DNA from: Gimesia algae
GTDB taxonomy: Bacteria > Planctomycetota > Planctomycetia > Planctomycetales > Planctomycetaceae
Assembly: GCF_007746795.1 (NCBI RefSeq)
Contig: NZ_CP036343.1
Span: 5,865,357-5,929,356, forward strand
Length of the DNA: 64,000 bases
Direction: 5' to 3'
Part shown: positions 1 to 64,000 of the stretch, piece by piece
Layout of the letters: every line of letters starts with the position of its first letter
How positions within the stretch are numbered: the stretch's first letter is position 1
Notes under the pieces: generated by a model
The model's database searches: none
The model's input: only the letters and a program-made list of their open reading frames with translations
What the model was told of the DNA's origin: nothing
Made by a program: the position numbers and the translations under genes

Positions 1-896
1 ACCTTTCGCGGCGTAACCAGGGAGAATGTATCTTGTGTTTTGGAAAGTATCCGATTTCGAAAATCACACAACAGATACCCCTGCTCTTCATCGGTTTGTT
101 TTGTCTGATCAACTTCAAAAACGACCGAGACTTTTTCAGGCGGTTGTGCGGGGCAGACGATAGTACTCTCATACTCGCGGCCGGGAATGGTGGAGATCAT
201 TTTCGTTTTCAGATTCTCGCCCCAAGGAGCGGTGATGGTCAATTGATACTGCCCCCAGGGGAGACGTTTAAAATTGAGTTTACCCGTTTCGTCGCTGATC
301 GCCTTGACCGTGAATGTGTCGGTCTTACTGCCTCGCTTTGTCAGCTGTCCTGTAAAACCGCTTGCCGGCTTCAACTCTTTACCAGTCTGGACCAGCTGAA
401 AGGTGATGGGGCTCAATAAATCTGAAATGGATGCCGCCTGACCAGTCTGCCTCTCGTTTAACTTTTCCAGTTGTTTCAGAATCTGTTGATCCACTTGAGA
501 CGCTGTAACAGATTGAGGTCGATCTGCTAAAGCAGCCAACTGCTCCAGCATTTTCAAATTCAGACGTTCATTCTGTTTCATCATCGACCAGGCAATTCCC
601 GCCACGGCAATGCAACAGACTGCCGCGGTGACAGAGACTCCGGTCATAATGCGTTGCGACATGATTTTCTCCTTCATCGCGTCCAGCCAGAGCTGGCGGG
701 CAATTTTGATGGGATCGCCGAATTGATTTAGTACACGCTGTTTCGCCAGCTGTTCGTCTGAGTTCTTTAACAGTTCCCGATTCAGGGCACACGCGAAATG
801 GTCGCTGAGTTCATCAATGATGTCCTGCCTGAGTGATGACGGTTCGTCGTCACGCTCGGGCGGAAAATCTTCGATGCTGATCTCAGGCCAGTTCAC
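1..896 (-). CDS. Membrane-anchored protein with permease-prefix/HAAS-like N-terminus, paralogue 2 (3' end outside window)
   Basis: The frame is open from a GTG at 896-894 to the window edge (about 298 codons), with a good AGGAG Shine-Dalgarno about 6 nt upstream. It is a tandem paralogue of the gene at 941-2398. The first 80 or so residues, a cytoplasmic part with motifs such as IIDELSDHF and FGDPIKIARQLW, are nearly identical between the two. One membrane segment follows (about residues 85-105), then a short coiled-coil stretch and a carboxypeptidase-regulatory-like beta domain (PWGQYQL), which is clearly more diverged. The N-terminal type is commonly found in proteins encoded beside PadR regulators. 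The gene starts 45 nt after the stop of its paralogue, so it should belong to the same padR-led operon. The substrate or signal cannot be read from the sequence. Probably a membrane sensor or anchor protein rather than an enzyme. Confidence 0.8.
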   Translation of the reverse strand, partial: MNWPEISIEDFPPERDDEPSSLRQDIIDELSDHFACALNRELLKNSDEQLAKQRVLNQFGDPIKIARQLWLDAMKEKIMSQRIMTGVSVTAAVCCIAVAGIAWSMMKQNERLNLKMLEQLAALADRPQSVTASQVDQQILKQLEKLNERQTGQAASISDLLSPITFQLVQTGKELKPASGFTGQLTKRGSKTDTFTVKAISDETGKLNFKRLPWGQYQLTITAPWGENLKTKMISTIPGREYESTIVCPAQPPEKVSVVFEVDQTKQTDEEQGYLLCDFRNRILSKTQDTFSLVTPRK

Positions 897-940
897 GTTC
901 TACTCCTGTAGTTAGCAAACGATTTTTGAAACCGTTTATC

Positions 941-2398
941 TTAGAATAAGCCCTGACCCGCACCGCCGATTCTCTGGGGCATCTTGAGATTTTCCAGGTA
1001 AGGTAATTTGATTTCCCAGAGATTTTTCTCGTCTTGAGATGCTGTAAAGACAAGGCGCTTTGATAATTCGATCCCGTCTGCATACCGTGGTGCTTCATTC
1101 ACGTTCATCAGATCAACCTGGGTTAAATGAATGGGGGCATTTCGAAAGGGGAGCATAAGAAAAGTATGAGCTTCGATTGTGCCAAACCCCTCTGTTCCTC
1201 CCATCATTGCACGATATTTCAGACTATAACTACCGACGTTAGATCTACTGTTGTTTAAAATGTTATAGTTTTGCTTTTCATTCAATTCCGTCAGCCTCTG
1301 TAAATCGTTTTTCTGAACCAGAACCAGATCAGGCAAAACATGTTTTCCCTGACTCATCTTTACCGAGGTGGTTTCGCCCAGATGCTGCATATTAATGTCT
1401 TTGTATTCTCCGTCTTTAGCTAAAGGACAAGCTGTAATTAAATTCTGATTATTGATGAGATAGACACCAGTGGAATCTTCAGTCGGATCCTGTTGGTAAA
1501 TCCAGTTTTTATCTTGAATGAGTCTACTGCTCTCCACCTGCTGCTTCCGGCCTGAGGCATGACGCAAGTCACATAACAGAACCCAGTCTTCTGCGTTGAA
1601 TTCGCCAGGCCATTTCACTTGAAACTGGACGGGAACTTGTGCCGGCACCGCAGCTGGGCAAATGATTTCCTGTGAATAATTCCGTCCTGGGATGACCGAG
1701 ACATGCTGATGAAAAGACTCACCCCAGGGAGCATTCAAATTCAGTTGATATTTCCCCCAGGGTAGTTTCCCAAAATCGAGTTGCCCCTCTGCATTACTGG
1801 CGGCTTCCAACGTGAAAGTCTCTGAAGGAGTTCCGTCTTTTATCAGTGTGCCCGTAAAACCGACTGCAGGTATTTTGTCTTTGTTGTCTTGAACGAGCTG
1901 GAAGGAGATCTGATTCATTCCCTCAACTGTAGCACTGGCGGCAGCCTGTTGTTCCTCTCTCAATTCCTTCAGTTGATCCAGGATCTGCTGTTCTCTACCA
2001 ACTGCTGCAACGGGCTGAGGTCGATCGGCGATCGTCGCCAGTTGTTCCAGCATTTTCTGGTTCACCACCCGGCTTTCCTGCACCAGGATCCAGGCAAAGC
2101 CCACCACGGCGATACAACACACCGCCATCACAGCAGAGATTCCGGTCATAATACGTTGTGACATGATTTTCTCCTTCATTGCGTCCAGCCAGAGCTGACG
2201 GGCGATTTTGATGGGATCGCCGAAGTTTTGAATAACACGTTGTTTCGCCAGACTTTCGTCAGAGTTCTTTAACAGTTCCCGATTCAGGGCACACGCAAAA
2301 TGGTCGCTGAGTTCATCGATAATATCCTGACGCAGCGATGAAGGCTCATCGTCCCGTCGCGGTGGAAAATCTTCGATACTGATCTCAGGCCAGACCAC
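941..2398 (-). CDS. PadR-linked membrane protein, permease-prefix/HAAS-like N-terminus, paralogue 1
   Basis: A 485-residue protein starting at GTG 2398, inside the last 14 nt of the padR gene, which suggests translational coupling. Residues 1-80 form a soluble helical domain (DELSDHF, a conserved AKQRV stretch, then FGDP) like the prefix domains of PadR-associated permeases and HAAS-domain proteins. Residues about 85-107 form one hydrophobic segment. Residues 108-160 are rich in Q, E and L and likely coiled coil. Residues about 170-260 resemble a carboxypeptidase-regulatory-like beta sandwich (LPWGKYQLNL). The last 220 residues match nothing I recognise. The topology predicted is cytoplasmic N-terminus and extracytoplasmic C-terminus. 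There are no catalytic motifs. A role as the membrane partner of the PadR regulator is inferred from operon structure only. Confidence 0.85.
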   Translation of the reverse strand: MVWPEISIEDFPPRRDDEPSSLRQDIIDELSDHFACALNRELLKNSDESLAKQRVIQNFGDPIKIARQLWLDAMKEKIMSQRIMTGISAVMAVCCIAVVGFAWILVQESRVVNQKMLEQLATIADRPQPVAAVGREQQILDQLKELREEQQAAASATVEGMNQISFQLVQDNKDKIPAVGFTGTLIKDGTPSETFTLEAASNAEGQLDFGKLPWGKYQLNLNAPWGESFHQHVSVIPGRNYSQEIICPAAVPAQVPVQFQVKWPGEFNAEDWVLLCDLRHASGRKQQVESSRLIQDKNWIYQQDPTEDSTGVYLINNQNLITACPLAKDGEYKDINMQHLGETTSVKMSQGKHVLPDLVLVQKNDLQRLTELNEKQNYNILNNSRSNVGSYSLKYRAMMGGTEGFGTIEAHTFLMLPFRNAPIHLTQVDLMNVNEAPRYADGIELSKRLVFTASQDEKNLWEIKLPYLENLKMPQRIGGAGQGLF

Positions 2399-2717
2399 TT
2401 TGAGCTCCCAGAATGCGTTCGATGGCTGAGGAGAACTGCTTCCATTCCTGTCGTTTCTCGTTGAGCGCTTTCTGCCCCTGGATCGTCAGTTCGTAATATT
2501 TCCGTCGACGACCATCGACTTCTCGCCAGAACGACTTCAACAGTTTTTTACGCTGCAGCTTATGCAACGCCGGATACAGACTCCCCTCTTTCAGCTCAAA
2601 CTCATTGGCTGAACGATTCGTGACGCGCTGCGTAATTTCATAGCCATAAGTGGGCCCTTCGGAAACCAGTTCCAGAACGAGCATCTCCATGGTGCCTGCA
2701 AATAATTGCGGATTCAT
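2385..2717 (-). CDS. PadR family transcriptional regulator
   Basis: A 110-residue protein with the typical PadR winged-helix layout: an N-terminal MLVLELVSEGPTYGYEI segment, the LKEGSLYPALHKLQRKKLL recognition helix and wing, and RRRKYYELT followed by a C-terminal dimerisation helix. The family comprises small-molecule- or stress-responsive repressors that usually control their own operon and neighbouring membrane proteins. A strong GGAGGA Shine-Dalgarno lies 5 nt before the ATG. The 3' end overlaps the next gene by 14 nt, and the following two genes are tandem membrane-protein paralogues, so all three are probably co-transcribed and self-regulated. The upstream 50 nt are AT-rich and carry repeated ACAT/ATAT elements that could be its operator. 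Confidence 0.93.
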   Translation of the reverse strand: MNPQLFAGTMEMLVLELVSEGPTYGYEITQRVTNRSANEFELKEGSLYPALHKLQRKKLLKSFWREVDGRRRKYYELTIQGQKALNEKRQEWKQFSSAIERILGAQSGLA

Positions 2718-2730
2718 CGCTTATCCTCCG

Positions 2731-2762
2731 ATACATAGGATGACTACATATTCCATATATAG
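2731..2762. promoter_or_regulatory. Possible PadR operator/promoter region
   Basis: The stretch just upstream of padR contains ATACAT, then ACATATTCCATATAT, which includes the dyad ATAT-TCC-ATAT. PadR operators described elsewhere are AT-rich dyads built on ATGT/ACAT half sites, so autoregulation is plausible. The element is short and the match is loose. Confidence 0.25.
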
Positions 2763-2813
2763 CCGCTCTAGGTATTAACTGTCAAGAAGTTTTTTGGAAA
2801 GAAATCACCAGGG

Positions 2814-2863
2814 GGTGAGCCCGAATGTAATTCGGGCCGAGCGCAGCGAGCAGGAGGTCCCAG
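2814..2863 (+). repeat. REP-like hairpin repeat, copy A
   Basis: A 50-nt element with a perfect 8-bp stem (GCCCGAAT / ATTCGGGC, loop GTA) followed by a conserved tail ending CAGGAGGTCCCAG. It aligns without gaps to copy B at 2947-2996, which lies in inverted orientation. By eye 33 of 50 positions are identical, and the stem positions that differ are compensatory (GCCCG-type against TACCG-type pairs). Confidence 0.65.
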
Positions 2864-2946
2864 CTTACGAGATTAATTCACAACAGAGAAACCCAATTGT
2901 TTGAATAAATGAGCTTGAGGCACACGCACTCTCCACATAGTCTGCA

Positions 2947-2996
2947 CTGCGACCTCCTGTTGCCTGCGGCAATACCGGATTCCATCCGGTACTACC
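2947..2996 (-). repeat. REP-like hairpin repeat, copy B (inverted)
   Basis: Read on the minus strand this has the same organisation as copy A: a stem TACCGGAT / ATCCGGTA around a GGA loop, then a tail ending CAGGAGGTCGCAG. The conserved GGAGGTC ends of the two copies face each other across about 83 nt. Two inverted REP-type hairpins with a short spacer is the structure called a REPIN. Spurious short open frames run through it; I annotate no protein here. Confidence 0.6.
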
Positions 2997-3103
2997 CTGA
3001 CTGTTTTCTGTTGCCATCGAAAGCGGGCACGAATTGAACCTCACCAGGCATGCGGACACATGACCCGCAACCTGCGCCAATTGAAGTAAGGACAATCAGA
3101 CTG

Positions 3104-4291
3104 TTACACACCCCGGGCTGCGTTGGCGCAGAACTGGTAGTAGACTTCTTCCGATTTCAGCAGCTCTTCGATGTCAATCCATTCATCGACGGTATGCGCC
3201 TGGGCAATCGAACCGGGACCGAACACCATTGAAGGGACCCCTCCCTGATTCACACGGGCCGCATGCGTGCCATAAGGCACACCCACTTTTTTGTGGCCTG
3301 GTTCCAGTTGATCAATGACGGACAACAGTCGGTCGCTCCATTCTCCATTATTATGATCGGACAGGGAAACTCCGGTGATCCATGGCGGCAGCATCTCGAA
3401 TTCGAATGGGAGTGTCTGCTTTAAATATTCTTCCACCTGGTTCATAACCTCGATCCCGTCTTCGCCGGGAATGACGCGTCGGTCAATTTCGATGGTACAC
3501 CAGTCAGGCACGATGTTGACACTTTCGCCCCCTTCGATCACGCCAACACTCAAGGTCGGCGGACCACATAAAGGGTGTGCATCCCGAGCTGCGAGTTCAT
3601 CCGCGTGCGTCTGCAGCGCCTTGATGACATCCGCCATCTTGTAAATGGCATTCACTCCATCGTTGGGTTGGGAACTATGGCAGGCTTTTCCCGTCGTCTT
3701 GATTTTCCAGCGGGTGGCGCCCCGATGTGCTACGACAATATCCAGCATGGTCGGTTCGGCAACTAACCCCAGATCGGGAGGCTCGGTCAGAATTTGACTC
3801 AGGCCACTCGGGTTTTCCCAGAGCTGCACCAGGTGATTGATGCCTTTGACGGTCGCTTCTTCATCACACGTGCAGGACAGAATCACATTCGCAGCATCGG
3901 GAGGATTGTCTTTGACCAGGCGGGTAAATGCCATCAGCATTGCCGCCATGCTGCCTTTGACATCACAGGCGCCGCGGCCGTAAATCTTTCCGTCTTTTTC
4001 CGTGCCTTCAAAAGGAGGGACAATCATGCCTTCGACGGGAACGGTATCCTGGTGAACATCCATCAGAATCGTGGGGACACCCGGTTTAGGAGCCGTGCGG
4101 GCAATGACGTTATTTCGACCGGGAACGACTTCGATCGATTCATATTCGACCCCCAGTTCTGCAAAATAATTGCATAAAAACTGGGTCAGCCTGCCTTCGA
4201 AGTAGATATCACCGGTAACAGCGCGACCCATCGGGTTCACGCTGGGAATCGCAATCAGTTGTTTTAACAGCCTAACGGCATCCATCGACAT
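3104..4291 (-). CDS. M20 family metallopeptidase (ArgE/DapE type)
   Basis: About 395 residues, the usual size for the M20A group of acetylornithine deacetylases and succinyl-diaminopimelate desuccinylases. These hydrolyse N-acyl amino acids with a two-metal centre. Visible ligands and catalytic residues: VHQDTVP (His and Asp around residues 80-82), GRGACDVKG (bridging Asp), CDEEAT (catalytic Glu plus ligand), VAEPT and the C-terminal AHTVDEW His. The dimerisation lid domain carries the GKACHSSQPNDG motif. I place the start at ATG 4291 because AGAGGTGAA precedes it; upstream TTG/ATG codons extend the frame without a better ribosome site. The exact acyl substrate cannot be fixed from sequence. 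It is divergent from the gluconolactonase-like gene at 4500 and stands alone. Confidence 0.9.
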   Translation of the reverse strand: MSMDAVRLLKQLIAIPSVNPMGRAVTGDIYFEGRLTQFLCNYFAELGVEYESIEVVPGRNNVIARTAPKPGVPTILMDVHQDTVPVEGMIVPPFEGTEKDGKIYGRGACDVKGSMAAMLMAFTRLVKDNPPDAANVILSCTCDEEATVKGINHLVQLWENPSGLSQILTEPPDLGLVAEPTMLDIVVAHRGATRWKIKTTGKACHSSQPNDGVNAIYKMADVIKALQTHADELAARDAHPLCGPPTLSVGVIEGGESVNIVPDWCTIEIDRRVIPGEDGIEVMNQVEEYLKQTLPFEFEMLPPWITGVSLSDHNNGEWSDRLLSVIDQLEPGHKKVGVPYGTHAARVNQGGVPSMVFGPGSIAQAHTVDEWIDIEELLKSEEVYYQFCANAARGV

Positions 4292-4499
4292 TTCACCTCT
4301 CATCAAGCTCTCTATTCACGCCTAAAAGCACTTTATTGCGCAGTAATTCTCTACGCCAAGTGTCCCTCATGGACGGATCGATTTCCACTGATACGGCAAT
4401 CCGATTCGTCAGATGGTTGAATTTTGTGTTGTTGACAGGCTCTAATAGGAAGAATTGATGTCCCCCATTTTGCTGAACTCTTACTCCAAGGAGTCTCCG

Positions 4500-5444
4500 A
4501 TGAAAAACATACTGAACTGGACTGCAGTGGCTCTGATGCTTTCCCTGTCTGCTGCGATAACACAGGCGGAAGACCAGGCCGAGATCCCCGGCGTAGGCCC
4601 CGTCAGCAAGCCCGTTAAACTGTTTACTGATTTCAAATTTACGGAAGGCCCCGCGTTTGATCTGCAGGGAAACCTCTATTTCACGGATATCCCCGATAAT
4701 AAAATCTATCAGGTCGACACAAAAGGAAAACTGTCCACTTTCCTGGAGCCCTCCAATCATTGCAATGGCCTGATGCTCGATGGGTCAAACAAGCTGCTGG
4801 CCTGTGAAATGGACGGACGCCTGGTCAGTATCAACCTGAAAAACAAAAAAGTCACACCGCTGGCTCCGGAATACAAAGGGAAGCGATTCAACGCCCCCAA
4901 TGATCTCGTCATTGATCGAACAGGAGGCATCTACTTCACAGATCCTCATTTTCGGGCTCCTGAACCACTGCCACAGGGTAAAGTCGCCGTCTACTATCGC
5001 TCGGCGGAGGGCGAAGTCACGCGTCTGGTGGATGATTTAAAAGCCCCGAACGGTGTGATCCTTTCCCCTGATGAAAAGACACTCTACGTCATTCCCAGCA
5101 TGTCAAAAGAAATGTGGGCTTATCCTGTGACTGCTCCTGGTAAAATCGGCAAAGGCCGTGTTTTCTGCAGCCTGAAGCAGGAACCTGGGACGCCCGAACC
5201 AGGCAGAGGCGGCGATGGTCTGACGATCGATACCAATGGAAATCTCTATATTACCTCGGGGTTGGGACTGCAGGTTTTCTCTCCTGAAGGGAAACTGCTG
5301 GGCATTATTCAAGTCCCCGAAAAACCCGCGAATGTGACCTTTGGCGGAAAAGATAATGCGAGCCTGTTCATTACCGCACGCACTTCGCTGTATCGTGTCG
5401 ACACCAAAGCAAAAGGGCACCGTTTTCCCGGTAAATCCTCATGA
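4500..5444 (+). CDS. Secreted SMP-30/gluconolactonase-like beta-propeller protein
   Basis: 314 residues starting at ATG 4500, with an AAGGAG site 7 nt upstream (an upstream ATG in frame has no such site). Residues 1-23 form a signal peptide (hydrophobic core ALMLSLSAAI, cut near TQA-ED). The rest is a six-bladed SMP-30/LRE-type propeller. Family metal ligands are visible: Glu in FTEGPAFD, Asn in NAPNDLVID and Asp in GDGLTIDTNGNLYI. The family hydrolyses sugar lactones such as gluconolactone, and a periplasmic location fits planctomycete sugar catabolism. Substrate is not predictable. A strong intrinsic terminator follows at 5501-5547. Confidence 0.9.
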   Translation: MKNILNWTAVALMLSLSAAITQAEDQAEIPGVGPVSKPVKLFTDFKFTEGPAFDLQGNLYFTDIPDNKIYQVDTKGKLSTFLEPSNHCNGLMLDGSNKLLACEMDGRLVSINLKNKKVTPLAPEYKGKRFNAPNDLVIDRTGGIYFTDPHFRAPEPLPQGKVAVYYRSAEGEVTRLVDDLKAPNGVILSPDEKTLYVIPSMSKEMWAYPVTAPGKIGKGRVFCSLKQEPGTPEPGRGGDGLTIDTNGNLYITSGLGLQVFSPEGKLLGIIQVPEKPANVTFGGKDNASLFITARTSLYRVDTKAKGHRFPGKSS

Positions 5445-5500
5445 TACCGGCAATGCGACTTGTTCCATCTGGTTCGATAATGAGTGAACCGGGATAAACT

Positions 5501-5547
5501 AAACGCTGGTCTGGCTGAAAAGCCGATAAAAAGACCAGCGTTTTTTT
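5501..5547 (+). terminator. Rho-independent terminator
   Basis: AAACGCTGGTCT and AGACCAGCGTTT form a perfect 12-bp stem around a loop of about 19 nt, followed by a run of seven T. It lies 56 nt after the gluconolactonase-like gene and isolates it from the dehydrogenase operon. Confidence 0.9.
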
Positions 5548-5759
5548 ATGGAACCACGCTAATCTGCAGGCAGTTGCCTGTTTCGTTCGATTCCGTTCAA
5601 AAGTTTTTCCTGATTATCATCTTCCCTGTACGCGGGAATTGTGCTGGCTTTCTTAAGAAGTCATAATCGAAACTGCTGCTCGCAAATTGAAGAAAATCAT
5701 CTGAAATAAGTCTGAAAACATACGTTTTTTCCCGTGACTCGGTTGGAGTATTGTGTCCG

Positions 5760-6947
5760 ATGTCTGTTGAAATTAAAGTCCCCTCGGTGGGGGAATCCAT
5801 CTCCGAAGTCCAAATCGGAGCCTGGCACGCCGCTGAAGGAAAATGGGTCGCTCAGGACAGTGAAATTGTCGAGCTCGAAACCGATAAAGCCACCTTCGAT
5901 GTGCCCGCTCCGCTGGACGGGATCATTATCGAAATCCTGAAAAAAACCGGGGAGATGGCAGCCGTCGGTGAAGTCATCGGCTATCTCGAAGAAGCAGAAC
6001 GCCCCGCAGGAGCTGAGGATCCTGCTCCGGAAAAGGGCCCGGCCAAAGCAGAATCAGCGTCTGCTCCCGCTGCCAGTCAAGGCGCACCCGCCGGATCCGG
6101 TGATCGAGTCATGCCGGCTGCCGCACGTGTGATGGCGGAAAAAGGGCTGAGCCCTGCGGATGTCAAAGGGACTGGACCGGGGGGACGAATTCTGAAAGAA
6201 GACGCCCTCAGCTTTCAGACGCCCAGCGGTTCAGACAACGGTGCCTTCCGCGAAGAAGAAATTGTCCCCATGAGCCCGATCCGCAAAAAGATTGCGGAAC
6301 GCCTCGTCGAAGCGCAGTCCAACGCCGCCCTGCTGACCACATTCAACGAAGTCGACATGTCAGCCGTCATGGATCTGCGGGCCAAGTACAAAGATATGTT
6401 TCTCAAGAAATACGATGTTAAACTGGGCTTCATGTCTTTCTTCATTAAAGCCGTGGTTGATGGCTTGAACCTCTATCCACAGATCAATGCAGAAATTCGC
6501 GGAACCGACCTGGTCTTCCGCAACTACTATGACATCGGCATCGCCGTCGGTGGTGGTAAAGGACTGGTCGTTCCCATTCTGCGCAACGCAGAGCGACTCA
6601 GTTTTGCGGACATTGAACTCAAAATCAATGACTTCGGCCAACGCGCCAAAGCGAACAAGATCAGCCTCGAAGAACTTCAGGGGGGCACCTTCACCATTAC
6701 CAATGGTGGTGTGTACGGATCACTGCTCTCCACTCCGATTGTGAACCCGCCTCAAAGTGGTGTGCTGGGTATGCATGGAATTCAGGAACGCCCTGTCGCC
6801 ATCAACGGCCAGGTCGTGATTCGTCCCATGATGTATATCGCTTTGACTTACGATCACCGTGTCGTTGACGGTCGGGAAGCTGTGGTCTTCCTCAAACGAG
6901 TCAAAGAGGTCCTGGAAGAACCATCACGCATGCTGATGGAAGTCTGA
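5760..6947 (+). CDS. sucB: Dihydrolipoamide acyltransferase E2 of a 2-oxo acid dehydrogenase (2-oxoglutarate type)
   Basis: 395 residues. It transfers the acyl group from E1 to CoA through a swinging lipoyl arm in the 2-oxoglutarate dehydrogenase complex of the TCA cycle. Domains: lipoyl domain, residues 1-77, with the acceptor lysine K43 in [10 protein letters not shown]; an Ala/Pro/Glu linker, 80-115; a peripheral subunit-binding domain, about 117-150 ([21 protein letters not shown]); and the catalytic domain with [13 protein letters not shown] (His366, Asp370). The N-terminus [14 protein letters not shown] is typical of the succinyl class. ATG 5760 is chosen for that homology although GGAG sits 11 nt upstream. 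E1 is not next to it, so an E1 gene elsewhere is expected. It is followed by lpdA and an lplA-like gene. Confidence 0.92.
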
Positions 6948-7009
6948 GAATCAAACGCACATCTTAAGAGGCTTGGAAAGGTTTCCTGTCACTGCAGGAA
7001 AATGAGAAA

Positions 7010-8392
7010 ATGAACCACGATCTGGTTATTATCGGTGCTGGCCCCGGTGGCTATATTGCAGCGATCCGTGCTGCTCAACTGGGTTTAAATGTCGCCTGTA
7101 TCGAAAAAGAACGCATGCTCGGCGGGACCTGTCTGCGAGTCGGTTGCATCCCCAGCAAAGCGCTGCTCGAATCGAGTGAGCTGTATAAAGAAGCAGAGCA
7201 CACCTTCAAAGATCGCGGCATCAACGTCGGTTCGCTGTCGCTCGACCTGGAGAAAATGCTCAGTCAGAAAGACCGAACCGTCAAAACCATGGGCGGCGGC
7301 ATTGATTCCCTGTTCAAGAAAAACAAAATCACTCGCTACTCCGGTCACGCCACAATTACAGCACCGGGAAAAGTCTCTGTTGATAACGGAGAAGAAAAAA
7401 CCGAGCTGGAAGCAAAATACATTCTGATTGCCACCGGCAGCGAACCATCCACTCTGCCGGGAATCGAACTCGACGGCGACCGCGTGGGGACAAGTACGGA
7501 AGCACTTTCCTACGACCAGGTTCCCAAACATCTCGTTGTGATCGGCGGCGGTGTAATCGGCCTGGAATTAGGTGCCGTCTGGAGTCGCCTGGGAGCGAAA
7601 GTCACCGTACTGGAATACCTGGATCGCATCCTGCCTACCACGGACTTTGAAATCGCCAAAGAGGCACAGAAGATCTTCGAAAAACAGGGAATTGAATTCC
7701 AGCTCGGCTGCCGGGTGACCGGAGTCAAAGCAAATCGTAAAACCTGTGATGTCGAAATTGCAGATGCAAAGTCCATTCGCTGTGAGCGTGTTCTCGTTGC
7801 GGTCGGCAGACGTCCGAATACGGAAAATCTGGGTCTGGCAGAAATCGGTATCGCCTTGGACAAGCGGGGATTCATTCCCGTGAATGACCATTACGAAACC
7901 GCCGTCAAAGGCATTTTCGCCATTGGTGATGTTATCGGCGGAGCCATGCTGGCTCATAAAGCTGAAGACGAAGGAGTTGCATTCTCCGAACGTCTGGTGA
8001 CAGGTTACGGACACGTCAACTACGATGCCATTCCCAGTGTTGCTTATACCAATCCGGAAATTGCTGCCGTCGGAAAAACGGAAGAACAACTGAAAGAAGA
8101 AGGCATCGAATACCGTAAAGGAGTCTTCCCCTTCATGGCTAATGGCCGTGCCCGCGCCATGGGTCAGACTGAAGGCAAAGTCAAGATGCTGGCAGACAAG
8201 CAGACCGACCGTGTCCTGGGGGTTCACATCCTCGGGCCTCGCGCCGGAGATCTGATTGCCGAGTGCGCCGTCGCGATGGAATTTGGGGCCAGCAGCGAAG
8301 ATATCGCCCGCTGCTGTCACGCACATCCGACATTAGCAGAAGCGGTCAAAGAAGCAGCGTTGGCCGTAGATAAACGGGCACTCAATTTCTGA
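7010..8392 (+). CDS. lpdA: Dihydrolipoyl dehydrogenase (E3)
   Basis: 460 residues, a standard-length flavoprotein disulfide reductase that reoxidises dihydrolipoamide with NAD+. Visible: FAD-binding GAGPGGY (residues 9-15), redox disulfide C41 and C46 in GGTCLRVGCIPSK, NAD-binding GGGVIGLELG (about 184-193), the second FAD motif AIGDVIGG, and the C-terminal active-site His (about 437) in CHAHPTLAEA with its partner Glu. It lies 62 nt after the E2 gene and 1 nt before the lipoate ligase-family gene, giving a three-gene operon for making and running a lipoylated complex. Confidence 0.96.
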   Translation: MNHDLVIIGAGPGGYIAAIRAAQLGLNVACIEKERMLGGTCLRVGCIPSKALLESSELYKEAEHTFKDRGINVGSLSLDLEKMLSQKDRTVKTMGGGIDSLFKKNKITRYSGHATITAPGKVSVDNGEEKTELEAKYILIATGSEPSTLPGIELDGDRVGTSTEALSYDQVPKHLVVIGGGVIGLELGAVWSRLGAKVTVLEYLDRILPTTDFEIAKEAQKIFEKQGIEFQLGCRVTGVKANRKTCDVEIADAKSIRCERVLVAVGRRPNTENLGLAEIGIALDKRGFIPVNDHYETAVKGIFAIGDVIGGAMLAHKAEDEGVAFSERLVTGYGHVNYDAIPSVAYTNPEIAAVGKTEEQLKEEGIEYRKGVFPFMANGRARAMGQTEGKVKMLADKQTDRVLGVHILGPRAGDLIAECAVAMEFGASSEDIARCCHAHPTLAEAVKEAALAVDKRALNF

Positions 8393-8393
8393 G

Positions 8394-9131
8394 ATGTCTG
8401 ATCGCCGCTGTCACTTTTCCGACACGACATTATCCACTCCTGCTGAAAATCTGGCGCTGGATGAGAGCCTGTTGTATCAGATCAATCAACAGGATTCTCT
8501 GGGTTGTCTGAGAATCTGGGAAGTGGACCAATATGCGGTTGTCCTGGGCAGTTCGAATCAGATCGCTGAAAATGTGAATCAGGCGGCTTGCCAGCAGGAT
8601 CAGATTCCCGTACTCCGTCGCTGTACGGGCGGGGGAACCGTTTTGCTGGGACCGGGCTGTTTTATCTATTCGTTATTCCTGCGAATTACAGCCGAACAGC
8701 ATCTGGCCGGTATTGAAGCCACGACGCGAGAAATATTGAATCGTATCTCCGGAACCCTCAATCAACTCAAACCAGAGCTGATGGTCGAAGTGCGTGGCAT
8801 CAGTGATCTGACTGTGGAGGGACACAAATTTTCCGGGAATTCCCAGCGGTGGCTAACCACCACGCTCCTGCATCATGGCACGATTCTCTACGATTTTGAT
8901 CTCGACCGCATTCCCCGGTATTTAACCAGCCCCGAACGTGAACCCGAATACCGATCCCGCCGCGATCATCTTGAGTTTGTCACTAATTATGCGATCAATC
9001 CTGCTCAACTCAGAGACTCGCTGATCAAATCCTGGCAGGCAACTGAACCGGAACCCGTATTGCCCCTCAATCGCGTGCAACAGTTGGTACAGGAAAAATA
9101 TGCGACCGAGAACTGGAATCTCCGTCGCTGA
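8394..9131 (+). CDS. Lipoate-protein ligase A / octanoyltransferase family protein
   Basis: 245 residues. The biotin/lipoate A/B ligase fold is shown by LRIWE near the N-terminus, the lipoyl-binding RRCTGGGTVLLGPG loop and the GHKFSGN motif whose lysine (K145) positions the lipoyl-adenylate or thioester. The family attaches lipoate or octanoate to E2 lysines. At 245 residues it lacks the full accessory domain of E. coli LplA and could be a ligase or an amidotransferase (LipM/LipL type). Its start is 1 nt after the lpdA stop, so it is certainly co-transcribed, and its obvious client is the E2 lipoyl domain two genes upstream. The stop lies next to the stop of the opposing MATE gene. Confidence 0.85.
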   Translation: MSDRRCHFSDTTLSTPAENLALDESLLYQINQQDSLGCLRIWEVDQYAVVLGSSNQIAENVNQAACQQDQIPVLRRCTGGGTVLLGPGCFIYSLFLRITAEQHLAGIEATTREILNRISGTLNQLKPELMVEVRGISDLTVEGHKFSGNSQRWLTTTLLHHGTILYDFDLDRIPRYLTSPEREPEYRSRRDHLEFVTNYAINPAQLRDSLIKSWQATEPEPVLPLNRVQQLVQEKYATENWNLRR

Positions 9132-9132
9132 G

Positions 9133-10581
9133 TCAGGACAATGCCTCCTGAACAGGTTCATCGAGTTCTTTGATTACCGGATCGGTAAAGTGCTCTTCAA
9201 TGACCCGCATTTTTTTCCAGTGTCCTGCCTGGAAGCGAATCAGGTAACCAAATCCTAACACGCCAATATAGGCAGTACAGGCGGTCCAGCTGCCAAATAT
9301 TTTTTCGTCAGCGTATTTCCAGATCAGAAAGGTCGGAATGACCATGATGGTCCAACCCGTGATCAGTGAATAGATCATACAGAACCGGGTGTCGCCGGCT
9401 CCGCGAATCGCCGATCCAAAGATCACGGCCAGCGCATCAAATAATGAAAATAACGCAGCAAATCGCAGCAGAACAAACGTCATCTGCCTCACCTGCTGAA
9501 ATTCTTCTGTCATGACTTCTGGTCGATATGGTCTGAGTAATAATTCGGGTAACCCCACATAAATGACAGCAAAAACGGACATATATAAAATCGAAACAAT
9601 AAACGCTTTCCAGGTCGTCGTGACAGCCAGTTGTGGTCGTCCCTCGCCGATGCGTTTGCCGACCAGAGTCATCACGGCCGTTCCGACTCCCATCATAGGT
9701 ACAAATGCCAGTGAGTTCAGATTAAAAGCGATCGTCGTGGCGGCCAGTTCAATCTTTCCAATTCGTCCGACCAGAACCACAAACAGCGTGAACCCGACAA
9801 TATCGACGAAAAACAGCATACCATTGGGAAATCCATAGCGAATCAATCGCATGAGCAGACTCTGATTCCAGTGGTAATGATTGAGTAATCCATACTCCCG
9901 GGCTTCATGTCTGGCAAAGATGATCGCAGCATAAAAAGCCATTGTCGCTACATTAGCCAGTACGGTTGCAATGGCGGCCCCCTTGATTCCCATGGCTGGG
10001 ATTGGCCCTGCCCCGAAGATCAGCAGGTAATCCAGGAGCATATTGACGAGTACCCCCGCCAGATTCACCCACATGACGACCATGGTTTTGCTGCGACCTG
10101 TGTAGAAACAGGAGAGTACGGTCGAAATTAATGAGGGACCTGATCCCAGGCAGAGAATCGAAAAATAATCGACTTCCAGGGTCTGGATTTCCGGCGCATG
10201 ACCGATCCAGTGAAAAAAAGTACTGGAGAGAGGGATTCCCAGTAACAGAATGCCTCCCCAGATTAACGCCAGATAAAATCCCTGCCAGACCGATTCTGAA
10301 ACAAATTGCTTCTGGCCCGCACCTTCATACTGTGCCACAAAGGTATTCACATATGTGGCCATGCCCATCGCAATTGACATGATGGCCCATTGAATCATGC
10401 CAGCAGGTAAAGCAGCAGCGACTGCATCTGTTGACCACCAGGACAGGAAGATACGGTCCATGACATGCATAATGGACAGCGAACCACAGCTCAGCACCAG
10501 GGGTATCGCCACATTCGCCAGTTCACGTAAACTTCCCGGTTGCACAAAGCCATTCTGATTTTTGAGGGACGAGGAGTCCAT
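9133..10581 (-). CDS. MATE family efflux transporter
   Basis: About 482 residues with twelve hydrophobic segments in two pseudo-repeats, typical of NorM/DinF-like MATE exporters that expel cationic drugs or metabolites using Na+ or H+ gradients. Characteristic elements are VAIPLVLS and DRIFLSWW in TM1, GMATYVNTFVAQYEGAG after TM2, and the second-half counterpart GVGTAVMTLVGKRIGEG. The start is taken at ATG 10581; a TTG three codons upstream is possible and no strong Shine-Dalgarno is visible. It ends 1 bp from the opposing lipoate ligase-family gene with no space for a terminator. The substrate is unknown. Confidence 0.93.
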   Translation of the reverse strand: MDSSSLKNQNGFVQPGSLRELANVAIPLVLSCGSLSIMHVMDRIFLSWWSTDAVAAALPAGMIQWAIMSIAMGMATYVNTFVAQYEGAGQKQFVSESVWQGFYLALIWGGILLLGIPLSSTFFHWIGHAPEIQTLEVDYFSILCLGSGPSLISTVLSCFYTGRSKTMVVMWVNLAGVLVNMLLDYLLIFGAGPIPAMGIKGAAIATVLANVATMAFYAAIIFARHEAREYGLLNHYHWNQSLLMRLIRYGFPNGMLFFVDIVGFTLFVVLVGRIGKIELAATTIAFNLNSLAFVPMMGVGTAVMTLVGKRIGEGRPQLAVTTTWKAFIVSILYMSVFAVIYVGLPELLLRPYRPEVMTEEFQQVRQMTFVLLRFAALFSLFDALAVIFGSAIRGAGDTRFCMIYSLITGWTIMVIPTFLIWKYADEKIFGSWTACTAYIGVLGFGYLIRFQAGHWKKMRVIEEHFTDPVIKELDEPVQEALS

Positions 10582-10975
10582 CTTGCACAATCCGATTCAG
10601 GATAAATGAGCGCAGAATACAATCGCCGGAATTGTAATAGCAGGGAAGTAGAAACGCAGACCGTCGGCTGGCAGCATATCACAATTTTCACACAAATGCC
10701 TCTACTCACGACACTCCCGATCTTCAATTAGTTCGCATTTCTCACAGCAATCACAGTCCGAATCTGCTGCATAAGACCTCTGGCATATTGTCCAGATACG
10801 CAGAACTTAAAATCTCGTCTGGACCTGATTTGCAATTCCTAGTTTAATTCACGGATTTCATCGAGTTTCTACCAATCCCGAACTCGTGAAATACCTGATT
10901 CAGGCAGCATACAACAGCATCTATCTAACGACATATTATAGACTTAGAGCAACACCACCTTACTCATAGACTAGA
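10582..10975. other. Intergenic region between divergent MATE and ABC transporter genes
   Basis: 394 nt that must hold the promoters of two divergent transporter genes. I see no convincing -35/-10 pair, repeat, RNA or open frame with coding character. Confidence 0.5.
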
Positions 10976-13066
10976 GTGAATCCTGTGAACAGTTTTACGC
11001 GATTAATACAATACGTCTGGCCCTACCGTAAAAGACTGGTCGTTTCCTTCTTCTTTGCGATCATGGTCGCGGTCCTCTGGGGGGCGAATCTTTCCGTCAC
11101 TTTTCTGGTGGTCAAGGTTCTGCTGCAAGGGGAAACCCTGGGCGGATACGTACAGGACCAGATCAGTGAAACAGAAAAAACCATACAGGATAAATCAAGG
11201 GTCCTGAAGGACCTCTCCAATTCGATTCAGTCCCAGAATCCGATTGAGAAATCTGAAGAAAACAAAACTGACACCACACTCACACAAACGGACCTGGCAG
11301 CCGCCCCCGTCGATTTGCTCAGTGAGCATACCCGTCAGCAGACCAAGCTGAACTCGGCTTCGCAAAAACTGCTCGTACTCAAGTGGATCCAGACAAACGT
11401 CATCAGCCGTATCCCCGAAGATCAGTTTGACACCTTCGCAATCATATTGGGAGTATTGCTGATTACCACTTTCATCAAAGGCATCTTTATCTTCACGCAG
11501 GATGTCATGGTGGGCGGGGTCGTAGAACTGGTGACGATGGCCATCCGCAAGGAATGTTTTCGTAAAGTACTTGATCTGGATTATCAGAGCATCTCCTCTG
11601 AAGGAACGGCATCGCTGATGTCACGGTTTACTTTCGATATGCAGCAGCTCTCCCAGGGGCTCACCCTGATGGGAGGCAAGATTGTCCGGGAACCGCTCAA
11701 GGCGCTGGCATGTATCATTTTTGCCTTCCTGGTCAACTGGAGACTCACGCTGCTCTCGTTTGTGTTCGCACCACTGATTGCGATTGTATTTTACAAAATC
11801 GGTAAAACGCTGAAACATGCCAGTCAAAAAATGATGGAAAGCATGTCCCGGATTTATAAAACACTGGAGGAGTCATTCGATAGCTCTAAGGTCATCATCG
11901 CATTTAACGGCGCCCGTAAGCACCGCAACCGTTTTCATCATGAGAATAAAGAGTTCTTTAAGAAAGCACTCAGAATTCTCCGCATTGATTCGCTGACCAG
12001 CCCTACCACGGAAATGCTGGGACTGATGGCCATCTTTATCGCTTTGATTCCCGGCTCTTATCTGGTGCTGCGTCAAAAGACAGAAATCTGGGGGATTCAG
12101 CTCTCCGCAACCCCCATGGATATCGCCACACTTTCGATGATGTACGCCTTGCTGGCCGGGATTTCCGATCCTGCCCGCAAGATGTCCTCAGTCTATTCCA
12201 AACTGAAAAAAACAGCCGCTGCCCTGGAACGGATTTTCCAGATCATCGACCGCGAAACACTGGTCAAGGAAACGAATGAACCGCAACGCTTCCCTGCGGA
12301 AGTGCAGACCGTCAAATTCAATAAGATTGATTTCACTTACGCGCAGCGTAAAGAATCGACACGTAATAACGAACCGATTCTGGATGGCGTCAACCTCGAA
12401 ATCAATGCGGGGGAAGTCGTACTCGTTGTGGGCGAAAATGGTTCCGGAAAATCGACACTCGTCAATCTACTCCCCCGTTTTTATGATCCCGACAAAGGTA
12501 ACATTTTTATCAATGAAGTTGATATCCGGGATATCCGTTTGAAGGATCTGCGAAATCACATCGGGGTGGTCTCCCAGGAAACCATGCTGTTTGATGATTC
12601 GATTCTCGAAAACATCCGTTACGGTCGGCCGAATGCATCCCGACTGGAAATCGAATCCGTCGCCAAGAAATCTCATGTATCGCAATTCGCTGAACAGTTG
12701 CCAGATGGGCTGCTCTACAATGTGGGAGAAAAAGGTCACGAACTCTCCGGCGGACAGCGACAGCGCATTGCACTCGCACGTGCGATCCTCCGAAATCCGG
12801 ATATTCTGATTCTCGACGAAGCGACATCCGCCATCGATTCGCAGAGTGAAATCCTGATTCATAAGGCCTTGAGAGAGTTTGCACCCGGCAGAACCGTATT
12901 TATCATCACACATTCTGTCGGTCAAAGTCTGCTGGAATTTGCGAACCGAGTCGTTGTCATGGATTCCGGCAAGGTTGTCGCTACCGGACCACATCACGCT
13001 CTCGTTGATTCCTGCCCGCAATACCAGAGCCTGCTTAGTGCTCAGGTCCGCCAGCGTTCTGCCTGA
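10976..13066 (+). CDS. MsbA-like ABC exporter (fused membrane and ATPase domains)
   Basis: 696 residues starting at GTG 10976. A single chain with an N-terminal six-helix exporter domain and a C-terminal ATPase, so it works as a homodimer; relatives flip lipids, lipid A, peptides or drugs. ATPase motifs: Walker A GENGSGKST (about 486), Q-loop VVSQET, signature LSGGQRQR (about 588), Walker B ILILDEAT (about 611), switch His in ITHS. The oddity is a hydrophilic, charged and Q/E-rich insertion of about 100 residues (roughly 50-150) between TM1 and TM2, where MsbA has only a short loop; it would lie on the extracytoplasmic side. The family is clear, the cargo is not. Confidence 0.92.
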   Translation: MNPVNSFTRLIQYVWPYRKRLVVSFFFAIMVAVLWGANLSVTFLVVKVLLQGETLGGYVQDQISETEKTIQDKSRVLKDLSNSIQSQNPIEKSEENKTDTTLTQTDLAAAPVDLLSEHTRQQTKLNSASQKLLVLKWIQTNVISRIPEDQFDTFAIILGVLLITTFIKGIFIFTQDVMVGGVVELVTMAIRKECFRKVLDLDYQSISSEGTASLMSRFTFDMQQLSQGLTLMGGKIVREPLKALACIIFAFLVNWRLTLLSFVFAPLIAIVFYKIGKTLKHASQKMMESMSRIYKTLEESFDSSKVIIAFNGARKHRNRFHHENKEFFKKALRILRIDSLTSPTTEMLGLMAIFIALIPGSYLVLRQKTEIWGIQLSATPMDIATLSMMYALLAGISDPARKMSSVYSKLKKTAAALERIFQIIDRETLVKETNEPQRFPAEVQTVKFNKIDFTYAQRKESTRNNEPILDGVNLEINAGEVVLVVGENGSGKSTLVNLLPRFYDPDKGNIFINEVDIRDIRLKDLRNHIGVVSQETMLFDDSILENIRYGRPNASRLEIESVAKKSHVSQFAEQLPDGLLYNVGEKGHELSGGQRQRIALARAILRNPDILILDEATSAIDSQSEILIHKALREFAPGRTVFIITHSVGQSLLEFANRVVVMDSGKVVATGPHHALVDSCPQYQSLLSAQVRQRSA

Positions 13067-13222
13067 AATCGATCAGAACTCTGGCAACATATAGTACTGC
13101 AGGCTTGTGACACATCCGTTTTAATGAATATCTCGACTCACCGTTCACGGACGGGTATGATAATGCGCTGTTGATATGACTCCTTATCGTTTCATCCCTC
13201 GAAGCCACTGGAACTGTGAACC

Positions 13223-13795
13223 ATGAAGTCGACGCTCGCTACTATTTTAGTCATTCTCGTTCTTGCCAGCCTGCTGAATTCAGAGACTCCCTTTTCCTTT
13301 GACACTAAAGTCGAGGCACAACCCCCCGTTCCAGTGGCAGAGCAAACACTTTCAAGAGCGATCGACCGCTATCTGGAAACAGAAGCCAGGCATGAAAAAC
13401 GGCGAGCACACACACGTCGCCCCGACCACGAAAGAGAATCTGCACGACACCCGGAACTTGATGATCGCCCCGGGAATCCACACCCTCAAGCCCGTCGAGA
13501 GCATGAGCGTCATATGGATCAGCAACGACACCGGATTCAGAAAATACAAGTCGCAGCGGAACACCTGCAGGACGCTGGCCTCCCCGAACTGGCACATCAG
13601 GTACGCCGCGAAGCAGAAGAACAAGAGCAACGCCTGCAGCAACACCTGGAACACATGCATCATCCAGAGCATGGCCTCCGCCACGAAGTACGGGAATCGT
13701 TACAGCAACTGCGAAACGAGGTTCATGAACTGAAACGGGAAGTACACCAGCTCAAATCGATTCTTACAGAACGTGTGCCCCAGGCAGCTGAGTAA
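13223..13795 (+). CDS. Secreted His/Gln/Glu-rich coiled-coil protein
   Basis: 190 residues. Residues 1-33 form a signal peptide (ATILVILVLASLL, cut near VEA-QP). The mature part is very rich in His, Arg, Glu and Gln, with runs such as LEHMHHPEH, and ends in a regular heptad-like coiled coil (LRNEVHELKREVHQLKSIL). I recognise no family. Histidine density suggests metal or acid binding, but this is only composition. Two other long open frames overlap it on both strands; this frame is chosen for its signal peptide and heptads. A 10-bp hairpin overlaps the stop codon. Confidence 0.75.
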   Translation: MKSTLATILVILVLASLLNSETPFSFDTKVEAQPPVPVAEQTLSRAIDRYLETEARHEKRRAHTRRPDHERESARHPELDDRPGNPHPQARREHERHMDQQRHRIQKIQVAAEHLQDAGLPELAHQVRREAEEQEQRLQQHLEHMHHPEHGLRHEVRESLQQLRNEVHELKREVHQLKSILTERVPQAAE

Positions 13796-13817
13796 TTCTA
13801 TTTGATGACTCAGCTGC
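13784..13817 (+). other. Hairpin over the stop codon, no T-tract
   Basis: GCAGCTGAGT pairs perfectly with ACTCAGCTGC across a 14-nt loop that holds part of the stop codon region. No T-run follows, so it is not a classical terminator; it might stabilise the mRNA 3' end or slow ribosomes. Confidence 0.4.
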
Positions 13818-13876
13818 AGACGGGGAATTAAGCAGATACAAATTGCATCGTGTACTGGCAACCAGTAGAATTATTT

Positions 13877-13968
13877 TAGACTGTGTCCGGTTTTACTGTT
13901 GCGTCTCCTGGAACAATGGAACCAATTGCAATAGTACGAAAGACACGATGTTAAAATGTGATGCACTC
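13877..13968 (+). repeat. 92-nt dispersed repeat, copy 1
   Basis: The most diverged of five copies. It begins TAGACTGTGTCCGGTTTTAC and ends near AATGTGATGCACTC, exactly 92 nt. The inner arms are degenerate (TTGCGTCTC against AAGACACGA). It lies 65 nt upstream of the 849-residue zinc-ribbon/hydrolase gene, in the same orientation. Confidence 0.8.
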
Positions 13969-14033
13969 TGGAGAATCAGATTGCATCTGTTTCAACAGCT
14001 TATTCTTCCATCTGATACGCCAGAGATGCTTCG

Positions 14034-16583
14034 ATGATCGATCCACTCCTAATCAAATGCCCACACTGTGTGGCCTCATTTAAAATTAAAAACAAGTCCG
14101 CATTTGGGAAAAAAGTGAAATGCCCCAAATGCGAGACCCCCTTCGTCATTCCGGAGCCAGTCTCCATTAAGTCAAGTTCGAGCAAAAAGAAGTCGAAGCC
14201 ATCGACTCTCGCTGAGGAATTCTTTGGAGAAGAAAGTGAATCATCATTCAGCGTGCCCGACGATGAATTTGATAACTGGGAAGCAGATCTAAGTAACGGT
14301 CCAGCGGATAATAGATCACCCCCTAAGAAAAATGTGAGGCCTCCAGCGATTCCCCCTAAAATACGATCAAGGACTGGATCGACTCAATCGAATCGATTCC
14401 TGCCTTTAATCCTAGTCGCAGGAGGCATCTTGCTGCTCTTTTTCACATTCATCCTGATCAAGGTCTTCGTTCCACGGACCACTCATCCAGCTGCAATGCG
14501 CGATCAACTGGCGGGAGGAGCAGATCTAAGTGATGCGAAGAAATTGAATCTCCCTGCCGTTGACCATCTTGAAACAAATTGGCCTCACCAGGGAGTGCAA
14601 GGCGATCAGGTGTTTCAGGAACGTCAAACGGCATCCTCGGGCAAAGTGTATGATCTCGTCTGCCCTGGTGAAAAAACGGCTACGGGCAGTACTCAGAAAT
14701 TCAAGGTTTATCTCCCCCCCAACATTCCTGAGAATACACAGGTCCCCTGCGTTCTGGTTCCTCCGGCAGGGGCAACTCTCTTAACGGGTATGGATATCGA
14801 ACTGAACGATGTCTCTCTTGATTCGGAACATGAACCCTATATCAAAGCAGGTTTTGCTGTCGTCACATTTTCCATTGATGGATATATTGGCGACATCGAA
14901 AATACAACCAACGATCAGTTTGCAGCGGCTCATATGAAGTTTCGTAAAAGCCAGGCTGGAATCATCAATTGTATCAATGCGTTTCTCCAGGCTGAAGAAA
15001 CGGTCCCGGGTATTGACCGCGATAATATTTTTATCGCAGGACATAGTTCCGCTGGTACACTTTCTTTACTTTTCGCTGAGTACTTCACCAACGCATTTCA
15101 AGATAATTCGCATCAACTCAAAGGTTGCCTGGCCTACGCCCCGGCAGTTGATCCGCGGGGGTTTTTCAAGGAAAACCTGCCCATCTTCAAAAGCATCATT
15201 CCAGATGTAGAAGAATTTATTCGTGTATCGGCTCCCGTCAATTATACCGAAAAGATTAATTGTCCGGTGTTCTTATTTCACTCAGTCGGCGACCAGGTCA
15301 CTTCCTATTCGAATACAAAGATATTTGCTGCACAATTACAGAAACAAGGGATCGATGTCAAATTCGTTAGCAGTAGTGGCTTCGACCATTACCAGACAAT
15401 GATTGACGAAGGAATTCCAAACGGGATCAGGTGGATCAAAGAAAGAATTACCGGACAGCAAAGACCCCAGCCTCGATCGACGCCTGATTCAACACCCAAT
15501 ACGACCCCGAAGGCGTTACCTGATTCCATGGTAGAGATCAATAAAAAAATCAGAGAACAAAGAGAGGCATCTCGCGCCAGAATCGAAAAAATGAAAATGC
15601 GATTTCAGAATCAGGAATTTAAGGACAAACCTGATCCCAGTATTCCTCAACAGAGGGTCATCTTTAAAGTCACAGGATATAACGATTTTTATACAAATGC
15701 GATGAAGAGCCAACCTGCTTTCTGGGCGAAATCCATTGAAGATAAAATGGAGATCAGTTTAGAACGACTTGTAGCGGGATATATCAAGAAATCAGTTCGA
15801 CTCGATCTGCAGAATCAGTTACTCAGCTTCAAGTTTACCGGTAAACTTCCTGAAGACTTGCCGCAGCTCTGCGCACAAGACAACATGGCCAATGCAGTCA
15901 CCCTGGATCGAGATCCGCCCGTCATCAAAAAAATAAACAATGACCCAAATTCGTCCGACAGCAGCCAGGGGCTATTGTTCAAAATCTTTTCCGCAAACGG
16001 CATTAGATTTGATAAAAATAATGCTGCCCGGATTGCAGAGATCAAATTGAAGCAACTGGATCGCTATATTCCTGGCTCACTAAAAATCAATTATGAAGAT
16101 AAATGGGTCTTTATCAGAGCCACTGGTGACAAAGAAATTAACTATCAGGTGAATAACATTTTATCGGGTGTGGGGATTTCTATCGACTCAACGCCGACTC
16201 GTCTCACTCCCGAAAATATAACGAAATACGAGAATTACGGCGCAGCGACAGCGAATCCTTCCAAGATGTCAAACCCAGCGTCAACAGCAAGTCCAAGTAA
16301 GCCCAGTCAGAAATATGTCATACTCTACGGAGTTTACGGCGGTGATGACGCTAAAGAATCTGTGCAGCGCAGCCTGAAGGGATTTGTGTGGGTCGATCAG
16401 AAATCGATCCAGTTCAATCCTCATAAGAAAGAAATCTCGTTCACGAACAGAAGCCCCGTTGACATGGGGGCGCTGGAGCGTGCTTTGACAAGAAATAAAT
16501 TCTATCAACTTGCAATCTCACAGGAAGCGCTGCCTGAAAAACCAACCGAGCCTGAGACAAAAGAAAAAGCCGCAATCAATTAG
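14034..16583 (+). CDS. Membrane protein: zinc ribbon - TM - alpha/beta hydrolase - three ferredoxin-fold-like repeats
   Basis: 849 residues. The N-terminus has a CPHC...CPKC zinc ribbon (C9, C12, C30, C33) of the type common in planctomycete membrane proteins. A charged/Ser-rich linker leads to one membrane span at about 121-145. Residues about 200-470 form a prolyl-oligopeptidase/dienelactone-hydrolase-like domain with nucleophile GHSSAG (Ser about 337), an Asp in HSVGDQVT and a His in GFDHYQT. After a Pro/Thr linker, residues 541-835 hold three repeats with an HMA-like beta-alpha-beta-beta pattern (VIFKVTGYND, LLFKIFSANG, YVILYGVYGG), none with the CxxC of metal-binding HMA domains. The predicted topology puts the zinc ribbon inside and the hydrolase outside. 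Its TAG stop is the first three bases of repeat copy 2. Confidence 0.85.
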   Translation: MIDPLLIKCPHCVASFKIKNKSAFGKKVKCPKCETPFVIPEPVSIKSSSSKKKSKPSTLAEEFFGEESESSFSVPDDEFDNWEADLSNGPADNRSPPKKNVRPPAIPPKIRSRTGSTQSNRFLPLILVAGGILLLFFTFILIKVFVPRTTHPAAMRDQLAGGADLSDAKKLNLPAVDHLETNWPHQGVQGDQVFQERQTASSGKVYDLVCPGEKTATGSTQKFKVYLPPNIPENTQVPCVLVPPAGATLLTGMDIELNDVSLDSEHEPYIKAGFAVVTFSIDGYIGDIENTTNDQFAAAHMKFRKSQAGIINCINAFLQAEETVPGIDRDNIFIAGHSSAGTLSLLFAEYFTNAFQDNSHQLKGCLAYAPAVDPRGFFKENLPIFKSIIPDVEEFIRVSAPVNYTEKINCPVFLFHSVGDQVTSYSNTKIFAAQLQKQGIDVKFVSSSGFDHYQTMIDEGIPNGIRWIKERITGQQRPQPRSTPDSTPNTTPKALPDSMVEINKKIREQREASRARIEKMKMRFQNQEFKDKPDPSIPQQRVIFKVTGYNDFYTNAMKSQPAFWAKSIEDKMEISLERLVAGYIKKSVRLDLQNQLLSFKFTGKLPEDLPQLCAQDNMANAVTLDRDPPVIKKINNDPNSSDSSQGLLFKIFSANGIRFDKNNAARIAEIKLKQLDRYIPGSLKINYEDKWVFIRATGDKEINYQVNNILSGVGISIDSTPTRLTPENITKYENYGAATANPSKMSNPASTASPSKPSQKYVILYGVYGGDDAKESVQRSLKGFVWVDQKSIQFNPHKKEISFTNRSPVDMGALERALTRNKFYQLAISQEALPEKPTEPETKEKAAIN

Positions 16584-16672
16584 ATTGTGTGCAGTTTTTC
16601 TGTAGCGTCTCCAGGATCATTGAAACCAGGTATTTCAGCCTGAGAGACGCTCTGGTCAAATGCGAAACGCGC
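16581..16672 (+). repeat. 92-nt dispersed repeat, copy 2
   Basis: Begins TAGATTGTGTGCAG and is exactly 92 nt. The arms TAGCGTCTC and GAGACGCT are intact. Its first three bases are the stop codon of the preceding gene. It lies between two convergent genes. Confidence 0.85.
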
Positions 16673-16695
16673 CAGCCCCCGGCTACGCACGCGAT

Positions 16696-17967
16696 TCAGG
16701 ATTGCCCGACGATCTTTGAGATATCGATCAAATGCAGTTGTCGCCCCTCATTTTTGTGCGGACTGTCAATACAGACATACTTCGCATCGGGGCTGAAACG
16801 GGGATGGGTATCCACTCGCCACTCACCAGTATAGATGGCGGGAGAATGAAAATGTCCCAGATCAATTCGCTTACCAGAAGTGACATGGTACAGATGAGGT
16901 GTCTGAATCCGTGACTTCCCTTTGGGATAAGTATCATTCAGGATCCATTCATTGCCCGGCAGATAAGTCAGATGTCCGCCATTATCCAGCACTCCTTTTC
17001 CGACTTGCTGTAATTTTCCCTGCGATACATCTTTTACCAGAAAATCCCCCCAGGAGGGGCTGTCGGGAGTCGCTTTCGACTGTGTCAGAATATGTTGAGG
17101 ATCACGCCAGATAAAATGTGAAACAAAACCATTATCCACAACCACTCGCACATCGCTGCCATCCAGGTTCGCCGTCACCATTCTCGAAAGACGTTTGCCA
17201 TTCGGATATTGCCAGCGATGCAGCGTGATAAAGCGGGAGCCATCCGGACTGAACAGGAGATGATTGAAATAATGTTTAATGTCCTGCTGTTGATTGGGAA
17301 TCGTGCCGGTTCGGGAAATTTCTTCCAGAGTCAAAATCAGCTCTCTTTTACCGGTCTCAAGATCTACTTTGAAAATCCCGGAATCTTGTGGAGCCAGATC
17401 TTTGAAATGAGGATCAGGAAATCCGGGATAACCATAGCCGGGCCGGACGTCTTGAACCCTGCTGAAATCCGGAGTGATCGCCGTTTTACCATCCGGGCTC
17501 ACTGAATAAACCGGGGAAGCAACAGTGCGACCTTCACCGGTTTTTACATCCAGAATGCGGCTCACAAACTGCCCCTGCTCTCGATCGTTCCAAATGACTT
17601 TTGTTTTTGAGCCAGGCAGCCACTGCAGCATACACCCCTGCTGCCAGTTCCAGGCGGAAGATTCCCCCAGTTCGATCCAGCGATCCTGATCCTGCAGATC
17701 AACCATTCCGATTTTTATCACATCATCCTCTTTGGGTGAACGATGCTCAAACGCCACTTCCATCCCCAAAACATAGCGACTGCTGGGATCGAACTGCAGT
17801 TTGTCATAATATCCAAACCAGTGATGCCGGGGACCTTTGGTAATCACACGTGTGGGAGGAAACTCTGCTTTGTCAGCACAGGCAAGTCCAGCCAGAGCAG
17901 CTGAACCAGCGGTAGCAATCATGCTTGAGAGAAACTGACGACGGCTGACTGATTCAGGATTGATCAT
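16696..17967 (-). CDS. Tat-exported TolB-like beta-propeller protein
   Basis: 423 residues. The N-terminus SRRQFLSSMIATAGSAALAG is a twin-arginine signal, so the protein is exported folded. The mature part consists of repeated propeller blades of the TolB/oligogalacturonate-lyase-like type, with blade motifs such as FSPDGSRFITLHRW, VSPDGKTAITPD and FSPDAKYVCIDSP. Histidines in WFGYYDK-HH and FNHLLF contexts resemble those of oligogalacturonide lyase relatives, but catalytic identity is uncertain. It probably acts on polysaccharide fragments or senses them in the periplasm. It is monocistronic, convergent with the zinc-ribbon/hydrolase gene. Confidence 0.8.
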   Translation of the reverse strand: MINPESVSRRQFLSSMIATAGSAALAGLACADKAEFPPTRVITKGPRHHWFGYYDKLQFDPSSRYVLGMEVAFEHRSPKEDDVIKIGMVDLQDQDRWIELGESSAWNWQQGCMLQWLPGSKTKVIWNDREQGQFVSRILDVKTGEGRTVASPVYSVSPDGKTAITPDFSRVQDVRPGYGYPGFPDPHFKDLAPQDSGIFKVDLETGKRELILTLEEISRTGTIPNQQQDIKHYFNHLLFSPDGSRFITLHRWQYPNGKRLSRMVTANLDGSDVRVVVDNGFVSHFIWRDPQHILTQSKATPDSPSWGDFLVKDVSQGKLQQVGKGVLDNGGHLTYLPGNEWILNDTYPKGKSRIQTPHLYHVTSGKRIDLGHFHSPAIYTGEWRVDTHPRFSPDAKYVCIDSPHKNEGRQLHLIDISKIVGQS

Positions 17968-18347
17968 TGATTTTCTTCTGATTGAGATAACAGGAAGACT
18001 CTACACAGCACAGCTGCAACACGGAAAACCACTTTACTTCAGAGTAAAATAAACAGATCAGAAAAGCAACTGGATTCCATAATGCTTACTTTGTCAGGAG
18101 TTCCAACTGTTCGGAACAGAGGAACCAACTGATTTCGTACAATTTCAACGGAGGAGAACCTTCTTTTGAATCGGCATCGGCTTTATAATACTGCCAGACC
18201 TCTCACATGATTTTTGTACGCCGGACTTCCCTCAGGAAACATCCAGCAGGTTATCCACCGCAAAAGCAGACTCGCAAATATCTGACCCTTGATTTGATCT
18301 CATCTTGAACACCGGGTCTGACACTCTGCAGGTTCTGCCGTTTTTTT
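17968..18347. other. Intergenic region upstream of glnE
   Basis: 380 nt between divergent genes. A perfect -10 hexamer TATAAT lies at 18184-18189 facing glnE, but no good -35 is at 16-18 nt from it. The resulting leader would be about 150 nt. No other signal is recognised. Confidence 0.4.
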
Positions 18348-21300
18348 ATGAATAAACCCGTGCTCTACTCCAACGCAGCGAAACTACTGGACCAGCAGGT
18401 TCCAGCCTCAGATCCGGAAGTACAACAGATACTGGCTGGAATTGGATTTACAGATCAGGAACGCGCGTTAACCCGTGTTCGCGAGATGTGTACCTCTGAA
18501 GGCATCCGCAAAGAACTGACTTTAATCCTGCCGACACTCTTGCAGGCTTTGACAGATGCAGCCACTCCCGATGGATCACTGATCAACTTTGAACGCTTCA
18601 TCAACAGTGTTTCTGAACCAGAGATCATGCTTAATTTTCTCACCCACAATCCCCGCGCCGTTGAAATTCTGGTCAGGTTGTTTGTGGGCAGCCAGTTTCT
18701 CACTGAGATCCTGCTGAAAAACCCGGACTACCTGGAACGGCTGACCCGTTATAACCGGATTGCCGAATTTAAAAGCCAGCAGCAGTTTTATTCGGAGGCA
18801 ATGGCGGCAGCGCGACAGGAAGCGAAATCGACAGCAGAAATATTTGATATCTTGCGCCGGTTCCAGCGGTGGGAACTTCTGCGCATCGGTGCCTGTGACA
18901 CATTTGGCCTGATGGACCTGAAAAACATTACCGTTCAGCTTTCACTGCTGGCGGATGGACTGGTCCAGACCTGTTTGACGATTCTCTCTGAAGAATTGAA
19001 GCTTCCTCTCGATGACTTTGCCGTACTGGCGTTCGGGAAACTGGGAGGGGAAGAGTTAAATTACAGTTCGGATATTGACCTTGTCTTTATCGCAGGTGAC
19101 AACTCAACACAGTACTGGCAACTCGGGCAACGATTGATCAAGTCCCTGATGGAATCCACCTCAGAAGGTTTTTTATATCGTGTTGACATGCGACTGCGCC
19201 CCTGGGGCCGATCGGGAGCATTAGTCACGACGGTGGATGCTTACGTCGATTATTTTGCCAGGCATGGTCGCCTGTGGGAAAAGCAGGCGATGCTCAAAGC
19301 GCGTGTGATCGCCGGTAACCAGAATCTGGGAATTGATTTCTTTCGACGGATTGAACCGCAGATTTTCAACTGCGATCCGGAAGAAGTGCGTAAAAACGTT
19401 CTGGAAATGAAACAACGAATTGAAGCGGAATTGAAAAAGAAAGGCAAAGACTGGGGAGAAGTCAAATCGGGAAAAGGCTCCATTCGTGATGTGGAATTTA
19501 CCACTCAATACCTGCAGATGGCAAATGGCGCCAAGCATCCTTCGATTCGGAGTATCAATACACTCGATGGACTGGTCAGGCTGGTCGACCATGGCCTGAT
19601 TCAGGCAGACGAATATCGGCACCTGACCAGTGGTTATGTCTTTTTCCGTAAAATTGAGCACGCGCTGCAGTTAATGCATTATAACCAGGAACATCGTATG
19701 CCAACCGATGAGCGGGAACTGGCATATCTGGCACGCAGACTCGATTTTCAGGAAGGCCAACAGCTGGTTCAATATTACGAACAACATCGGAAAGCAGTAC
19801 GAAATATCTTCAAAAAGTACATCTCTGCTTCCCACTCAGATTCCGGTCTGCACGAGACTCAGTCTGAGCAGGAGAGTAATCCGATCGGCATGATGGCGGC
19901 ATCCTACACGAAAGTTTTCAGTGAGCAGGAAATCGAAAAACACAGCCAGATGGCCCGCAAACTGAGCGAAACCAATAATGTGGAACTGCAAACAGAAAAA
20001 ATTCCGGAAAACCAGGTGCGCCTCACGATGGTGGGCTTCGATCAGACCGGGGATCTGTCCCTGATCTGTGGGCTGCTGTTTGTGTATGGATTTGATATCC
20101 AGCAAGGTCACCTGTTTACCAATCAGAAGGTCAAACCTGCTGCATCCTCTCAAAGTCGTGCTCCCAAACCGAGTGAGAAGTCAAAAAGTGCACGCAAATT
20201 TGTCATCGTGCTCGAAGTCAAAGCATCTGACGCAGCCATCCAGCCTTCTGTCTGGATCAGCTATAAAAATGATCTGACAGAACTGCTGCATAAGGTAGAA
20301 ACCGGAAAAATTGAGGAGGCGGTCGGAGAACTGGCAAAGCGGGTCGCGGCGGCTTTGCACGATTTGCCTCAAGCCAGCCAGATGCTGTATCCGGTCGAAA
20401 TTGAACTGGATAACGATACTGACACACGCTACACAATCTTAAGGATTCAATCGGAAGACACGATCGGCTTCCTCTATGAACTGACAAATGCGTTGTCCAT
20501 GAGTGGCATCGATATCGCCAGAATGGTCATTGATTCCGAAGGAACCAAAGTCAGTGATGTGCTCTATGTCACTGATGACAAAGGGGAAAAAATCAGTGCC
20601 GAAGCACAACAACAGGGATTGCGGGCTGCCATCGTACTCATCAAACATTTTACCCATCTGCTGCCCCGCTCGCCTAATCCGGAAGCGGCATTACTGCATT
20701 TCCGTGAATTCCTGGAGCATTTGTTTAAGCAACCAAACTGGGTAGAAGAAATTTCATCGCTCGAACGTACCAGCGTGCTCAGCGCACTGGCCCGGCTGCT
20801 GGGCGTGAGTGATTTCCTCTGGGAAGACTTCCTGCGGTTGCAGCACTCGAACCTCTTCCCGGTAGTCGCTAACGTGGAAGAGTTAAAAAATCGTATTTCC
20901 TTTGCAGAGTTAAAAGCAGAACTCGCAAGGGAACTGGCAGAGGCAACTTCAGCAGAGGATCAGCAGGAACGCCTGAACGCTTTCAAAGACCGGGCCATGT
21001 TACGCACTGATATGCGACATATCCTGGGTCATATTTCTGAATTTGGACAGTTTTCAGATGAACTGACTGATGTCGCTGAAGTCATCGTCCAGGGTGCCTA
21101 TGCCATCTGTGATCTGCAGTTACGGGAACGGTATGGCGTTCCTCAACTGGAGACCGAAGACCCTTGTCGAATTTCTATTTGTGCGCTGGGTAAATGTGGC
21201 GGTCGTGAACTGGGCTTCGCCTCGGATATCGAGCTGATGTTTATCTATGAAGGCTCCGGCCAGACAACCGGCCCCGAATTGATCACGAACAACGAGTTCT

Positions 21301-22046
21301 ATCTGAAACTGGTTGAGAAATTCAGCAAGATGATCAAAGCCAGAAGCGAAGGCATTTTTCAGATCGACCTCCGACTGCGACCTTATGGGCAGGCAGGCAG
21401 CCTGGCCGTTTCAGCCGAAGCATTCCAGAGTTACTTTTCTCACGAGGGAGCAGCCTGGCCTTACGAAAGACAGGCACTGGTGAAATTGCGCCCCATCGCA
21501 GCCGATGAAGAATTCGGAAACCAGATTGTCCGCATGAGGGATTCCATCATCTATGGCGGGAAACCATTTGATGTCGCTGCCATGCTGGCTATGCGCGAGA
21601 AACAGATTCAGCAACTCGTCAAGGGGGGCACGATCAATGCGAAACTCGGAGACGGAGGACTCGTTGATTGTGAATATCTGATCCAGGGTCTGCAGATCAC
21701 TTATGGTCACCGGAATCCAGGATTACGAACCACGAACACACTCGAAGGGATTGACTCACTCAAAGAACTGGGATTAGTCAGTCCTGATGATTACGTGAAA
21801 CTCCGAAATGCCTATATATTCCTCCGCAGACTCATCGATGCACTTCGAATGGTGCGAGGTAACGCCAAGGATTTAACTGTACCGCCTCAAGATCAGGAAG
21901 AGTTCGAGTTCCTTGCCAGACGCCTGGGCTATGGTCCACATACCGAGAAGCTTCAGAAAGAAATTTCCATGACCATGGATGGTGTTCGTGACTTAAGTCG
22001 CCTGTTGGCCCCTATTAAAGCCATGACCATTCGAACCAATGGCTGA
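18348..22046 (+). CDS. glnE: GlnE-type glutamine synthetase adenylyltransferase/deadenylylase with internal ACT-like domains
   Basis: 1232 residues, against about 950 in E. coli GlnE. Two nucleotidyltransferase cores are clear: FGKLGGEELNYSSDIDLVF (residues about 229-248) and LGKCGGRELGFASDIELMF (about 947-966), each followed by its GlnE-type helical linker with RLRPWG or RLRPYG. GlnE adenylylates and deadenylylates glutamine synthetase according to PII and glutamine. Between the halves is a segment of roughly 290 residues with two ACT-like modules (about 554-660, VRLTMVGFDQTGDLSL; about 695-770, TRYTILRIQSEDTIGFLYELT). ACT domains are normal in the PII uridylyltransferase GlnD, where they bind glutamine, but not in textbook GlnE. 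This chain may therefore sense glutamine directly. No glnA or glnB is adjacent. Confidence 0.92.
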   Translation: MNKPVLYSNAAKLLDQQVPASDPEVQQILAGIGFTDQERALTRVREMCTSEGIRKELTLILPTLLQALTDAATPDGSLINFERFINSVSEPEIMLNFLTHNPRAVEILVRLFVGSQFLTEILLKNPDYLERLTRYNRIAEFKSQQQFYSEAMAAARQEAKSTAEIFDILRRFQRWELLRIGACDTFGLMDLKNITVQLSLLADGLVQTCLTILSEELKLPLDDFAVLAFGKLGGEELNYSSDIDLVFIAGDNSTQYWQLGQRLIKSLMESTSEGFLYRVDMRLRPWGRSGALVTTVDAYVDYFARHGRLWEKQAMLKARVIAGNQNLGIDFFRRIEPQIFNCDPEEVRKNVLEMKQRIEAELKKKGKDWGEVKSGKGSIRDVEFTTQYLQMANGAKHPSIRSINTLDGLVRLVDHGLIQADEYRHLTSGYVFFRKIEHALQLMHYNQEHRMPTDERELAYLARRLDFQEGQQLVQYYEQHRKAVRNIFKKYISASHSDSGLHETQSEQESNPIGMMAASYTKVFSEQEIEKHSQMARKLSETNNVELQTEKIPENQVRLTMVGFDQTGDLSLICGLLFVYGFDIQQGHLFTNQKVKPAASSQSRAPKPSEKSKSARKFVIVLEVKASDAAIQPSVWISYKNDLTELLHKVETGKIEEAVGELAKRVAAALHDLPQASQMLYPVEIELDNDTDTRYTILRIQSEDTIGFLYELTNALSMSGIDIARMVIDSEGTKVSDVLYVTDDKGEKISAEAQQQGLRAAIVLIKHFTHLLPRSPNPEAALLHFREFLEHLFKQPNWVEEISSLERTSVLSALARLLGVSDFLWEDFLRLQHSNLFPVVANVEELKNRISFAELKAELARELAEATSAEDQQERLNAFKDRAMLRTDMRHILGHISEFGQFSDELTDVAEVIVQGAYAICDLQLRERYGVPQLETEDPCRISICALGKCGGRELGFASDIELMFIYEGSGQTTGPELITNNEFYLKLVEKFSKMIKARSEGIFQIDLRLRPYGQAGSLAVSAEAFQSYFSHEGAAWPYERQALVKLRPIAADEEFGNQIVRMRDSIIYGGKPFDVAAMLAMREKQIQQLVKGGTINAKLGDGGLVDCEYLIQGLQITYGHRNPGLRTTNTLEGIDSLKELGLVSPDDYVKLRNAYIFLRRLIDALRMVRGNAKDLTVPPQDQEEFEFLARRLGYGPHTEKLQKEISMTMDGVRDLSRLLAPIKAMTIRTNG

Positions 22047-22306
22047 TCCTCAAACCTCCTGTTCCGCTCATCAGTTGCAGTAAACTGCCGAAAACAGCTT
22101 ACAAACAATCATCATTTTGATATCACTTTTATCATTTTGAGCGCACACTTTACGTAACCCGAAATAATGCCATTTTCATTAAGAATAATATTAACAGTCA
22201 CTTACAGCAATTCCTGTTTAATTGGCACAATCGATGCTTTTTAACATCCTTCAGAAGCGGTCGTGAGATTCAAACAAGACTGTAATTTCAAAGAAGGAAT
22301 GGAGAG
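22047..22306. other. Intergenic region between glnE and the Gly/His/Tyr-rich protein
   Basis: 260 nt, AT-rich, containing a direct repeat ATCATTTTGA (two copies 21 nt apart) and the sigma-54-like promoter. No terminator with a T-run is visible after glnE. Confidence 0.5.
22222..22238 (+). promoter_or_regulatory. Sigma-54-like promoter
   Basis: TTGGCACAATCGATGCT has the -24 GG and -12 GC exactly 10 nt apart and matches the TTGGCAC half site fully, with one mismatch in the TTGC half. It lies about 70 nt before the small secreted protein gene. A sigma-54 promoter would also need an enhancer-bound activator; ATCATTTTGA occurs twice at about 22110 and 22131 upstream as a candidate site. Confidence 0.5.
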
Positions 22307-22621
22307 ATGAAAAAATTATTGATCGTTTGTGTTGCATTCGCAGGTTTGGCATTCGTCGGAACAACATCCACAGCTCAAGCAGGCGGCGTGAATTTCGGAA
22401 TCACCATTGGCAATGGCTACGGTGGTTACTATGGAAATCGGGGGTTTAACCAGACTCCTTACTACGGACGACGCCACGCATTCTGGCATGACACCAGTCA
22501 CTACGATTATCATCCCGGCGGCTTCCAGCGCCATGGAAATCATTATCATTATGTACCAGGTCACTATGATTATCATCAGACAGGGCACTGGGACGGCAGA
22601 CGACGCCACCATCGTCATTAA
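22307..22621 (+). CDS. Small secreted Gly/Tyr/His-rich protein
   Basis: 104 residues. Residues 1-25 form a clear signal peptide (LLIVCVAFAGLAFVG, cut at AQA-GG). The mature part of about 80 residues is made of Gly, Tyr, His and Arg, with repeated HYHY/HYDYH motifs and an RRRHHRH tail. No family is recognised; similar low-complexity exported proteins are frequent in planctomycetes. A GGAATGGAGAG ribosome site precedes the ATG. The His/Tyr pattern suggests a structural or metal-binding envelope role, from composition only. A sigma-54-like promoter lies upstream and repeat copy 3 follows 34 nt downstream. Confidence 0.8.
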   Translation: MKKLLIVCVAFAGLAFVGTTSTAQAGGVNFGITIGNGYGGYYGNRGFNQTPYYGRRHAFWHDTSHYDYHPGGFQRHGNHYHYVPGHYDYHQTGHWDGRRRHHRH

Positions 22622-22654
22622 ATTGCATCTTAAGCAACTTGATCTCACAATCGA

Positions 22655-22746
22655 GAGCGCGTCACATTTAACCATAGCGTCTCTCAATCTAAAATGCTCG
22701 GTCCATTGGGACCTGGGAACGCTACAGTAAAACTGGACACAGTCTA
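22655..22746 (-). repeat. 92-nt dispersed repeat, copy 3
   Basis: Reverse orientation, exactly 92 nt; read on the minus strand it starts TAGACTGTGTCCAGTTTTAC. It contains a perfect small hairpin GGTCC-CAAT-GGACC inside the longer arm. It sits between the small secreted protein gene and the terminator at 22843. Confidence 0.9.
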
Positions 22747-22842
22747 ATGGCCACCGTCGATCCGATGAGTCTGTCCAGGAGACGCGTGTGGAAACGGGAA
22801 CCGGGTGAATTCTCACTTTCCTGTTATTTAAAAGTGGCAAAG

Positions 22843-22882
22843 AAAACCAGAGCAGTCCTGAGAAGGATCTGCTCTGGTTTTT
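22843..22882. terminator. Bidirectional rho-independent terminator
   Basis: AAAACCAGAGCAG pairs with CTGCTCTGGTTTT around a loop of about 13 nt. T-runs are present on both strands, serving the plus-strand small gene and the minus-strand sulfatase, which ends at 22895. Confidence 0.85.
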
Positions 22883-22894
22883 GAACAATCAGGT

Positions 22895-24223
22895 TTACTG
22901 AGAGCCAGCATCCCACCACTGGTCTGTCAGCTTCAGCAAATATCTGGCGTGTTCCGGGTATTCGGAAATCAGATTGTTCTGCTCGAAGGGATCGCCTTTG
23001 ATGTAATACAACTCCGGTGATTCCCCCATGAGTCGTGAACTGGGAAAAATCGCCTTCCAGTCCCCTTGGATGCACCAGCGATATTTCAAACTGGAGGCGG
23101 GATCATCTATGTCGATCATATCATGCTCATAGATATCACCAAAAATGGCATCCCGGTCGGTATACCCACACCGACACATGACATCCATTAAATTAATGCC
23201 CTGCATCGATTCAGTCGGTTTCAAACCAACGGCGTTGAGCAGCGTGGGAGCAATATCAATACTACTGACCAGTGTGTTGTAATCAGCCGGAGCAATGTGA
23301 CATGGCCAGCGAATCATAATGGGCGTGCGTATTCCCCCATCATAAGGACTCCGCTTGGATTTGGGCGCATATAGAAAACGGCCCTTCTTTTGTCGGCGTT
23401 TCTGCTCATTTTCAGGAACATCCTGAATCCAGCCATTATCAGTGACATAGACCACAATCGTATTCTGAGATAGGCATTTTTCATCCAGGTGATTCAACAG
23501 TTGACCACAGGTTTCGTCAAACCATTCGCACATTGCATAGTATTTTGCCAATTCAATCGGAATTCCGTACTGGCGGTATTTATCCAGTAAACGCTGTGGA
23601 GGATTGTGAGGCGTATGAGGCAGAAAGGGTGCATACCAAAGAAAAAACGGATCTTGTCCGCATTCATCTATGAAATCGAATACTGGCTTTAATCCTTCCC
23701 GGCCGATTTTCAATCCCAGATCCCCATGGCGACCTCCTCGTTTCGGGTCTCCGTGTGTCATCCCTGCAGTAAAGCCAGCCAGATTCGGGTTGCCTTCCCA
23801 CCATTTGCCTGATTGAAAACTTTTATACCCGATCTTGCCCAGCATCTCGGGAAGACAATCTACGCTTTTGATATGTTTCAGCAGTTTCCGACGGTCCATT
23901 CCTTTAGGAGGATCGTTGCCGGTAATCTTATGCTGATGGGGGTACAAACCAGTTATCGCTGTCATCAGACTGGGGCGGCAGAGACTGACGGGGACATAGC
24001 CTCTTCTGAAAACAGCACTCTCACAAGCGAGCTTATCCAAAGCTGGTGTCTCGATCATCTCGTGTCCCATAAAACTATAGTCATTCCAAGCCTGATCATC
24101 GGACAGAATAAGTACAATATTAGGACGACATGCTGCAGATTCAGCCTGGACCAGTTCCGAAAAGTGACTGAGACATAAAAAAATCGTAAACAGATACCCG
24201 GACCACTTAGAAAATGACTTCAC
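22895..24223 (-). CDS. Secreted sulfatase (arylsulfatase A family)
   Basis: 442 residues. I set the start at GTG 24223, which has a GAGGAG site 7 nt upstream and gives a proper signal peptide (SGYLFTIFLCLSHFSELVQA). Further upstream start codons give an N-terminal tail without export character. Sulfatase features: RPNIVLILSDDQ with the metal-binding Asp pair, SLCRPSLMTAITG, where the Cys would become formylglycine, HQHKITG, TDNGW for the second metal site, and PYDGGIRTPIMIRWP. The active motif reads C-R-P-S-L rather than C-x-P-S-R. Such enzymes remove sulfate from algal polysaccharides in marine planctomycetes. It stands alone; the substrate is unknown. Confidence 0.92.
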   Translation of the reverse strand: MKSFSKWSGYLFTIFLCLSHFSELVQAESAACRPNIVLILSDDQAWNDYSFMGHEMIETPALDKLACESAVFRRGYVPVSLCRPSLMTAITGLYPHQHKITGNDPPKGMDRRKLLKHIKSVDCLPEMLGKIGYKSFQSGKWWEGNPNLAGFTAGMTHGDPKRGGRHGDLGLKIGREGLKPVFDFIDECGQDPFFLWYAPFLPHTPHNPPQRLLDKYRQYGIPIELAKYYAMCEWFDETCGQLLNHLDEKCLSQNTIVVYVTDNGWIQDVPENEQKRRQKKGRFLYAPKSKRSPYDGGIRTPIMIRWPCHIAPADYNTLVSSIDIAPTLLNAVGLKPTESMQGINLMDVMCRCGYTDRDAIFGDIYEHDMIDIDDPASSLKYRWCIQGDWKAIFPSSRLMGESPELYYIKGDPFEQNNLISEYPEHARYLLKLTDQWWDAGSQ

Positions 24224-24628
24224 GTTGTTACTCCTCAGGAATAGAGCGCAAGGTTTTGCTGACGAGGGAACCATAATCTGGTATTCGGTGATCATACCTG
24301 ACAGACATCCCAAATCACTTTTTGATAAGATTTTTCAAACTGGAATTATTCTGAAATATTTCGTTTATTTCCCCAACACTCAAGATTATAATGACGTATT
24401 AGTTGCAGGAGACATACACACACTTCTGCTTCACATTCTATCCATCCTACCAATTGCTTCACTAAGATCAATACTCAAAAAGACTTACAATTAATTTTAC
24501 TTTCAACATTCAGGTTGATCTGAATCGATTCGCTCAATTCTACAGAGGGAATTTTTCCAGAGCCTGAGCAAAGTGTGAAGAAACAGGTTTTTCAAATTAA
24601 GCATTCCGGTTAAAGCAGCTTGGATGCG

Positions 24629-24657
24629 TTGACAGCGTGGAAAATGATAATTCTAAT
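24629..24657 (+). promoter_or_regulatory. Sigma-70-type promoter
   Basis: A perfect -35 TTGACA (24629-24634), a spacer of exactly 17 nt, and -10 TCTAAT (24652-24657, five of six). Transcription should begin near 24664 and read a leader of about 138 nt into the small CxxCH protein. Confidence 0.6.
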
Positions 24658-24660
24658 GTA

Positions 24661-24750
24661 TTGGTAATCCTGTTTTCTGGATTATCAATTGGAACGTTAC
24701 GTGATACGGGGCAAGCACTTCCAGAGATCTCTGGTTGGCTCAAACCAGAG
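24661..24750 (+). promoter_or_regulatory. Structured mRNA leader with alternative hairpins
   Basis: Hairpin 1: TTGGTAATCC / GGATTATCAA (one G-U pair) with loop TGTTTTCT, at 24661-24688, at the predicted 5' end. Hairpin 2: the middle CTCTGG (24729-24734) can pair either with CCAGAG just before it (14-nt palindrome 24721-24734) or with AACCAGAG after it (24743-24750). The two pairings exclude each other. No T-run follows, so control of translation or stability is more likely than termination. Confidence 0.45.
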
Positions 24751-24801
24751 TGATTGAAGTTTAAATGTCACTTACTTTTTTCGAAGAATATGAGGAATTT
24801 T

Positions 24802-25173
24802 ATGCGGAAACTGATGAATGTGAAAACAGCTTTACTGTTCGGTCTGGCAGTAGCAGGACTTTCAATGATCTGCGCAGAAAATAAAGTTGAGGCTCGACCT
24901 AACTTTAAAAATATCTGGGCTGAAACTTACCCCGACTCCAAAATGCTGGTCGCGAAAAAATGTGGCGTCTGTCATCCTGGAAAAACCAAGAAAGAAAAGA
25001 ACGACTACGCAGCAGCCGTTTTCAAAGGCTTGGGAAAACGCAAACAGACCGATAAAGACGTTATCGTGAAGGCACTCAAAGCTGCTGAAAAGATGCCTAG
25101 CTCAGTCGAAGGTAAAACCTATGGTGATTTCATCAAAGCAGATGAAATCCCACCATCAAAAAAATCTGAGTAG
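24802..25173 (+). CDS. Small exported CxxCH (mono-haem c-type-like) protein
   Basis: 123 residues from ATG 24802, chosen because TGAGG lies 6 nt upstream; upstream in-frame ATG codons would bury the signal peptide. Residues 1-31 form a signal peptide (TALLFGLAVAGLSMI, cut near VEA-RP). The mature protein has a single C54-x-x-C57-H58 haem-binding motif followed by a Lys-rich region (PGKTKKEKND) and a short helix. It is shorter than normal class I cytochromes c, and I see no clear distal Met in a standard context. Likely a periplasmic electron-carrier-like or haem-binding protein; related small Lys-rich CxxCH proteins are common in planctomycetes. It is followed by a strong terminator, so it is monocistronic. 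Confidence 0.8.
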   Translation: MRKLMNVKTALLFGLAVAGLSMICAENKVEARPNFKNIWAETYPDSKMLVAKKCGVCHPGKTKKEKNDYAAAVFKGLGKRKQTDKDVIVKALKAAEKMPSSVEGKTYGDFIKADEIPPSKKSE

Positions 25174-25231
25174 TTGAAATGAGATCAGTGCATCCCGCAG
25201 GATGTACTTGAATTACTCAACCAGCGACACA

Positions 25232-25262
25232 GGCAGGGCAATCAATTGCCCTGCCTTTTTTT
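25232..25262 (+). terminator. Rho-independent terminator
   Basis: GGCAGGGCAAT / ATTGCCCTGCC with a 2-nt centre, followed directly by seven T. It closes the CxxCH gene; the last T bases overlap the TAA of the opposing gene. Confidence 0.92.
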
Positions 25263-25992
25263 ATGATATCGTTTCAGACCCGTTCAAGTGAAAATCGATT
25301 ACCAGCGGCAAATGATCTGATGCCTGCTTCGCCAGTATTGATTTTGCCACTTTGGCATTCTTAATCGTGATTGCCCCACGCACAAACGCTTTATCCAAAG
25401 TCCCCACAGGCATGTAAGCGGGAAATGAGCGAAACCTGGAAGGAGGTTGTGTCACTTCCTGAAACTCATGCTCTGAAAACGTTCCTTTCGCCAGTGTGTT
25501 TCGCCAGTCATTCGTATCACCCACAATGACAGTGGGATATCCATTACCCTCTTGAAACAGGCGATGGGTCAACAGATGATTGATCTGCCAGTGTCGTTCT
25601 TTTTCCGCCAGTCCCAGATGGAAATTCACCAGTTGGAATGCGCCTTCTGGTGAATCAATCATCACGATCTGGGCACCGCGTGCTTTACGCCATTTATTTT
25701 TTAAGGAAATCTGATGCTGAGATAAAAAGTTCCAGCGAGACATAATCAGATTTCCATACCCCCCCGTCTTCAGCTTGACGTTGAGTTGATACAGCGACTC
25801 CTGCATATTGAAATAGTCTGTAAAGATTTTGGGCTGATTATTGAAACGCGAACGTTTGACATTGCGATCCACTTCATGCAGACAGATGATGTCAGGGTTT
25901 TCCTGTTCAATCACCCCGATCACTCGTTCCAGCTGATAGCGACGATCTCTGCCGCCAATGCCTTTATGAATATTATAGCTTAATAATCGCAT
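25261..25992 (-). CDS. Endonuclease/exonuclease/phosphatase (EEP) family protein
   Basis: 243 residues with all EEP landmarks: SYNIHKG at the N-terminus, metal-binding Glu in CLHEVDR, His in VNFHLG, GDTNDW (Asp/Asn) and the C-terminal SDHLPLV dyad. The family cleaves phosphodiester or phosphomonoester bonds (nucleases, sphingomyelinase- and inositol-phosphatase-like enzymes). No signal peptide is visible, so it is cytoplasmic as read. It begins 13 nt after the stop of the upstream secreted gene and is probably co-transcribed with it. Substrate is unknown. Confidence 0.9.
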   Translation of the reverse strand: MRLLSYNIHKGIGGRDRRYQLERVIGVIEQENPDIICLHEVDRNVKRSRFNNQPKIFTDYFNMQESLYQLNVKLKTGGYGNLIMSRWNFLSQHQISLKNKWRKARGAQIVMIDSPEGAFQLVNFHLGLAEKERHWQINHLLTHRLFQEGNGYPTVIVGDTNDWRNTLAKGTFSEHEFQEVTQPPSRFRSFPAYMPVGTLDKAFVRGAITIKNAKVAKSILAKQASDHLPLVIDFHLNGSETIS

Positions 25993-26005
25993 AATCGATT
26001 CGCTG

Positions 26006-26791
26006 TTACTTGCCTGCGAACACTGAAGGAGACACCTTGATCACTCCCAGATCATTTTCGCCGGGCGTAATTTTCAGTTTAAAACGTCCACGTTTCCACT
26101 CCGGCCTGGCCGCTAGATAATGTGCCTTCTCCTGCCAGAGTTGAAATTCCCATTCGCCGACCGGCAGGTTTTTGATCTTAAACCGTCCCATTTCATCTGA
26201 GGTTGCGAAGTAAGGGTGGTTCAATGCAACCAGCCAGCCTTCCTGCCAGGGATGAATGCTGCAACTCATTCGGAGCGGGAGTTTTTCTCCATACTCGAAC
26301 GTGTGAGTCATCTTTTGACCGGGTGGCAGAACCTGATTCAGACTGGTATTCCTGTAACCTTTCACCTGAAACCCGTGCGCACATAAGTCTTTATTTTCAG
26401 CCTGCAGCTTCTGCCTGTTCACCCAGAGCCCGGCCACATGCGGTTGAAAGATACAACCTTTATTTTGAATAGTTACAGTTTCTGGCAGATTCTGATAATC
26501 AGGGTGAATGCGAGTCTCATCCAGACTCGATTCCCGCAGGTAGATGCAGACATTCTGCAGTCCCCCATTTTTCCCTGTCAGCAGGCCCTGATCAACAATC
26601 TGATCACTGAATTTTCCACAAATTGCCTCATCGCGACTGATATCCAGCTTCTCAGCCTGGGGCACCTGACCGGTATAGATAAACTGCCCTGTCAATGTTC
26701 CCCACTCTGCAGCTGCAACAGTCGTCGTCAGCATGCCAGCCAGGCTGAAGATCAGCAACCATAGACAAAACTTTAAACGAAGACAATGCAA
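26006..26791 (-). CDS. Secreted methylamine-utilisation/cupredoxin-like protein
   Basis: 261 residues starting at TTG 26791, supported by a GAGGAG site 8-9 nt upstream. Residues 1-27 form a signal peptide (FCLWLLIFSLAGML, cut near AAA-EW). The family pattern is WGTLTGQFIYTG, an EAICGK motif, NVCIYLR, NKGCIFQPHV, and MSCSIHPW followed by a carboxypeptidase-regulatory-like sandwich (MGRFKIKNLPVGEWEFQLW). Planctomycete proteins of this type are annotated as methylamine utilisation or plastocyanin-like. His/Cys residues at QPHV and CSIHPW could bind copper. First gene of a two-gene unit with the EEP protein; its function is not established. Confidence 0.75.
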   Translation of the reverse strand: MHCLRLKFCLWLLIFSLAGMLTTTVAAAEWGTLTGQFIYTGQVPQAEKLDISRDEAICGKFSDQIVDQGLLTGKNGGLQNVCIYLRESSLDETRIHPDYQNLPETVTIQNKGCIFQPHVAGLWVNRQKLQAENKDLCAHGFQVKGYRNTSLNQVLPPGQKMTHTFEYGEKLPLRMSCSIHPWQEGWLVALNHPYFATSDEMGRFKIKNLPVGEWEFQLWQEKAHYLAARPEWKRGRFKLKITPGENDLGVIKVSPSVFAGK

Positions 26792-26921
26792 AGTGGTTTC
26801 TCCTCATGAAACAGGCAAATCGATACATCTTTGAAAAGGATTCGTCCTGTAGACAAACCCCTCATCATATCTTACCGCCTGCCAGCGTGGGATGAAAGAA
26901 TCGTGAGCGATTTCGAGTATT

Positions 26922-26965
26922 CAAAAGAAAGACCCTCTGTAGACAATTCTCATCTACAGAGGGTC
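26922..26965 (-). terminator. Rho-independent terminator of the giant gene
   Basis: On the minus strand GACCCTCTGTAGA pairs perfectly with TCTACAGAGGGTC (13 bp, 9-nt loop), followed by TTTCTTTTG. It begins 38 nt after the giant-gene stop. Confidence 0.85.
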
Positions 26966-27002
26966 AATTCTAATTCCATTCAGCACGATTGGAAACAGGC
27001 TT

Positions 27003-30000
27003 TTACAGCAGCGGTCCTTCCCAGTTGGTAAAGGCGTCGTCCATGGCTTCCTGCTCCCCGTTAAAGTCATCTGCCAGATCCCACTCCTGCTCATCGTCAG
27101 CATGGGCAAAGACCAGGTGACGGTCATCGGTATCAGAATCCATTAGAGTGTCTTCAAATTCGGACGATGAATACAGGTCTTCGAACAGGCTTGTATCCAG
27201 TTCGAATTCGTCAGCAACCTGTGGATCTGAGCTGACCGATGGCTGGAAGACATCGAAGGTGACAGTCTGCTGAATTCCAGCATTCGAATCTTCTTCTTCA
27301 GTCGATTTAATGACTGCCGGAGCAACCAGACTCATTGAAGATTGTTCAATAAACGTCTGGGCAGCTCCCTGACTTTGAATCAGTACCGGTTCAGCAATCT
27401 CTTCAGCGGGTACATTGTTAGTACCAAAGATCGGAGCTGCACCACCACTGGCTGAACCTGACTGAGCGTTGGCATAAGCTTCCAGCAGCATCTGCACGTT
27501 CACATCGGAAATTGTCTTGCGGATACCAGGATCAAGCGTATCGCCCATCAGATCATCCGCGTATGCAGGGTCATCGACATGCAGACCAGTTGAATCCAAA
27601 GCCACAGTAAAGTCAGAACCGACAAATACCAGATTGCCACCCGATTCTTCAACCAGGCTTCCAAAACCACTGAAGTATCGTGTAAATCCAAGTACGTGTC
27701 CAATTTCGTGTAACAATACCGTATACAGGTCATAGGCACTGCCTGAGGGCAGATCGGTCACATCAACGTGCCAGCCTAAGCCATTGGCATCGTTATCAAT
27801 TACGACACGACCTCCGACTGGAACACCATCTACACTGTATTCCGTAGTCAGTCCTGACCCCAGTTGAGCCGTTCCGAAGTCATGTACGACGACTTGCACA
27901 TCCAGGTCTTCAACGCCCAGAGCTGTTTCCCAGGTATCGACGGCAGCCTCGATCACCTGATCAATGCTGTCATCCCCACTGGCCACTTCCAGCTGATTTC
28001 CAACCCATTTCTGACCGAAGTTTACAGGGAAGGTGACTTCAGTATTACCACTCTTCTTCTTGCCGTAATTACCAGCCAGAGAAATCAGGTCGCGATAATC
28101 CACTTTACCACTCTTATCAAAGTCGAGAGCAGAAGCGTAAGGTGAAGTCGCGTTGAATACTTTTTGGTTATAAGCAGAAGTAAAGAAGATCAGATCACGA
28201 TAATCAATCTTATCATTGTCGTCGATGTCATAGATCACCGGATAGAGATCGGTCTCGGGAAGCGCTCCCACGTTAACAGAGACTTCGCCAATTCCCGAGA
28301 TATCAATTATGGCATTCTGAATATCAAGCCCTAATTTCTGTGGCTCAATCGTCAGGTCTGTGGGATCGACCTCAACCTGATCACCTGCGAGAGACTCGAA
28401 TTTAATGCGAGCCAGCAGGGCATAACCGGTTCCACCGACGTATGCTTTCGATGTGCTACCCCCCAGATTGCGGACCACACCGGCGGCATCATCAATCACA
28501 ACCGTTTTGTTGAAGGTAAAGTTGGAACCAAATTCCACCGAGGTCGCGGTGAAGTAGGCTGTGTTATAGGCAATGTCAGTCAAGACATCGCTGATACCAA
28601 ATCCGCTGGCAGTATCCACCCAGACTTCAACCCAGAAGGAATCCCATTCCTGAAGCCAGTCTTCGTTACCTGGTAATGCTGCTGTATGACCATTGCTGGA
28701 AACACCCGTTTTCTGTTTGACCACCGAAATCTGAATACTGGTATTTTCATCTACAAGTGAAGCATCACCGCCCGTTCCAAACAGCGGAGCCCCTTCATCA
28801 GGATTAGGATCAACCAGGATGTTTTGAACTTCCACAGCACCGATATCGACATGCGGAGTACCATCGGTTACTTGTGATTTAGGGCGCTCATAACCTCTCT
28901 GGTCAACAGCAGGTGCATTAAAAGATAAATCACTATCTTTGCCGGCGTCAAGCGCCAGGCTGCCAAACAGCAGTGAATGGGTTAGAGTAGGGCCACCATT
29001 ATCCAGCAGGTCACCCAGTTTAGGATCAATGGGTGCCTCCTGAGTACCAACAAGATTTCCATACATTGAATCATCGGTCAGCCCGGTTGCAGTGCCGATA
29101 TCACCAATCAGGTTATTAAAGCTGCTTGTGGTATCATAAGCACCACCCAGATCGGGATTTGCAAAGAAGCCACTATTTTCTGCAACAATCGTGTTGCTCA
29201 GTGTGGCAAAGGCACCGGTATCATTCGAAATCCCCCCACCAGACTGATCTGCCGTATTCTTTGTCAACGTGTTGTTCAGCACACTCAATGAGCCGGTATT
29301 GAAGATGGCACCACCACGTGATCCTGCATGATTTCCAGAGAACGTGACGTTGGTCGAAGTGATTGTACCTTCGTTAAAGATGGCACCACCACGGCTTCCC
29401 GCGTCATTCGCATAGAACAGAGACTGCGAAACATCAAAACTGGCATCGCTGGCAACATAGACGGCTCCTGCACGTCCATCCGAGGAGTTCTCGGAGAAGG
29501 TTGTACGACTGACTGTTGCTGTTTCAGTGTATTGATAAATAGCTCCCCCCTGGAAACCGGCATGGTTATTCAGGAACTGAGCATTAGTAATATCGAGCTG
29601 CCCGAGACTGACGATCGCCCCCCCCAGGAAGGAAGCAGAGTTATCCTGGAAGATGATCTGATTCAGATTTGTATCACCCTCGGCAAAAATGGCACCACCG
29701 TCATCAGCATCACCGTTGATCAATGACATACCTGACAGATTCAGTGTCACATCACTTTGGGTATGGAAAATACGATCCAGGTTAGCTGCATCAATGATGG
29801 TTAATCCGGCCCCCTCACCAACAATTGTCATATCCCTCTTAATATCATAGTCACCAGTGCCATTATTATTTTCATTGATGCCTGCAATAGACATAACATA
29901 ATCATCTTGGTTCAGGATGATTGTATGATAGCCTCCTATGTTATTATTTATAATTTGAATCGCTTCACGAAGTGAAAGATCATCCCGGTCGTAACCCGCA

Positions 30001-33000
30001 TCCGTGTCATCTACATCTAATTCATCATCGGTCGTAGTCACGACCAGACCCTGGCCCGCTTCGATAATTGTACCCACAGCTGTATCATCACTTAACGGAA
30101 CAGCCTCTGCAGTGGCTGTTACTTCAGCTGAAATAATTTTCAGAGTAAAGTATTCAGTCAGTTCAGCATCAGTCATACCATCAACATCATCGAGAATATC
30201 GATTTCGATGAACGCCATACGCTCATCTTCGTCTATCGATATGGATCCTGAATCCGCCGTATAATCAGATCCTGCCAAAGCTCCGCTTCCACCGATGCCA
30301 TCAGATGTCTCATAATTAACAGTCACTCCCCCCGTTGGTGCAGGGTGCGATAATGTGACTGCAAACCGCATTTTAACTGGCCCTGTCCCATCTTCAGGTT
30401 CCACCATTGTCGCATCGCTTATCGATAAGAAGGCCTCGTCGTCATTCGTGATTGTTCCTATAGCCTGTATATCAACATCATTGATGGTGATACTTACGTT
30501 TCCGCTTCCGCTCACTGGTTTCACTTCTATATTCTGAAGCTCGACCCTGAAGACTTCATCTTCTTCAATCAAAGAATCGCCAACGATTTCCACAGATACC
30601 ACCACTTCCGTATCGCCGGGAAGGAATGTGATGTTTTGAGTCGATATGCTGAAATCATCCCCATCTGCATATGCATCGCCTAGAGTTTCAGATGAATCTG
30701 TAATCAGTGAAACAAAATCAACAGAGACAGACTCTGTTAGCGGATGCGAGAGCGTTACGGTAAAGTCCATGTTAGTAATGGTGCCTTGTGGACCTTCATC
30801 AACAGATATATCCTCTTTAATGCTCAGAATTGCTTCGTCATTCTGAATCGTACCTGTACCATGGGGTGTACCAATCACAGCACCGCTTGCATTATACAGG
30901 TTCACAGTGAATGTTTCATGAAATTCAGGGACGGTATCACCGTATACCAATACCTCAATGACCTGAGTCGTTTCCCCTGCTACGAAAGTGACAGTGCCGG
31001 TTGTAAATTGATAATCGACCCCCGCTGTCGCCGATATGTTGGAAGTTTCAAAGTCAACGGTGACGTCATCCACATTACTGTTCGATAATGAAACGATAAA
31101 TTTCATTACGGTTCCGTCAGTTATATCAGTTTCGAGCTGGCTGACATCGGAAATACTGATGGTCGGCGTGACAATTTCAAAGGCACCAATGTCGCTGGTC
31201 GTATCGGTGGGCCGTGTGGCACCACGCTGGTCGAGGGAGATGCCATCAGTATTGTCCCCGGCATCAATGGCCCGGCTGCCTGCGAGTAATGCATGCGTCT
31301 CAGTTGGGCCACCATTGTCCAGGAGAGCAGTGAGGGCGGGATCAATGCGTTGAGAATTGCTTCCCACGATATCACCATTGAAACCATCAATGAATCCTGC
31401 TGCTGAACCGCTGGTTCCAATCAGGTTATACCCCAGAGAGGTGAAAGTCCCTGCCAGGTCAAATCCACCGAGCAGAGCATTATTGCCGGCCACGATCGTA
31501 TTCTTAACGCTTACACTGGCGGTATCAGCGACAGAATAAATACCGCCACCTGTACCTTCAGTAGAGTTTTCATAAACCGTGGTATTGTTGATAGTCATCT
31601 CGCCGGTGTTATGAATCGCCCCCCCTTCTTTGCCGGCTTCGTTTCCGGAGAAGGTGACATTGGAGATATCGACGGTGTCTTCATTCAATAATCCACCGCC
31701 ACGGGTACCAGCGAAGTTATGCGAAATCGTGCTGTTGGAAATCGTCACGTGACCGACGACGTCCACAGTCGGAGGCAGGCCAGTAACCGTAATTGTATAC
31801 TGCCCCAGGCTCCCGTAATCTGAGTACCCCGTTCCCAGAACGTCTCCCTCACCTGTTCCTTCGATAGACACGTAGTACGTACCAGCTGCCAGTCCGGTGA
31901 ATGACGCATTGAGAGCACCAATAGGATTGCTCGTTTGAATCTGAGTGCCGCTGGAATCGTACAATGTGGCAAGAATATCGAGGTTGGGGCTCTCAAAGAA
32001 TGGATCAATGATGGCATCGCCACCAGTGGTTGTGAACTGGAAAAAGTCCACATCTGTGTTTCGCTCGATAATTCCGGAAGCTGTGCCGTTGATGAGACTT
32101 GACGCAGTGCCAATGCTGCTCCCGTAATCATCGACGCGATAACTAAATCCGTTCTGAGTGGTGATGATATTCAGATCGTCCTCGCTGTTGTCGGCGTCGG
32201 TATACTCACCTTGACTCCACTGGACCAGATCCTGGGAATAACCAGCTCCCATGATCGGAGCCCAGCCCGTTGGACCGCTGCCATGACCGAAGTAGTATTC
32301 CTCGGTTGACGTACCATCATGGAATAGCCCCAGTGTGTGTCCTACTTCATGGCTGGCTGCTTCGGCAACACCAATCAGACCTGTGTTGAACACGTAGGTT
32401 GGTGTGTCGAGGTTGTCGTTGAACGAACCAACATACGCGACCCCCCCAGCATTGCTGTACCAGGTGTTCTCACCAATGACAACACGCACTCCCCAGCGTG
32501 TATCTGAGCCATCAGTCCTGATCAGATCGCTGACTGGCGGCTCTGCGGTTGTCACATTGACATTAAACGGAGCAAAGTCCTCAGCAACCCGTAACCAGGT
32601 GCGTTGAATGACTTCGATTTCGGCAAGGCTGAATGACCCGACATTGCCATCGGTATCATAAGCAGGTGTGACAATGGTACCGAATGCGGTATTCCACTGT
32701 GTGCCTGTTGTCGTGTGACCATCGAAATCGAGATAAATCGTGAAGTTAGATCCGGGCAGCGAACTCAGGTTGAATGTATCGCTGACTGGGAATGGAGGAG
32801 CTTCGCTTAACAAGGCAATTTCTGAGTCACCGTTATTGTATTTAGGAATAGAGTGTGCTTCATACTCTTCTACTACCACGACCTCACCCTGATACTGAGC
32901 TCCCGTGGAAGAAGATGCGTTCCCTTCACCATTCCCGACAGCCACTTCATCCGAAATGAAGACACCACCACCGGCAACCGTTGCGGTATTGCCGTCGATT

Positions 33001-36000
33001 GTCGTGTCATTGACTGCCAGGGTTCCCCCTGTGGAGTTGTAGATACCACCACCATTTTCAGCATCGTTGCCGGAGATAGTACTCAGATCGATGGTGATCG
33101 TACCATAATCGCTGTTGAAGATGGCTCCCCCGTCAGCAATCGCGGTATTGTTTTCGAATAAGCTGTCCGTCATGGTGACGATCCCATTGTTGAACAGGGC
33201 ACCACCACGATTCGCAAGACCGTTTTCAATTGTCACATCTTCCAGAATCAGATTTCCAAAGTTCAGAATGGCGCCACCATCCTCAACACGCGTGACACTT
33301 CCATTCACAAGTGTCACGCCGCGAATCGTAACATTGACGTCGGTAAAGATATGGAAAATACGGTCCAGGAAGTCGGCGTCAATAAAGGTTCGCTCCGAAC
33401 CGGCACCGATAATGGTCAAGTCGTCGGTAATGTCCAGGTCGCCTAACAGGGCGCCGTTTTCACCCAGACCGAACAGAGACAGCGTATAAGTGCCGGATCC
33501 CAGCAGAATCGTGTCGGCACCAGCATGTGCGTTGGCTTCGATGATCGCTGCACGCAGTGTGCTGCGTCCCTGGGAGTCGACACTGACTCCATCACCGGGA
33601 ACGGCATCGACCGAGTCTTTAAAGCTGGTGACAATGTAACCGGATTCAAACGCCCCGATATCGACGACCAAAGTTCCATCTCCGTCACCATCGAACAGAC
33701 GGGCAAAACCACGTTGATCGTTTGTCGGTGCGTAGAAGTTGTTACCGGCATCACGCGCCAGGCTTCCCCCCAGCAGTTCGTGGGTGAAAGTCGCACCGCC
33801 ATTATCCTGTAAGTTACCCAACCCTGCACTGGCGACATCGACCTTGTCAGTACTATGAATGAAGCCGGTCGAATCGGTATCATCACCAATCAGGTTGAAT
33901 CCGATAGAATTGTATTCTCCCGCGACGTCAACGCCTGTCCCTGTCGCTGAATTTCCGGCAATGATGGTATTGACCACACTGACAAGCCCACCGTCTTCAT
34001 TAATAATTCCACCGCCGGTTGTTCCCGCGTTGTTGGTGATGGTCGCGTTGGTGATTTCCATCGTGCCTTCGTCACCGTTGAAAATCCCGGCACCATTAAT
34101 TGCTGCGTTCCCGGAGATCGTGGCATTCTCGATGTTGGCAAGCACCAGCGAGTTATTAAACAGGCCACCGCCATCGCCGGTGGCAACGTTATTGGAAACA
34201 GTACTGTTAATCAGATTCAACTGGGCGATGTCTTCGTTATAGATACCGGCTCCATTGGAAGCGACGTTACCATCAACGGTCGTCCGCCTGACGGTAATCG
34301 TGGCGTCTGCAGTATTGAAAATACCACCACCATTTTCGCTGGCCGTATTATTCAACAGGTCAGACAGATCCAGGTCGATGACGCCCAGTTCCTGGTTATA
34401 GATGGCACCGCCGGAATCTGCCTCATTGTTAATGAAGGAAGCGTTTATGAGACTGACTGTTCCTTCTTCCTGATCGTTAAACAGGCCACCACCGTTTCTG
34501 ACGGCATTGCTGTCTCGGACAATTGTCCCGCTGAGCGAAAGACTGATCCCGAAGTTGGCAATTGCACCCCCGTCGCGGCCCGCAGAGTTATCATCGAACA
34601 TACCAGTTGTAATCGTGACCTCACCTGCGGATCCGTTATATAGACCACCGCCGTCAAAAGCAGCAGTATTCAGCAGGAGCGAAACCGTATTCAATGAGAC
34701 CACACCCTCATCGTTATAGATACCACCACCGTCCTGCGATGCAGTATTTCCAGACACCGTGGTCCGGGTAATCGTCAGCGAAGCGGCTTCTTCGTTGAAG
34801 ATACCACCCCCCTGGTCAGCCATGTTATTATTCACTTTACTGTCAGTGATGGTCACGCTCGCCAGGTCATTGTTGTAGATACCACCACCGTCTTCTGTGG
34901 AAGTATTACCGGAAATCGAGCTTCGCAGAATATCAACAGTCGCCTGCAGGTCGTTGAAGAGACCACCACCATCACTGGAAGCGGTATTGCCTGAGATTTC
35001 AGAATCTACAATCGTGATGACAGACTGATCGTTGTTGAAGATACCACCGCCGTCGACGGCACTGTTATTGGTAACATCGCTGTTGGTCAGAGTCAGGGTT
35101 CCCTGCAGACCAAGCTGGCCATTCAGAATACCACCACCATTAACGACAGCGGTAGTGTCGTCTACATCAACTTCAGCGGCATTGCCGTCTACCAGTGAAT
35201 TGATCAGCGTCAGAGTCCCTACATTACGGATACCACCACCGCTGTCACCAATTACTTTACCACCGGTAATCATGACTCCCTGCAGGGTGAGGTCAGCACC
35301 AGAGAAGATATCAAAGACACGATCACGTTCATCCGTGAGGCCGGCTGCATTGATAGTGGTCTGCCCGCTTCCCGCACCGAGAATCGTCAGACTGCCTGTG
35401 GTATCGGTAATATCCAGGTCACCCGTTTCAGATGAGTTTTCACCCGAACCGAGTAAACTCAGGTTGTACTCACCTGCTCCCAGAATGATGACGGAATCCC
35501 CGGCCAGAGCATTGGCTTCCATGATTGCTGCACGCAAGCTGATATTTCCATTTTCATCCGCGACGATACCATCACCGGGATTGATATCTACGGTATCCTC
35601 GGTGCTGTTCACAAAGAATGTACCATACTCAACAGCCCCGATATCAACATTCGTCCCCAGGATACGGCTTGATCCCCGTTGTTCCAGAGTCGCTGTGTTG
35701 GTATTGACCCCGGTATCGATGGCAATACTGCCCAGCAGCAAAGCGTGGGTAAGAGTGGGACCACCGTTGTCGGCCAGATTGAGATCCAGCACAGGCGTGG
35801 GGTCTGCCACATTGATAATATCACCAAATCCGAAACCGGTTGCGGTTCCAATCACTCCAGTCAGGTTTCCACCCAGACTGGTAAAGCTGCCATCCAGTTC
35901 CGAATTGGTTGTCGCTGTATTTGCTATGACCAGGTTATTCTGCATCGTGGCAGTTCCGCTGTTGGCAACAGCACCACCGGCTGTCCCGGCATCGTTCAAG

Positions 36001-39000
36001 GTCATCGTATTGTTAGTAGCGTTCAATGTTGCTGTATTACGGATCGCTCCACCACTTCGATCTGAAGAGTTACCCGAGAAGGTCGAGTTCGAAACAGTGA
36101 CCGTTCCGATGCCCGCATTGAACACCGCACCACCGTCACGCTCCGTGGTATTTTCGCTGATCGTGCTGCGTGAAATCTGCAGGGTTCCCGTATTTCGTAA
36201 ACCACCACCGCTACCGCCGGCTGTATTATTGGAAATCGTACTGTCAACAATCACCATCAACCCGGTGTTATTGATACCACCGCCACCGTCTTCTGCTACG
36301 TTTTCAGTGACTTCCACATTCGTTAAGGTGGTGGTACCACTGTTACGGATACCGGCACCATCATCGCTGCCTGTCAGTCTACCATTTTGAATTGTCAGAT
36401 TTTCCAGATTCAAAGTGACGCCGGCAAAGATCTGGAAGATACGATCCAGGGCACCCCCATCGATAATGGTAACTCCCACTCCCTGACCACGAATCGTCAG
36501 GTTATCGCGAATATCCAGGTCGCCGGTAGCAGACTGGTCTTCATCGATACCGGCAATATCCAGTAAATAGGTTCCTGCTGCCAGTTGAATGACGTTCGAA
36601 CCAGCAAGAGCGTTTGCTTCCTGAATCGCCGCACGTAAGGTGATGTTTCCGTTTTCGTCCGCGACAATACCATCACCGACATTAGTATCAACAGCGTCAT
36701 CAACAGTAGTGGGGTCGATTCCCGTTAAATCAATGGTCGAGCTATTGGTCCAGGCTTTAGATGCATTGACCAGCAGTGGATTATCATTAATGTCTATGAT
36801 CTCTGAACCTTCAGCGACCAGTGTCAGCACATAACTTCCAGTCGCCTGGGTAACCTGAGTTAAATCAAGGGTAAACAATGAGGCAGTGGTGGTTGTACCA
36901 CCTATAACGGGATTGACAGCTGTAACTGTGACACCAGCAGCAGCCAGATCGATTGCCTGACCGTTGAGTGTCAATCGGAAATCACTGATTGTCACATCAG
37001 CCACATCAACGGCAACAGGGTTGGGGTCCACATTATCTAACACGGGAACATCTTCAAAGTTGATCGATACAACACCCGCGTTGGTATGTATCACTTCATC
37101 ATCCTCAATTCCTTGAATCGAAGCCCCCAGCTTAGGTCCACCAATCCGCCAGGTTTCTGATGCACCTGACACCAAGGCGTTAGAAGATAGATCTACTATC
37201 CCCGAACCCGCAGCGATCAGTTTCAGAGTATACTCACCATCCACGTTTGTAACCGTACTCAAATCAATAGTGTAGGTTGATGAATTCTCCTCTGTCAGCA
37301 TTAACCCTGAAATGTCAATTTCTTCCGGACCGTTGCCCTTATCTATCCACAACTCAAAATCTAAAATATCCACACCAGTTACGTCTTCGGAGAAGTTAAT
37401 CATCACATCATAGACCAGAGACGTCTCGGGATCAGGAATAACATCCTGAATACCTGCGATGGGAGCTGTAAAGTCAGTACCCTGATTCCATTTTACATCA
37501 GAGGAGCTGACAGCCTCATTGCCTGCGTCGTCTGTGACTCCGGAACCTTCTCCCACAAAGACCAGTCGGTATTCACCGTTTGCACTAAGGTAGTCAGCAT
37601 GGATAGTAACTTTATACGCCGAGTCCGACCCTGCTATAGAAACGACACTGACAATGGTTTTGACGACTACTGACATGTCTTCAATCGTGTCAGTGATATC
37701 GTCACCGCCCCGGAATAATTTGAAATCATCAACATCCAGACCCGTAACGTCATTATCAAATTCGATATCCACAGTACCATCAGTTGTTTCAAACGGATCG
37801 AATGTAGCAGTCGGTGCCTGTGTATCATTCACCCAGGATACATCCTCAACACTATCACTGTCCGTCGTCAGGGCATTCCCCGCAGAATCGACGATAAACG
37901 ACGAAGCAGTCGAATTGATCGACAGCGTATATGTTCCAGACAAGTTGGTCACCTTACTGAGATCCAGTACAAACTGGCTGCCGGTAACCTGCGTCAAAGT
38001 CGCGGGGGTTGCCGCGAGATTGACTGAGTCATTGGGACCCACGAGTGTAAAGTCACCCAGGTCAACGCCGGTCACATCTTCCGAGAAGTTGACAATCAAG
38101 TCACCCACCGCCGCACTGCGAGGATCGGGAGAGACATTCTCAATCTGGACCGTCGGAGCAGCCGTATCAATGGTAAACCGTTCGACATCACCAAACAGGA
38201 GGGTGTTATAGCTGTCTGAATATTTAATATCAGTGATCGAACCGTCAGCATTTAATCGCAGTTCATACTCTCCATCTGCCAGACCGCCCAGAAGTGTATC
38301 AATATTTAACCGGAACGTGCGGGGTGTCAACTGTTCCAGATTGGCTAGCGAATAAAAATCATTAACCAGAGCGTTATTGTGGTATAGAGCAAAATCACTA
38401 AGAGTCACAGCTAGATCTGAAACATCTTCCGTGAACGAAACAATAAAGTCTCCAGGAAAAGTGTGATTCAATGGATCAGGAGTTGTCACCGAAATATCGG
38501 CGGTCATGAATGTCTGCACAAATGGTGCTAGAAATGTATCTACATCCGGATTCCAGAAATCCCATGCAAAATCAATTTCTCCGACCCCACCACCTAAAAT
38601 TACACTATTGAAAAAATTAGATGTGTAATCATCAAAAGAGTTATTGAAATAAGTTTGATTGACACGAAATGTGCTGACCCCAACCCCGTCAAACACAAAC
38701 GATGCGGTATTATCATTTGTGGACCAGAAGCCAGTAGTCGAATAGCCGGTCAGGTCATAACCTTCGGTACTCACGAGGGTAAAAGTATTCGCGTTGTAAT
38801 CGATATCAGCAATGGTAAACAGCCCGTAAATAGGATTGGCGTCATAACCATCTGTTGCTCTCAATGAGCGCGTAATCTCAATCGCATAGCCGTTCGCCAA
38901 TAAACTGACATCGTCAGCTTGAATGAGAATCCGTCCCGACACTGGATCAATACTGGCACCGATCACATTTCCGGAATCAGGCGGGCCATTGGGTGAAGGT

Positions 39001-42000
39001 TCGATTGTGGGATCATAACCAGCACGTGACGCGATACGCTGTGCGTTTCGACGCCGGGTTGCAGATGTAAAATCACCATCGGGAACAGGTGCGGTATAAT
39101 TATTAAGGCGTGATTTGAATACGGGTTCAGCTGTATCGTAATACGCCCCGAAATTAGTCACATCCAGACCGTTACCCGTATTCTCTTCAAAAAACAGATT
39201 CAATCTTGCCAGGGGATCACGCTCATAAGATGATAAAACGCGAAAGTTTGGATTTGACGCAGGAGACGTCCAGACATCCGAAGTAATATTGGGATCGACA
39301 GTTGAGACAAATGACTCAGCATAAACATCTTCGCCGTAGTTCCCTTCAAATACGTTTCCTGTCACCATCACATTGGAGCGGCCATTTGCGGCATTGGCAC
39401 TGTCTTCATCACCTACTGCTGCACCACCATTATCTGATGACGGTCTCTGAGTTGAAGACCAGAACGTTCCTCCCCCCCAGATTGAATTCATGGTACCAAT
39501 TCGCAGAACCAGACCAGTGGTGGTAAAATTGCTGTTTACCCCGTTATCCTGTATGTAGTTGGTATTGATCTGCAGGACCATGTCGGCATCAGAATCGACG
39601 ACACTACCGGTGGCATCCAGGGTCGCTGTGCTGGCGGCATCCTGATCCTGCCCCACCGAGGCGGTTGTGACAACATAAAAGCCTTCCAGACCATTGGAGA
39701 CAATATGATTCGCACCAGCTTCAGTTCCGTCACCAAAGATAAAGTCTGAATTGGCCCGATCTTCTGTCTGCAGATCCACACCGCGACCACCATTATTATC
39801 AATGAAGTTCCCAATGGCAGTCACACTGGTCGTAGGCTGCTGAGGTCCAAATTCTGTAAAGTTGTTACCAACTTCACTGGGGCTGACACGATTCGCACTC
39901 AAGATTTCCAGACCATCCAGCGTGTTCTCGGTGATGATATTTCCACGAATAAAGGATACCTGGGAGTCCGAATTAATATCGATCCCCTTACCGGTATTAG
40001 AGGCGATCAGGTTATTGTCGATTGAAGACCTTAACCCAGCCCCTGTCAATTCAATTCCCCCCGTTGAGTTGGACAGAATCTGGTTATTTGCAATTCTCAC
40101 CCGACCATCAATGCGATCTACCGTAGCTGCAATCTGGATTCCGTCACGTCCATTTCCAGAAATCAGGTTGCCCCGATCTGCACCAGTGACAGGATCAACA
40201 CCGTTTAGACCAATAAACAACATCTCATGATTGCCGATACGTCCGGAAATATCGATACCATGCTGGCTGTTATTGCTAATGGTATTCTGCATCCAGGTTC
40301 CGGCGACATCGCGTTTATCAGTACCAGCATAATTTGATGAATAACTTGTCGATTCGATCCCGTTCAATGAGTTCGTATTGATTTCGTTATTGATGATATC
40401 TGCAAAAATCAAAGCGTCCGCTTCGGCGTGCATCTTGATACCGTCGCGCGCGTTACTCGACAGCACGTTGTCTTTGATTTCGAAATCGGTGGTCGTCAGC
40501 GAACCATTTTGTGCCAGGATATCGATGCCGTCACTGTTACCGGAGATCATATTGCTGTAAATTTTTACGGCTCGTTCTTCGCCGACAATCGGATCAACGT
40601 CAGCACGCCCCACACGGGCATCATCTTCCCGGTGGAAGTGAACTCCGTCCCCTGTATTGTTCATGATGACGTTATTGGAAATCTGGGTGTAGTCGATAAT
40701 CGTAGATTCTTCGATATGAATCCCGATACCATTGCCGGCGTTGCCTAGCCCGGCAGTACTGTCAGCATCAATACCAATATAGTTACCATCAATGATGAGG
40801 TCACGTAACTGGTTGAACGCTTCAAAATGGACATCAGTTCCATACAAGTCAACATAGATGGCATCCCCGGTGTAAGGGGTGGCAGCATTCAAATCATTAC
40901 GAGTATTTGTGATGGTATTCCCGGTGATACTCACATCACCGGTTGCCGTATCTTCCATACTGACGGCGATGGCTGCCCCCTGGTTGGCATCCAGCGTATT
41001 GTCTTCGACTGACAAACTGAAATCGATACTGACCAGAGTGGTCGGATCAGCGGCATTCAGATTGATCCCCTGGGTGTCATTGGAACTGATCGTATTGCCT
41101 GTAATATCGCCATAAAACGAGGTATACATCTCCAGATCAATTTCAATCCCTGCACCGGAGTTACCAGTAATCGTGTTCCCGCTGATACCTCTGAGGTAAC
41201 CGCCAACAGTCGTCGTTTTCACACTCAAAGTGGCACCGGTCAGATTGACAGCAGTCACAGCAATCTGTGGAGGATTCGTGTTCGCCAGTTCTCCTATAAA
41301 TTCGATTTCAAAACCGTTAGTAACATCTCCCCGGACTAATACATTTCCGTTGAGTACAGGAATGGTATTTAATTGAGTCAGGATGTCAGCCGCATCATCA
41401 TTAAAATTGATGACCCCTGTGGTCTCAACCCCATCGAATGACAGTTTGAAATCACCCGCAGTCGGAGTACCATTCACCACGACTTCCTGAACTTCGTTGA
41501 GGCTGGTTCCCTCTGACACTGTTGTTACTGTCGGGACTGCCGCGATCAGCCCATCATCATCAATCGTTAGGAGAGTTCCTAAAGGTTCATTCTCAAAATC
41601 AGCGGGTCTCAGACTGTTTGAGCCTACAAACTCAACCAGGAATATGAAGCTGTTGCCAAAACTCGATTTGGTAACCAGGACATTGCCCGGACCAATATTC
41701 GTCAGCCCTTCAAGAGCAAGCTGAACATCAGCTGCAGTCGCATCGTAGGCCAGCGGAACTGTCGTTTCGGTATCGAGGCTGATCGTAAAATCGCCCCCTC
41801 CGGGTTGTGCAGGAAATTCAATCGCCTGGATTTCATTCCGTCCGGATCCCTGTGTTGTTGTACTCGCAGTAATTGTAATATCGGTACCGGGAGGCAAGGC
41901 TATCTGAAACAGTGCATGATTTGTCTCTTCCAAGTCACCCGTAAATTCGATCACAAAACCATTAATAAAATTGCCGGTTACAGTAAAGTCAGTTCCTGTG

Positions 42001-44027
42001 GTTCCAAAGCCTGCAGCTTCAAGTGCAGCATCAATACTGGTAATCATAGCCGCACTGGAGTTCACGATTGTGATCGGTGCCGTCGAGGTACTTCCCAGGG
42101 ACAAGATAAACTGCTGGCCGACTGGCAGATTGACATAATCAAATTCCAACAGTTGTTGCTCGTTCAGAGTCGCCGTTCCCGCCCGCTGCTCAGTAATTGT
42201 GATATCATAATTCAAGCCATTGGCATTTGGGATAATCTGATCGATATTAATATAAGCCAGTGGGTTCCCCGGGTCATCAACGACTGTGACTTCAAACCCG
42301 ACGCCGGTAAGTTCAACTGTCACAAACTTAAAATCAGCGGGCATAGACGGATACAGATTCGCTGCCAGATCATTCAAAGCATCTTCCACTGCACTAGCAT
42401 CATCGTCCCAGTTGAGAGTCGTCGACTGTCCCAGGAAGAACAAGGTATAGGTGCCAAAGGTTGGTACATTGTCAAACGTCAGAACCTGGACTTCACTTGC
42501 CCGCTGATAAAAAAGATCCTGAATAGAATCCTGAAATATTGTCACAGTCGGGTTATCAAACGTTAAATCGGCGTTTACCACTTCTAACGGGTTGATATTC
42601 TGGTGGGCCAGATCGTTCACAAATTCAATTTCGTACCCGTCTGTGAAATTTCCGTTGACCTGAATATCATCGACTTCGATGTCGGAGTCCAAGGCAACCA
42701 GGAACGCTTTGACCTGAGCAGCCGTCGCTGTGTGAGCGATATCATCGGTTGTGTAAGAATTTCCCCTGTTATCCGTATATTGCAGCTGAAAAAATCCGCC
42801 AATGGCTGATCCCGCGAAGCTGACTACCTGGACTTCATTCCTCGGCGCGGCAAAGTCAATTCTGTCAGTAGGACCGCCGGGCACACCGGGATTAGCGGGT
42901 ACACCGGGAGAAGCACCCGTTGGAACCGGATTGGTGGTTGACGGTGTGAAGAAAATACCGTGACCTGTGTTGCCGGAAATCAGGTTATCGCCGATTTCAC
43001 CGCTCAGGTCGCCGTCAGTCTGATCGAAGACAATCCCGTGTCCGCTGTTGGATGTGATCGAGTTTCCGGTAATCGAGACAAACTGATCGACATTATTCAG
43101 ATTGAGGCTGACACCAGCACCGGCGGTATTCCCGGTGATGACATTCGAATGAATGAACAACTCGGTCAGTAATGCAGCACCTTCGGCGGCGGTATCATCG
43201 ACGGTGATACTCACACCTTGAATACTGTTGTTATTGGTCAACCGCAGTTCTTCAGCTTCCGAATCCACAATGTTGACGCTCACACCATCATTACCTGATG
43301 TGCCGGCAATGGTGTTATCAGCCAGTGTGGTATTACGCAGATTCGATTCATCGGCAACATCGATGGAAACACCATCGATGTTAGAACGTCTGATCGAAGT
43401 TTCATCAATGATCGTATTACTCATTGCCACGGTGACACCGGCTCCGGACTGCCCGGACAAGGTCGAATCAACGATATTGAATTCATTGATGACAATATCT
43501 GTCAGATCAATGTTAAATGCATTTCCCACCGCGCCGGTGATGGTGGAACTGTCCACGGCGATCGAGATAGATTCGGCAAGCAGACCATCCAGGTCAATGT
43601 CAATTCCCCGTCCAGCAGCAGCATTGACAGTGACATTATCAAACAGAATGGAGAACGGAACATCTTCTGTATGATCATCATTCTGGAATTGTAAGCCATC
43701 CAAGTCGATCGAAATACCAGCTCCCGACGTGGCATTGACGGTCAGGTCTTCAAAGATGATCGAATCGTAATTGGAAAAACCATCGTCATCCGGGTCCAGC
43801 ACTGAGTTATCAATCGTCATACCCAGCCCGGCAGTCAGCTGATTGATGATGAGCGACGTCAGAAGAGTTCGATCTTCGAGTTGCTCAATCGCGATGCGGC
43901 GTTGAACCTTCTGGCGGGCGGATGAAGGAACACTTCGAAGCTGAAGTCTGCGACGAGGATTTAAAGTCGCCTTACGGCTTTTTTCGAACGCAACTCGCAT
44001 CGACTCAACCCAAGATGTCAGTAACAT
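27003..44027 (-). CDS. Giant LEPR-XLL multidomain surface protein with two metallopeptidase modules and dockerin
   Basis: About 5674 residues. I choose ATG 44027 because TGGGAGA lies 7 nt upstream; an ATG 34 codons earlier has no site. Order: LEPR-XLL motif LEDRTLLTS (50-58); beta-helix (60-390); six or so 90-residue repeats of the NEVQ...GGDFTISL type (390-940); a second beta-helix (940-1640); five Ig-like NFSEDVTGVD repeats (1840-2420); three CSLREA plus Pmp-like beta-helix blocks rich in DGGGIYN/GGAIFN; a metallopeptidase with HEVGHTLGLFHD (His 3893, 3897, 3903), Met-turn PIMGAGY and a PPC domain (about 3736-4090), inside the helix; three Calx-beta domains (window 30060-31165); a fourth CSLREA helix; a cohesin-like domain (about 5096-5228); dockerin (5262-5319); a second peptidase with HEIGHVLGFTR (5440-5450); and an acidic tail. 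Probably a secreted adhesin or polymer-degrading surface protein. Confidence 0.9.
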   Translation of the reverse strand: MLLTSWVESMRVAFEKSRKATLNPRRRLQLRSVPSSARQKVQRRIAIEQLEDRTLLTSLIINQLTAGLGMTIDNSVLDPDDDGFSNYDSIIFEDLTVNATSGAGISIDLDGLQFQNDDHTEDVPFSILFDNVTVNAAAGRGIDIDLDGLLAESISIAVDSSTITGAVGNAFNIDLTDIVINEFNIVDSTLSGQSGAGVTVAMSNTIIDETSIRRSNIDGVSIDVADESNLRNTTLADNTIAGTSGNDGVSVNIVDSEAEELRLTNNNSIQGVSITVDDTAAEGAALLTELFIHSNVITGNTAGAGVSLNLNNVDQFVSITGNSITSNSGHGIVFDQTDGDLSGEIGDNLISGNTGHGIFFTPSTTNPVPTGASPGVPANPGVPGGPTDRIDFAAPRNEVQVVSFAGSAIGGFFQLQYTDNRGNSYTTDDIAHTATAAQVKAFLVALDSDIEVDDIQVNGNFTDGYEIEFVNDLAHQNINPLEVVNADLTFDNPTVTIFQDSIQDLFYQRASEVQVLTFDNVPTFGTYTLFFLGQSTTLNWDDDASAVEDALNDLAANLYPSMPADFKFVTVELTGVGFEVTVVDDPGNPLAYINIDQIIPNANGLNYDITITEQRAGTATLNEQQLLEFDYVNLPVGQQFILSLGSTSTAPITIVNSSAAMITSIDAALEAAGFGTTGTDFTVTGNFINGFVIEFTGDLEETNHALFQIALPPGTDITITASTTTQGSGRNEIQAIEFPAQPGGGDFTISLDTETTVPLAYDATAADVQLALEGLTNIGPGNVLVTKSSFGNSFIFLVEFVGSNSLRPADFENEPLGTLLTIDDDGLIAAVPTVTTVSEGTSLNEVQEVVVNGTPTAGDFKLSFDGVETTGVINFNDDAADILTQLNTIPVLNGNVLVRGDVTNGFEIEFIGELANTNPPQIAVTAVNLTGATLSVKTTTVGGYLRGISGNTITGNSGAGIEIDLEMYTSFYGDITGNTISSNDTQGINLNAADPTTLVSIDFSLSVEDNTLDANQGAAIAVSMEDTATGDVSITGNTITNTRNDLNAATPYTGDAIYVDLYGTDVHFEAFNQLRDLIIDGNYIGIDADSTAGLGNAGNGIGIHIEESTIIDYTQISNNVIMNNTGDGVHFHREDDARVGRADVDPIVGEERAVKIYSNMISGNSDGIDILAQNGSLTTTDFEIKDNVLSSNARDGIKMHAEADALIFADIINNEINTNSLNGIESTSYSSNYAGTDKRDVAGTWMQNTISNNSQHGIDISGRIGNHEMLFIGLNGVDPVTGADRGNLISGNGRDGIQIAATVDRIDGRVRIANNQILSNSTGGIELTGAGLRSSIDNNLIASNTGKGIDINSDSQVSFIRGNIITENTLDGLEILSANRVSPSEVGNNFTEFGPQQPTTSVTAIGNFIDNNGGRGVDLQTEDRANSDFIFGDGTEAGANHIVSNGLEGFYVVTTASVGQDQDAASTATLDATGSVVDSDADMVLQINTNYIQDNGVNSNFTTTGLVLRIGTMNSIWGGGTFWSSTQRPSSDNGGAAVGDEDSANAANGRSNVMVTGNVFEGNYGEDVYAESFVSTVDPNITSDVWTSPASNPNFRVLSSYERDPLARLNLFFEENTGNGLDVTNFGAYYDTAEPVFKSRLNNYTAPVPDGDFTSATRRRNAQRIASRAGYDPTIEPSPNGPPDSGNVIGASIDPVSGRILIQADDVSLLANGYAIEITRSLRATDGYDANPIYGLFTIADIDYNANTFTLVSTEGYDLTGYSTTGFWSTNDNTASFVFDGVGVSTFRVNQTYFNNSFDDYTSNFFNSVILGGGVGEIDFAWDFWNPDVDTFLAPFVQTFMTADISVTTPDPLNHTFPGDFIVSFTEDVSDLAVTLSDFALYHNNALVNDFYSLANLEQLTPRTFRLNIDTLLGGLADGEYELRLNADGSITDIKYSDSYNTLLFGDVERFTIDTAAPTVQIENVSPDPRSAAVGDLIVNFSEDVTGVDLGDFTLVGPNDSVNLAATPATLTQVTGSQFVLDLSKVTNLSGTYTLSINSTASSFIVDSAGNALTTDSDSVEDVSWVNDTQAPTATFDPFETTDGTVDIEFDNDVTGLDVDDFKLFRGGDDITDTIEDMSVVVKTIVSVVSIAGSDSAYKVTIHADYLSANGEYRLVFVGEGSGVTDDAGNEAVSSSDVKWNQGTDFTAPIAGIQDVIPDPETSLVYDVMINFSEDVTGVDILDFELWIDKGNGPEEIDISGLMLTEENSSTYTIDLSTVTNVDGEYTLKLIAAGSGIVDLSSNALVSGASETWRIGGPKLGASIQGIEDDEVIHTNAGVVSINFEDVPVLDNVDPNPVAVDVADVTISDFRLTLNGQAIDLAAAGVTVTAVNPVIGGTTTTASLFTLDLTQVTQATGSYVLTLVAEGSEIIDINDNPLLVNASKAWTNSSTIDLTGIDPTTVDDAVDTNVGDGIVADENGNITLRAAIQEANALAGSNVIQLAAGTYLLDIAGIDEDQSATGDLDIRDNLTIRGQGVGVTIIDGGALDRIFQIFAGVTLNLENLTIQNGRLTGSDDGAGIRNSGTTTLTNVEVTENVAEDGGGGINNTGLMVIVDSTISNNTAGGSGGGLRNTGTLQISRSTISENTTERDGGAVFNAGIGTVTVSNSTFSGNSSDRSGGAIRNTATLNATNNTMTLNDAGTAGGAVANSGTATMQNNLVIANTATTNSELDGSFTSLGGNLTGVIGTATGFGFGDIINVADPTPVLDLNLADNGGPTLTHALLLGSIAIDTGVNTNTATLEQRGSSRILGTNVDIGAVEYGTFFVNSTEDTVDINPGDGIVADENGNISLRAAIMEANALAGDSVIILGAGEYNLSLLGSGENSSETGDLDITDTTGSLTILGAGSGQTTINAAGLTDERDRVFDIFSGADLTLQGVMITGGKVIGDSGGGIRNVGTLTLINSLVDGNAAEVDVDDTTAVVNGGGILNGQLGLQGTLTLTNSDVTNNSAVDGGGIFNNDQSVITIVDSEISGNTASSDGGGLFNDLQATVDILRSSISGNTSTEDGGGIYNNDLASVTITDSKVNNNMADQGGGIFNEEAASLTITRTTVSGNTASQDGGGIYNDEGVVSLNTVSLLLNTAAFDGGGLYNGSAGEVTITTGMFDDNSAGRDGGAIANFGISLSLSGTIVRDSNAVRNGGGLFNDQEEGTVSLINASFINNEADSGGAIYNQELGVIDLDLSDLLNNTASENGGGIFNTADATITVRRTTVDGNVASNGAGIYNEDIAQLNLINSTVSNNVATGDGGGLFNNSLVLANIENATISGNAAINGAGIFNGDEGTMEITNATITNNAGTTGGGIINEDGGLVSVVNTIIAGNSATGTGVDVAGEYNSIGFNLIGDDTDSTGFIHSTDKVDVASAGLGNLQDNGGATFTHELLGGSLARDAGNNFYAPTNDQRGFARLFDGDGDGTLVVDIGAFESGYIVTSFKDSVDAVPGDGVSVDSQGRSTLRAAIIEANAHAGADTILLGSGTYTLSLFGLGENGALLGDLDITDDLTIIGAGSERTFIDADFLDRIFHIFTDVNVTIRGVTLVNGSVTRVEDGGAILNFGNLILEDVTIENGLANRGGALFNNGIVTMTDSLFENNTAIADGGAIFNSDYGTITIDLSTISGNDAENGGGIYNSTGGTLAVNDTTIDGNTATVAGGGVFISDEVAVGNGEGNASSSTGAQYQGEVVVVEEYEAHSIPKYNNGDSEIALLSEAPPFPVSDTFNLSSLPGSNFTIYLDFDGHTTTGTQWNTAFGTIVTPAYDTDGNVGSFSLAEIEVIQRTWLRVAEDFAPFNVNVTTAEPPVSDLIRTDGSDTRWGVRVVIGENTWYSNAGGVAYVGSFNDNLDTPTYVFNTGLIGVAEAASHEVGHTLGLFHDGTSTEEYYFGHGSGPTGWAPIMGAGYSQDLVQWSQGEYTDADNSEDDLNIITTQNGFSYRVDDYGSSIGTASSLINGTASGIIERNTDVDFFQFTTTGGDAIIDPFFESPNLDILATLYDSSGTQIQTSNPIGALNASFTGLAAGTYYVSIEGTGEGDVLGTGYSDYGSLGQYTITVTGLPPTVDVVGHVTISNSTISHNFAGTRGGGLLNEDTVDISNVTFSGNEAGKEGGAIHNTGEMTINNTTVYENSTEGTGGGIYSVADTASVSVKNTIVAGNNALLGGFDLAGTFTSLGYNLIGTSGSAAGFIDGFNGDIVGSNSQRIDPALTALLDNGGPTETHALLAGSRAIDAGDNTDGISLDQRGATRPTDTTSDIGAFEIVTPTISISDVSQLETDITDGTVMKFIVSLSNSNVDDVTVDFETSNISATAGVDYQFTTGTVTFVAGETTQVIEVLVYGDTVPEFHETFTVNLYNASGAVIGTPHGTGTIQNDEAILSIKEDISVDEGPQGTITNMDFTVTLSHPLTESVSVDFVSLITDSSETLGDAYADGDDFSISTQNITFLPGDTEVVVSVEIVGDSLIEEDEVFRVELQNIEVKPVSGSGNVSITINDVDIQAIGTITNDDEAFLSISDATMVEPEDGTGPVKMRFAVTLSHPAPTGGVTVNYETSDGIGGSGALAGSDYTADSGSISIDEDERMAFIEIDILDDVDGMTDAELTEYFTLKIISAEVTATAEAVPLSDDTAVGTIIEAGQGLVVTTTDDELDVDDTDAGYDRDDLSLREAIQIINNNIGGYHTIILNQDDYVMSIAGINENNNGTGDYDIKRDMTIVGEGAGLTIIDAANLDRIFHTQSDVTLNLSGMSLINGDADDGGAIFAEGDTNLNQIIFQDNSASFLGGAIVSLGQLDITNAQFLNNHAGFQGGAIYQYTETATVSRTTFSENSSDGRAGAVYVASDASFDVSQSLFYANDAGSRGGAIFNEGTITSTNVTFSGNHAGSRGGAIFNTGSLSVLNNTLTKNTADQSGGGISNDTGAFATLSNTIVAENSGFFANPDLGGAYDTTSSFNNLIGDIGTATGLTDDSMYGNLVGTQEAPIDPKLGDLLDNGGPTLTHSLLFGSLALDAGKDSDLSFNAPAVDQRGYERPKSQVTDGTPHVDIGAVEVQNILVDPNPDEGAPLFGTGGDASLVDENTSIQISVVKQKTGVSSNGHTAALPGNEDWLQEWDSFWVEVWVDTASGFGISDVLTDIAYNTAYFTATSVEFGSNFTFNKTVVIDDAAGVVRNLGGSTSKAYVGGTGYALLARIKFESLAGDQVEVDPTDLTIEPQKLGLDIQNAIIDISGIGEVSVNVGALPETDLYPVIYDIDDNDKIDYRDLIFFTSAYNQKVFNATSPYASALDFDKSGKVDYRDLISLAGNYGKKKSGNTEVTFPVNFGQKWVGNQLEVASGDDSIDQVIEAAVDTWETALGVEDLDVQVVVHDFGTAQLGSGLTTEYSVDGVPVGGRVVIDNDANGLGWHVDVTDLPSGSAYDLYTVLLHEIGHVLGFTRYFSGFGSLVEESGGNLVFVGSDFTVALDSTGLHVDDPAYADDLMGDTLDPGIRKTISDVNVQMLLEAYANAQSGSASGGAAPIFGTNNVPAEEIAEPVLIQSQGAAQTFIEQSSMSLVAPAVIKSTEEEDSNAGIQQTVTFDVFQPSVSSDPQVADEFELDTSLFEDLYSSSEFEDTLMDSDTDDRHLVFAHADDEQEWDLADDFNGEQEAMDDAFTNWEGPLL

Positions 44028-44865
44028 CTGCTGTCTCCCATAAACTCTAATTTGCCATGGCATTTTACTAAAACAGGAGCAGGAAATCACATCCCGCTTC
44101 GCCTGTTTCAGAACAAACTTGAATGCCATTCTGTTGTATTGTTAGTTGTCAATTTAATGATTCGGTTCAAGGAATTCTGCCTGCAGCATACACTTAACGG
44201 AACATTAGAGCACTACCCCTGATCCGTAATACTTGACTGTTTACAGAACTCCAGCCTTTGATGCTAAAAACTACTCTGAACCGATGTCAAAGAAATTTGC
44301 ATAAATTAGGTAATTTATAACTGGTGTATTCCACTTGTAACAATCATGCCACCACTTTGAGGATTCCCATCTCATCTAGAACTTGCCTGGAACAAGCCCA
44401 CCTCAAATACAAAAATATATCCCAACGCAACGCGAAATTCTTACATAAGTGACGCATGGCAATCTAAAAACTAACGATGTTTCGCTCCGTCCCGACGGCA
44501 TTTCTAATTATTTTTTCAACTCATAACTACAATATTTCAATATACTTATGACACTCCCCGTCCAGGAGACTGATTAAAATGGACTGATTTCCAGGACAAA
44601 TCACGCTATACAATTGCATCATCTGCTCCGAAAAATCGTACTGTTTTTTCAAGATGTAACGTTTTTAATGGTCTTCGGGGCAGAACCAAGCCGATCAATT
44701 ATGACAGCGGGTTATCTACAGAGGCCCGGTTACTGCTGTACTTACGAACAAAAATGCTCTGAGATCACAAATTGTGCTTTGTCGGAGAGATTAGTTTTTA
44801 ATTAGCATCTTTCGATCGGCCGAATCAGTGAGATTCTGCAGAGATCGAAATGGAGAGATTGAGCT
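44028..44865. other. Long AT-rich divergent intergenic region
   Basis: 838 nt between the giant gene and an outer-membrane protein gene. It must contain both promoters and is more AT-rich than its flanks. A 63-codon plus-strand frame at 44614-44805 has no ribosome site or family and I do not call it. I see no convincing RNA gene or repeat. Confidence 0.5.
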
Positions 44866-46092
44866 ATGAGAACGAACGGATTCGTTGGCTTGATGATTGC
44901 GGGAATCTGCTGTTTTTCGACGCAGATACTTTATTCTCAGTCAGATTTCCCAGTCGAACCATCAAATGAATCTGAAGGGGTCTTCAGAATTTCAAATACG
45001 TCAGACTATGATGGTCCAACCGTCGACGCCGTCTCTTTCGCGCCGTCCTCCCCGAGAACTTCTGATTTATCCCCGATCGCCATGCCGGAAGGGGGGCAGT
45101 ATGCATCAACCGAGTATTACGGTAACGCGGATGAATACTATGGTCCCTTCGAAGAATACCCTCAAGGTGACTGGATCGATGATCCTTATCTTGAGGACGC
45201 GACCTATGAACGCCTGGGTCTCGTCGCTGGTGCCGCCGCAGTCTTTGTAAAACCGGGATTCGATACTGACACCGCATTTCTGACGGAAGATCAGTCAGGT
45301 GCCGGCACAGTCACCACTTCAAATGACTTCCCATACAACTATCAGTCCGCACCGCGAATTAACCTGGGAGTCATTGATAACGAAGGACTCAGCGCTCAGG
45401 TTCGCTGGTTCCAGTTTGAAGATGATTCCTCCAACGGTGCCATCGCGCCGAGCAACTTCGTGTTTTTTAACGGATTACCCACAAAGACTGCCATTGGTGG
45501 TATTCGTGCAGGTGGCCAGGCAGGAGATACCATCCAGACTTTCAGTAATATCAAACTCTATACGATTGACGTTGATTTGAGTCAGGAATTGAATTTTGAA
45601 CGCTGGCAGACCACATTCGGCGGTGGTTACCGTCACGCATCTGTGAGCCAGCAATACAATGCCGTCGGTACCGCCAGTGGTGCTCCCGTCTCTTCTAATG
45701 CCGGACACCGTTTCGACGGAAATGGTATTGTTGTCTTTGGTGAAGCACGCCGTCCATTAGGGTTGTTCGATCGACGCTCCAAAGGGACCTCCAGCCTCTC
45801 ATTTATTACCAGTGCAAAATATGCTGCACTCTGGGGCAATTCCAAATACTCTGCAGAAGACCTGACACCTGGTCCCATTGCTGCAACAGCTCAAACCACG
45901 TCGAAGAAATCGCTAAGCATCACTGAAATTCAAATCGGTATGCAGGCTGATTTTGTCCTCCAGACCGGAGCCCTGATCTGGGTCCGAGGCGCCTGGGATG
46001 GAATGTGGTGGAGGGGCGCTGGATCCGCTGCCAGCGAATCGGGTGACCTGAGCCTGCTCGGTGGATCGATCACACTGGGGATGGACTGGTAA
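44866..46092 (+). CDS. Lpg1974-like outer-membrane beta-barrel protein
   Basis: 408 residues. Residues 1-24 form a signal peptide (GLMIAGICCFSTQILYS). Then comes a 90-residue Ser/Pro/Tyr-rich spacer with YYGNADEYYGPFEEYP, and a barrel part of alternating strands (APRINLGVIDNEGLSAQVRW, TTFGGGYRHASV, SITEIQIGMQADF) ending in SITLGMDW; the terminal aromatic residue is a usual signal for outer-membrane assembly. The pattern resembles planctomycete proteins of the Lpg1974 / Legionella major-outer-membrane-protein family, some of which form pores. A TGGAGAGATTGAGCT ribosome site precedes the ATG. It is divergent from the giant surface protein, which hints at a shared regulatory region. Confidence 0.75.
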   Translation: MRTNGFVGLMIAGICCFSTQILYSQSDFPVEPSNESEGVFRISNTSDYDGPTVDAVSFAPSSPRTSDLSPIAMPEGGQYASTEYYGNADEYYGPFEEYPQGDWIDDPYLEDATYERLGLVAGAAAVFVKPGFDTDTAFLTEDQSGAGTVTTSNDFPYNYQSAPRINLGVIDNEGLSAQVRWFQFEDDSSNGAIAPSNFVFFNGLPTKTAIGGIRAGGQAGDTIQTFSNIKLYTIDVDLSQELNFERWQTTFGGGYRHASVSQQYNAVGTASGAPVSSNAGHRFDGNGIVVFGEARRPLGLFDRRSKGTSSLSFITSAKYAALWGNSKYSAEDLTPGPIAATAQTTSKKSLSITEIQIGMQADFVLQTGALIWVRGAWDGMWWRGAGSAASESGDLSLLGGSITLGMDW

Positions 46093-46122
46093 ACCGCTCT
46101 CTTATAAATATCAAGCTACAAA

Positions 46123-46164
46123 AACAGCCCCGTCAGTAACTCACTGGCAGGGCTGTTTTTTTTT
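46123..46164. terminator. Bidirectional rho-independent terminator
   Basis: AACAGCCC / GGGCTGTT outer stem with an inner GTCAGT / ACTGGC stem, nine T on the plus strand and five on the minus. It separates the convergent barrel and haem-protein genes. Confidence 0.9.
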
Positions 46165-46180
46165 ATTTCAGTCAGGAATT

Positions 46181-49100
46181 TTACTTTTCCGGAGGTGCCT
46201 CCAGGGTCTTGATAAATACCAGCAGATCAGCCATCTGCTGAGGATTAATCTCTTTTTCCAGACCATTAGGCATCAGAGAAACACCATTGGAGAGCAGCGT
46301 ATCAATGTTGTTCCGCAAAATGATATCTTCTTTGCCTTCGGCTCTGCGAATGGTATAGCTCGTCGCAGTTTCTGCAGCAATGATACCCGTGTATAATTTT
46401 CCCTGCTCCGTCACGACCGTGTAGGCGTTGTAATTCGACTGTGCCTCACGACTTGGATCCAGAATAGCAATCAACAGGTCATTATCAGACTTGTTTTTGG
46501 TAGTCGCCAGATTGGGTCCGACGTTATGTCCCTTGTCACCCACCTTATGACAGGCGGCACAATTCTTCATATACACTTTCTGACCATTGACGGTATCCCC
46601 CTTAAGCTCCAGAGCAGCTTCATAACTGCGAACAATCTTCGCACGGTCGCTGTTAACTTCGCCTCCGACCACCTTCTGTGCTCGTTTACGAATCCCCTTA
46701 TCCGGATGATTCGTCAGCAGATCTTTTTTGTCTCGTGACAACTCATTCAGCTTGACCTTTTTGTCCTGAATCGCTTTCAACAGACTGTCGATGCGTACGG
46801 AAGATCCCAGTAGTGCATCAACAACATCCGCTCGCACAGCAGGACTGAATGCGGACCAGTTTTCCAATAACGCAGCACTCACATCCGGATGATCCATCCG
46901 CGATAACGAGGCGACAGCAGCCTCCTGAATTTTCGGTGACGAACGAGGGTTCAATACCTCAGCCAGCACGTCACCAGAGACACTGAAGTCAAAGAAACCC
47001 AGCAGTCGGATGGCGGCGACCCTGTCGGCAACCGGCTTGTCTTCCTCAGTGACCATCTCAACCGCATCGGCAATGGTTTTATCAAATCGCTGCTTGACAA
47101 CAGGGTCCAGTTTCGGGTCTTTCAGCAGCGTCGCCAGTGAGGCACCCCGACGCCCCAGACCTTCGCCTAATGCCCCCAGAACCAGTTGTTTTTCCGCCAG
47201 TGAAACAGCATCATCTGAGACAAACTCCAGCACGGTTAAGGCATCTGACGTATCTTTTTTCGCTCCAGAAATCCGCAATAGTTCAATCACTAAAGATCGC
47301 TTACTGCCTGACAGCGTTCCTTCCGCGGCGTTTAAGAAATTCACCGCCAGTGGACCTGCAATCTGGGCAGAAGATGTCAGGACGGCAACCTGCATATCAC
47401 CATCATAATTGGGGGAATCAACCAGTTTTGTTAAGCCGGCTATCGCAGCCTGATTGTCAAATTCACCGAGCGAGAACGCCAGTTGCAGCTGGACGCGATA
47501 CTCGGGATCAGAAGTCAACGCCAGTACTGCTTTTGAAAGTTCAGGACTGTCCTGTGCCTGTTTTTCAGACAGACGAATTGCCTGTTCGCGAATTCCGGCC
47601 TGGGGATCTTTCAGCGCTTTCAATAACAGATCTGCACTCAAGGCATTTAATCCATCCAGGGTCCACAGAGCGTGCAGACGTGCCAGCGGCTGTTGAGAAT
47701 CTTCAAACAGTCTGACCAGATCTGGAACGGCAGTCTGATCCTGCCGTTCCCAGATCAGCCTCTGTGCCGTTTCCCGGTTCCAGACATTGGGAGATTCGAG
47801 CTGTTGCACCAGCTGTTCGACTGTCATCTTCCCCAGTTTCTGTACTGGAAATTGAGTTCCCTGTGGGTGAACCAGACGATAAACACGTCCTCGATCATGC
47901 CCACTTTCCAGGTCCAGATGACGTTTAATATCCTCGGGAATCGAAAAGGGATGTTCGATTGTTTCGCGATACATGTCGAGCACCCAGAGCGTTCCATCGG
48001 GAGCATTCACAAAATTGACAGGACGAAACCAGTTATCATTGGAGGTGATAAATTCAGTCTGCTCATCCGCGCGGGTTGCCACATAGGTGGCGCCATTTTC
48101 GTCCATGGTCTTGCGATGGATCAGGTTGCCTCCCACATCACCAATAAACGCGTTCCCCTGATACTCTTGCGGATAGGCACTGCCCCGATAAATCGTCACA
48201 CCGGTTGCTGAAGTAAAGAAACCCGTCGCAACCAGTTCCGTCGGGGAAAGTCGTTTTCGAAAGTTGGGATCGGCTGCCCGTCGCGCTGTACGTACAACAC
48301 GGTACGGTTCCGGTGGACTTGTCCGGAACACAGGAGCGGCTGCCCCTTTCCGCGCTGCGGTTCGTAAGACTCCAGGAACCGCCAGATATTCATTTCGCTT
48401 CAAATAATGACTGGGATAAACGACATGTTGAATATGGTTGCTGTTGCTGCAGACAAATCGATTGCCCCAGTCATCCATGGAATGTCCAAATTGTGAACCA
48501 CCAGAAACGGGCTCCAACTCTCTGGTTTTCGGGTTCAGTTTCAGATCACGACGACCGGAAGGAATGACTTCTTTGCCATCCTTGAGAATCGAACCACCAT
48601 TGGTACCACCCGCGAAATAAATATGGTTATCCAGGCTCCATTTCAGATTATTAGCCAGTCCCTGCACATTATTTGTTTTCAGACCGGTGAAGACGGTCTC
48701 GCGGATATCCGCTTTGTGATCACCGTCTGTATCTTTAAAATAATAGATATTAGGAGGGGCAATCACGTAGACGCCACCATCATAACAGCAGACGGAAGTC
48801 GGCCAGGTAATTGTGTCGGCAAAGACAAAGCTCTGATCCATTTTACCATCGCCGGTGGTGTCTTTCAGCAGGCGGATCACACCCGCTTTTTTTCTCACCG
48901 GACGGTCGAAGTAATCGGGAACCTGATCCGGCAGATAAGGATAGCCACGCATTTCCGCCACAAACATCTGGCCGTTTTCATCAAAACAGGCATCCACAGG
49001 ATCCATCACGTCCGGCTCAGAGGCGACCAGTTCCAGCTGAAATCCGCGTTGAAGTTTGAATCCTTTCAAACTGTCTTCCGGCGACGTCGCGGGAATACGC

Positions 49101-49243
49101 TTGAGTCGTTTGGCTAAATCACCCTCATCAGGCAATGGCTTCTGGGCAGTGGCCTGCGAAAAATAACCACCACTGGCCATCAAAATAATGGCGAAACAGC
49201 CAGTGGCCAGACAGAATAGATATCTCTTAGAAACTGAACGCAT
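46181..49243 (-). CDS. PVC-type haem-binding propeller protein with HEAT-like repeats and C-terminal cytochrome c
   Basis: 1020 residues. Signal peptide 1-33 ([11 protein letters not shown], cut near ATA-QK). Residues about 60-480 form a glucose/sorbosone-dehydrogenase-like propeller of the PVC membrane-bound type ([49 protein letters not shown]). Residues about 490-860 are HEAT-like alpha repeats ([15 protein letters not shown]-style helices). Residues about 880-1010 are a cytochrome c with [12 protein letters not shown] (Cys near 894 and 897, His near 898) and a C-terminal MPNG methionine region typical of the distal ligand. The architecture is a hallmark of Planctomycetes and Verrucomicrobia and is thought to take part in periplasmic sugar or alcohol oxidation with electron transfer. 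Substrate is unknown. Single gene between terminator 46123 and repeat copy 4. Confidence 0.92.
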
Positions 49244-49631
49244 AGAAGCCGACTTTCTCTTTCAGCAAAGGCATGGATCAGGAAGGAGGCTGCCGCGTCT
49301 CCGAAAACCATTGGTTTTCGAAATCCCGGCAGGTAAAGCGCACAACTAGATCGCATCACATTTAACCATAGCGTCTCACAATCTATTCTACTCGGTCCAA
49401 ATGGCCCTGGAGACGCGACAGTAAAACTGGACACAGTCTAAAGTACCCAATAACAAAAGCCCGGGCAGCCAGTCCGACAATTATAAAGAACGTTAACGAA
49501 TACGTTCTACCTTAGCCTGATCGAGAGGGAAATCAAGTCCAGATCTATTGAATTGCAGAACTCAGAACGACGCATTCACTCCTACGTCAGTTCTGTTGAG
49601 AACCCGTGCAGAAAAATTGAATCAGGAGAAA
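49244..49631. other. Intergenic region between guaA and the PVC haem-protein gene
   Basis: 388 nt. Besides repeat copy 4 I see no terminator with a T-run after guaA and no credible open frame. Confidence 0.5.
49349..49440 (-). repeat. 92-nt dispersed repeat, copy 4
   Basis: Exactly 92 nt in reverse orientation; on the minus strand it starts TAGACTGTGTCCAGTTTTAC with arms GCGTCTC and GAGACGC intact. It lies 106 nt upstream of the haem-protein gene start, between two same-direction genes. Confidence 0.9.
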
Positions 49632-51230
49632 TTATTCCCATTCAATCGTACTGGGGGGCTTGGAGCTCACATCATACACAACCCGATTGATACCGCGGAC
49701 GTTGTTGGTAATCCGGGTCGACATTCGTTCCAGAACATCGTGAGGCAGTGGAGACCAGTTCGCCGTCATGAAGTCATCCGTTTCGACGGCTCGAATGGCA
49801 GCGACGTCTTCATAAGTACGACCATCTCCCATCACTCCCACAGATCGAATGGGCAGCAGGACGGCAAACGCCTGTTTTGTTTTACGATACAGGTTCGCTT
49901 TATGTAATTCTTCGATGACAATCAGGTCTGCTTCTCGAAGCACTTTCAGTCGTTCTTCCGTGACTTCACCCAGGCAACGGACTGCCAGGCCGGGCCCGGG
50001 GAAGGGATGACGATAGATCAGCTCATCCGGTAACCCCAGTTCATGTCCCATCTGGCGAACTTCATCTTTAAATAATTCACGCAAGGGTTCGATCAATTCA
50101 AATCCCAGTTTTTCAGGTAATCCGCCTACATTATGGTGAGATTTGATGGTCGCCGCTGGTCCATCGGGGTTGGCCCCCGATTCAATCACATCCGGATAGA
50201 GTGTCCCCTGCGCCAGAAATTTGGCATTTTCAATCGAGACCGCTTCCTTCTGGAAGACCTCGATAAATAACCTGCCGATAATTTTCCGTTTTTCCTGGGG
50301 ATCAGTGACCCCTGCTAATTCGGATAAAAACAGATCGCGTGCATCAACCACATGTAAGTCGGTTTTAAAATGTTCCCCAAAACGATGCTCCACTTCATCT
50401 GCTTCCCCTTTCCGCAGCAAACCGTTATCAACAAAGATACAGGATAATTGAGATCCGATAGCACGGTACAAGAGCGCGGCGACGACCGAGGAATCAACTC
50501 CCCCCGATAAACCACAGATCACCTGCTTGTCACCTACCCGTTCGCGAATCGATTCGATTTCCTGCTCAATCAGGTTGGAAATTTTCCAGGTCCCCTCGCA
50601 ACCGCAAACTTTTTGTACGAAGTTAGAGAGCAGCAGACCTCCAAATTCGGTATGCGTTACTTCGGGATGAAACTGCAGACCGAAAAAGGGTTTACTGTGG
50701 TGTTTGACTGCAGCAAACTGACAGGTTTCCGTAGAAGCCAGAGATTCAAAATGTTCGCTCAAATTCTGAACCTGATCTCCATGGCTCATCCAGGCAATAA
50801 AATTGCTGGGAACTCCTGAAAACAGATTGGAATGGTCGAGAACCGTACTCGGTGTGCGTCCAAATTCCCGGGAATCTCCCCCTTTCACTTCACAACCTTG
50901 TGAAGCACAAACCAGTTGCATGCCGTAGCAGATCCCCAGAATCGGAATCCCCAGATTAAAGATTTCCGGGTCCGGCTGAGGAGAGTCTTTACCGTAAACG
51001 CTGGCGGGACCTCCCGAAAGGATAATCCCCTTCGGATTCAACTCGCGGATGCGTTCTGCGGACAGATCGGGGCGGGCCAACTGACTGAAGACGTTCTGTT
51101 CACGTACGCGTCTTGTGATCAGTTGGGCGGTTTGGGAACCAAAGTCCAGTACAAGGATCAACTCTTCCTGCCTGGTATCAATAACACTCTGGGGAACAGC
51201 ATCCTGCTCAGAGACATGTGGATCAGTCAT
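49632..51230 (-). CDS. guaA: GMP synthase (glutamine-hydrolysing)
   Basis: 532 residues. It converts XMP to GMP with glutamine and ATP, the last step of guanine nucleotide synthesis, in the cytoplasm. N-terminal class I glutamine amidotransferase: [12 protein letters not shown], oxyanion-strand SGGPASVY, nucleophile Cys in GICYGMQL (about 100), HPEVTHTE for the His/Glu pair. Middle ATP-pyrophosphatase with the PP-loop [12 protein letters not shown] (about 241) and the C-terminal dimerisation domain with [11 protein letters not shown] and [18 protein letters not shown]...TIEWE. I start at ATG 51230 ([10 protein letters not shown]); a TTG eight codons upstream is less likely. Family length fits. 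Confidence 0.97.
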
Positions 51231-51751
51231 TACGTTCTCGAAATTTAGAATCAATCATCACTCATCTTGTGAGATGCTCGCGCCAAGCCCTCTCAAGAGG
51301 TTGCTAAGATTAAAAAACAGCCTGTTTGACTTAAGTTAGAACTGGTATGAAAAGCAAACCGCTATCTTAGCGATTCCATTTTCGAAATCCAATTCTGCAC
51401 GATCAATTCAATCAACTAATACTGGAATCTTTGCCATTCAGTCAAAATACAAAAGCTACAAAGTCTGTAGGCTCAGTGATCGCAAATTTCACGGTTTCCA
51501 TTTCTGGCATGAGTGATGTTTTATATCGCAAAACTGTATCTATTAAACAAGTTAAGGCAATAATAGTTTCAGATGAGCGTTTGAACCATTTCTATCGATC
51601 CGTCCGATAATTCCACTAATAGCACAACTAGCGGAAAAGTAGCATCCCTCTGAAGCAGGAAACCATCTGTCATTTCAGAGAGGAATCAGCCACGCGTCAG
51701 GAAACTGGTACTTTTCCACTCTCTTTTATCTCGATGCCAGGAATCAATCAC
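51231..51751. other. Divergent intergenic region between guaA and the secreted protein gene
   Basis: 521 nt. On the guaA side GCTAAGAT (51303-51310) and ATCTTAGC (51364-51371) can pair over 53 nt, and small hairpins lie at 51263-51276 and 51289-51300. On the other side is the foldable leader at 51633-51717. No open frame with coding character. Confidence 0.45.
51633..51717 (+). promoter_or_regulatory. Foldable leader RNA upstream of the secreted protein gene
   Basis: GGAAAAGTA (51633-51641) pairs perfectly with TACTTTTCC (51709-51717), closing a junction that contains CTCTGAA / TTCAGAG (51648-51654 and 51674-51680) and possibly a third short arm. A multi-branched fold of this kind about 35 nt before a start codon resembles cis-regulatory leaders. 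I recognise no known riboswitch class. Confidence 0.4.
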
Positions 51752-52711
51752 ATGTTTTTCTCATGGAAACATCTTCTCTCCAGACACTGTCTGGCTCTGT
51801 TTGCAGGAACCACTATTCTGTTCGTCGGCGGCCAGGCAAATGCTCAGGTTCTTCCTGGTACAGGAACCCGCATCGATGGCGCCTGGGATGACTTTGAAGA
51901 TGAATCCTGGGAATACATTACCAATCTCCCTAAGAGTAGTACCAACGTCGATAAGGATACACGTTATCCACTGGGACAGTCTTCTAATGGCGTCTGGACT
52001 GAGAGCGCAAAACGCGGCCAGCCCGATGTGGTACAACGCGTTCCCACTCCGGAAGGGGGCCTGCCCGGCAGTAAAAGTTCTCTACTGCTGAAATCGCTGC
52101 ATACCGGTGTTCCCGGACAAGGCAGCCGAGGCTCAAATCAGGATGACCTGATCATGTCGGGAAGCATGGTTTCTGTTGCATACTCCCCCAGCATTATCAC
52201 GCGCGTCTATCTGCCTCCCTTCGAAGAATGGGAAGATAAAACCGGTACTTCATTCGGTTTTCGTGCCGCTGTCAAAGCGCCCATGAAGTCCAGCTCCAGA
52301 TCACGCCGACGGTTCTTCCGCAGCAGCCCTTCGACCAAAATAGAGACCATCTACCTGGGTATGTTCATTCAGTTTAACAGCAAAACCGACAGCCCCAATG
52401 GTGAAGATTCCGCCATGTTCGTAGTTCGTGCAGACAGCTCAGGTCAGGATTTCATAGGTCCCGAAATCAAACAGACCGGCTGGTGGACATTAGGCATGTC
52501 GTTTACTCCCGATGGACGAACCCACTACTACGCGAAACCAGGCGTTGGTCCACTGACTCAGGCCGACCGCTTTGCTTCACATTATCCTTATGGAACCCAG
52601 ATCCAGTCATTCCACACGGCATTCTTTAATGTCTGCAATCAAGATAACGGAAGGACCTGGTCTACTGAGTGGATCATTGATGATCCGGCAATGTACTACA
52701 TCAGCCGCTAG
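51752..52711 (+). CDS. Secreted protein of unknown function
   Basis: 319 residues from ATG 51752, which has AGGA nine nt upstream; an ATG six codons earlier has no site. Residues 1-31 form a signal peptide (CLALFAGTTILFVGG, cut at ANA-QV). The mature protein starts with a conserved-looking GAWDDFEDESWEYI, has a Ser/Arg-rich basic loop (SSSRSRRRFFRSS) in the middle, and a beta-rich C-terminal half with GWWTLGMSFTPDGRTHYYAKPG and STEWIIDDPAMYY, reminiscent of concanavalin-like lectin/glucanase sandwiches, but no family can be assigned with confidence. Periplasmic or cell-surface. It has its own terminator and a foldable leader. Confidence 0.8.
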   Translation: MFFSWKHLLSRHCLALFAGTTILFVGGQANAQVLPGTGTRIDGAWDDFEDESWEYITNLPKSSTNVDKDTRYPLGQSSNGVWTESAKRGQPDVVQRVPTPEGGLPGSKSSLLLKSLHTGVPGQGSRGSNQDDLIMSGSMVSVAYSPSIITRVYLPPFEEWEDKTGTSFGFRAAVKAPMKSSSRSRRRFFRSSPSTKIETIYLGMFIQFNSKTDSPNGEDSAMFVVRADSSGQDFIGPEIKQTGWWTLGMSFTPDGRTHYYAKPGVGPLTQADRFASHYPYGTQIQSFHTAFFNVCNQDNGRTWSTEWIIDDPAMYYISR

Positions 52712-52763
52712 TCAAACAGAAGGATCTCAAACAGAAGTTCGTTTGAAACAAATCAGAATATTT

Positions 52764-52805
52764 CAGCAACGGCATACTCCCTCAGGGTATGCCGTTGCTG
52801 TTTTT
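52764..52805 (+). terminator. Rho-independent terminator
   Basis: CAGCAACGGCATAC / GTATGCCGTTGCTG form a perfect 14-bp stem with a 9-nt loop, followed by five T. Confidence 0.93.
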
Positions 52806-52878
52806 ACGTTTATGATATTTTACGTTCGCCACGGCGTCTGATACCCGTTTAATCTCATCTTTTGTTTTGGATCTGCTG

Positions 52879-53649
52879 ATGTTCGAAAATAAAATCAAAA
52901 CACTGACTGCTCAAGGTGATGTCGCTTTGGGAGTGGGTATGCCTGACGCTTCAGAAATTCTGGCGAAACTTTCCGTCGACACAGGCGTCGATTTTTTGTG
53001 GATTGACCTTGAACATCGTCCCTACGGCATCAATGAAGTCAAGAATCTCCCACTGATTGCCCGTAGAAAAGGTTGCATGCCCATGATCCGCGTACCGGGT
53101 CTGGATCCGATGTACTTCAAAAAAGCACTGGATATTGGTGCCAACACCATCATGGTTCCGCAAATCAATAACGCGGAAGAAGCAAAGCTGGCTGTGCAAT
53201 ATGCCAAATACCCTCCTGAAGGCACACGTGGAGTTTCGCCTGACTGGGTCATGTTCCTGGATTACACTTTTGATGATTACCTGCCTTACGCCAATCAGGA
53301 AACCACCATCGTCGCTCAAATTGAGTCCCCGGAAGGCATCGAAAATATCGAAGCCATTGCTGCGGTAGACGGGATTGATGTGGTCTTTGCCGGTCCGATG
53401 GACCTGTCTGCGTCACTGGGGATCATCGGTCAGATTCATCATCCGGAACTGCAGAAACTATTGGCCGATTTTCCCAAACGGGTTGCCAAAGCAAATAAAC
53501 CTGCAGGAATCACCTTTGGTGACCTGGACCGTTGTCGGCAGGCCATCGATGAAGGTTATCGATTCGTGAATATCGGCTCAATCGCTTCACTCGGCGCAAA
53601 TGGAATTAAATCCGTCCTGCCTGAACTGCGAGAACGAGCCCGAAAATAA
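52879..53649 (+). CDS. HpcH/HpaI aldolase / citrate lyase family protein
   Basis: 256 residues from ATG 52879. A TIM-barrel class II aldolase that makes or cleaves 2-keto acids with pyruvate as one partner. Landmarks: DFLWIDLEHRPYG with the catalytic His after the DLEH strand, MIRVPGLDP (substrate-binding Arg), metal-binding Glu in AQIESPEGIENI and Asp in FAGPMDLSASLG. Relatives include 4-hydroxy-2-oxoheptanedioate aldolase and 2-keto-3-deoxy-L-rhamnonate aldolase, which belong to aromatic and deoxysugar catabolism. Substrate cannot be decided here. It lies 104 nt before the DUF1501 gene, in the same direction and without a terminator between. Confidence 0.9.
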   Translation: MFENKIKTLTAQGDVALGVGMPDASEILAKLSVDTGVDFLWIDLEHRPYGINEVKNLPLIARRKGCMPMIRVPGLDPMYFKKALDIGANTIMVPQINNAEEAKLAVQYAKYPPEGTRGVSPDWVMFLDYTFDDYLPYANQETTIVAQIESPEGIENIEAIAAVDGIDVVFAGPMDLSASLGIIGQIHHPELQKLLADFPKRVAKANKPAGITFGDLDRCRQAIDEGYRFVNIGSIASLGANGIKSVLPELRERARK

Positions 53650-53752
53650 TCGGGGGAACTGCCCTGACTCCTCTGGAACACATAAACACAAGTTGATACA
53701 ATTGTCTCGAACCACTTGAAGTCTTATGAGGTTTTGCAGGAGAGAGAACGGC

Positions 53753-55117
53753 ATGTTGACGCTCTTGGGACAGGATCACGGTGACGGATCTTTCTGTGAT
53801 CGATTATCGCGACGCAACTTTCTACAAATCGGCAGCTTGGGGCTTACTGGCCTGACGCTGCCTCGTTTGTTACAGGCCGAAACAGGAAAAACCGCTAAGA
53901 AGCGACAGAAGTCGGTCATTATGATCTACCTGGTCGGTGGCCCACCCCACCAGGATATGATCGATCTCAAACCGGAAGCGCCGAAAGAAATTGCCGGTCC
54001 CTGGCGACCTATCTCCACGAATGTTCCCGGGATTGAAATCTGTGAAGCATTCCCGCGACTGGCACAATCCATGGATAAGCTGGTTCTTGTCCGTTCGATT
54101 GTCGGTTCACAAAGTGGCCACGATGCCATCCAATGCTTCAACGGGCATGACCCCCGCAAACTGACTCCGCAGGGTGGCTGGCCTCAATTTGGTTCCACAG
54201 TCGCAAAACTGCAGGGCCCGCATATCGAATCGGCGCCCCCGTTCATCAGCCTCTGCTACCCTTGCACTCACGGTCCTTATAATGAACCGGGACCTGGTTT
54301 CCTGGGACTGTCACAATCCCCCTTCCGTCCGATGGGTCCGACCCGTCATGACATGGTTCTGAATGGGATTTCACTGGAACGACTGGCTGCGCGCAAACAA
54401 CTGCTGCAGAGCATCGATAATTTCAAACGCGAAGCAGATGCATCGGGAATGATGACGGGCCTCGACACATTCACCGAACAGGCCATGGGAGTGCTCACCT
54501 CATCTCAACTGGCAGAAGCCCTGGATCTCTCAAAGGAAAATCCCCAGACAGTCGCGCGTTACGGGACGGGTGATCCCACCAAATTCATCGACAGTAACGG
54601 CGCTCCCCGTGTCCCGCAGAGTATGCTTGTCGCTCGTCGATTGATTGAAGCTGGTGCCCGGGTGGTCACGCTCAATTACAGTAAATGGGACTGGCACGGC
54701 GGCAAAAACAATTCCATCTTCAAACGCGAAGCAGAAGACTTCCCTGTCTTTGACCAGTGTGTGAGTGCGCTGCTGGAAGACCTGCATCAGCGCGGACTGG
54801 ATCAGGATTGTACAGTCGCCATCTGGGGGGAATTCGGTCGGACCCCCAAAATCAGCTCACGAGTCGGCCGCGATCACTGGCCGCGCGTCAATTCGGCCAT
54901 TCTGTTTGGTGGCGGCATGAAAACCGGACAGGTCATTGGTGCAACAGACAGACTGGGAGGCGAAGCCGTCGACCGACCAGTCACATTCCCCGAACTGTTT
55001 GCCACTCTCTATCACAATCTCGGTATCGAAACACAGCATACGACTGTCGATGACTTCAGTGGACGCCCGCAATATCTGGTCGAAGGAGATGCCAGACCAT
55101 TACCCGAGCTCATCTGA
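53753..55117 (+). CDS. DUF1501 (sulfatase-superfamily-like) Tat protein 1
   Basis: 454 residues from ATG 53753, preceded by AGGAGAGAG. The twin-arginine signal is SRRNFLQIGSLGLTGLTL. DUF1501 marks: VIMIYLVGGPPHQDMIDLKP near the start, VRSIVGSQSGHDAIQCFNG, SMLVARRLIEAGARVVTL, and the C-terminal WGEFGRTPKI...GRDHWP block. DUF1501 proteins have an alkaline-phosphatase-like fold, are exported by Tat and are nearly always encoded with PSD1 cytochromes in planctomycetes; the reaction is not established. It begins the cluster with the PSD1 gene 197 nt downstream and differs considerably from the second DUF1501 at 58792. Confidence 0.9.
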   Translation: MLTLLGQDHGDGSFCDRLSRRNFLQIGSLGLTGLTLPRLLQAETGKTAKKRQKSVIMIYLVGGPPHQDMIDLKPEAPKEIAGPWRPISTNVPGIEICEAFPRLAQSMDKLVLVRSIVGSQSGHDAIQCFNGHDPRKLTPQGGWPQFGSTVAKLQGPHIESAPPFISLCYPCTHGPYNEPGPGFLGLSQSPFRPMGPTRHDMVLNGISLERLAARKQLLQSIDNFKREADASGMMTGLDTFTEQAMGVLTSSQLAEALDLSKENPQTVARYGTGDPTKFIDSNGAPRVPQSMLVARRLIEAGARVVTLNYSKWDWHGGKNNSIFKREAEDFPVFDQCVSALLEDLHQRGLDQDCTVAIWGEFGRTPKISSRVGRDHWPRVNSAILFGGGMKTGQVIGATDRLGGEAVDRPVTFPELFATLYHNLGIETQHTTVDDFSGRPQYLVEGDARPLPELI

Positions 55118-55314
55118 TGTATCTGGCCTGAATCCGATCCACTGGGGCTGTACAGCCGATTAAAACTTGAATCACTGTCTGCGATAACGTTAGAATGGCA
55201 GATAGTGCTCTTTCGAGAATACTCCCTCCATTGAAGTGAGGCACAGCGTATACCACAGTGTCTCGACAGGCTTCAGCCAGATCATTACTTGAACACCGTA
55301 TAAGAAACCAGCGC

Positions 55315-58300
55315 ATGAAGCAGTTTATTCGTATCACATCTCTGGTTTTACTCTTGATCGGTTTGAGTCGTTTTTCGAACTCTGCGGAAAAAGCAAACGA
55401 AACAGCGGCTGCAGTCCCCCGCTTTACGAGTGAACAACTCGAATTTTTTGAAAAATCGATTCGCCCTTTACTCTCCGAACATTGTTACGAATGCCACAGC
55501 AGCCAGGCCAAACGTCTGGAAGGTGGTTTGAGACTGGATGCCCGTTCGCTGCTGTTGAAGGGAGGCGACTCAGGACCGGCGGCGGAACTGAAACAACCAC
55601 ACGACAGTCTGTTGCTGCAGGCGGTCCGCTATGAATCGTATGAAATGCCACCCGATACACGACTGCAGCCCGAGCAGATCGCGGCGTTATCCCGCTGGGT
55701 TGAAATGGGACTTCCCTGGCCTGACGAAAAAACGCCCGCCACGTCTGCAGCGGCGAAAGTATTCGATCTGCAAAAACGCAAACAGGAACACTGGGCCTGG
55801 CAGCCTGTGAAGGATCTGAAACCTCCCACAGTCCAACAGAAAAACTGGTCGGCGCATCCCGTCGATCAATTCATCCTGGCGCAACTGGAAGAAAAGCAGC
55901 TGCACCCGAGTCAGCCAGCAGACAAAAGAACGGTTCTCCGTCGTCTCTCTTTCGATCTGACTGGACTGCCTCCCACTCCCGAGCAGATTCACAATTACCT
56001 TGCGGATTCGTCTCCGAATGCGACGGAGAAAGTCGTCGACCGGTTACTGGCTTCTCCCCGGTTTGGCGAACGCTGGGCACGACACTGGCTCGACCTGATG
56101 CGTTATGCAGAATCCCGAGGTCACGAGTTCGATAACGATGCCCCCAATGCCCATCAGTATCGAGACTATGTCATTCGCGCCTTCAACGCTGACCTGCCCT
56201 ATGATCAGTTTGTCACAGAACACATTGCCGGCGATCTCCTTGAGCAGCCTCGTCTCAATCCTGAATCACAGTTTGATGAATCCGTGCTGGCCACTGCTTT
56301 CTGGTACCTCGGTGAATGGGTGCACTCGCCTGTCGATATTCGCAAAGACGAAACAGACCGCTTCGATAACGCGATTGACGTGATGACCAAATCGTTTCTG
56401 GGCTTGACGGTTTCGTGTGCCCGATGCCACGATCATAAATTCGATGCGATCTCCACAAAAGATTACTACGCTCTGTACGGTTATCTCCAAAGCAGTAATT
56501 ACCACCAGGTCAGATTCGAATCAAAGGCACACAATCAGAAAATTGCGAAACAGGTTGAACAACTCGATCAACGGCAACAGGAACTTCTCAAAGCAAAAAT
56601 CAAACCGGCCTTCAGCGAAGGCATTCAAAACTTCTCGAAATACTACTGGGAAGCCAAAGCGCTGGCAGAGAAAGATCCTGCAGAAAAAACAGCCACCCTG
56701 GAAGCGGAACTGCAACAGCAGGCGGTTCAGGGAACACTCTCGCCTCAAATTCTGAAAAGCTGGGTCCGCTTTCTAAAATCAAACCCGGATCAGGGTCAGC
56801 TGATGTCAGTCCGTTTTATGCTGGACTCAGGCAATGAGTCAACATTGACGCCCCCTTCACCGTTAGCAAAAAATCAATCCGACAAAACAGATCAACGCGC
56901 CATCATCGATTATTCGCAGTCTGCTCCTGAAGAATTCATTACGGATGGATTTATCTTTGGCATGGCACCTCGCTCGCAAGGAACGCTGGTCCTGGATTCG
57001 TCTGGTACGCTTCCGGTGCTACTTGCACAAACCGAAGGTGCCGCCCGGCGTGATCCACTCTGGAACGATCTGGTTGACACGAAATCGCCTCAACTGAACC
57101 AGAAAAACAAACTGCGGTCCTACCCCCGCGCCGGTAGAACACTCCGTACTCCCACATTCGAAGTCCAGGGAGCAGTCAATTATCGCGTGAAAGGAGACTG
57201 CTGGGTTTACGCCTGCGTCGATTCCCATCGACTGCTGTTTGGTCCTTTGCATGGTTCCACACTCAAAAAAGTGCAAGCCAGCCCCCATGGCAAGCCGGTC
57301 TGGATCACGCACGATCTGTCCCGCTACAAAGGACATCGCGTCCATCTCGAATTCACTCCCATCGATCAGTCCCCCCTGGAAGTGTATCAGGTCAGACAGG
57401 GAGCGTCTTTTCCTGAACCTGACCTGACGACTGTGAGTCTAGCGGGACCCCAGGTGCCGCTAGACTTGGAAACCGCTTTTGACGAATTTGTTTCCGGTAA
57501 GTCTGATCCAACATCTCAGTCAGTGGCTCTGGTCAACTGGGTGCTGACACATCCTGATCTGTTCTCTGAACCTCAAAGTCCGGCACGACAAGATCTCAAA
57601 GCAGGAATCGATGACTGGCAGCAGCAGCGGAATGCGTTGAAAAAGTCGGTCCGGACCGCATCCCAGACCGCGATGGCAATCATGGATGGCAGCGCCGAAA
57701 ATGATCATGTCCTGATTCGAGGCAGCCATCAGAATACAGGTCCCCTGGTGGAACGTCGTTTCCTTGAAGCGCTGGGGGGCGCTGCACCCGGGAGCAAAGC
57801 AGGCAGCGGTCGCCTGGAACTGGCTGCAGCAATCAATGACCCTGCGAATCCATTAACGCATCGTGTGATCATAAATCGGATCTGGGCTCATCTGTTCGGT
57901 CGTGGCATCGTGCCCAGTGTTGATAATTTCGGCGTGCTAGGCGAACGTCCTTCGCATCCTGAACTCCTCGATTTCCTGGCGTTGAAGTTTGTTAAAGAGG
58001 GTCGCTCTCTTAAACAGATGATTAAATATCTGGTGCTGACTCAGACCTATCAGCAGTCAAGCAGTACCACTCAGGATATCGCAGACATTGATCCCGATAA
58101 CATTTTGCTTTATAAAATGCCTTTAAAACGCCTGGAAGGGGAAGCGATCCGAGATGCGCTGCTGCAGATTTCGGGACGTCTTAACAAAACCCTGTATGGA
58201 CCTTCGATCCCCGTTCATCTGACAAAATTCATGGATGGCCGAGGCAAACCTCCCGTCAACGGTCCTCTGGATGGCGCAGGCAGACGATCCATTTATATTC

Positions 58301-58680
58301 AGGTCCGCCGTAATTTTCTCTCACCCATGATGCTGGCTTACGATACCCCCAGCCCTTTCAGCACGATGGGCCGCCGCAATGTTTCTAATGTTCCCGCACA
58401 GGCGCTGATCATGATGAATGATCCGTTTGTACTTCAGCAGGCGGAACTATGGGGTAAGCGTGTTTTAACCCAATCCGGTTTGCAGACCACTGAGGACCGG
58501 ATTCGCTGGATGTATGAATCAGCATTAGGCCGACTCCCCACGACGAAAGAACTGCAAACTGCGCAAGAATTTATTGAACAGCAGGCGAAAGTTAATCCTT
58601 CCGATTCAGATCAAGCGAGAATCTGGTCTGAACTGGGCCATGTGATCTTCAATCTCAAAGAGTTTATCTACATTTTTTAG
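55315..58680 (+). CDS. PSD1 protein: planctomycete cytochrome c plus DUF1549 and DUF1553
   Basis: 1121 residues from ATG 55315; an upstream GTG adds 19 residues in front of the signal peptide (ITSLVLLLIGLSRF). The N-terminal planctomycete-cytochrome domain has C57-YE-C60-H61 and the following GGLRLDARSLLLKGGDSGPA. DUF1549 carries SFDLTGLPPTPEQI and RWARHWLDLMRYAESRGHEFDND, plus a second haem-like CARCHDHKFDAI motif. The central part has a carbohydrate-binding-like sandwich. DUF1553 has NRIWAHLFGRGIVPSVDNFG near residue 852 and ends in FNLKEFIYIF. Proteins like this are proposed to be periplasmic electron-transfer partners in polysaccharide breakdown. The TAG stop codon is formed by repeat copy 5. 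Confidence 0.92.
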   Translation: MKQFIRITSLVLLLIGLSRFSNSAEKANETAAAVPRFTSEQLEFFEKSIRPLLSEHCYECHSSQAKRLEGGLRLDARSLLLKGGDSGPAAELKQPHDSLLLQAVRYESYEMPPDTRLQPEQIAALSRWVEMGLPWPDEKTPATSAAAKVFDLQKRKQEHWAWQPVKDLKPPTVQQKNWSAHPVDQFILAQLEEKQLHPSQPADKRTVLRRLSFDLTGLPPTPEQIHNYLADSSPNATEKVVDRLLASPRFGERWARHWLDLMRYAESRGHEFDNDAPNAHQYRDYVIRAFNADLPYDQFVTEHIAGDLLEQPRLNPESQFDESVLATAFWYLGEWVHSPVDIRKDETDRFDNAIDVMTKSFLGLTVSCARCHDHKFDAISTKDYYALYGYLQSSNYHQVRFESKAHNQKIAKQVEQLDQRQQELLKAKIKPAFSEGIQNFSKYYWEAKALAEKDPAEKTATLEAELQQQAVQGTLSPQILKSWVRFLKSNPDQGQLMSVRFMLDSGNESTLTPPSPLAKNQSDKTDQRAIIDYSQSAPEEFITDGFIFGMAPRSQGTLVLDSSGTLPVLLAQTEGAARRDPLWNDLVDTKSPQLNQKNKLRSYPRAGRTLRTPTFEVQGAVNYRVKGDCWVYACVDSHRLLFGPLHGSTLKKVQASPHGKPVWITHDLSRYKGHRVHLEFTPIDQSPLEVYQVRQGASFPEPDLTTVSLAGPQVPLDLETAFDEFVSGKSDPTSQSVALVNWVLTHPDLFSEPQSPARQDLKAGIDDWQQQRNALKKSVRTASQTAMAIMDGSAENDHVLIRGSHQNTGPLVERRFLEALGGAAPGSKAGSGRLELAAAINDPANPLTHRVIINRIWAHLFGRGIVPSVDNFGVLGERPSHPELLDFLALKFVKEGRSLKQMIKYLVLTQTYQQSSSTTQDIADIDPDNILLYKMPLKRLEGEAIRDALLQISGRLNKTLYGPSIPVHLTKFMDGRGKPPVNGPLDGAGRRSIYIQVRRNFLSPMMLAYDTPSPFSTMGRRNVSNVPAQALIMMNDPFVLQQAELWGKRVLTQSGLQTTEDRIRWMYESALGRLPTTKELQTAQEFIEQQAKVNPSDSDQARIWSELGHVIFNLKEFIYIF

Positions 58681-58769
58681 ACTGTGTCCAGTTTTGCTGT
58701 AGCGTCTCCAGGCCCATTTGGGTCGGGTATATTAGATTGACAGACGCTATGGTAAAATGTGAGGCGCTC
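58678..58769 (+). repeat. 92-nt dispersed repeat, copy 5
   Basis: Exactly 92 nt, starting TAGACTGTGTCCAGTTTTGC. Its first three bases are the stop codon of the PSD1 gene, and it ends 22 nt before the start of the next DUF1501 gene, so it sits inside an apparent operon. Arms TAGCGTCTC and CAGACGCTA (one mismatch), inner GGCCCA-TT-TGGGTC. Confidence 0.9.
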
Positions 58770-58791
58770 CAGGTTTCAGAAAGTTGTCAGC

Positions 58792-60201
58792 ATGCACTGT
58801 GGAAAGTTTCGACAGCAATATACGCGAAGAGAAATTCTCAAGCAGTGCGCGAACGGTTTCGGTGCAGCCGCGCTCACTGCCCTGCTGCAGGATCGCACCT
58901 TCGCCAGTGAAGCGACTGGAAAAACACACTTCCCACCTAAAGCAAAAAATGTAATCTTCCTGTATATGGATGGCGGCCCTTCGCAAGTCGACACCTTCGA
59001 TCCCAAACCGATGCTGTCGAAATTTAATGGCAAAAGTCCCGGCGATTTTTTTAAAGTCGAAGCCACTCAGTTTGACAACGTCGGCAAAGTGCTGGAAAGT
59101 CCCTGGAAGTTCAAACCGTACGGTGAGAGTGGCATCCCGATCAGCGATCTCTTCCCTCACATTGGTACGTGCATTGATGACATGGCCGTCATTCGCTCTG
59201 TCGTCTCACAATTTCCCGAACATACATTTGCCAATTACTTCCTGCATACAGGCAGCGGCCTGCAGGGACGCCCCAGCATGGGGGCCTGGGTAAATTATGG
59301 ACTCGGCAGTGAATGCCAGGACCTGCCCGGCTTTGTCGTGATCAATGGCGGTCTGATCCCTCCAGGGGGACTTGACTGCTTTAACAGTGGTTTTCTCCCC
59401 GCCAGCTATCAGGGCTCTGTCTTCAAACCGGGAGGCAGTGGCATTGCCAATGTGGAGCGACAGGAAAAATCCAGCCAAACCCAGATCCAGAAGCTTAAAT
59501 TGATGCAGCAGCTGGATTTGCTCAAACAACAGCAGACCGGCGTCCATGATGAAATAGAATCCGCGATTTCGAATTATGAACTCGCTTATAAAATGCAGAT
59601 GGCTATCCCCGACCTGATGACGTTTAACAGTGAAAGCAAAGCAACACTGGACCTGTATGGATTCAATTCCGAGTATGAGCCCACCCGTACTTATGGTGCG
59701 GAATGCCTGCTGGCGCGAAGACTGGTCGAACGCGGAGTCCGCTTCGTGGAACTGACGTGCCCGAATGTCAAAGGGGACCGTTGGGATCAGCACAGTAATC
59801 TGAAACGGGATCATGAAAATAATGCCCGCGCCGTCGATCAACCGATCGCCGGACTGCTGAAAGACCTGAAGCAGCGAGGACTGCTGGATTCAACACTGGT
59901 CATCTGGGGAGGCGAGTTCGGTAGAACTCCTTTCGCGCAAGGTAAGAACGGGCGGGATCATAATCCGTTCGGCTTTACCATGTGGATGGCCGGTGGTGGC
60001 GTCAAAGGGGGCATGACCTACGGAGCCACCGATGACTGGGGCTACAAAGTCGTCGAAAATCGTGTCGAAATTCATGACATTCATGCAACCATGCTGCACC
60101 TGCTGGGACTGGAACATACCAGATCTACGTTCCGTTTTGGAGGACGTGACATGCGACTGACTGACGTGCATGGTCATGTGATCCATGACGTCATCGCTTG
60201 A
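58792..60201 (+). CDS. DUF1501 (sulfatase-superfamily-like) protein 2
   Basis: 469 residues from ATG 58792. The frame is open further upstream to a GTG inside repeat copy 5, but that start would be repeat-derived. N-terminus QQYTRREILKQCANGFGAAALTAL is a Tat-like signal (RRE). DUF1501 marks: NVIFLYMDGGPSQVDTFDPKP, VIRSVVSQFPEHTFANYF, YGAECLLARRLVERGVRFVEL, WGGEFGRTPFAQGKNGRDHNP and a final MLHLLGLEHTRSTFRFGGRDMRLTDVHG. It is the type that normally pairs with PSD1 proteins. It is followed after 46 nt by the PQQ-propeller gene. Enzyme activity is unknown. Confidence 0.9.
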   Translation: MHCGKFRQQYTRREILKQCANGFGAAALTALLQDRTFASEATGKTHFPPKAKNVIFLYMDGGPSQVDTFDPKPMLSKFNGKSPGDFFKVEATQFDNVGKVLESPWKFKPYGESGIPISDLFPHIGTCIDDMAVIRSVVSQFPEHTFANYFLHTGSGLQGRPSMGAWVNYGLGSECQDLPGFVVINGGLIPPGGLDCFNSGFLPASYQGSVFKPGGSGIANVERQEKSSQTQIQKLKLMQQLDLLKQQQTGVHDEIESAISNYELAYKMQMAIPDLMTFNSESKATLDLYGFNSEYEPTRTYGAECLLARRLVERGVRFVELTCPNVKGDRWDQHSNLKRDHENNARAVDQPIAGLLKDLKQRGLLDSTLVIWGGEFGRTPFAQGKNGRDHNPFGFTMWMAGGGVKGGMTYGATDDWGYKVVENRVEIHDIHATMLHLLGLEHTRSTFRFGGRDMRLTDVHGHVIHDVIA

Positions 60202-60247
60202 GCTGTCGACAATAAAATCGGTTGCCCATTATTGAGGAGGCGCTCAC

Positions 60248-61522
60248 ATGGTAAAACGCTGGCAAGTTCTCTGTTGTGTGTTCTCGATTTATGTGATCCT
60301 CTCTACAGGGCCGCTCCGCGCGGGAGACTGGCCCGCCTTTCGAGGACCACTGGGGAATGGCATCTCACAGGAAACCAAAGTCCCTCTCAAATGGGATGCG
60401 AAAGAAAATATTCTCTGGAAAGCACCGCTGCCTGCTTCCGGAAACAGCAGCCCCATCGTTTCGAACGGCAACGTCTTTGTCACCTGTGCTGAAAACGAGG
60501 GACGCAAACGCAGCCTGTACTGTTTCGACAGAACCAGCGGCAAGCAGCTCTGGGTTCGCACGGTGAACTATGACAAAGCGATGCAGACCCATAAGACCAA
60601 TAACTATTGTGGTTCGACTCCTGCCGCTGACGGGAAGCGGGTTGTCGTCTGGCATTCTTCAGCCGGTTTATACTGTTATGACTTTGCAGGAAAAGAACTC
60701 TGGCATCGCAACCTGGGTGAATTTGAACATATCTGGGGCTACGGTGCTTCTCCTGTACTGCATGCAGGCAAGATTTTTCTGCATTGCGGACCGGGCAAAC
60801 GGGTTTTCATGACCGCCCTTGATCTGGAAAGCGGAAAAACGCTCTGGGAAACCGATGAGCCGGTCGCCGGCGATGGTCAATTTAATGAGCAGCGGAAGTA
60901 TATGGGATCCTGGAGTACTCCGGTCATCGCGAAAGTAAACGGCCGCGAACTGATCATCTGCAGTATGTCATTGCGCGTGAATGCCTATGATCCCGCATCC
61001 GGTAAAATTATCTGGAATTGTGCGGGGCTGCACGGAAAAAAAGGGGATCTCGCCTATACATCCCCCGTGCTGGCAAATGAGATTTGTGTGGCCATGGGGG
61101 GATTTAATGGTCCCGCGATCGGCTTCCGGATGCAAGGCAGCGGGGAGATTACAGGCTCTCAGCGATTATGGCAGAAAGAGCCAAATCCACAACGGATTTC
61201 AACCGGGATCTTTACGAAGGGGCATCTCTTCATGGCCAACGCCGGCCCGAATCTGTTTCAATGCCTGAATCCTGCTACAGGGGAAATCGTCTGGCAGGAG
61301 CGTTCCGGTGGAGCCGCCTGCTGGGGTTCCATGGTTTTAGCCAACGAGCATCTGTATGTCACGGACCAGAATGGAACGACTCACGTTTTCAAGCCGAGCA
61401 CTGCCGGGCTGGAAAAAGTTGCTGAGAATCCGTTGAAGGAACGCAGCAATTCCACGCCCGCGTTTTCTGACGGGCAGGTTTTTATCAGAACGTTTCAGCA
61501 TCTTTACTGCATCGGCCAGTAA
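60248..61522 (+). CDS. Secreted PQQ-like (BamB-type) beta-propeller protein
   Basis: 424 residues; GAGGAGG lies 9 nt before the ATG. Residues 1-25 form a signal peptide (LLCCVFSIYVILSTG-like core, cut near LRA-GD). WPAFRGPLGNGIS is the usual opening of planctomycete PQQ-like proteins, followed by seven to eight blades with tryptophan-docking motifs (ASGKQLW, FAGKELWHRNLG, ESGKTLWETDEP, ASGKIIWNCAG, ATGEIVWQERSGG). No quinoprotein calcium or disulfide signature is clear, so it may be a scaffold or a real alcohol/sugar dehydrogenase. Last gene of the DUF1501-PSD1-DUF1501 cluster, convergent with murB. Confidence 0.88.
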   Translation: MVKRWQVLCCVFSIYVILSTGPLRAGDWPAFRGPLGNGISQETKVPLKWDAKENILWKAPLPASGNSSPIVSNGNVFVTCAENEGRKRSLYCFDRTSGKQLWVRTVNYDKAMQTHKTNNYCGSTPAADGKRVVVWHSSAGLYCYDFAGKELWHRNLGEFEHIWGYGASPVLHAGKIFLHCGPGKRVFMTALDLESGKTLWETDEPVAGDGQFNEQRKYMGSWSTPVIAKVNGRELIICSMSLRVNAYDPASGKIIWNCAGLHGKKGDLAYTSPVLANEICVAMGGFNGPAIGFRMQGSGEITGSQRLWQKEPNPQRISTGIFTKGHLFMANAGPNLFQCLNPATGEIVWQERSGGAACWGSMVLANEHLYVTDQNGTTHVFKPSTAGLEKVAENPLKERSNSTPAFSDGQVFIRTFQHLYCIGQ

Positions 61523-61582
61523 CCTGTTAAGAGACGGATTTATAGACAGACCATGCTGCAGCAGGTGGTTTGAACTCCGGGT

Positions 61583-62461
61583 TTACCAGAGTTCAATTTC
61601 CAGTTCGAGTTCGACACCGAACTTTTCTGCGACGGTATTCTGGGCCAGATTAATCAGATCGAGTACATTTTCGGTGGTCGCGTTCTCATCGTTAATAATG
61701 AAGTTAGCGTGTCGATCACTGATCTCTGCGCCACCAATCCGCGTCCCTTTCAAACCTGCCTGTTCAATCAATGCGCCAGCGTGCATGCCACGCGGATTCT
61801 TGAAGATGCAGCCGGCTGACTGGTGGGTCAAAGGCTGATTCGCCTTTTTCATGATCCAGTTCTTTTTCATCCGGTTCGTGACTTCTTCCGAATCATCGGC
61901 GGTCAGTTCGAACACCGCTTCAATAATCGCCAGTTCATTGATACTGCTCTCACGATAGCTGAAGCTCAGTTCATCAGCCGTCCGCACGAATTTTTCTCCT
62001 CGTGCGGTCAGAACCGTAACGGAAGTGGTAAACTGGCCTGTATCACCATTATGGCCACCAGCGTTGCCATGCAGTGCGCCGCCGACGGTTCCCGGAATTC
62101 CGACCAGGGACTCCAGGCCCGCCAGGCCAGCTTTGACCGTTTCTGAAACCAGATTTGAGAGTAAAGCCCCCGCGCCGGCAGTCACCGTTGTGCCTTCAAT
62201 GCTGATTTTAGAAAAGTCGCCGGCATGGATGCGGATGACTGCTCCCTGCACGCCGGAATCTTTAATCAGGATATTTGAGGCACCGCCAAAGACGCGTACC
62301 GGAATTTCGTTCTCAACACAGCATTTAATCACAGCCTGCAGTTCGTCTGCATTCCGTGGTTCCAGAAAAAACTGTGCTGGCCCCCCTATTTTGAAATAGG
62401 AATACTTGGCCAGTGGTTCAGATAGTTTGAGAATCTCTTTGAAGTCTTCGATTGAACTCAT
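61583..62461 (-). CDS. murB: UDP-N-acetylenolpyruvoylglucosamine reductase
   Basis: 292 residues. It reduces UDP-GlcNAc-enolpyruvate to UDP-MurNAc with NADPH and FAD, in the cytoplasm. FAD-binding part: YSYFKIGGPAQFF, VFGGASNILIKD, GAGALLSNLV, GIPGTVGGALHGNAGG. Substrate/catalytic part: FSYRESS and SAGCIFKNP, where the position of the E. coli proton-donor Ser is a Cys (about 217), a substitution typical of the short MurB type, and the final Glu region (ENVLDLINLAQNTVAEKFG). It overlaps murC by 44 nt. Completes evidence for muropeptide precursor synthesis in this planctomycete. Confidence 0.95.
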   Translation of the reverse strand: MSSIEDFKEILKLSEPLAKYSYFKIGGPAQFFLEPRNADELQAVIKCCVENEIPVRVFGGASNILIKDSGVQGAVIRIHAGDFSKISIEGTTVTAGAGALLSNLVSETVKAGLAGLESLVGIPGTVGGALHGNAGGHNGDTGQFTTSVTVLTARGEKFVRTADELSFSYRESSINELAIIEAVFELTADDSEEVTNRMKKNWIMKKANQPLTHQSAGCIFKNPRGMHAGALIEQAGLKGTRIGGAEISDRHANFIINDENATTENVLDLINLAQNTVAEKFGVELELEIELW

Positions 62462-63878
62462 GATGGATCCGATTTATTTCGCCCGCTCCCATAGTAATGA
62501 TGATATCACCAGATTGAGCCTCAGTCTCTAAAGTTGAGAGCATCTGGTCAAGGGAACTGCTGAAACTGACCGAAGCATTATGCAGAAGAATTCGCCTAAC
62601 CAGCTCTTTTGACGTGTCAACAGGCTCTTCATCGAGCTTTTCGCGGGCTGCATACACGGGCGCAATCAGAACGCGGTCGGCCAGCTGAAAGCTGCGGGCA
62701 TAATAATCCATCAAAGCCTGTGTACGCGAAACCTGATGCGGTTCATACAGACACCAGATTCTGCGATCCGGATATTCCTGCCTCAACATCTTCAAAGTTG
62801 CCTGAATCGCTGTCGGATGATGGGCATAATCATCGAACAGCGTCATTCCTTTATAGGATCCCATCCGCTCATAGCGACGGTGAATCCCGGGAAATTCATA
62901 AATGCCATCCCGAATCTGTTCCGCATCGATCCCGGCGGTATGACAGAGAATGGCAGCAACCATCGCATTCGAAACGTTATGTTTTCCCTTTTTCTGTAGA
63001 GAAATCTCGGAAAAGTATTCCCCCTGGTGGAACAGTCGAAACCGTAAGCCGAACGCCGTCGATTTAATATCGGTAGCCCACCAGTCTGCCCCCCGCTCCA
63101 GTGAAAAAGTAGAGATTTTTGCTTTACAGGCTTCACGCAGTTTCTGTAACCCCATGCAGGTAGAGGGTAATACTAATGATCCCCCTTTGGGAATCCGTGC
63201 GACGAACTCGGCATAAGCGGTTGTCATGTCATCCTGATTTTTAAAATAATCAAAATGGTCCGGTTCGATATTTGTGATCGCTGCATAAAACGGGAATAAA
63301 TTCAGAAAACTACGCTGATATTCACAACTCTCAGCGACAAACAATGAACCTGCGCCTGCCCAGCCATTCAGATTCTGGCTGCACAGTTCAGCACCAATCA
63401 CCGCTGAAGGTGAAACACCGGCATTTTGCAGGACATACGCCGTTAACGCAGTGGTTGTGCTTTTCCCGTGCGTTCCCGCAATGCAGACTCCCTGCTTCTG
63501 ACGCATTAGATGGCCCAGCATCTGTGCATAAGAAAACTGGGGAATTCCCATCCGTTGCGCAAATCGACGTTCCGGATTCGCCAGCCCGATCGCGGGGCTG
63601 TAAACAAGTGCACTCGTTCCTTCGGGAACAAACCGCTTGTCGTGCCCCAGATGCACCCGGTATCCGCCTGCTCGTAGTGCGGGTTCTGTAGCAAGAGAAG
63701 GGCTCAAGTCGGATCCTGTCACACGACAACCGGCACTTGCCAGATATTCCGCCAGGGCCTTCATTCCAGAACCGCAAATGCCAACCAGATGGGCCGAAGC
63801 AGGCAAGGCAGATGGCTCCAGTCGCAGTCCGTCTGTTGACTGACTTTGTTGATCAATGTTCGCTTTTGACAGGATCAT
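62418..63878 (-). CDS. murC: UDP-N-acetylmuramate--L-alanine ligase
   Basis: 486 residues. A cytoplasmic Mur ligase that adds L-Ala to UDP-MurNAc using ATP. N-terminal UDP-binding domain HLVGICGSGMKALAEYLA; ATP P-loop AGTHGKSTTTALT (about 135); EPDHFDYF for Mg; central KGKHNVSNAMVAA; C-terminal DDYAHHPTAIQATL and WCLYEPHQVSRTQAL. The tail of about 30 residues before the first strand is slightly long. AAGGCGATT gives a ribosome site for ATG 63878. It is first in a murC-murB unit whose upstream part lies outside the window; 63879-64000 shows no gene I recognise. Confidence 0.96.
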   Translation of the reverse strand: MILSKANIDQQSQSTDGLRLEPSALPASAHLVGICGSGMKALAEYLASAGCRVTGSDLSPSLATEPALRAGGYRVHLGHDKRFVPEGTSALVYSPAIGLANPERRFAQRMGIPQFSYAQMLGHLMRQKQGVCIAGTHGKSTTTALTAYVLQNAGVSPSAVIGAELCSQNLNGWAGAGSLFVAESCEYQRSFLNLFPFYAAITNIEPDHFDYFKNQDDMTTAYAEFVARIPKGGSLVLPSTCMGLQKLREACKAKISTFSLERGADWWATDIKSTAFGLRFRLFHQGEYFSEISLQKKGKHNVSNAMVAAILCHTAGIDAEQIRDGIYEFPGIHRRYERMGSYKGMTLFDDYAHHPTAIQATLKMLRQEYPDRRIWCLYEPHQVSRTQALMDYYARSFQLADRVLIAPVYAAREKLDEEPVDTSKELVRRILLHNASVSFSSSLDQMLSTLETEAQSGDIIITMGAGEINRIHHEFNRRLQRDSQTI

Positions 63879-64000
63879 AATCGCCTTAATGTATATCTGA
63901 AGTTCCCGATGATATTTCTCGCAGGGGTCTTCCCAGACAAGTGGCAGGTCTCGGCTGGATCGGTCCGAAATCCTACGTCTCTAACTATCGGGAATCAGCG

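Follow-up and report, generated by a model that had tools for sequence, protein, structure and literature searches.

A 92-nt dispersed repeat of Gimesia algae as a probable non-autonomous transposon of the IS630/Tc1-mariner type

Five repeats in the window and the family around them

The window analysed here, a 64-kb stretch of the Gimesia algae genome, contains five dispersed repeats of 92 nt. These were recognised in an initial annotation made from the sequence alone; they lie at the positions and on the strands reported there, and align without gaps at a mean column identity of 86%.

13877..13968, + strand: copy 1, already described as well diverged and the most diverged of the five; left TA at 13877-13878, 90-bp element at 13879-13968, right TA decayed (TGG next)
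16581..16672, + strand: copy 2, its initial TAG being the stop codon of the ORF just before it (14034-16583); element at 16583-16672, then CAG
22655..22746, - strand: copy 3, with TTAG at the left flank, then TCG
49349..49440, - strand: copy 4, with both copies of TA intact (TTAG ... CTAG)
58678..58769, + strand: copy 5, its initial TAG being the stop codon of the ORF just before it (55258-58680); then CAG

The initial annotation saw no transposase nearby, and none was found among nine neighbouring ORFs and the searched part of a giant ORF. It also saw no obvious target-site duplication. This holds for four copies, in which the right TA has decayed and the right flanks read TGG, CAG, TCG and CAG, which explains why the duplication was overlooked, but not for the copy at 49349-49440, where the duplicated TA is intact.

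In the host genome of 7,929,454 bases the left-end 16-mer GACTGTGTCCAGTTTT is present 111 times and its reversed control is absent, which excludes chance. A covariance model built from the five copies, as had been suggested, recovered at least 150 copies of this short (90 bp), non-coding, dispersed repeat from the host. Across 59 genomes (the host and 58 relatives) the same model, under stricter filters, matched all 17 from Gimesia and none of the 42 from outside the genus, and copy numbers within the genus range from one (G001, G005, G009 and G013) to at least 73 (G000, G008 and G012). A set of 175 host copies was measured, with duplicates merged and with exclusion of copies whose profile match started past position 6 or ended before position 86, or whose flank was shorter than 60 bases; 157 of them are exactly 92 nt long. 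Copies differ from the consensus by 1 to 24 changes (6 to 7 at the median, over 92 positions) and look like a decaying mobile family. Head-to-tail tandem copies also exist (e.g., at 5078040-5078315), with variants common to both members; these may be local duplications and were given little weight.

When 100 of the 111 sites of the 16-mer were compared with the covariance-model list, 20 fell outside it, and none of these 20 belonged to a longer coding element carrying the exact left end. On inspection (six, then fourteen) they were ordinary or diverged copies, the exceptions being one copy interrupted by a second repeat family described below (L011), one truncated copy (L173) and one with a shortened right end (L176). 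The consensus had no match among the plasmids and phages searched. In a literature search whose coverage lay mostly outside subscription journals, no title or abstract on planctomycete MITEs or on repeats or IS630 elements of Gimesia describes the 92-nt repeat. The family is new; the kind of element is already known.

Anatomy of the element and its target site

In the 70 host copies closest to the model, the base preceding the initial TAG is C in 31, T in 36 and A in 3, and the three bases that follow the element are T in 63, A in 66 and G in 68. The simplest parse of the 92 nt is a 90-bp element, with G as its first base and C as its last, together with one TA of a duplication in a YTAG target; the second TA stands just past the 90-bp element. 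The left and right ends agree at 15 of 25 positions when compared without gaps; the arms are imperfect terminal inverted repeats of about 25 bp.

Orthologous loci with and without the element, a comparison proposed in the initial annotation, agree with this parse. Fourteen predicted empty sites were built by joining flanks, and five were searched across the genus and aligned with relatives. Three of the five (L058, L059 and L041) proved to be empty in sister species, each showing a single triplet (TAG, TAA, CAG or CAA) in place of the two TAGs of the host copy. The empty site of L058 reads GATTAG in G012 and GACTAA in G008; that of L059 reads ACATCAG in G008, AGATCAG in G006 and AGTTCAA in G012; and L041 is represented by a lone TCAG in G012 and in G008, the left flank in the latter being shortened. 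At a fourth site, L136, the element is absent from five of eight aligned relatives and remnant-like pieces persist in the other three (G012, G014 and G016), for which reason the insertion may predate the splits of these species. Divergence at the fifth, L184, is too high for the site to be called empty or filled. Filled sites thus carry the flanks YTA and TAG around the element, and empty sites a single TAG-like triplet. The empty sites by themselves fit duplication of either TA or TAG; the unit is taken to be TA because of the IS630 affinity set out below and because other TA-duplicating elements have CTAA and TAT flanks.

Use of the target is strongly oriented. Among the 106 of 175 host copies in which both TA dinucleotides are intact, the target read in the direction of the element is TTAG in 48, CTAA in 3, CTAG in 43 and another sequence in 12, and among the 70 closest copies TTAG outnumbers CTAA by 25 to 0. 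The bias is not an artefact of the search, since the covariance model spans the left TAG and neither the base preceding it nor the right flank. By comparison, both orientations (3 versus 4) occur among 24 IS5-group copies of the genus, whose target is likewise YTAR. The orientation in which the 92-nt element enters a target appears to be fixed.

Pairing, RNA and gene ends

The initial annotation described the arms as a long hairpin around an inner hairpin that kept pairing with different bases, and took the constant length to suggest selection on size or structure. When each window copy is folded singly, four do pair their arms (z from -1.9 to -4.5), and copy 1 does not (z -0.4). Covariation was examined in 148 distinct 92-nt sequences out of the 175 host copies, with 500 shuffles. 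In the real alignment 91.4% of the cells of the consensus stem are paired, the same share as after shuffling (91.4%; 173 of 500 shuffles reach the observed value). Pair-preserving double changes amount to 12, against 10.5±2.9 in shuffled alignments (174 of 500 reach 12). Compensatory change in the inner hairpin was accordingly not borne out, and selection on structure finds no support beyond that given by shuffles. The constant length needs no selection, given the small median distance of the copies from their consensus.

A conserved structured RNA or a transcription terminator maintained by selection is on these data a highly improbable reading of the family. Besides the stable folds of the four window copies, it could draw on two observations. 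Single stem changes keep the pair in 197 of 584 cases, where 143 are expected from the spectrum of unpaired columns; this excess may be explained by the tolerance of G.T pairs for transitions together with a differing base make-up in the stem, and was not counted as selection. Furthermore, in 15 of the 169 copies with 480 bases of flank the start coincides with the stop codon of an ORF of 80 codons or more, a position that a YTAG target would permit. The same 169 copies, however, show no significant orientation toward gene 3' ends (64 versus 50, p=0.22), double changes do not exceed the shuffled expectation, and no Rfam family is found in the window. Neither the processed RNA nor the mobile 3'-end structure suggested initially is thus upheld, and a role at gene ends was rejected as an explanation.

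IS630 relatives and the proposed origin

A search for the DDE_3 transposase domain in the 17 genus genomes gave matches in nine, and 30 of the 31 matches were obtained as loci with about 1.5 kb on each side. Two of these loci, L374 (genome G016) and L375 (G001), each contain an element of 1025 bp that lies in CTAG, bounded by the duplicated TA, and has two overlapping ORFs. The first ORF of L374 encodes an HTH protein and scores below the NCBIfam IS630 cut-off; the second scores 145 bits against that cut-off of 100 and matches DDE_3 with E=1.8e-33. The proteins of L375 are 98-99% identical to those of L374, and both loci apparently represent complete IS630-family elements of about 1 kb.

The last 28 positions of the 92-nt family profile, up to the terminal TAG, match both ends of L374 and of L375 (E 0.0003 to 0.003). 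Over 25 bp the right end of the family is identical at 23 positions to each end of L375 and at 22 to each end of L374, while the two ends of one insertion sequence are identical to each other at 21. As a control, the 561 TAG sites of the window reach at most 16 of 25 against the same ends, with the exception of the family copy itself (24/25). The left end of the family matches poorly (14-16/25). Relatives with the same ends that lie partly within their loci occur in G001, G013 and G012. In the host there are two DDE_3 matches, and neither has matching ends within its locus of about 1.5 kb on each side; the family appears to be orphaned there. A decayed family of this kind does not require an autonomous partner in the same genome.

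Because the right terminal repeat matches both ends of these 1-kb elements, each 92-nt repeat is very probably a 90-bp non-autonomous transposon (MITE) of the IS630/Tc1-mariner type, moved in trans by an IS630-family transposase. Of the possibilities listed initially, the MITE-like element is thereby the one favoured: copies are numerous, TA is duplicated at YTAG, orthologous sites without the element exist and the terminal repeat is IS630-like. An IS630-family transposase would have recognised the imperfect terminal repeats of about 25 bp, excised the element and inserted it at the TA within a YTAG site by cut-and-paste. Duplication of the TA would give a net gain of 92 bp, and the transposase would later have been lost from the host genome. 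Since the element starts with G and ends with C, insertion would re-create CTAG at the right and YTAG at the left, so that more copies, as well as other elements that seek CTAG, could land beside it. If correct, this origin traces a large family of repeats in a planctomycete genus to mobile DNA of a familiar kind, points to its likely autonomous relative and takes one entry off the list of candidate structured RNAs.

Several observations stand against the IS630-type origin. G001 and G013 hold an IS630 relative and yet only one 92-nt copy each, whereas G008 has at least 73 copies and zero DDE_3 matches. At the two DDE_3 loci of the host the family's ends were not found, and its left end resembles those of the insertion sequences poorly. 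A symmetric transposase, moreover, would not predict a fixed orientation at the target. The degenerate left end may account for this last point. A tentative explanation, plausible if somewhat short of probable, is that the unequal ends orient insertion. TTAG would be entered one way only because the right end demands a C next to TA while C and T are about equally acceptable to the left end, as suggested by the right-hand G in 68 of the 70 closest copies and by the near-even C and T on the left. Were this true, each transposase-bound end would read its own half of the target, and the more than 100 insertions with readable flanks would constitute a natural data set on end-by-end target reading.

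Two other transposon sources were weighed. An IS5-group element would make the repeat an IS5-derived MITE, which is unlikely. Six near-identical copies of such an element, of about 936 bp and with the flanks CTA/G...C/TA, are present in the host, unlike any IS630 partner, and two of the five copies compared lie within the terminal CTAG of a 92-nt copy. Target and duplication are thus common to both, but similarity of the ends is weak (PWM p=0.009 on the right and 0.14 on the left among TAG sites, versus 22-23/25 for the IS630 ends), and this source was not favoured. An IS701 element (DDE_5) with two identical host copies and a CTAG/CTAA target was likewise set aside, its ends TACTACAGCGCCTG showing no resemblance. 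Still less probable, and very much so, is a single-strand element (HUH, of the IS200/IS605 or REP/RAYT-like kind) inserted 3' of a YTAG tetranucleotide. The oriented target is what such an element would give, folding with DNA parameters favours the top strand over the bottom in 108 of 148 copies, and the empty sites alone fit this model as well as they do TA duplication. Nonetheless, the terminal repeat on the right is that of IS630 elements, and the neighbourhoods of Y1 transposases, examined for 30 of 53 genus matches, contain one truncated 92-nt copy and nothing else, so that a Y1/RAYT origin was rejected for want of linkage across these 30 loci. REP elements associated with RAYT transposases are described as short palindromes, the ends of which frequently provide a TAG stop codon (PMC3733652); as described they differ from the 92-nt family in their length of 20-40 bp and their GTAG or CGTC tag, and a RAYT link of this kind was not found at the Y1 loci examined.

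As far as the cited descriptions go, RUP, ISY100/IS630 and MITEPsy1 are the closest published kinds of element to the IS630-type MITE proposed here. ISY100 is reported to duplicate TA at its target (PMC2170065), and a preference of IS630 for the TA of CTAG is given in the title of Tenzen and Ohtsubo (1991), cited in the same paper; TA target duplication is common to these IS630-Tc1-mariner elements and the 92-nt element, which differs in carrying no transposase gene. RUP of Streptococcus pneumoniae, described as 107 bp long, present in about 108 copies, linked to IS630-Spn1 and having a TA target and IS630-like ends (PMC2229807), resembles the family as a non-coding repeat of about 100 bp with that target and such ends, a likeness of description and not of sequence. 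Unlike RUP as there described, the 92-nt family has one close and one poor end, and no matching insertion sequence was found in its host. MITEPsy1 of Pseudomonas syringae is reported as a 100-nt element inserting at CTAG or YTAA; it differs in its 4-nt duplication and in its proposed origin from the IS5-family element ISPsy2 (PMC3189936).

The second repeat family is 110 bp long (TAG-TGCTTTGTCAAGC...ATGACACTCCAC-TAG) and uses the same target as the 92-nt family. This family gives 33 matches in the host genome and is represented in 15 of the 17 Gimesia genomes. Its single-sequence profile found no match in the 30 DDE_3 loci, and partial matches to the family were merely deleted or interrupted copies or lone ends. 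Its right end is identical at 20 of 26 positions to an end of the IS630-family element L391 (G014) and at 19 of 26 to L380 (G012), with a maximum of 13 of 26 at the TAG sites of the window; this ungapped end identity suggests a link to IS630. Copies are nested in or abut 92-nt copies, and CTAG stands on both sides in 21 of 30 flank sets from the loci examined.

Decay and truncation of the 92-nt copies

A view of the manner in which 92-nt copies decay is given by comparison of four loci (L136, L370, L337, and L338), which apparently represent one and the same insertion in four species. Relative to the host site, L136, the other three species retain differing pieces of the insertion. A copy at L173 (near 984, minus strand) is broken off after approximately 27 bases and is followed by a long palindrome that includes AAAGGTGTCAGGAACCTTAA. 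Similar motifs, GGTGTCAGG, are found beside some DDE_Tnp_1 elements (L282, L284, and L288), as well as beside a duplicated Y1 transposase locus (L226/L240).

A second short repeat family

Repeats of a second family (family 2), 110 bp in length with a CTAG target and 33 matches across the host genome (loci L008, L011, L017, L020, L024, L060, L139, L148, and L168, among others), often adjoin 92-nt copies or are enclosed by them. The right end of family 2 is identical at 20 of 26 positions to one end of an IS630-family element, L391. At one locus, L280 (G012:C63), a 92-nt copy is nested inside a family 2 copy; its left flank is CTGG and its right flank CTAA, and the target and duplication therefore read ambiguously.

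Transposase-encoding elements

An IS5-group element of approximately 936 bp, present in six copies in the host genome (L292 and L294-L298), encodes DUF4096 and DDE in two overlapping frames and has a TA duplication within CTAG. Two copies lie at the end of 92-nt copies, and that at L294 interrupts an ORF, which by eye we take to be nucleotide pyrophosphatase-like. Matches to the DDE_3 domain occur as pairs in three species:

G001, 6403579-6422185, DDE_3 match pair
G013, 6773366-6791972, DDE_3 match pair
G012:C27, 5842-24448, DDE_3 match pair

Because the spacing is identical in all three (18,606 bases between outer coordinates), it is as if these species had one mobile island in common.

A giant ORF in the window

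27003-44129, minus strand, ORF of 5708 residues

Right-handed beta-helix stretches are present in the 4042 residues of this ORF that were searched.
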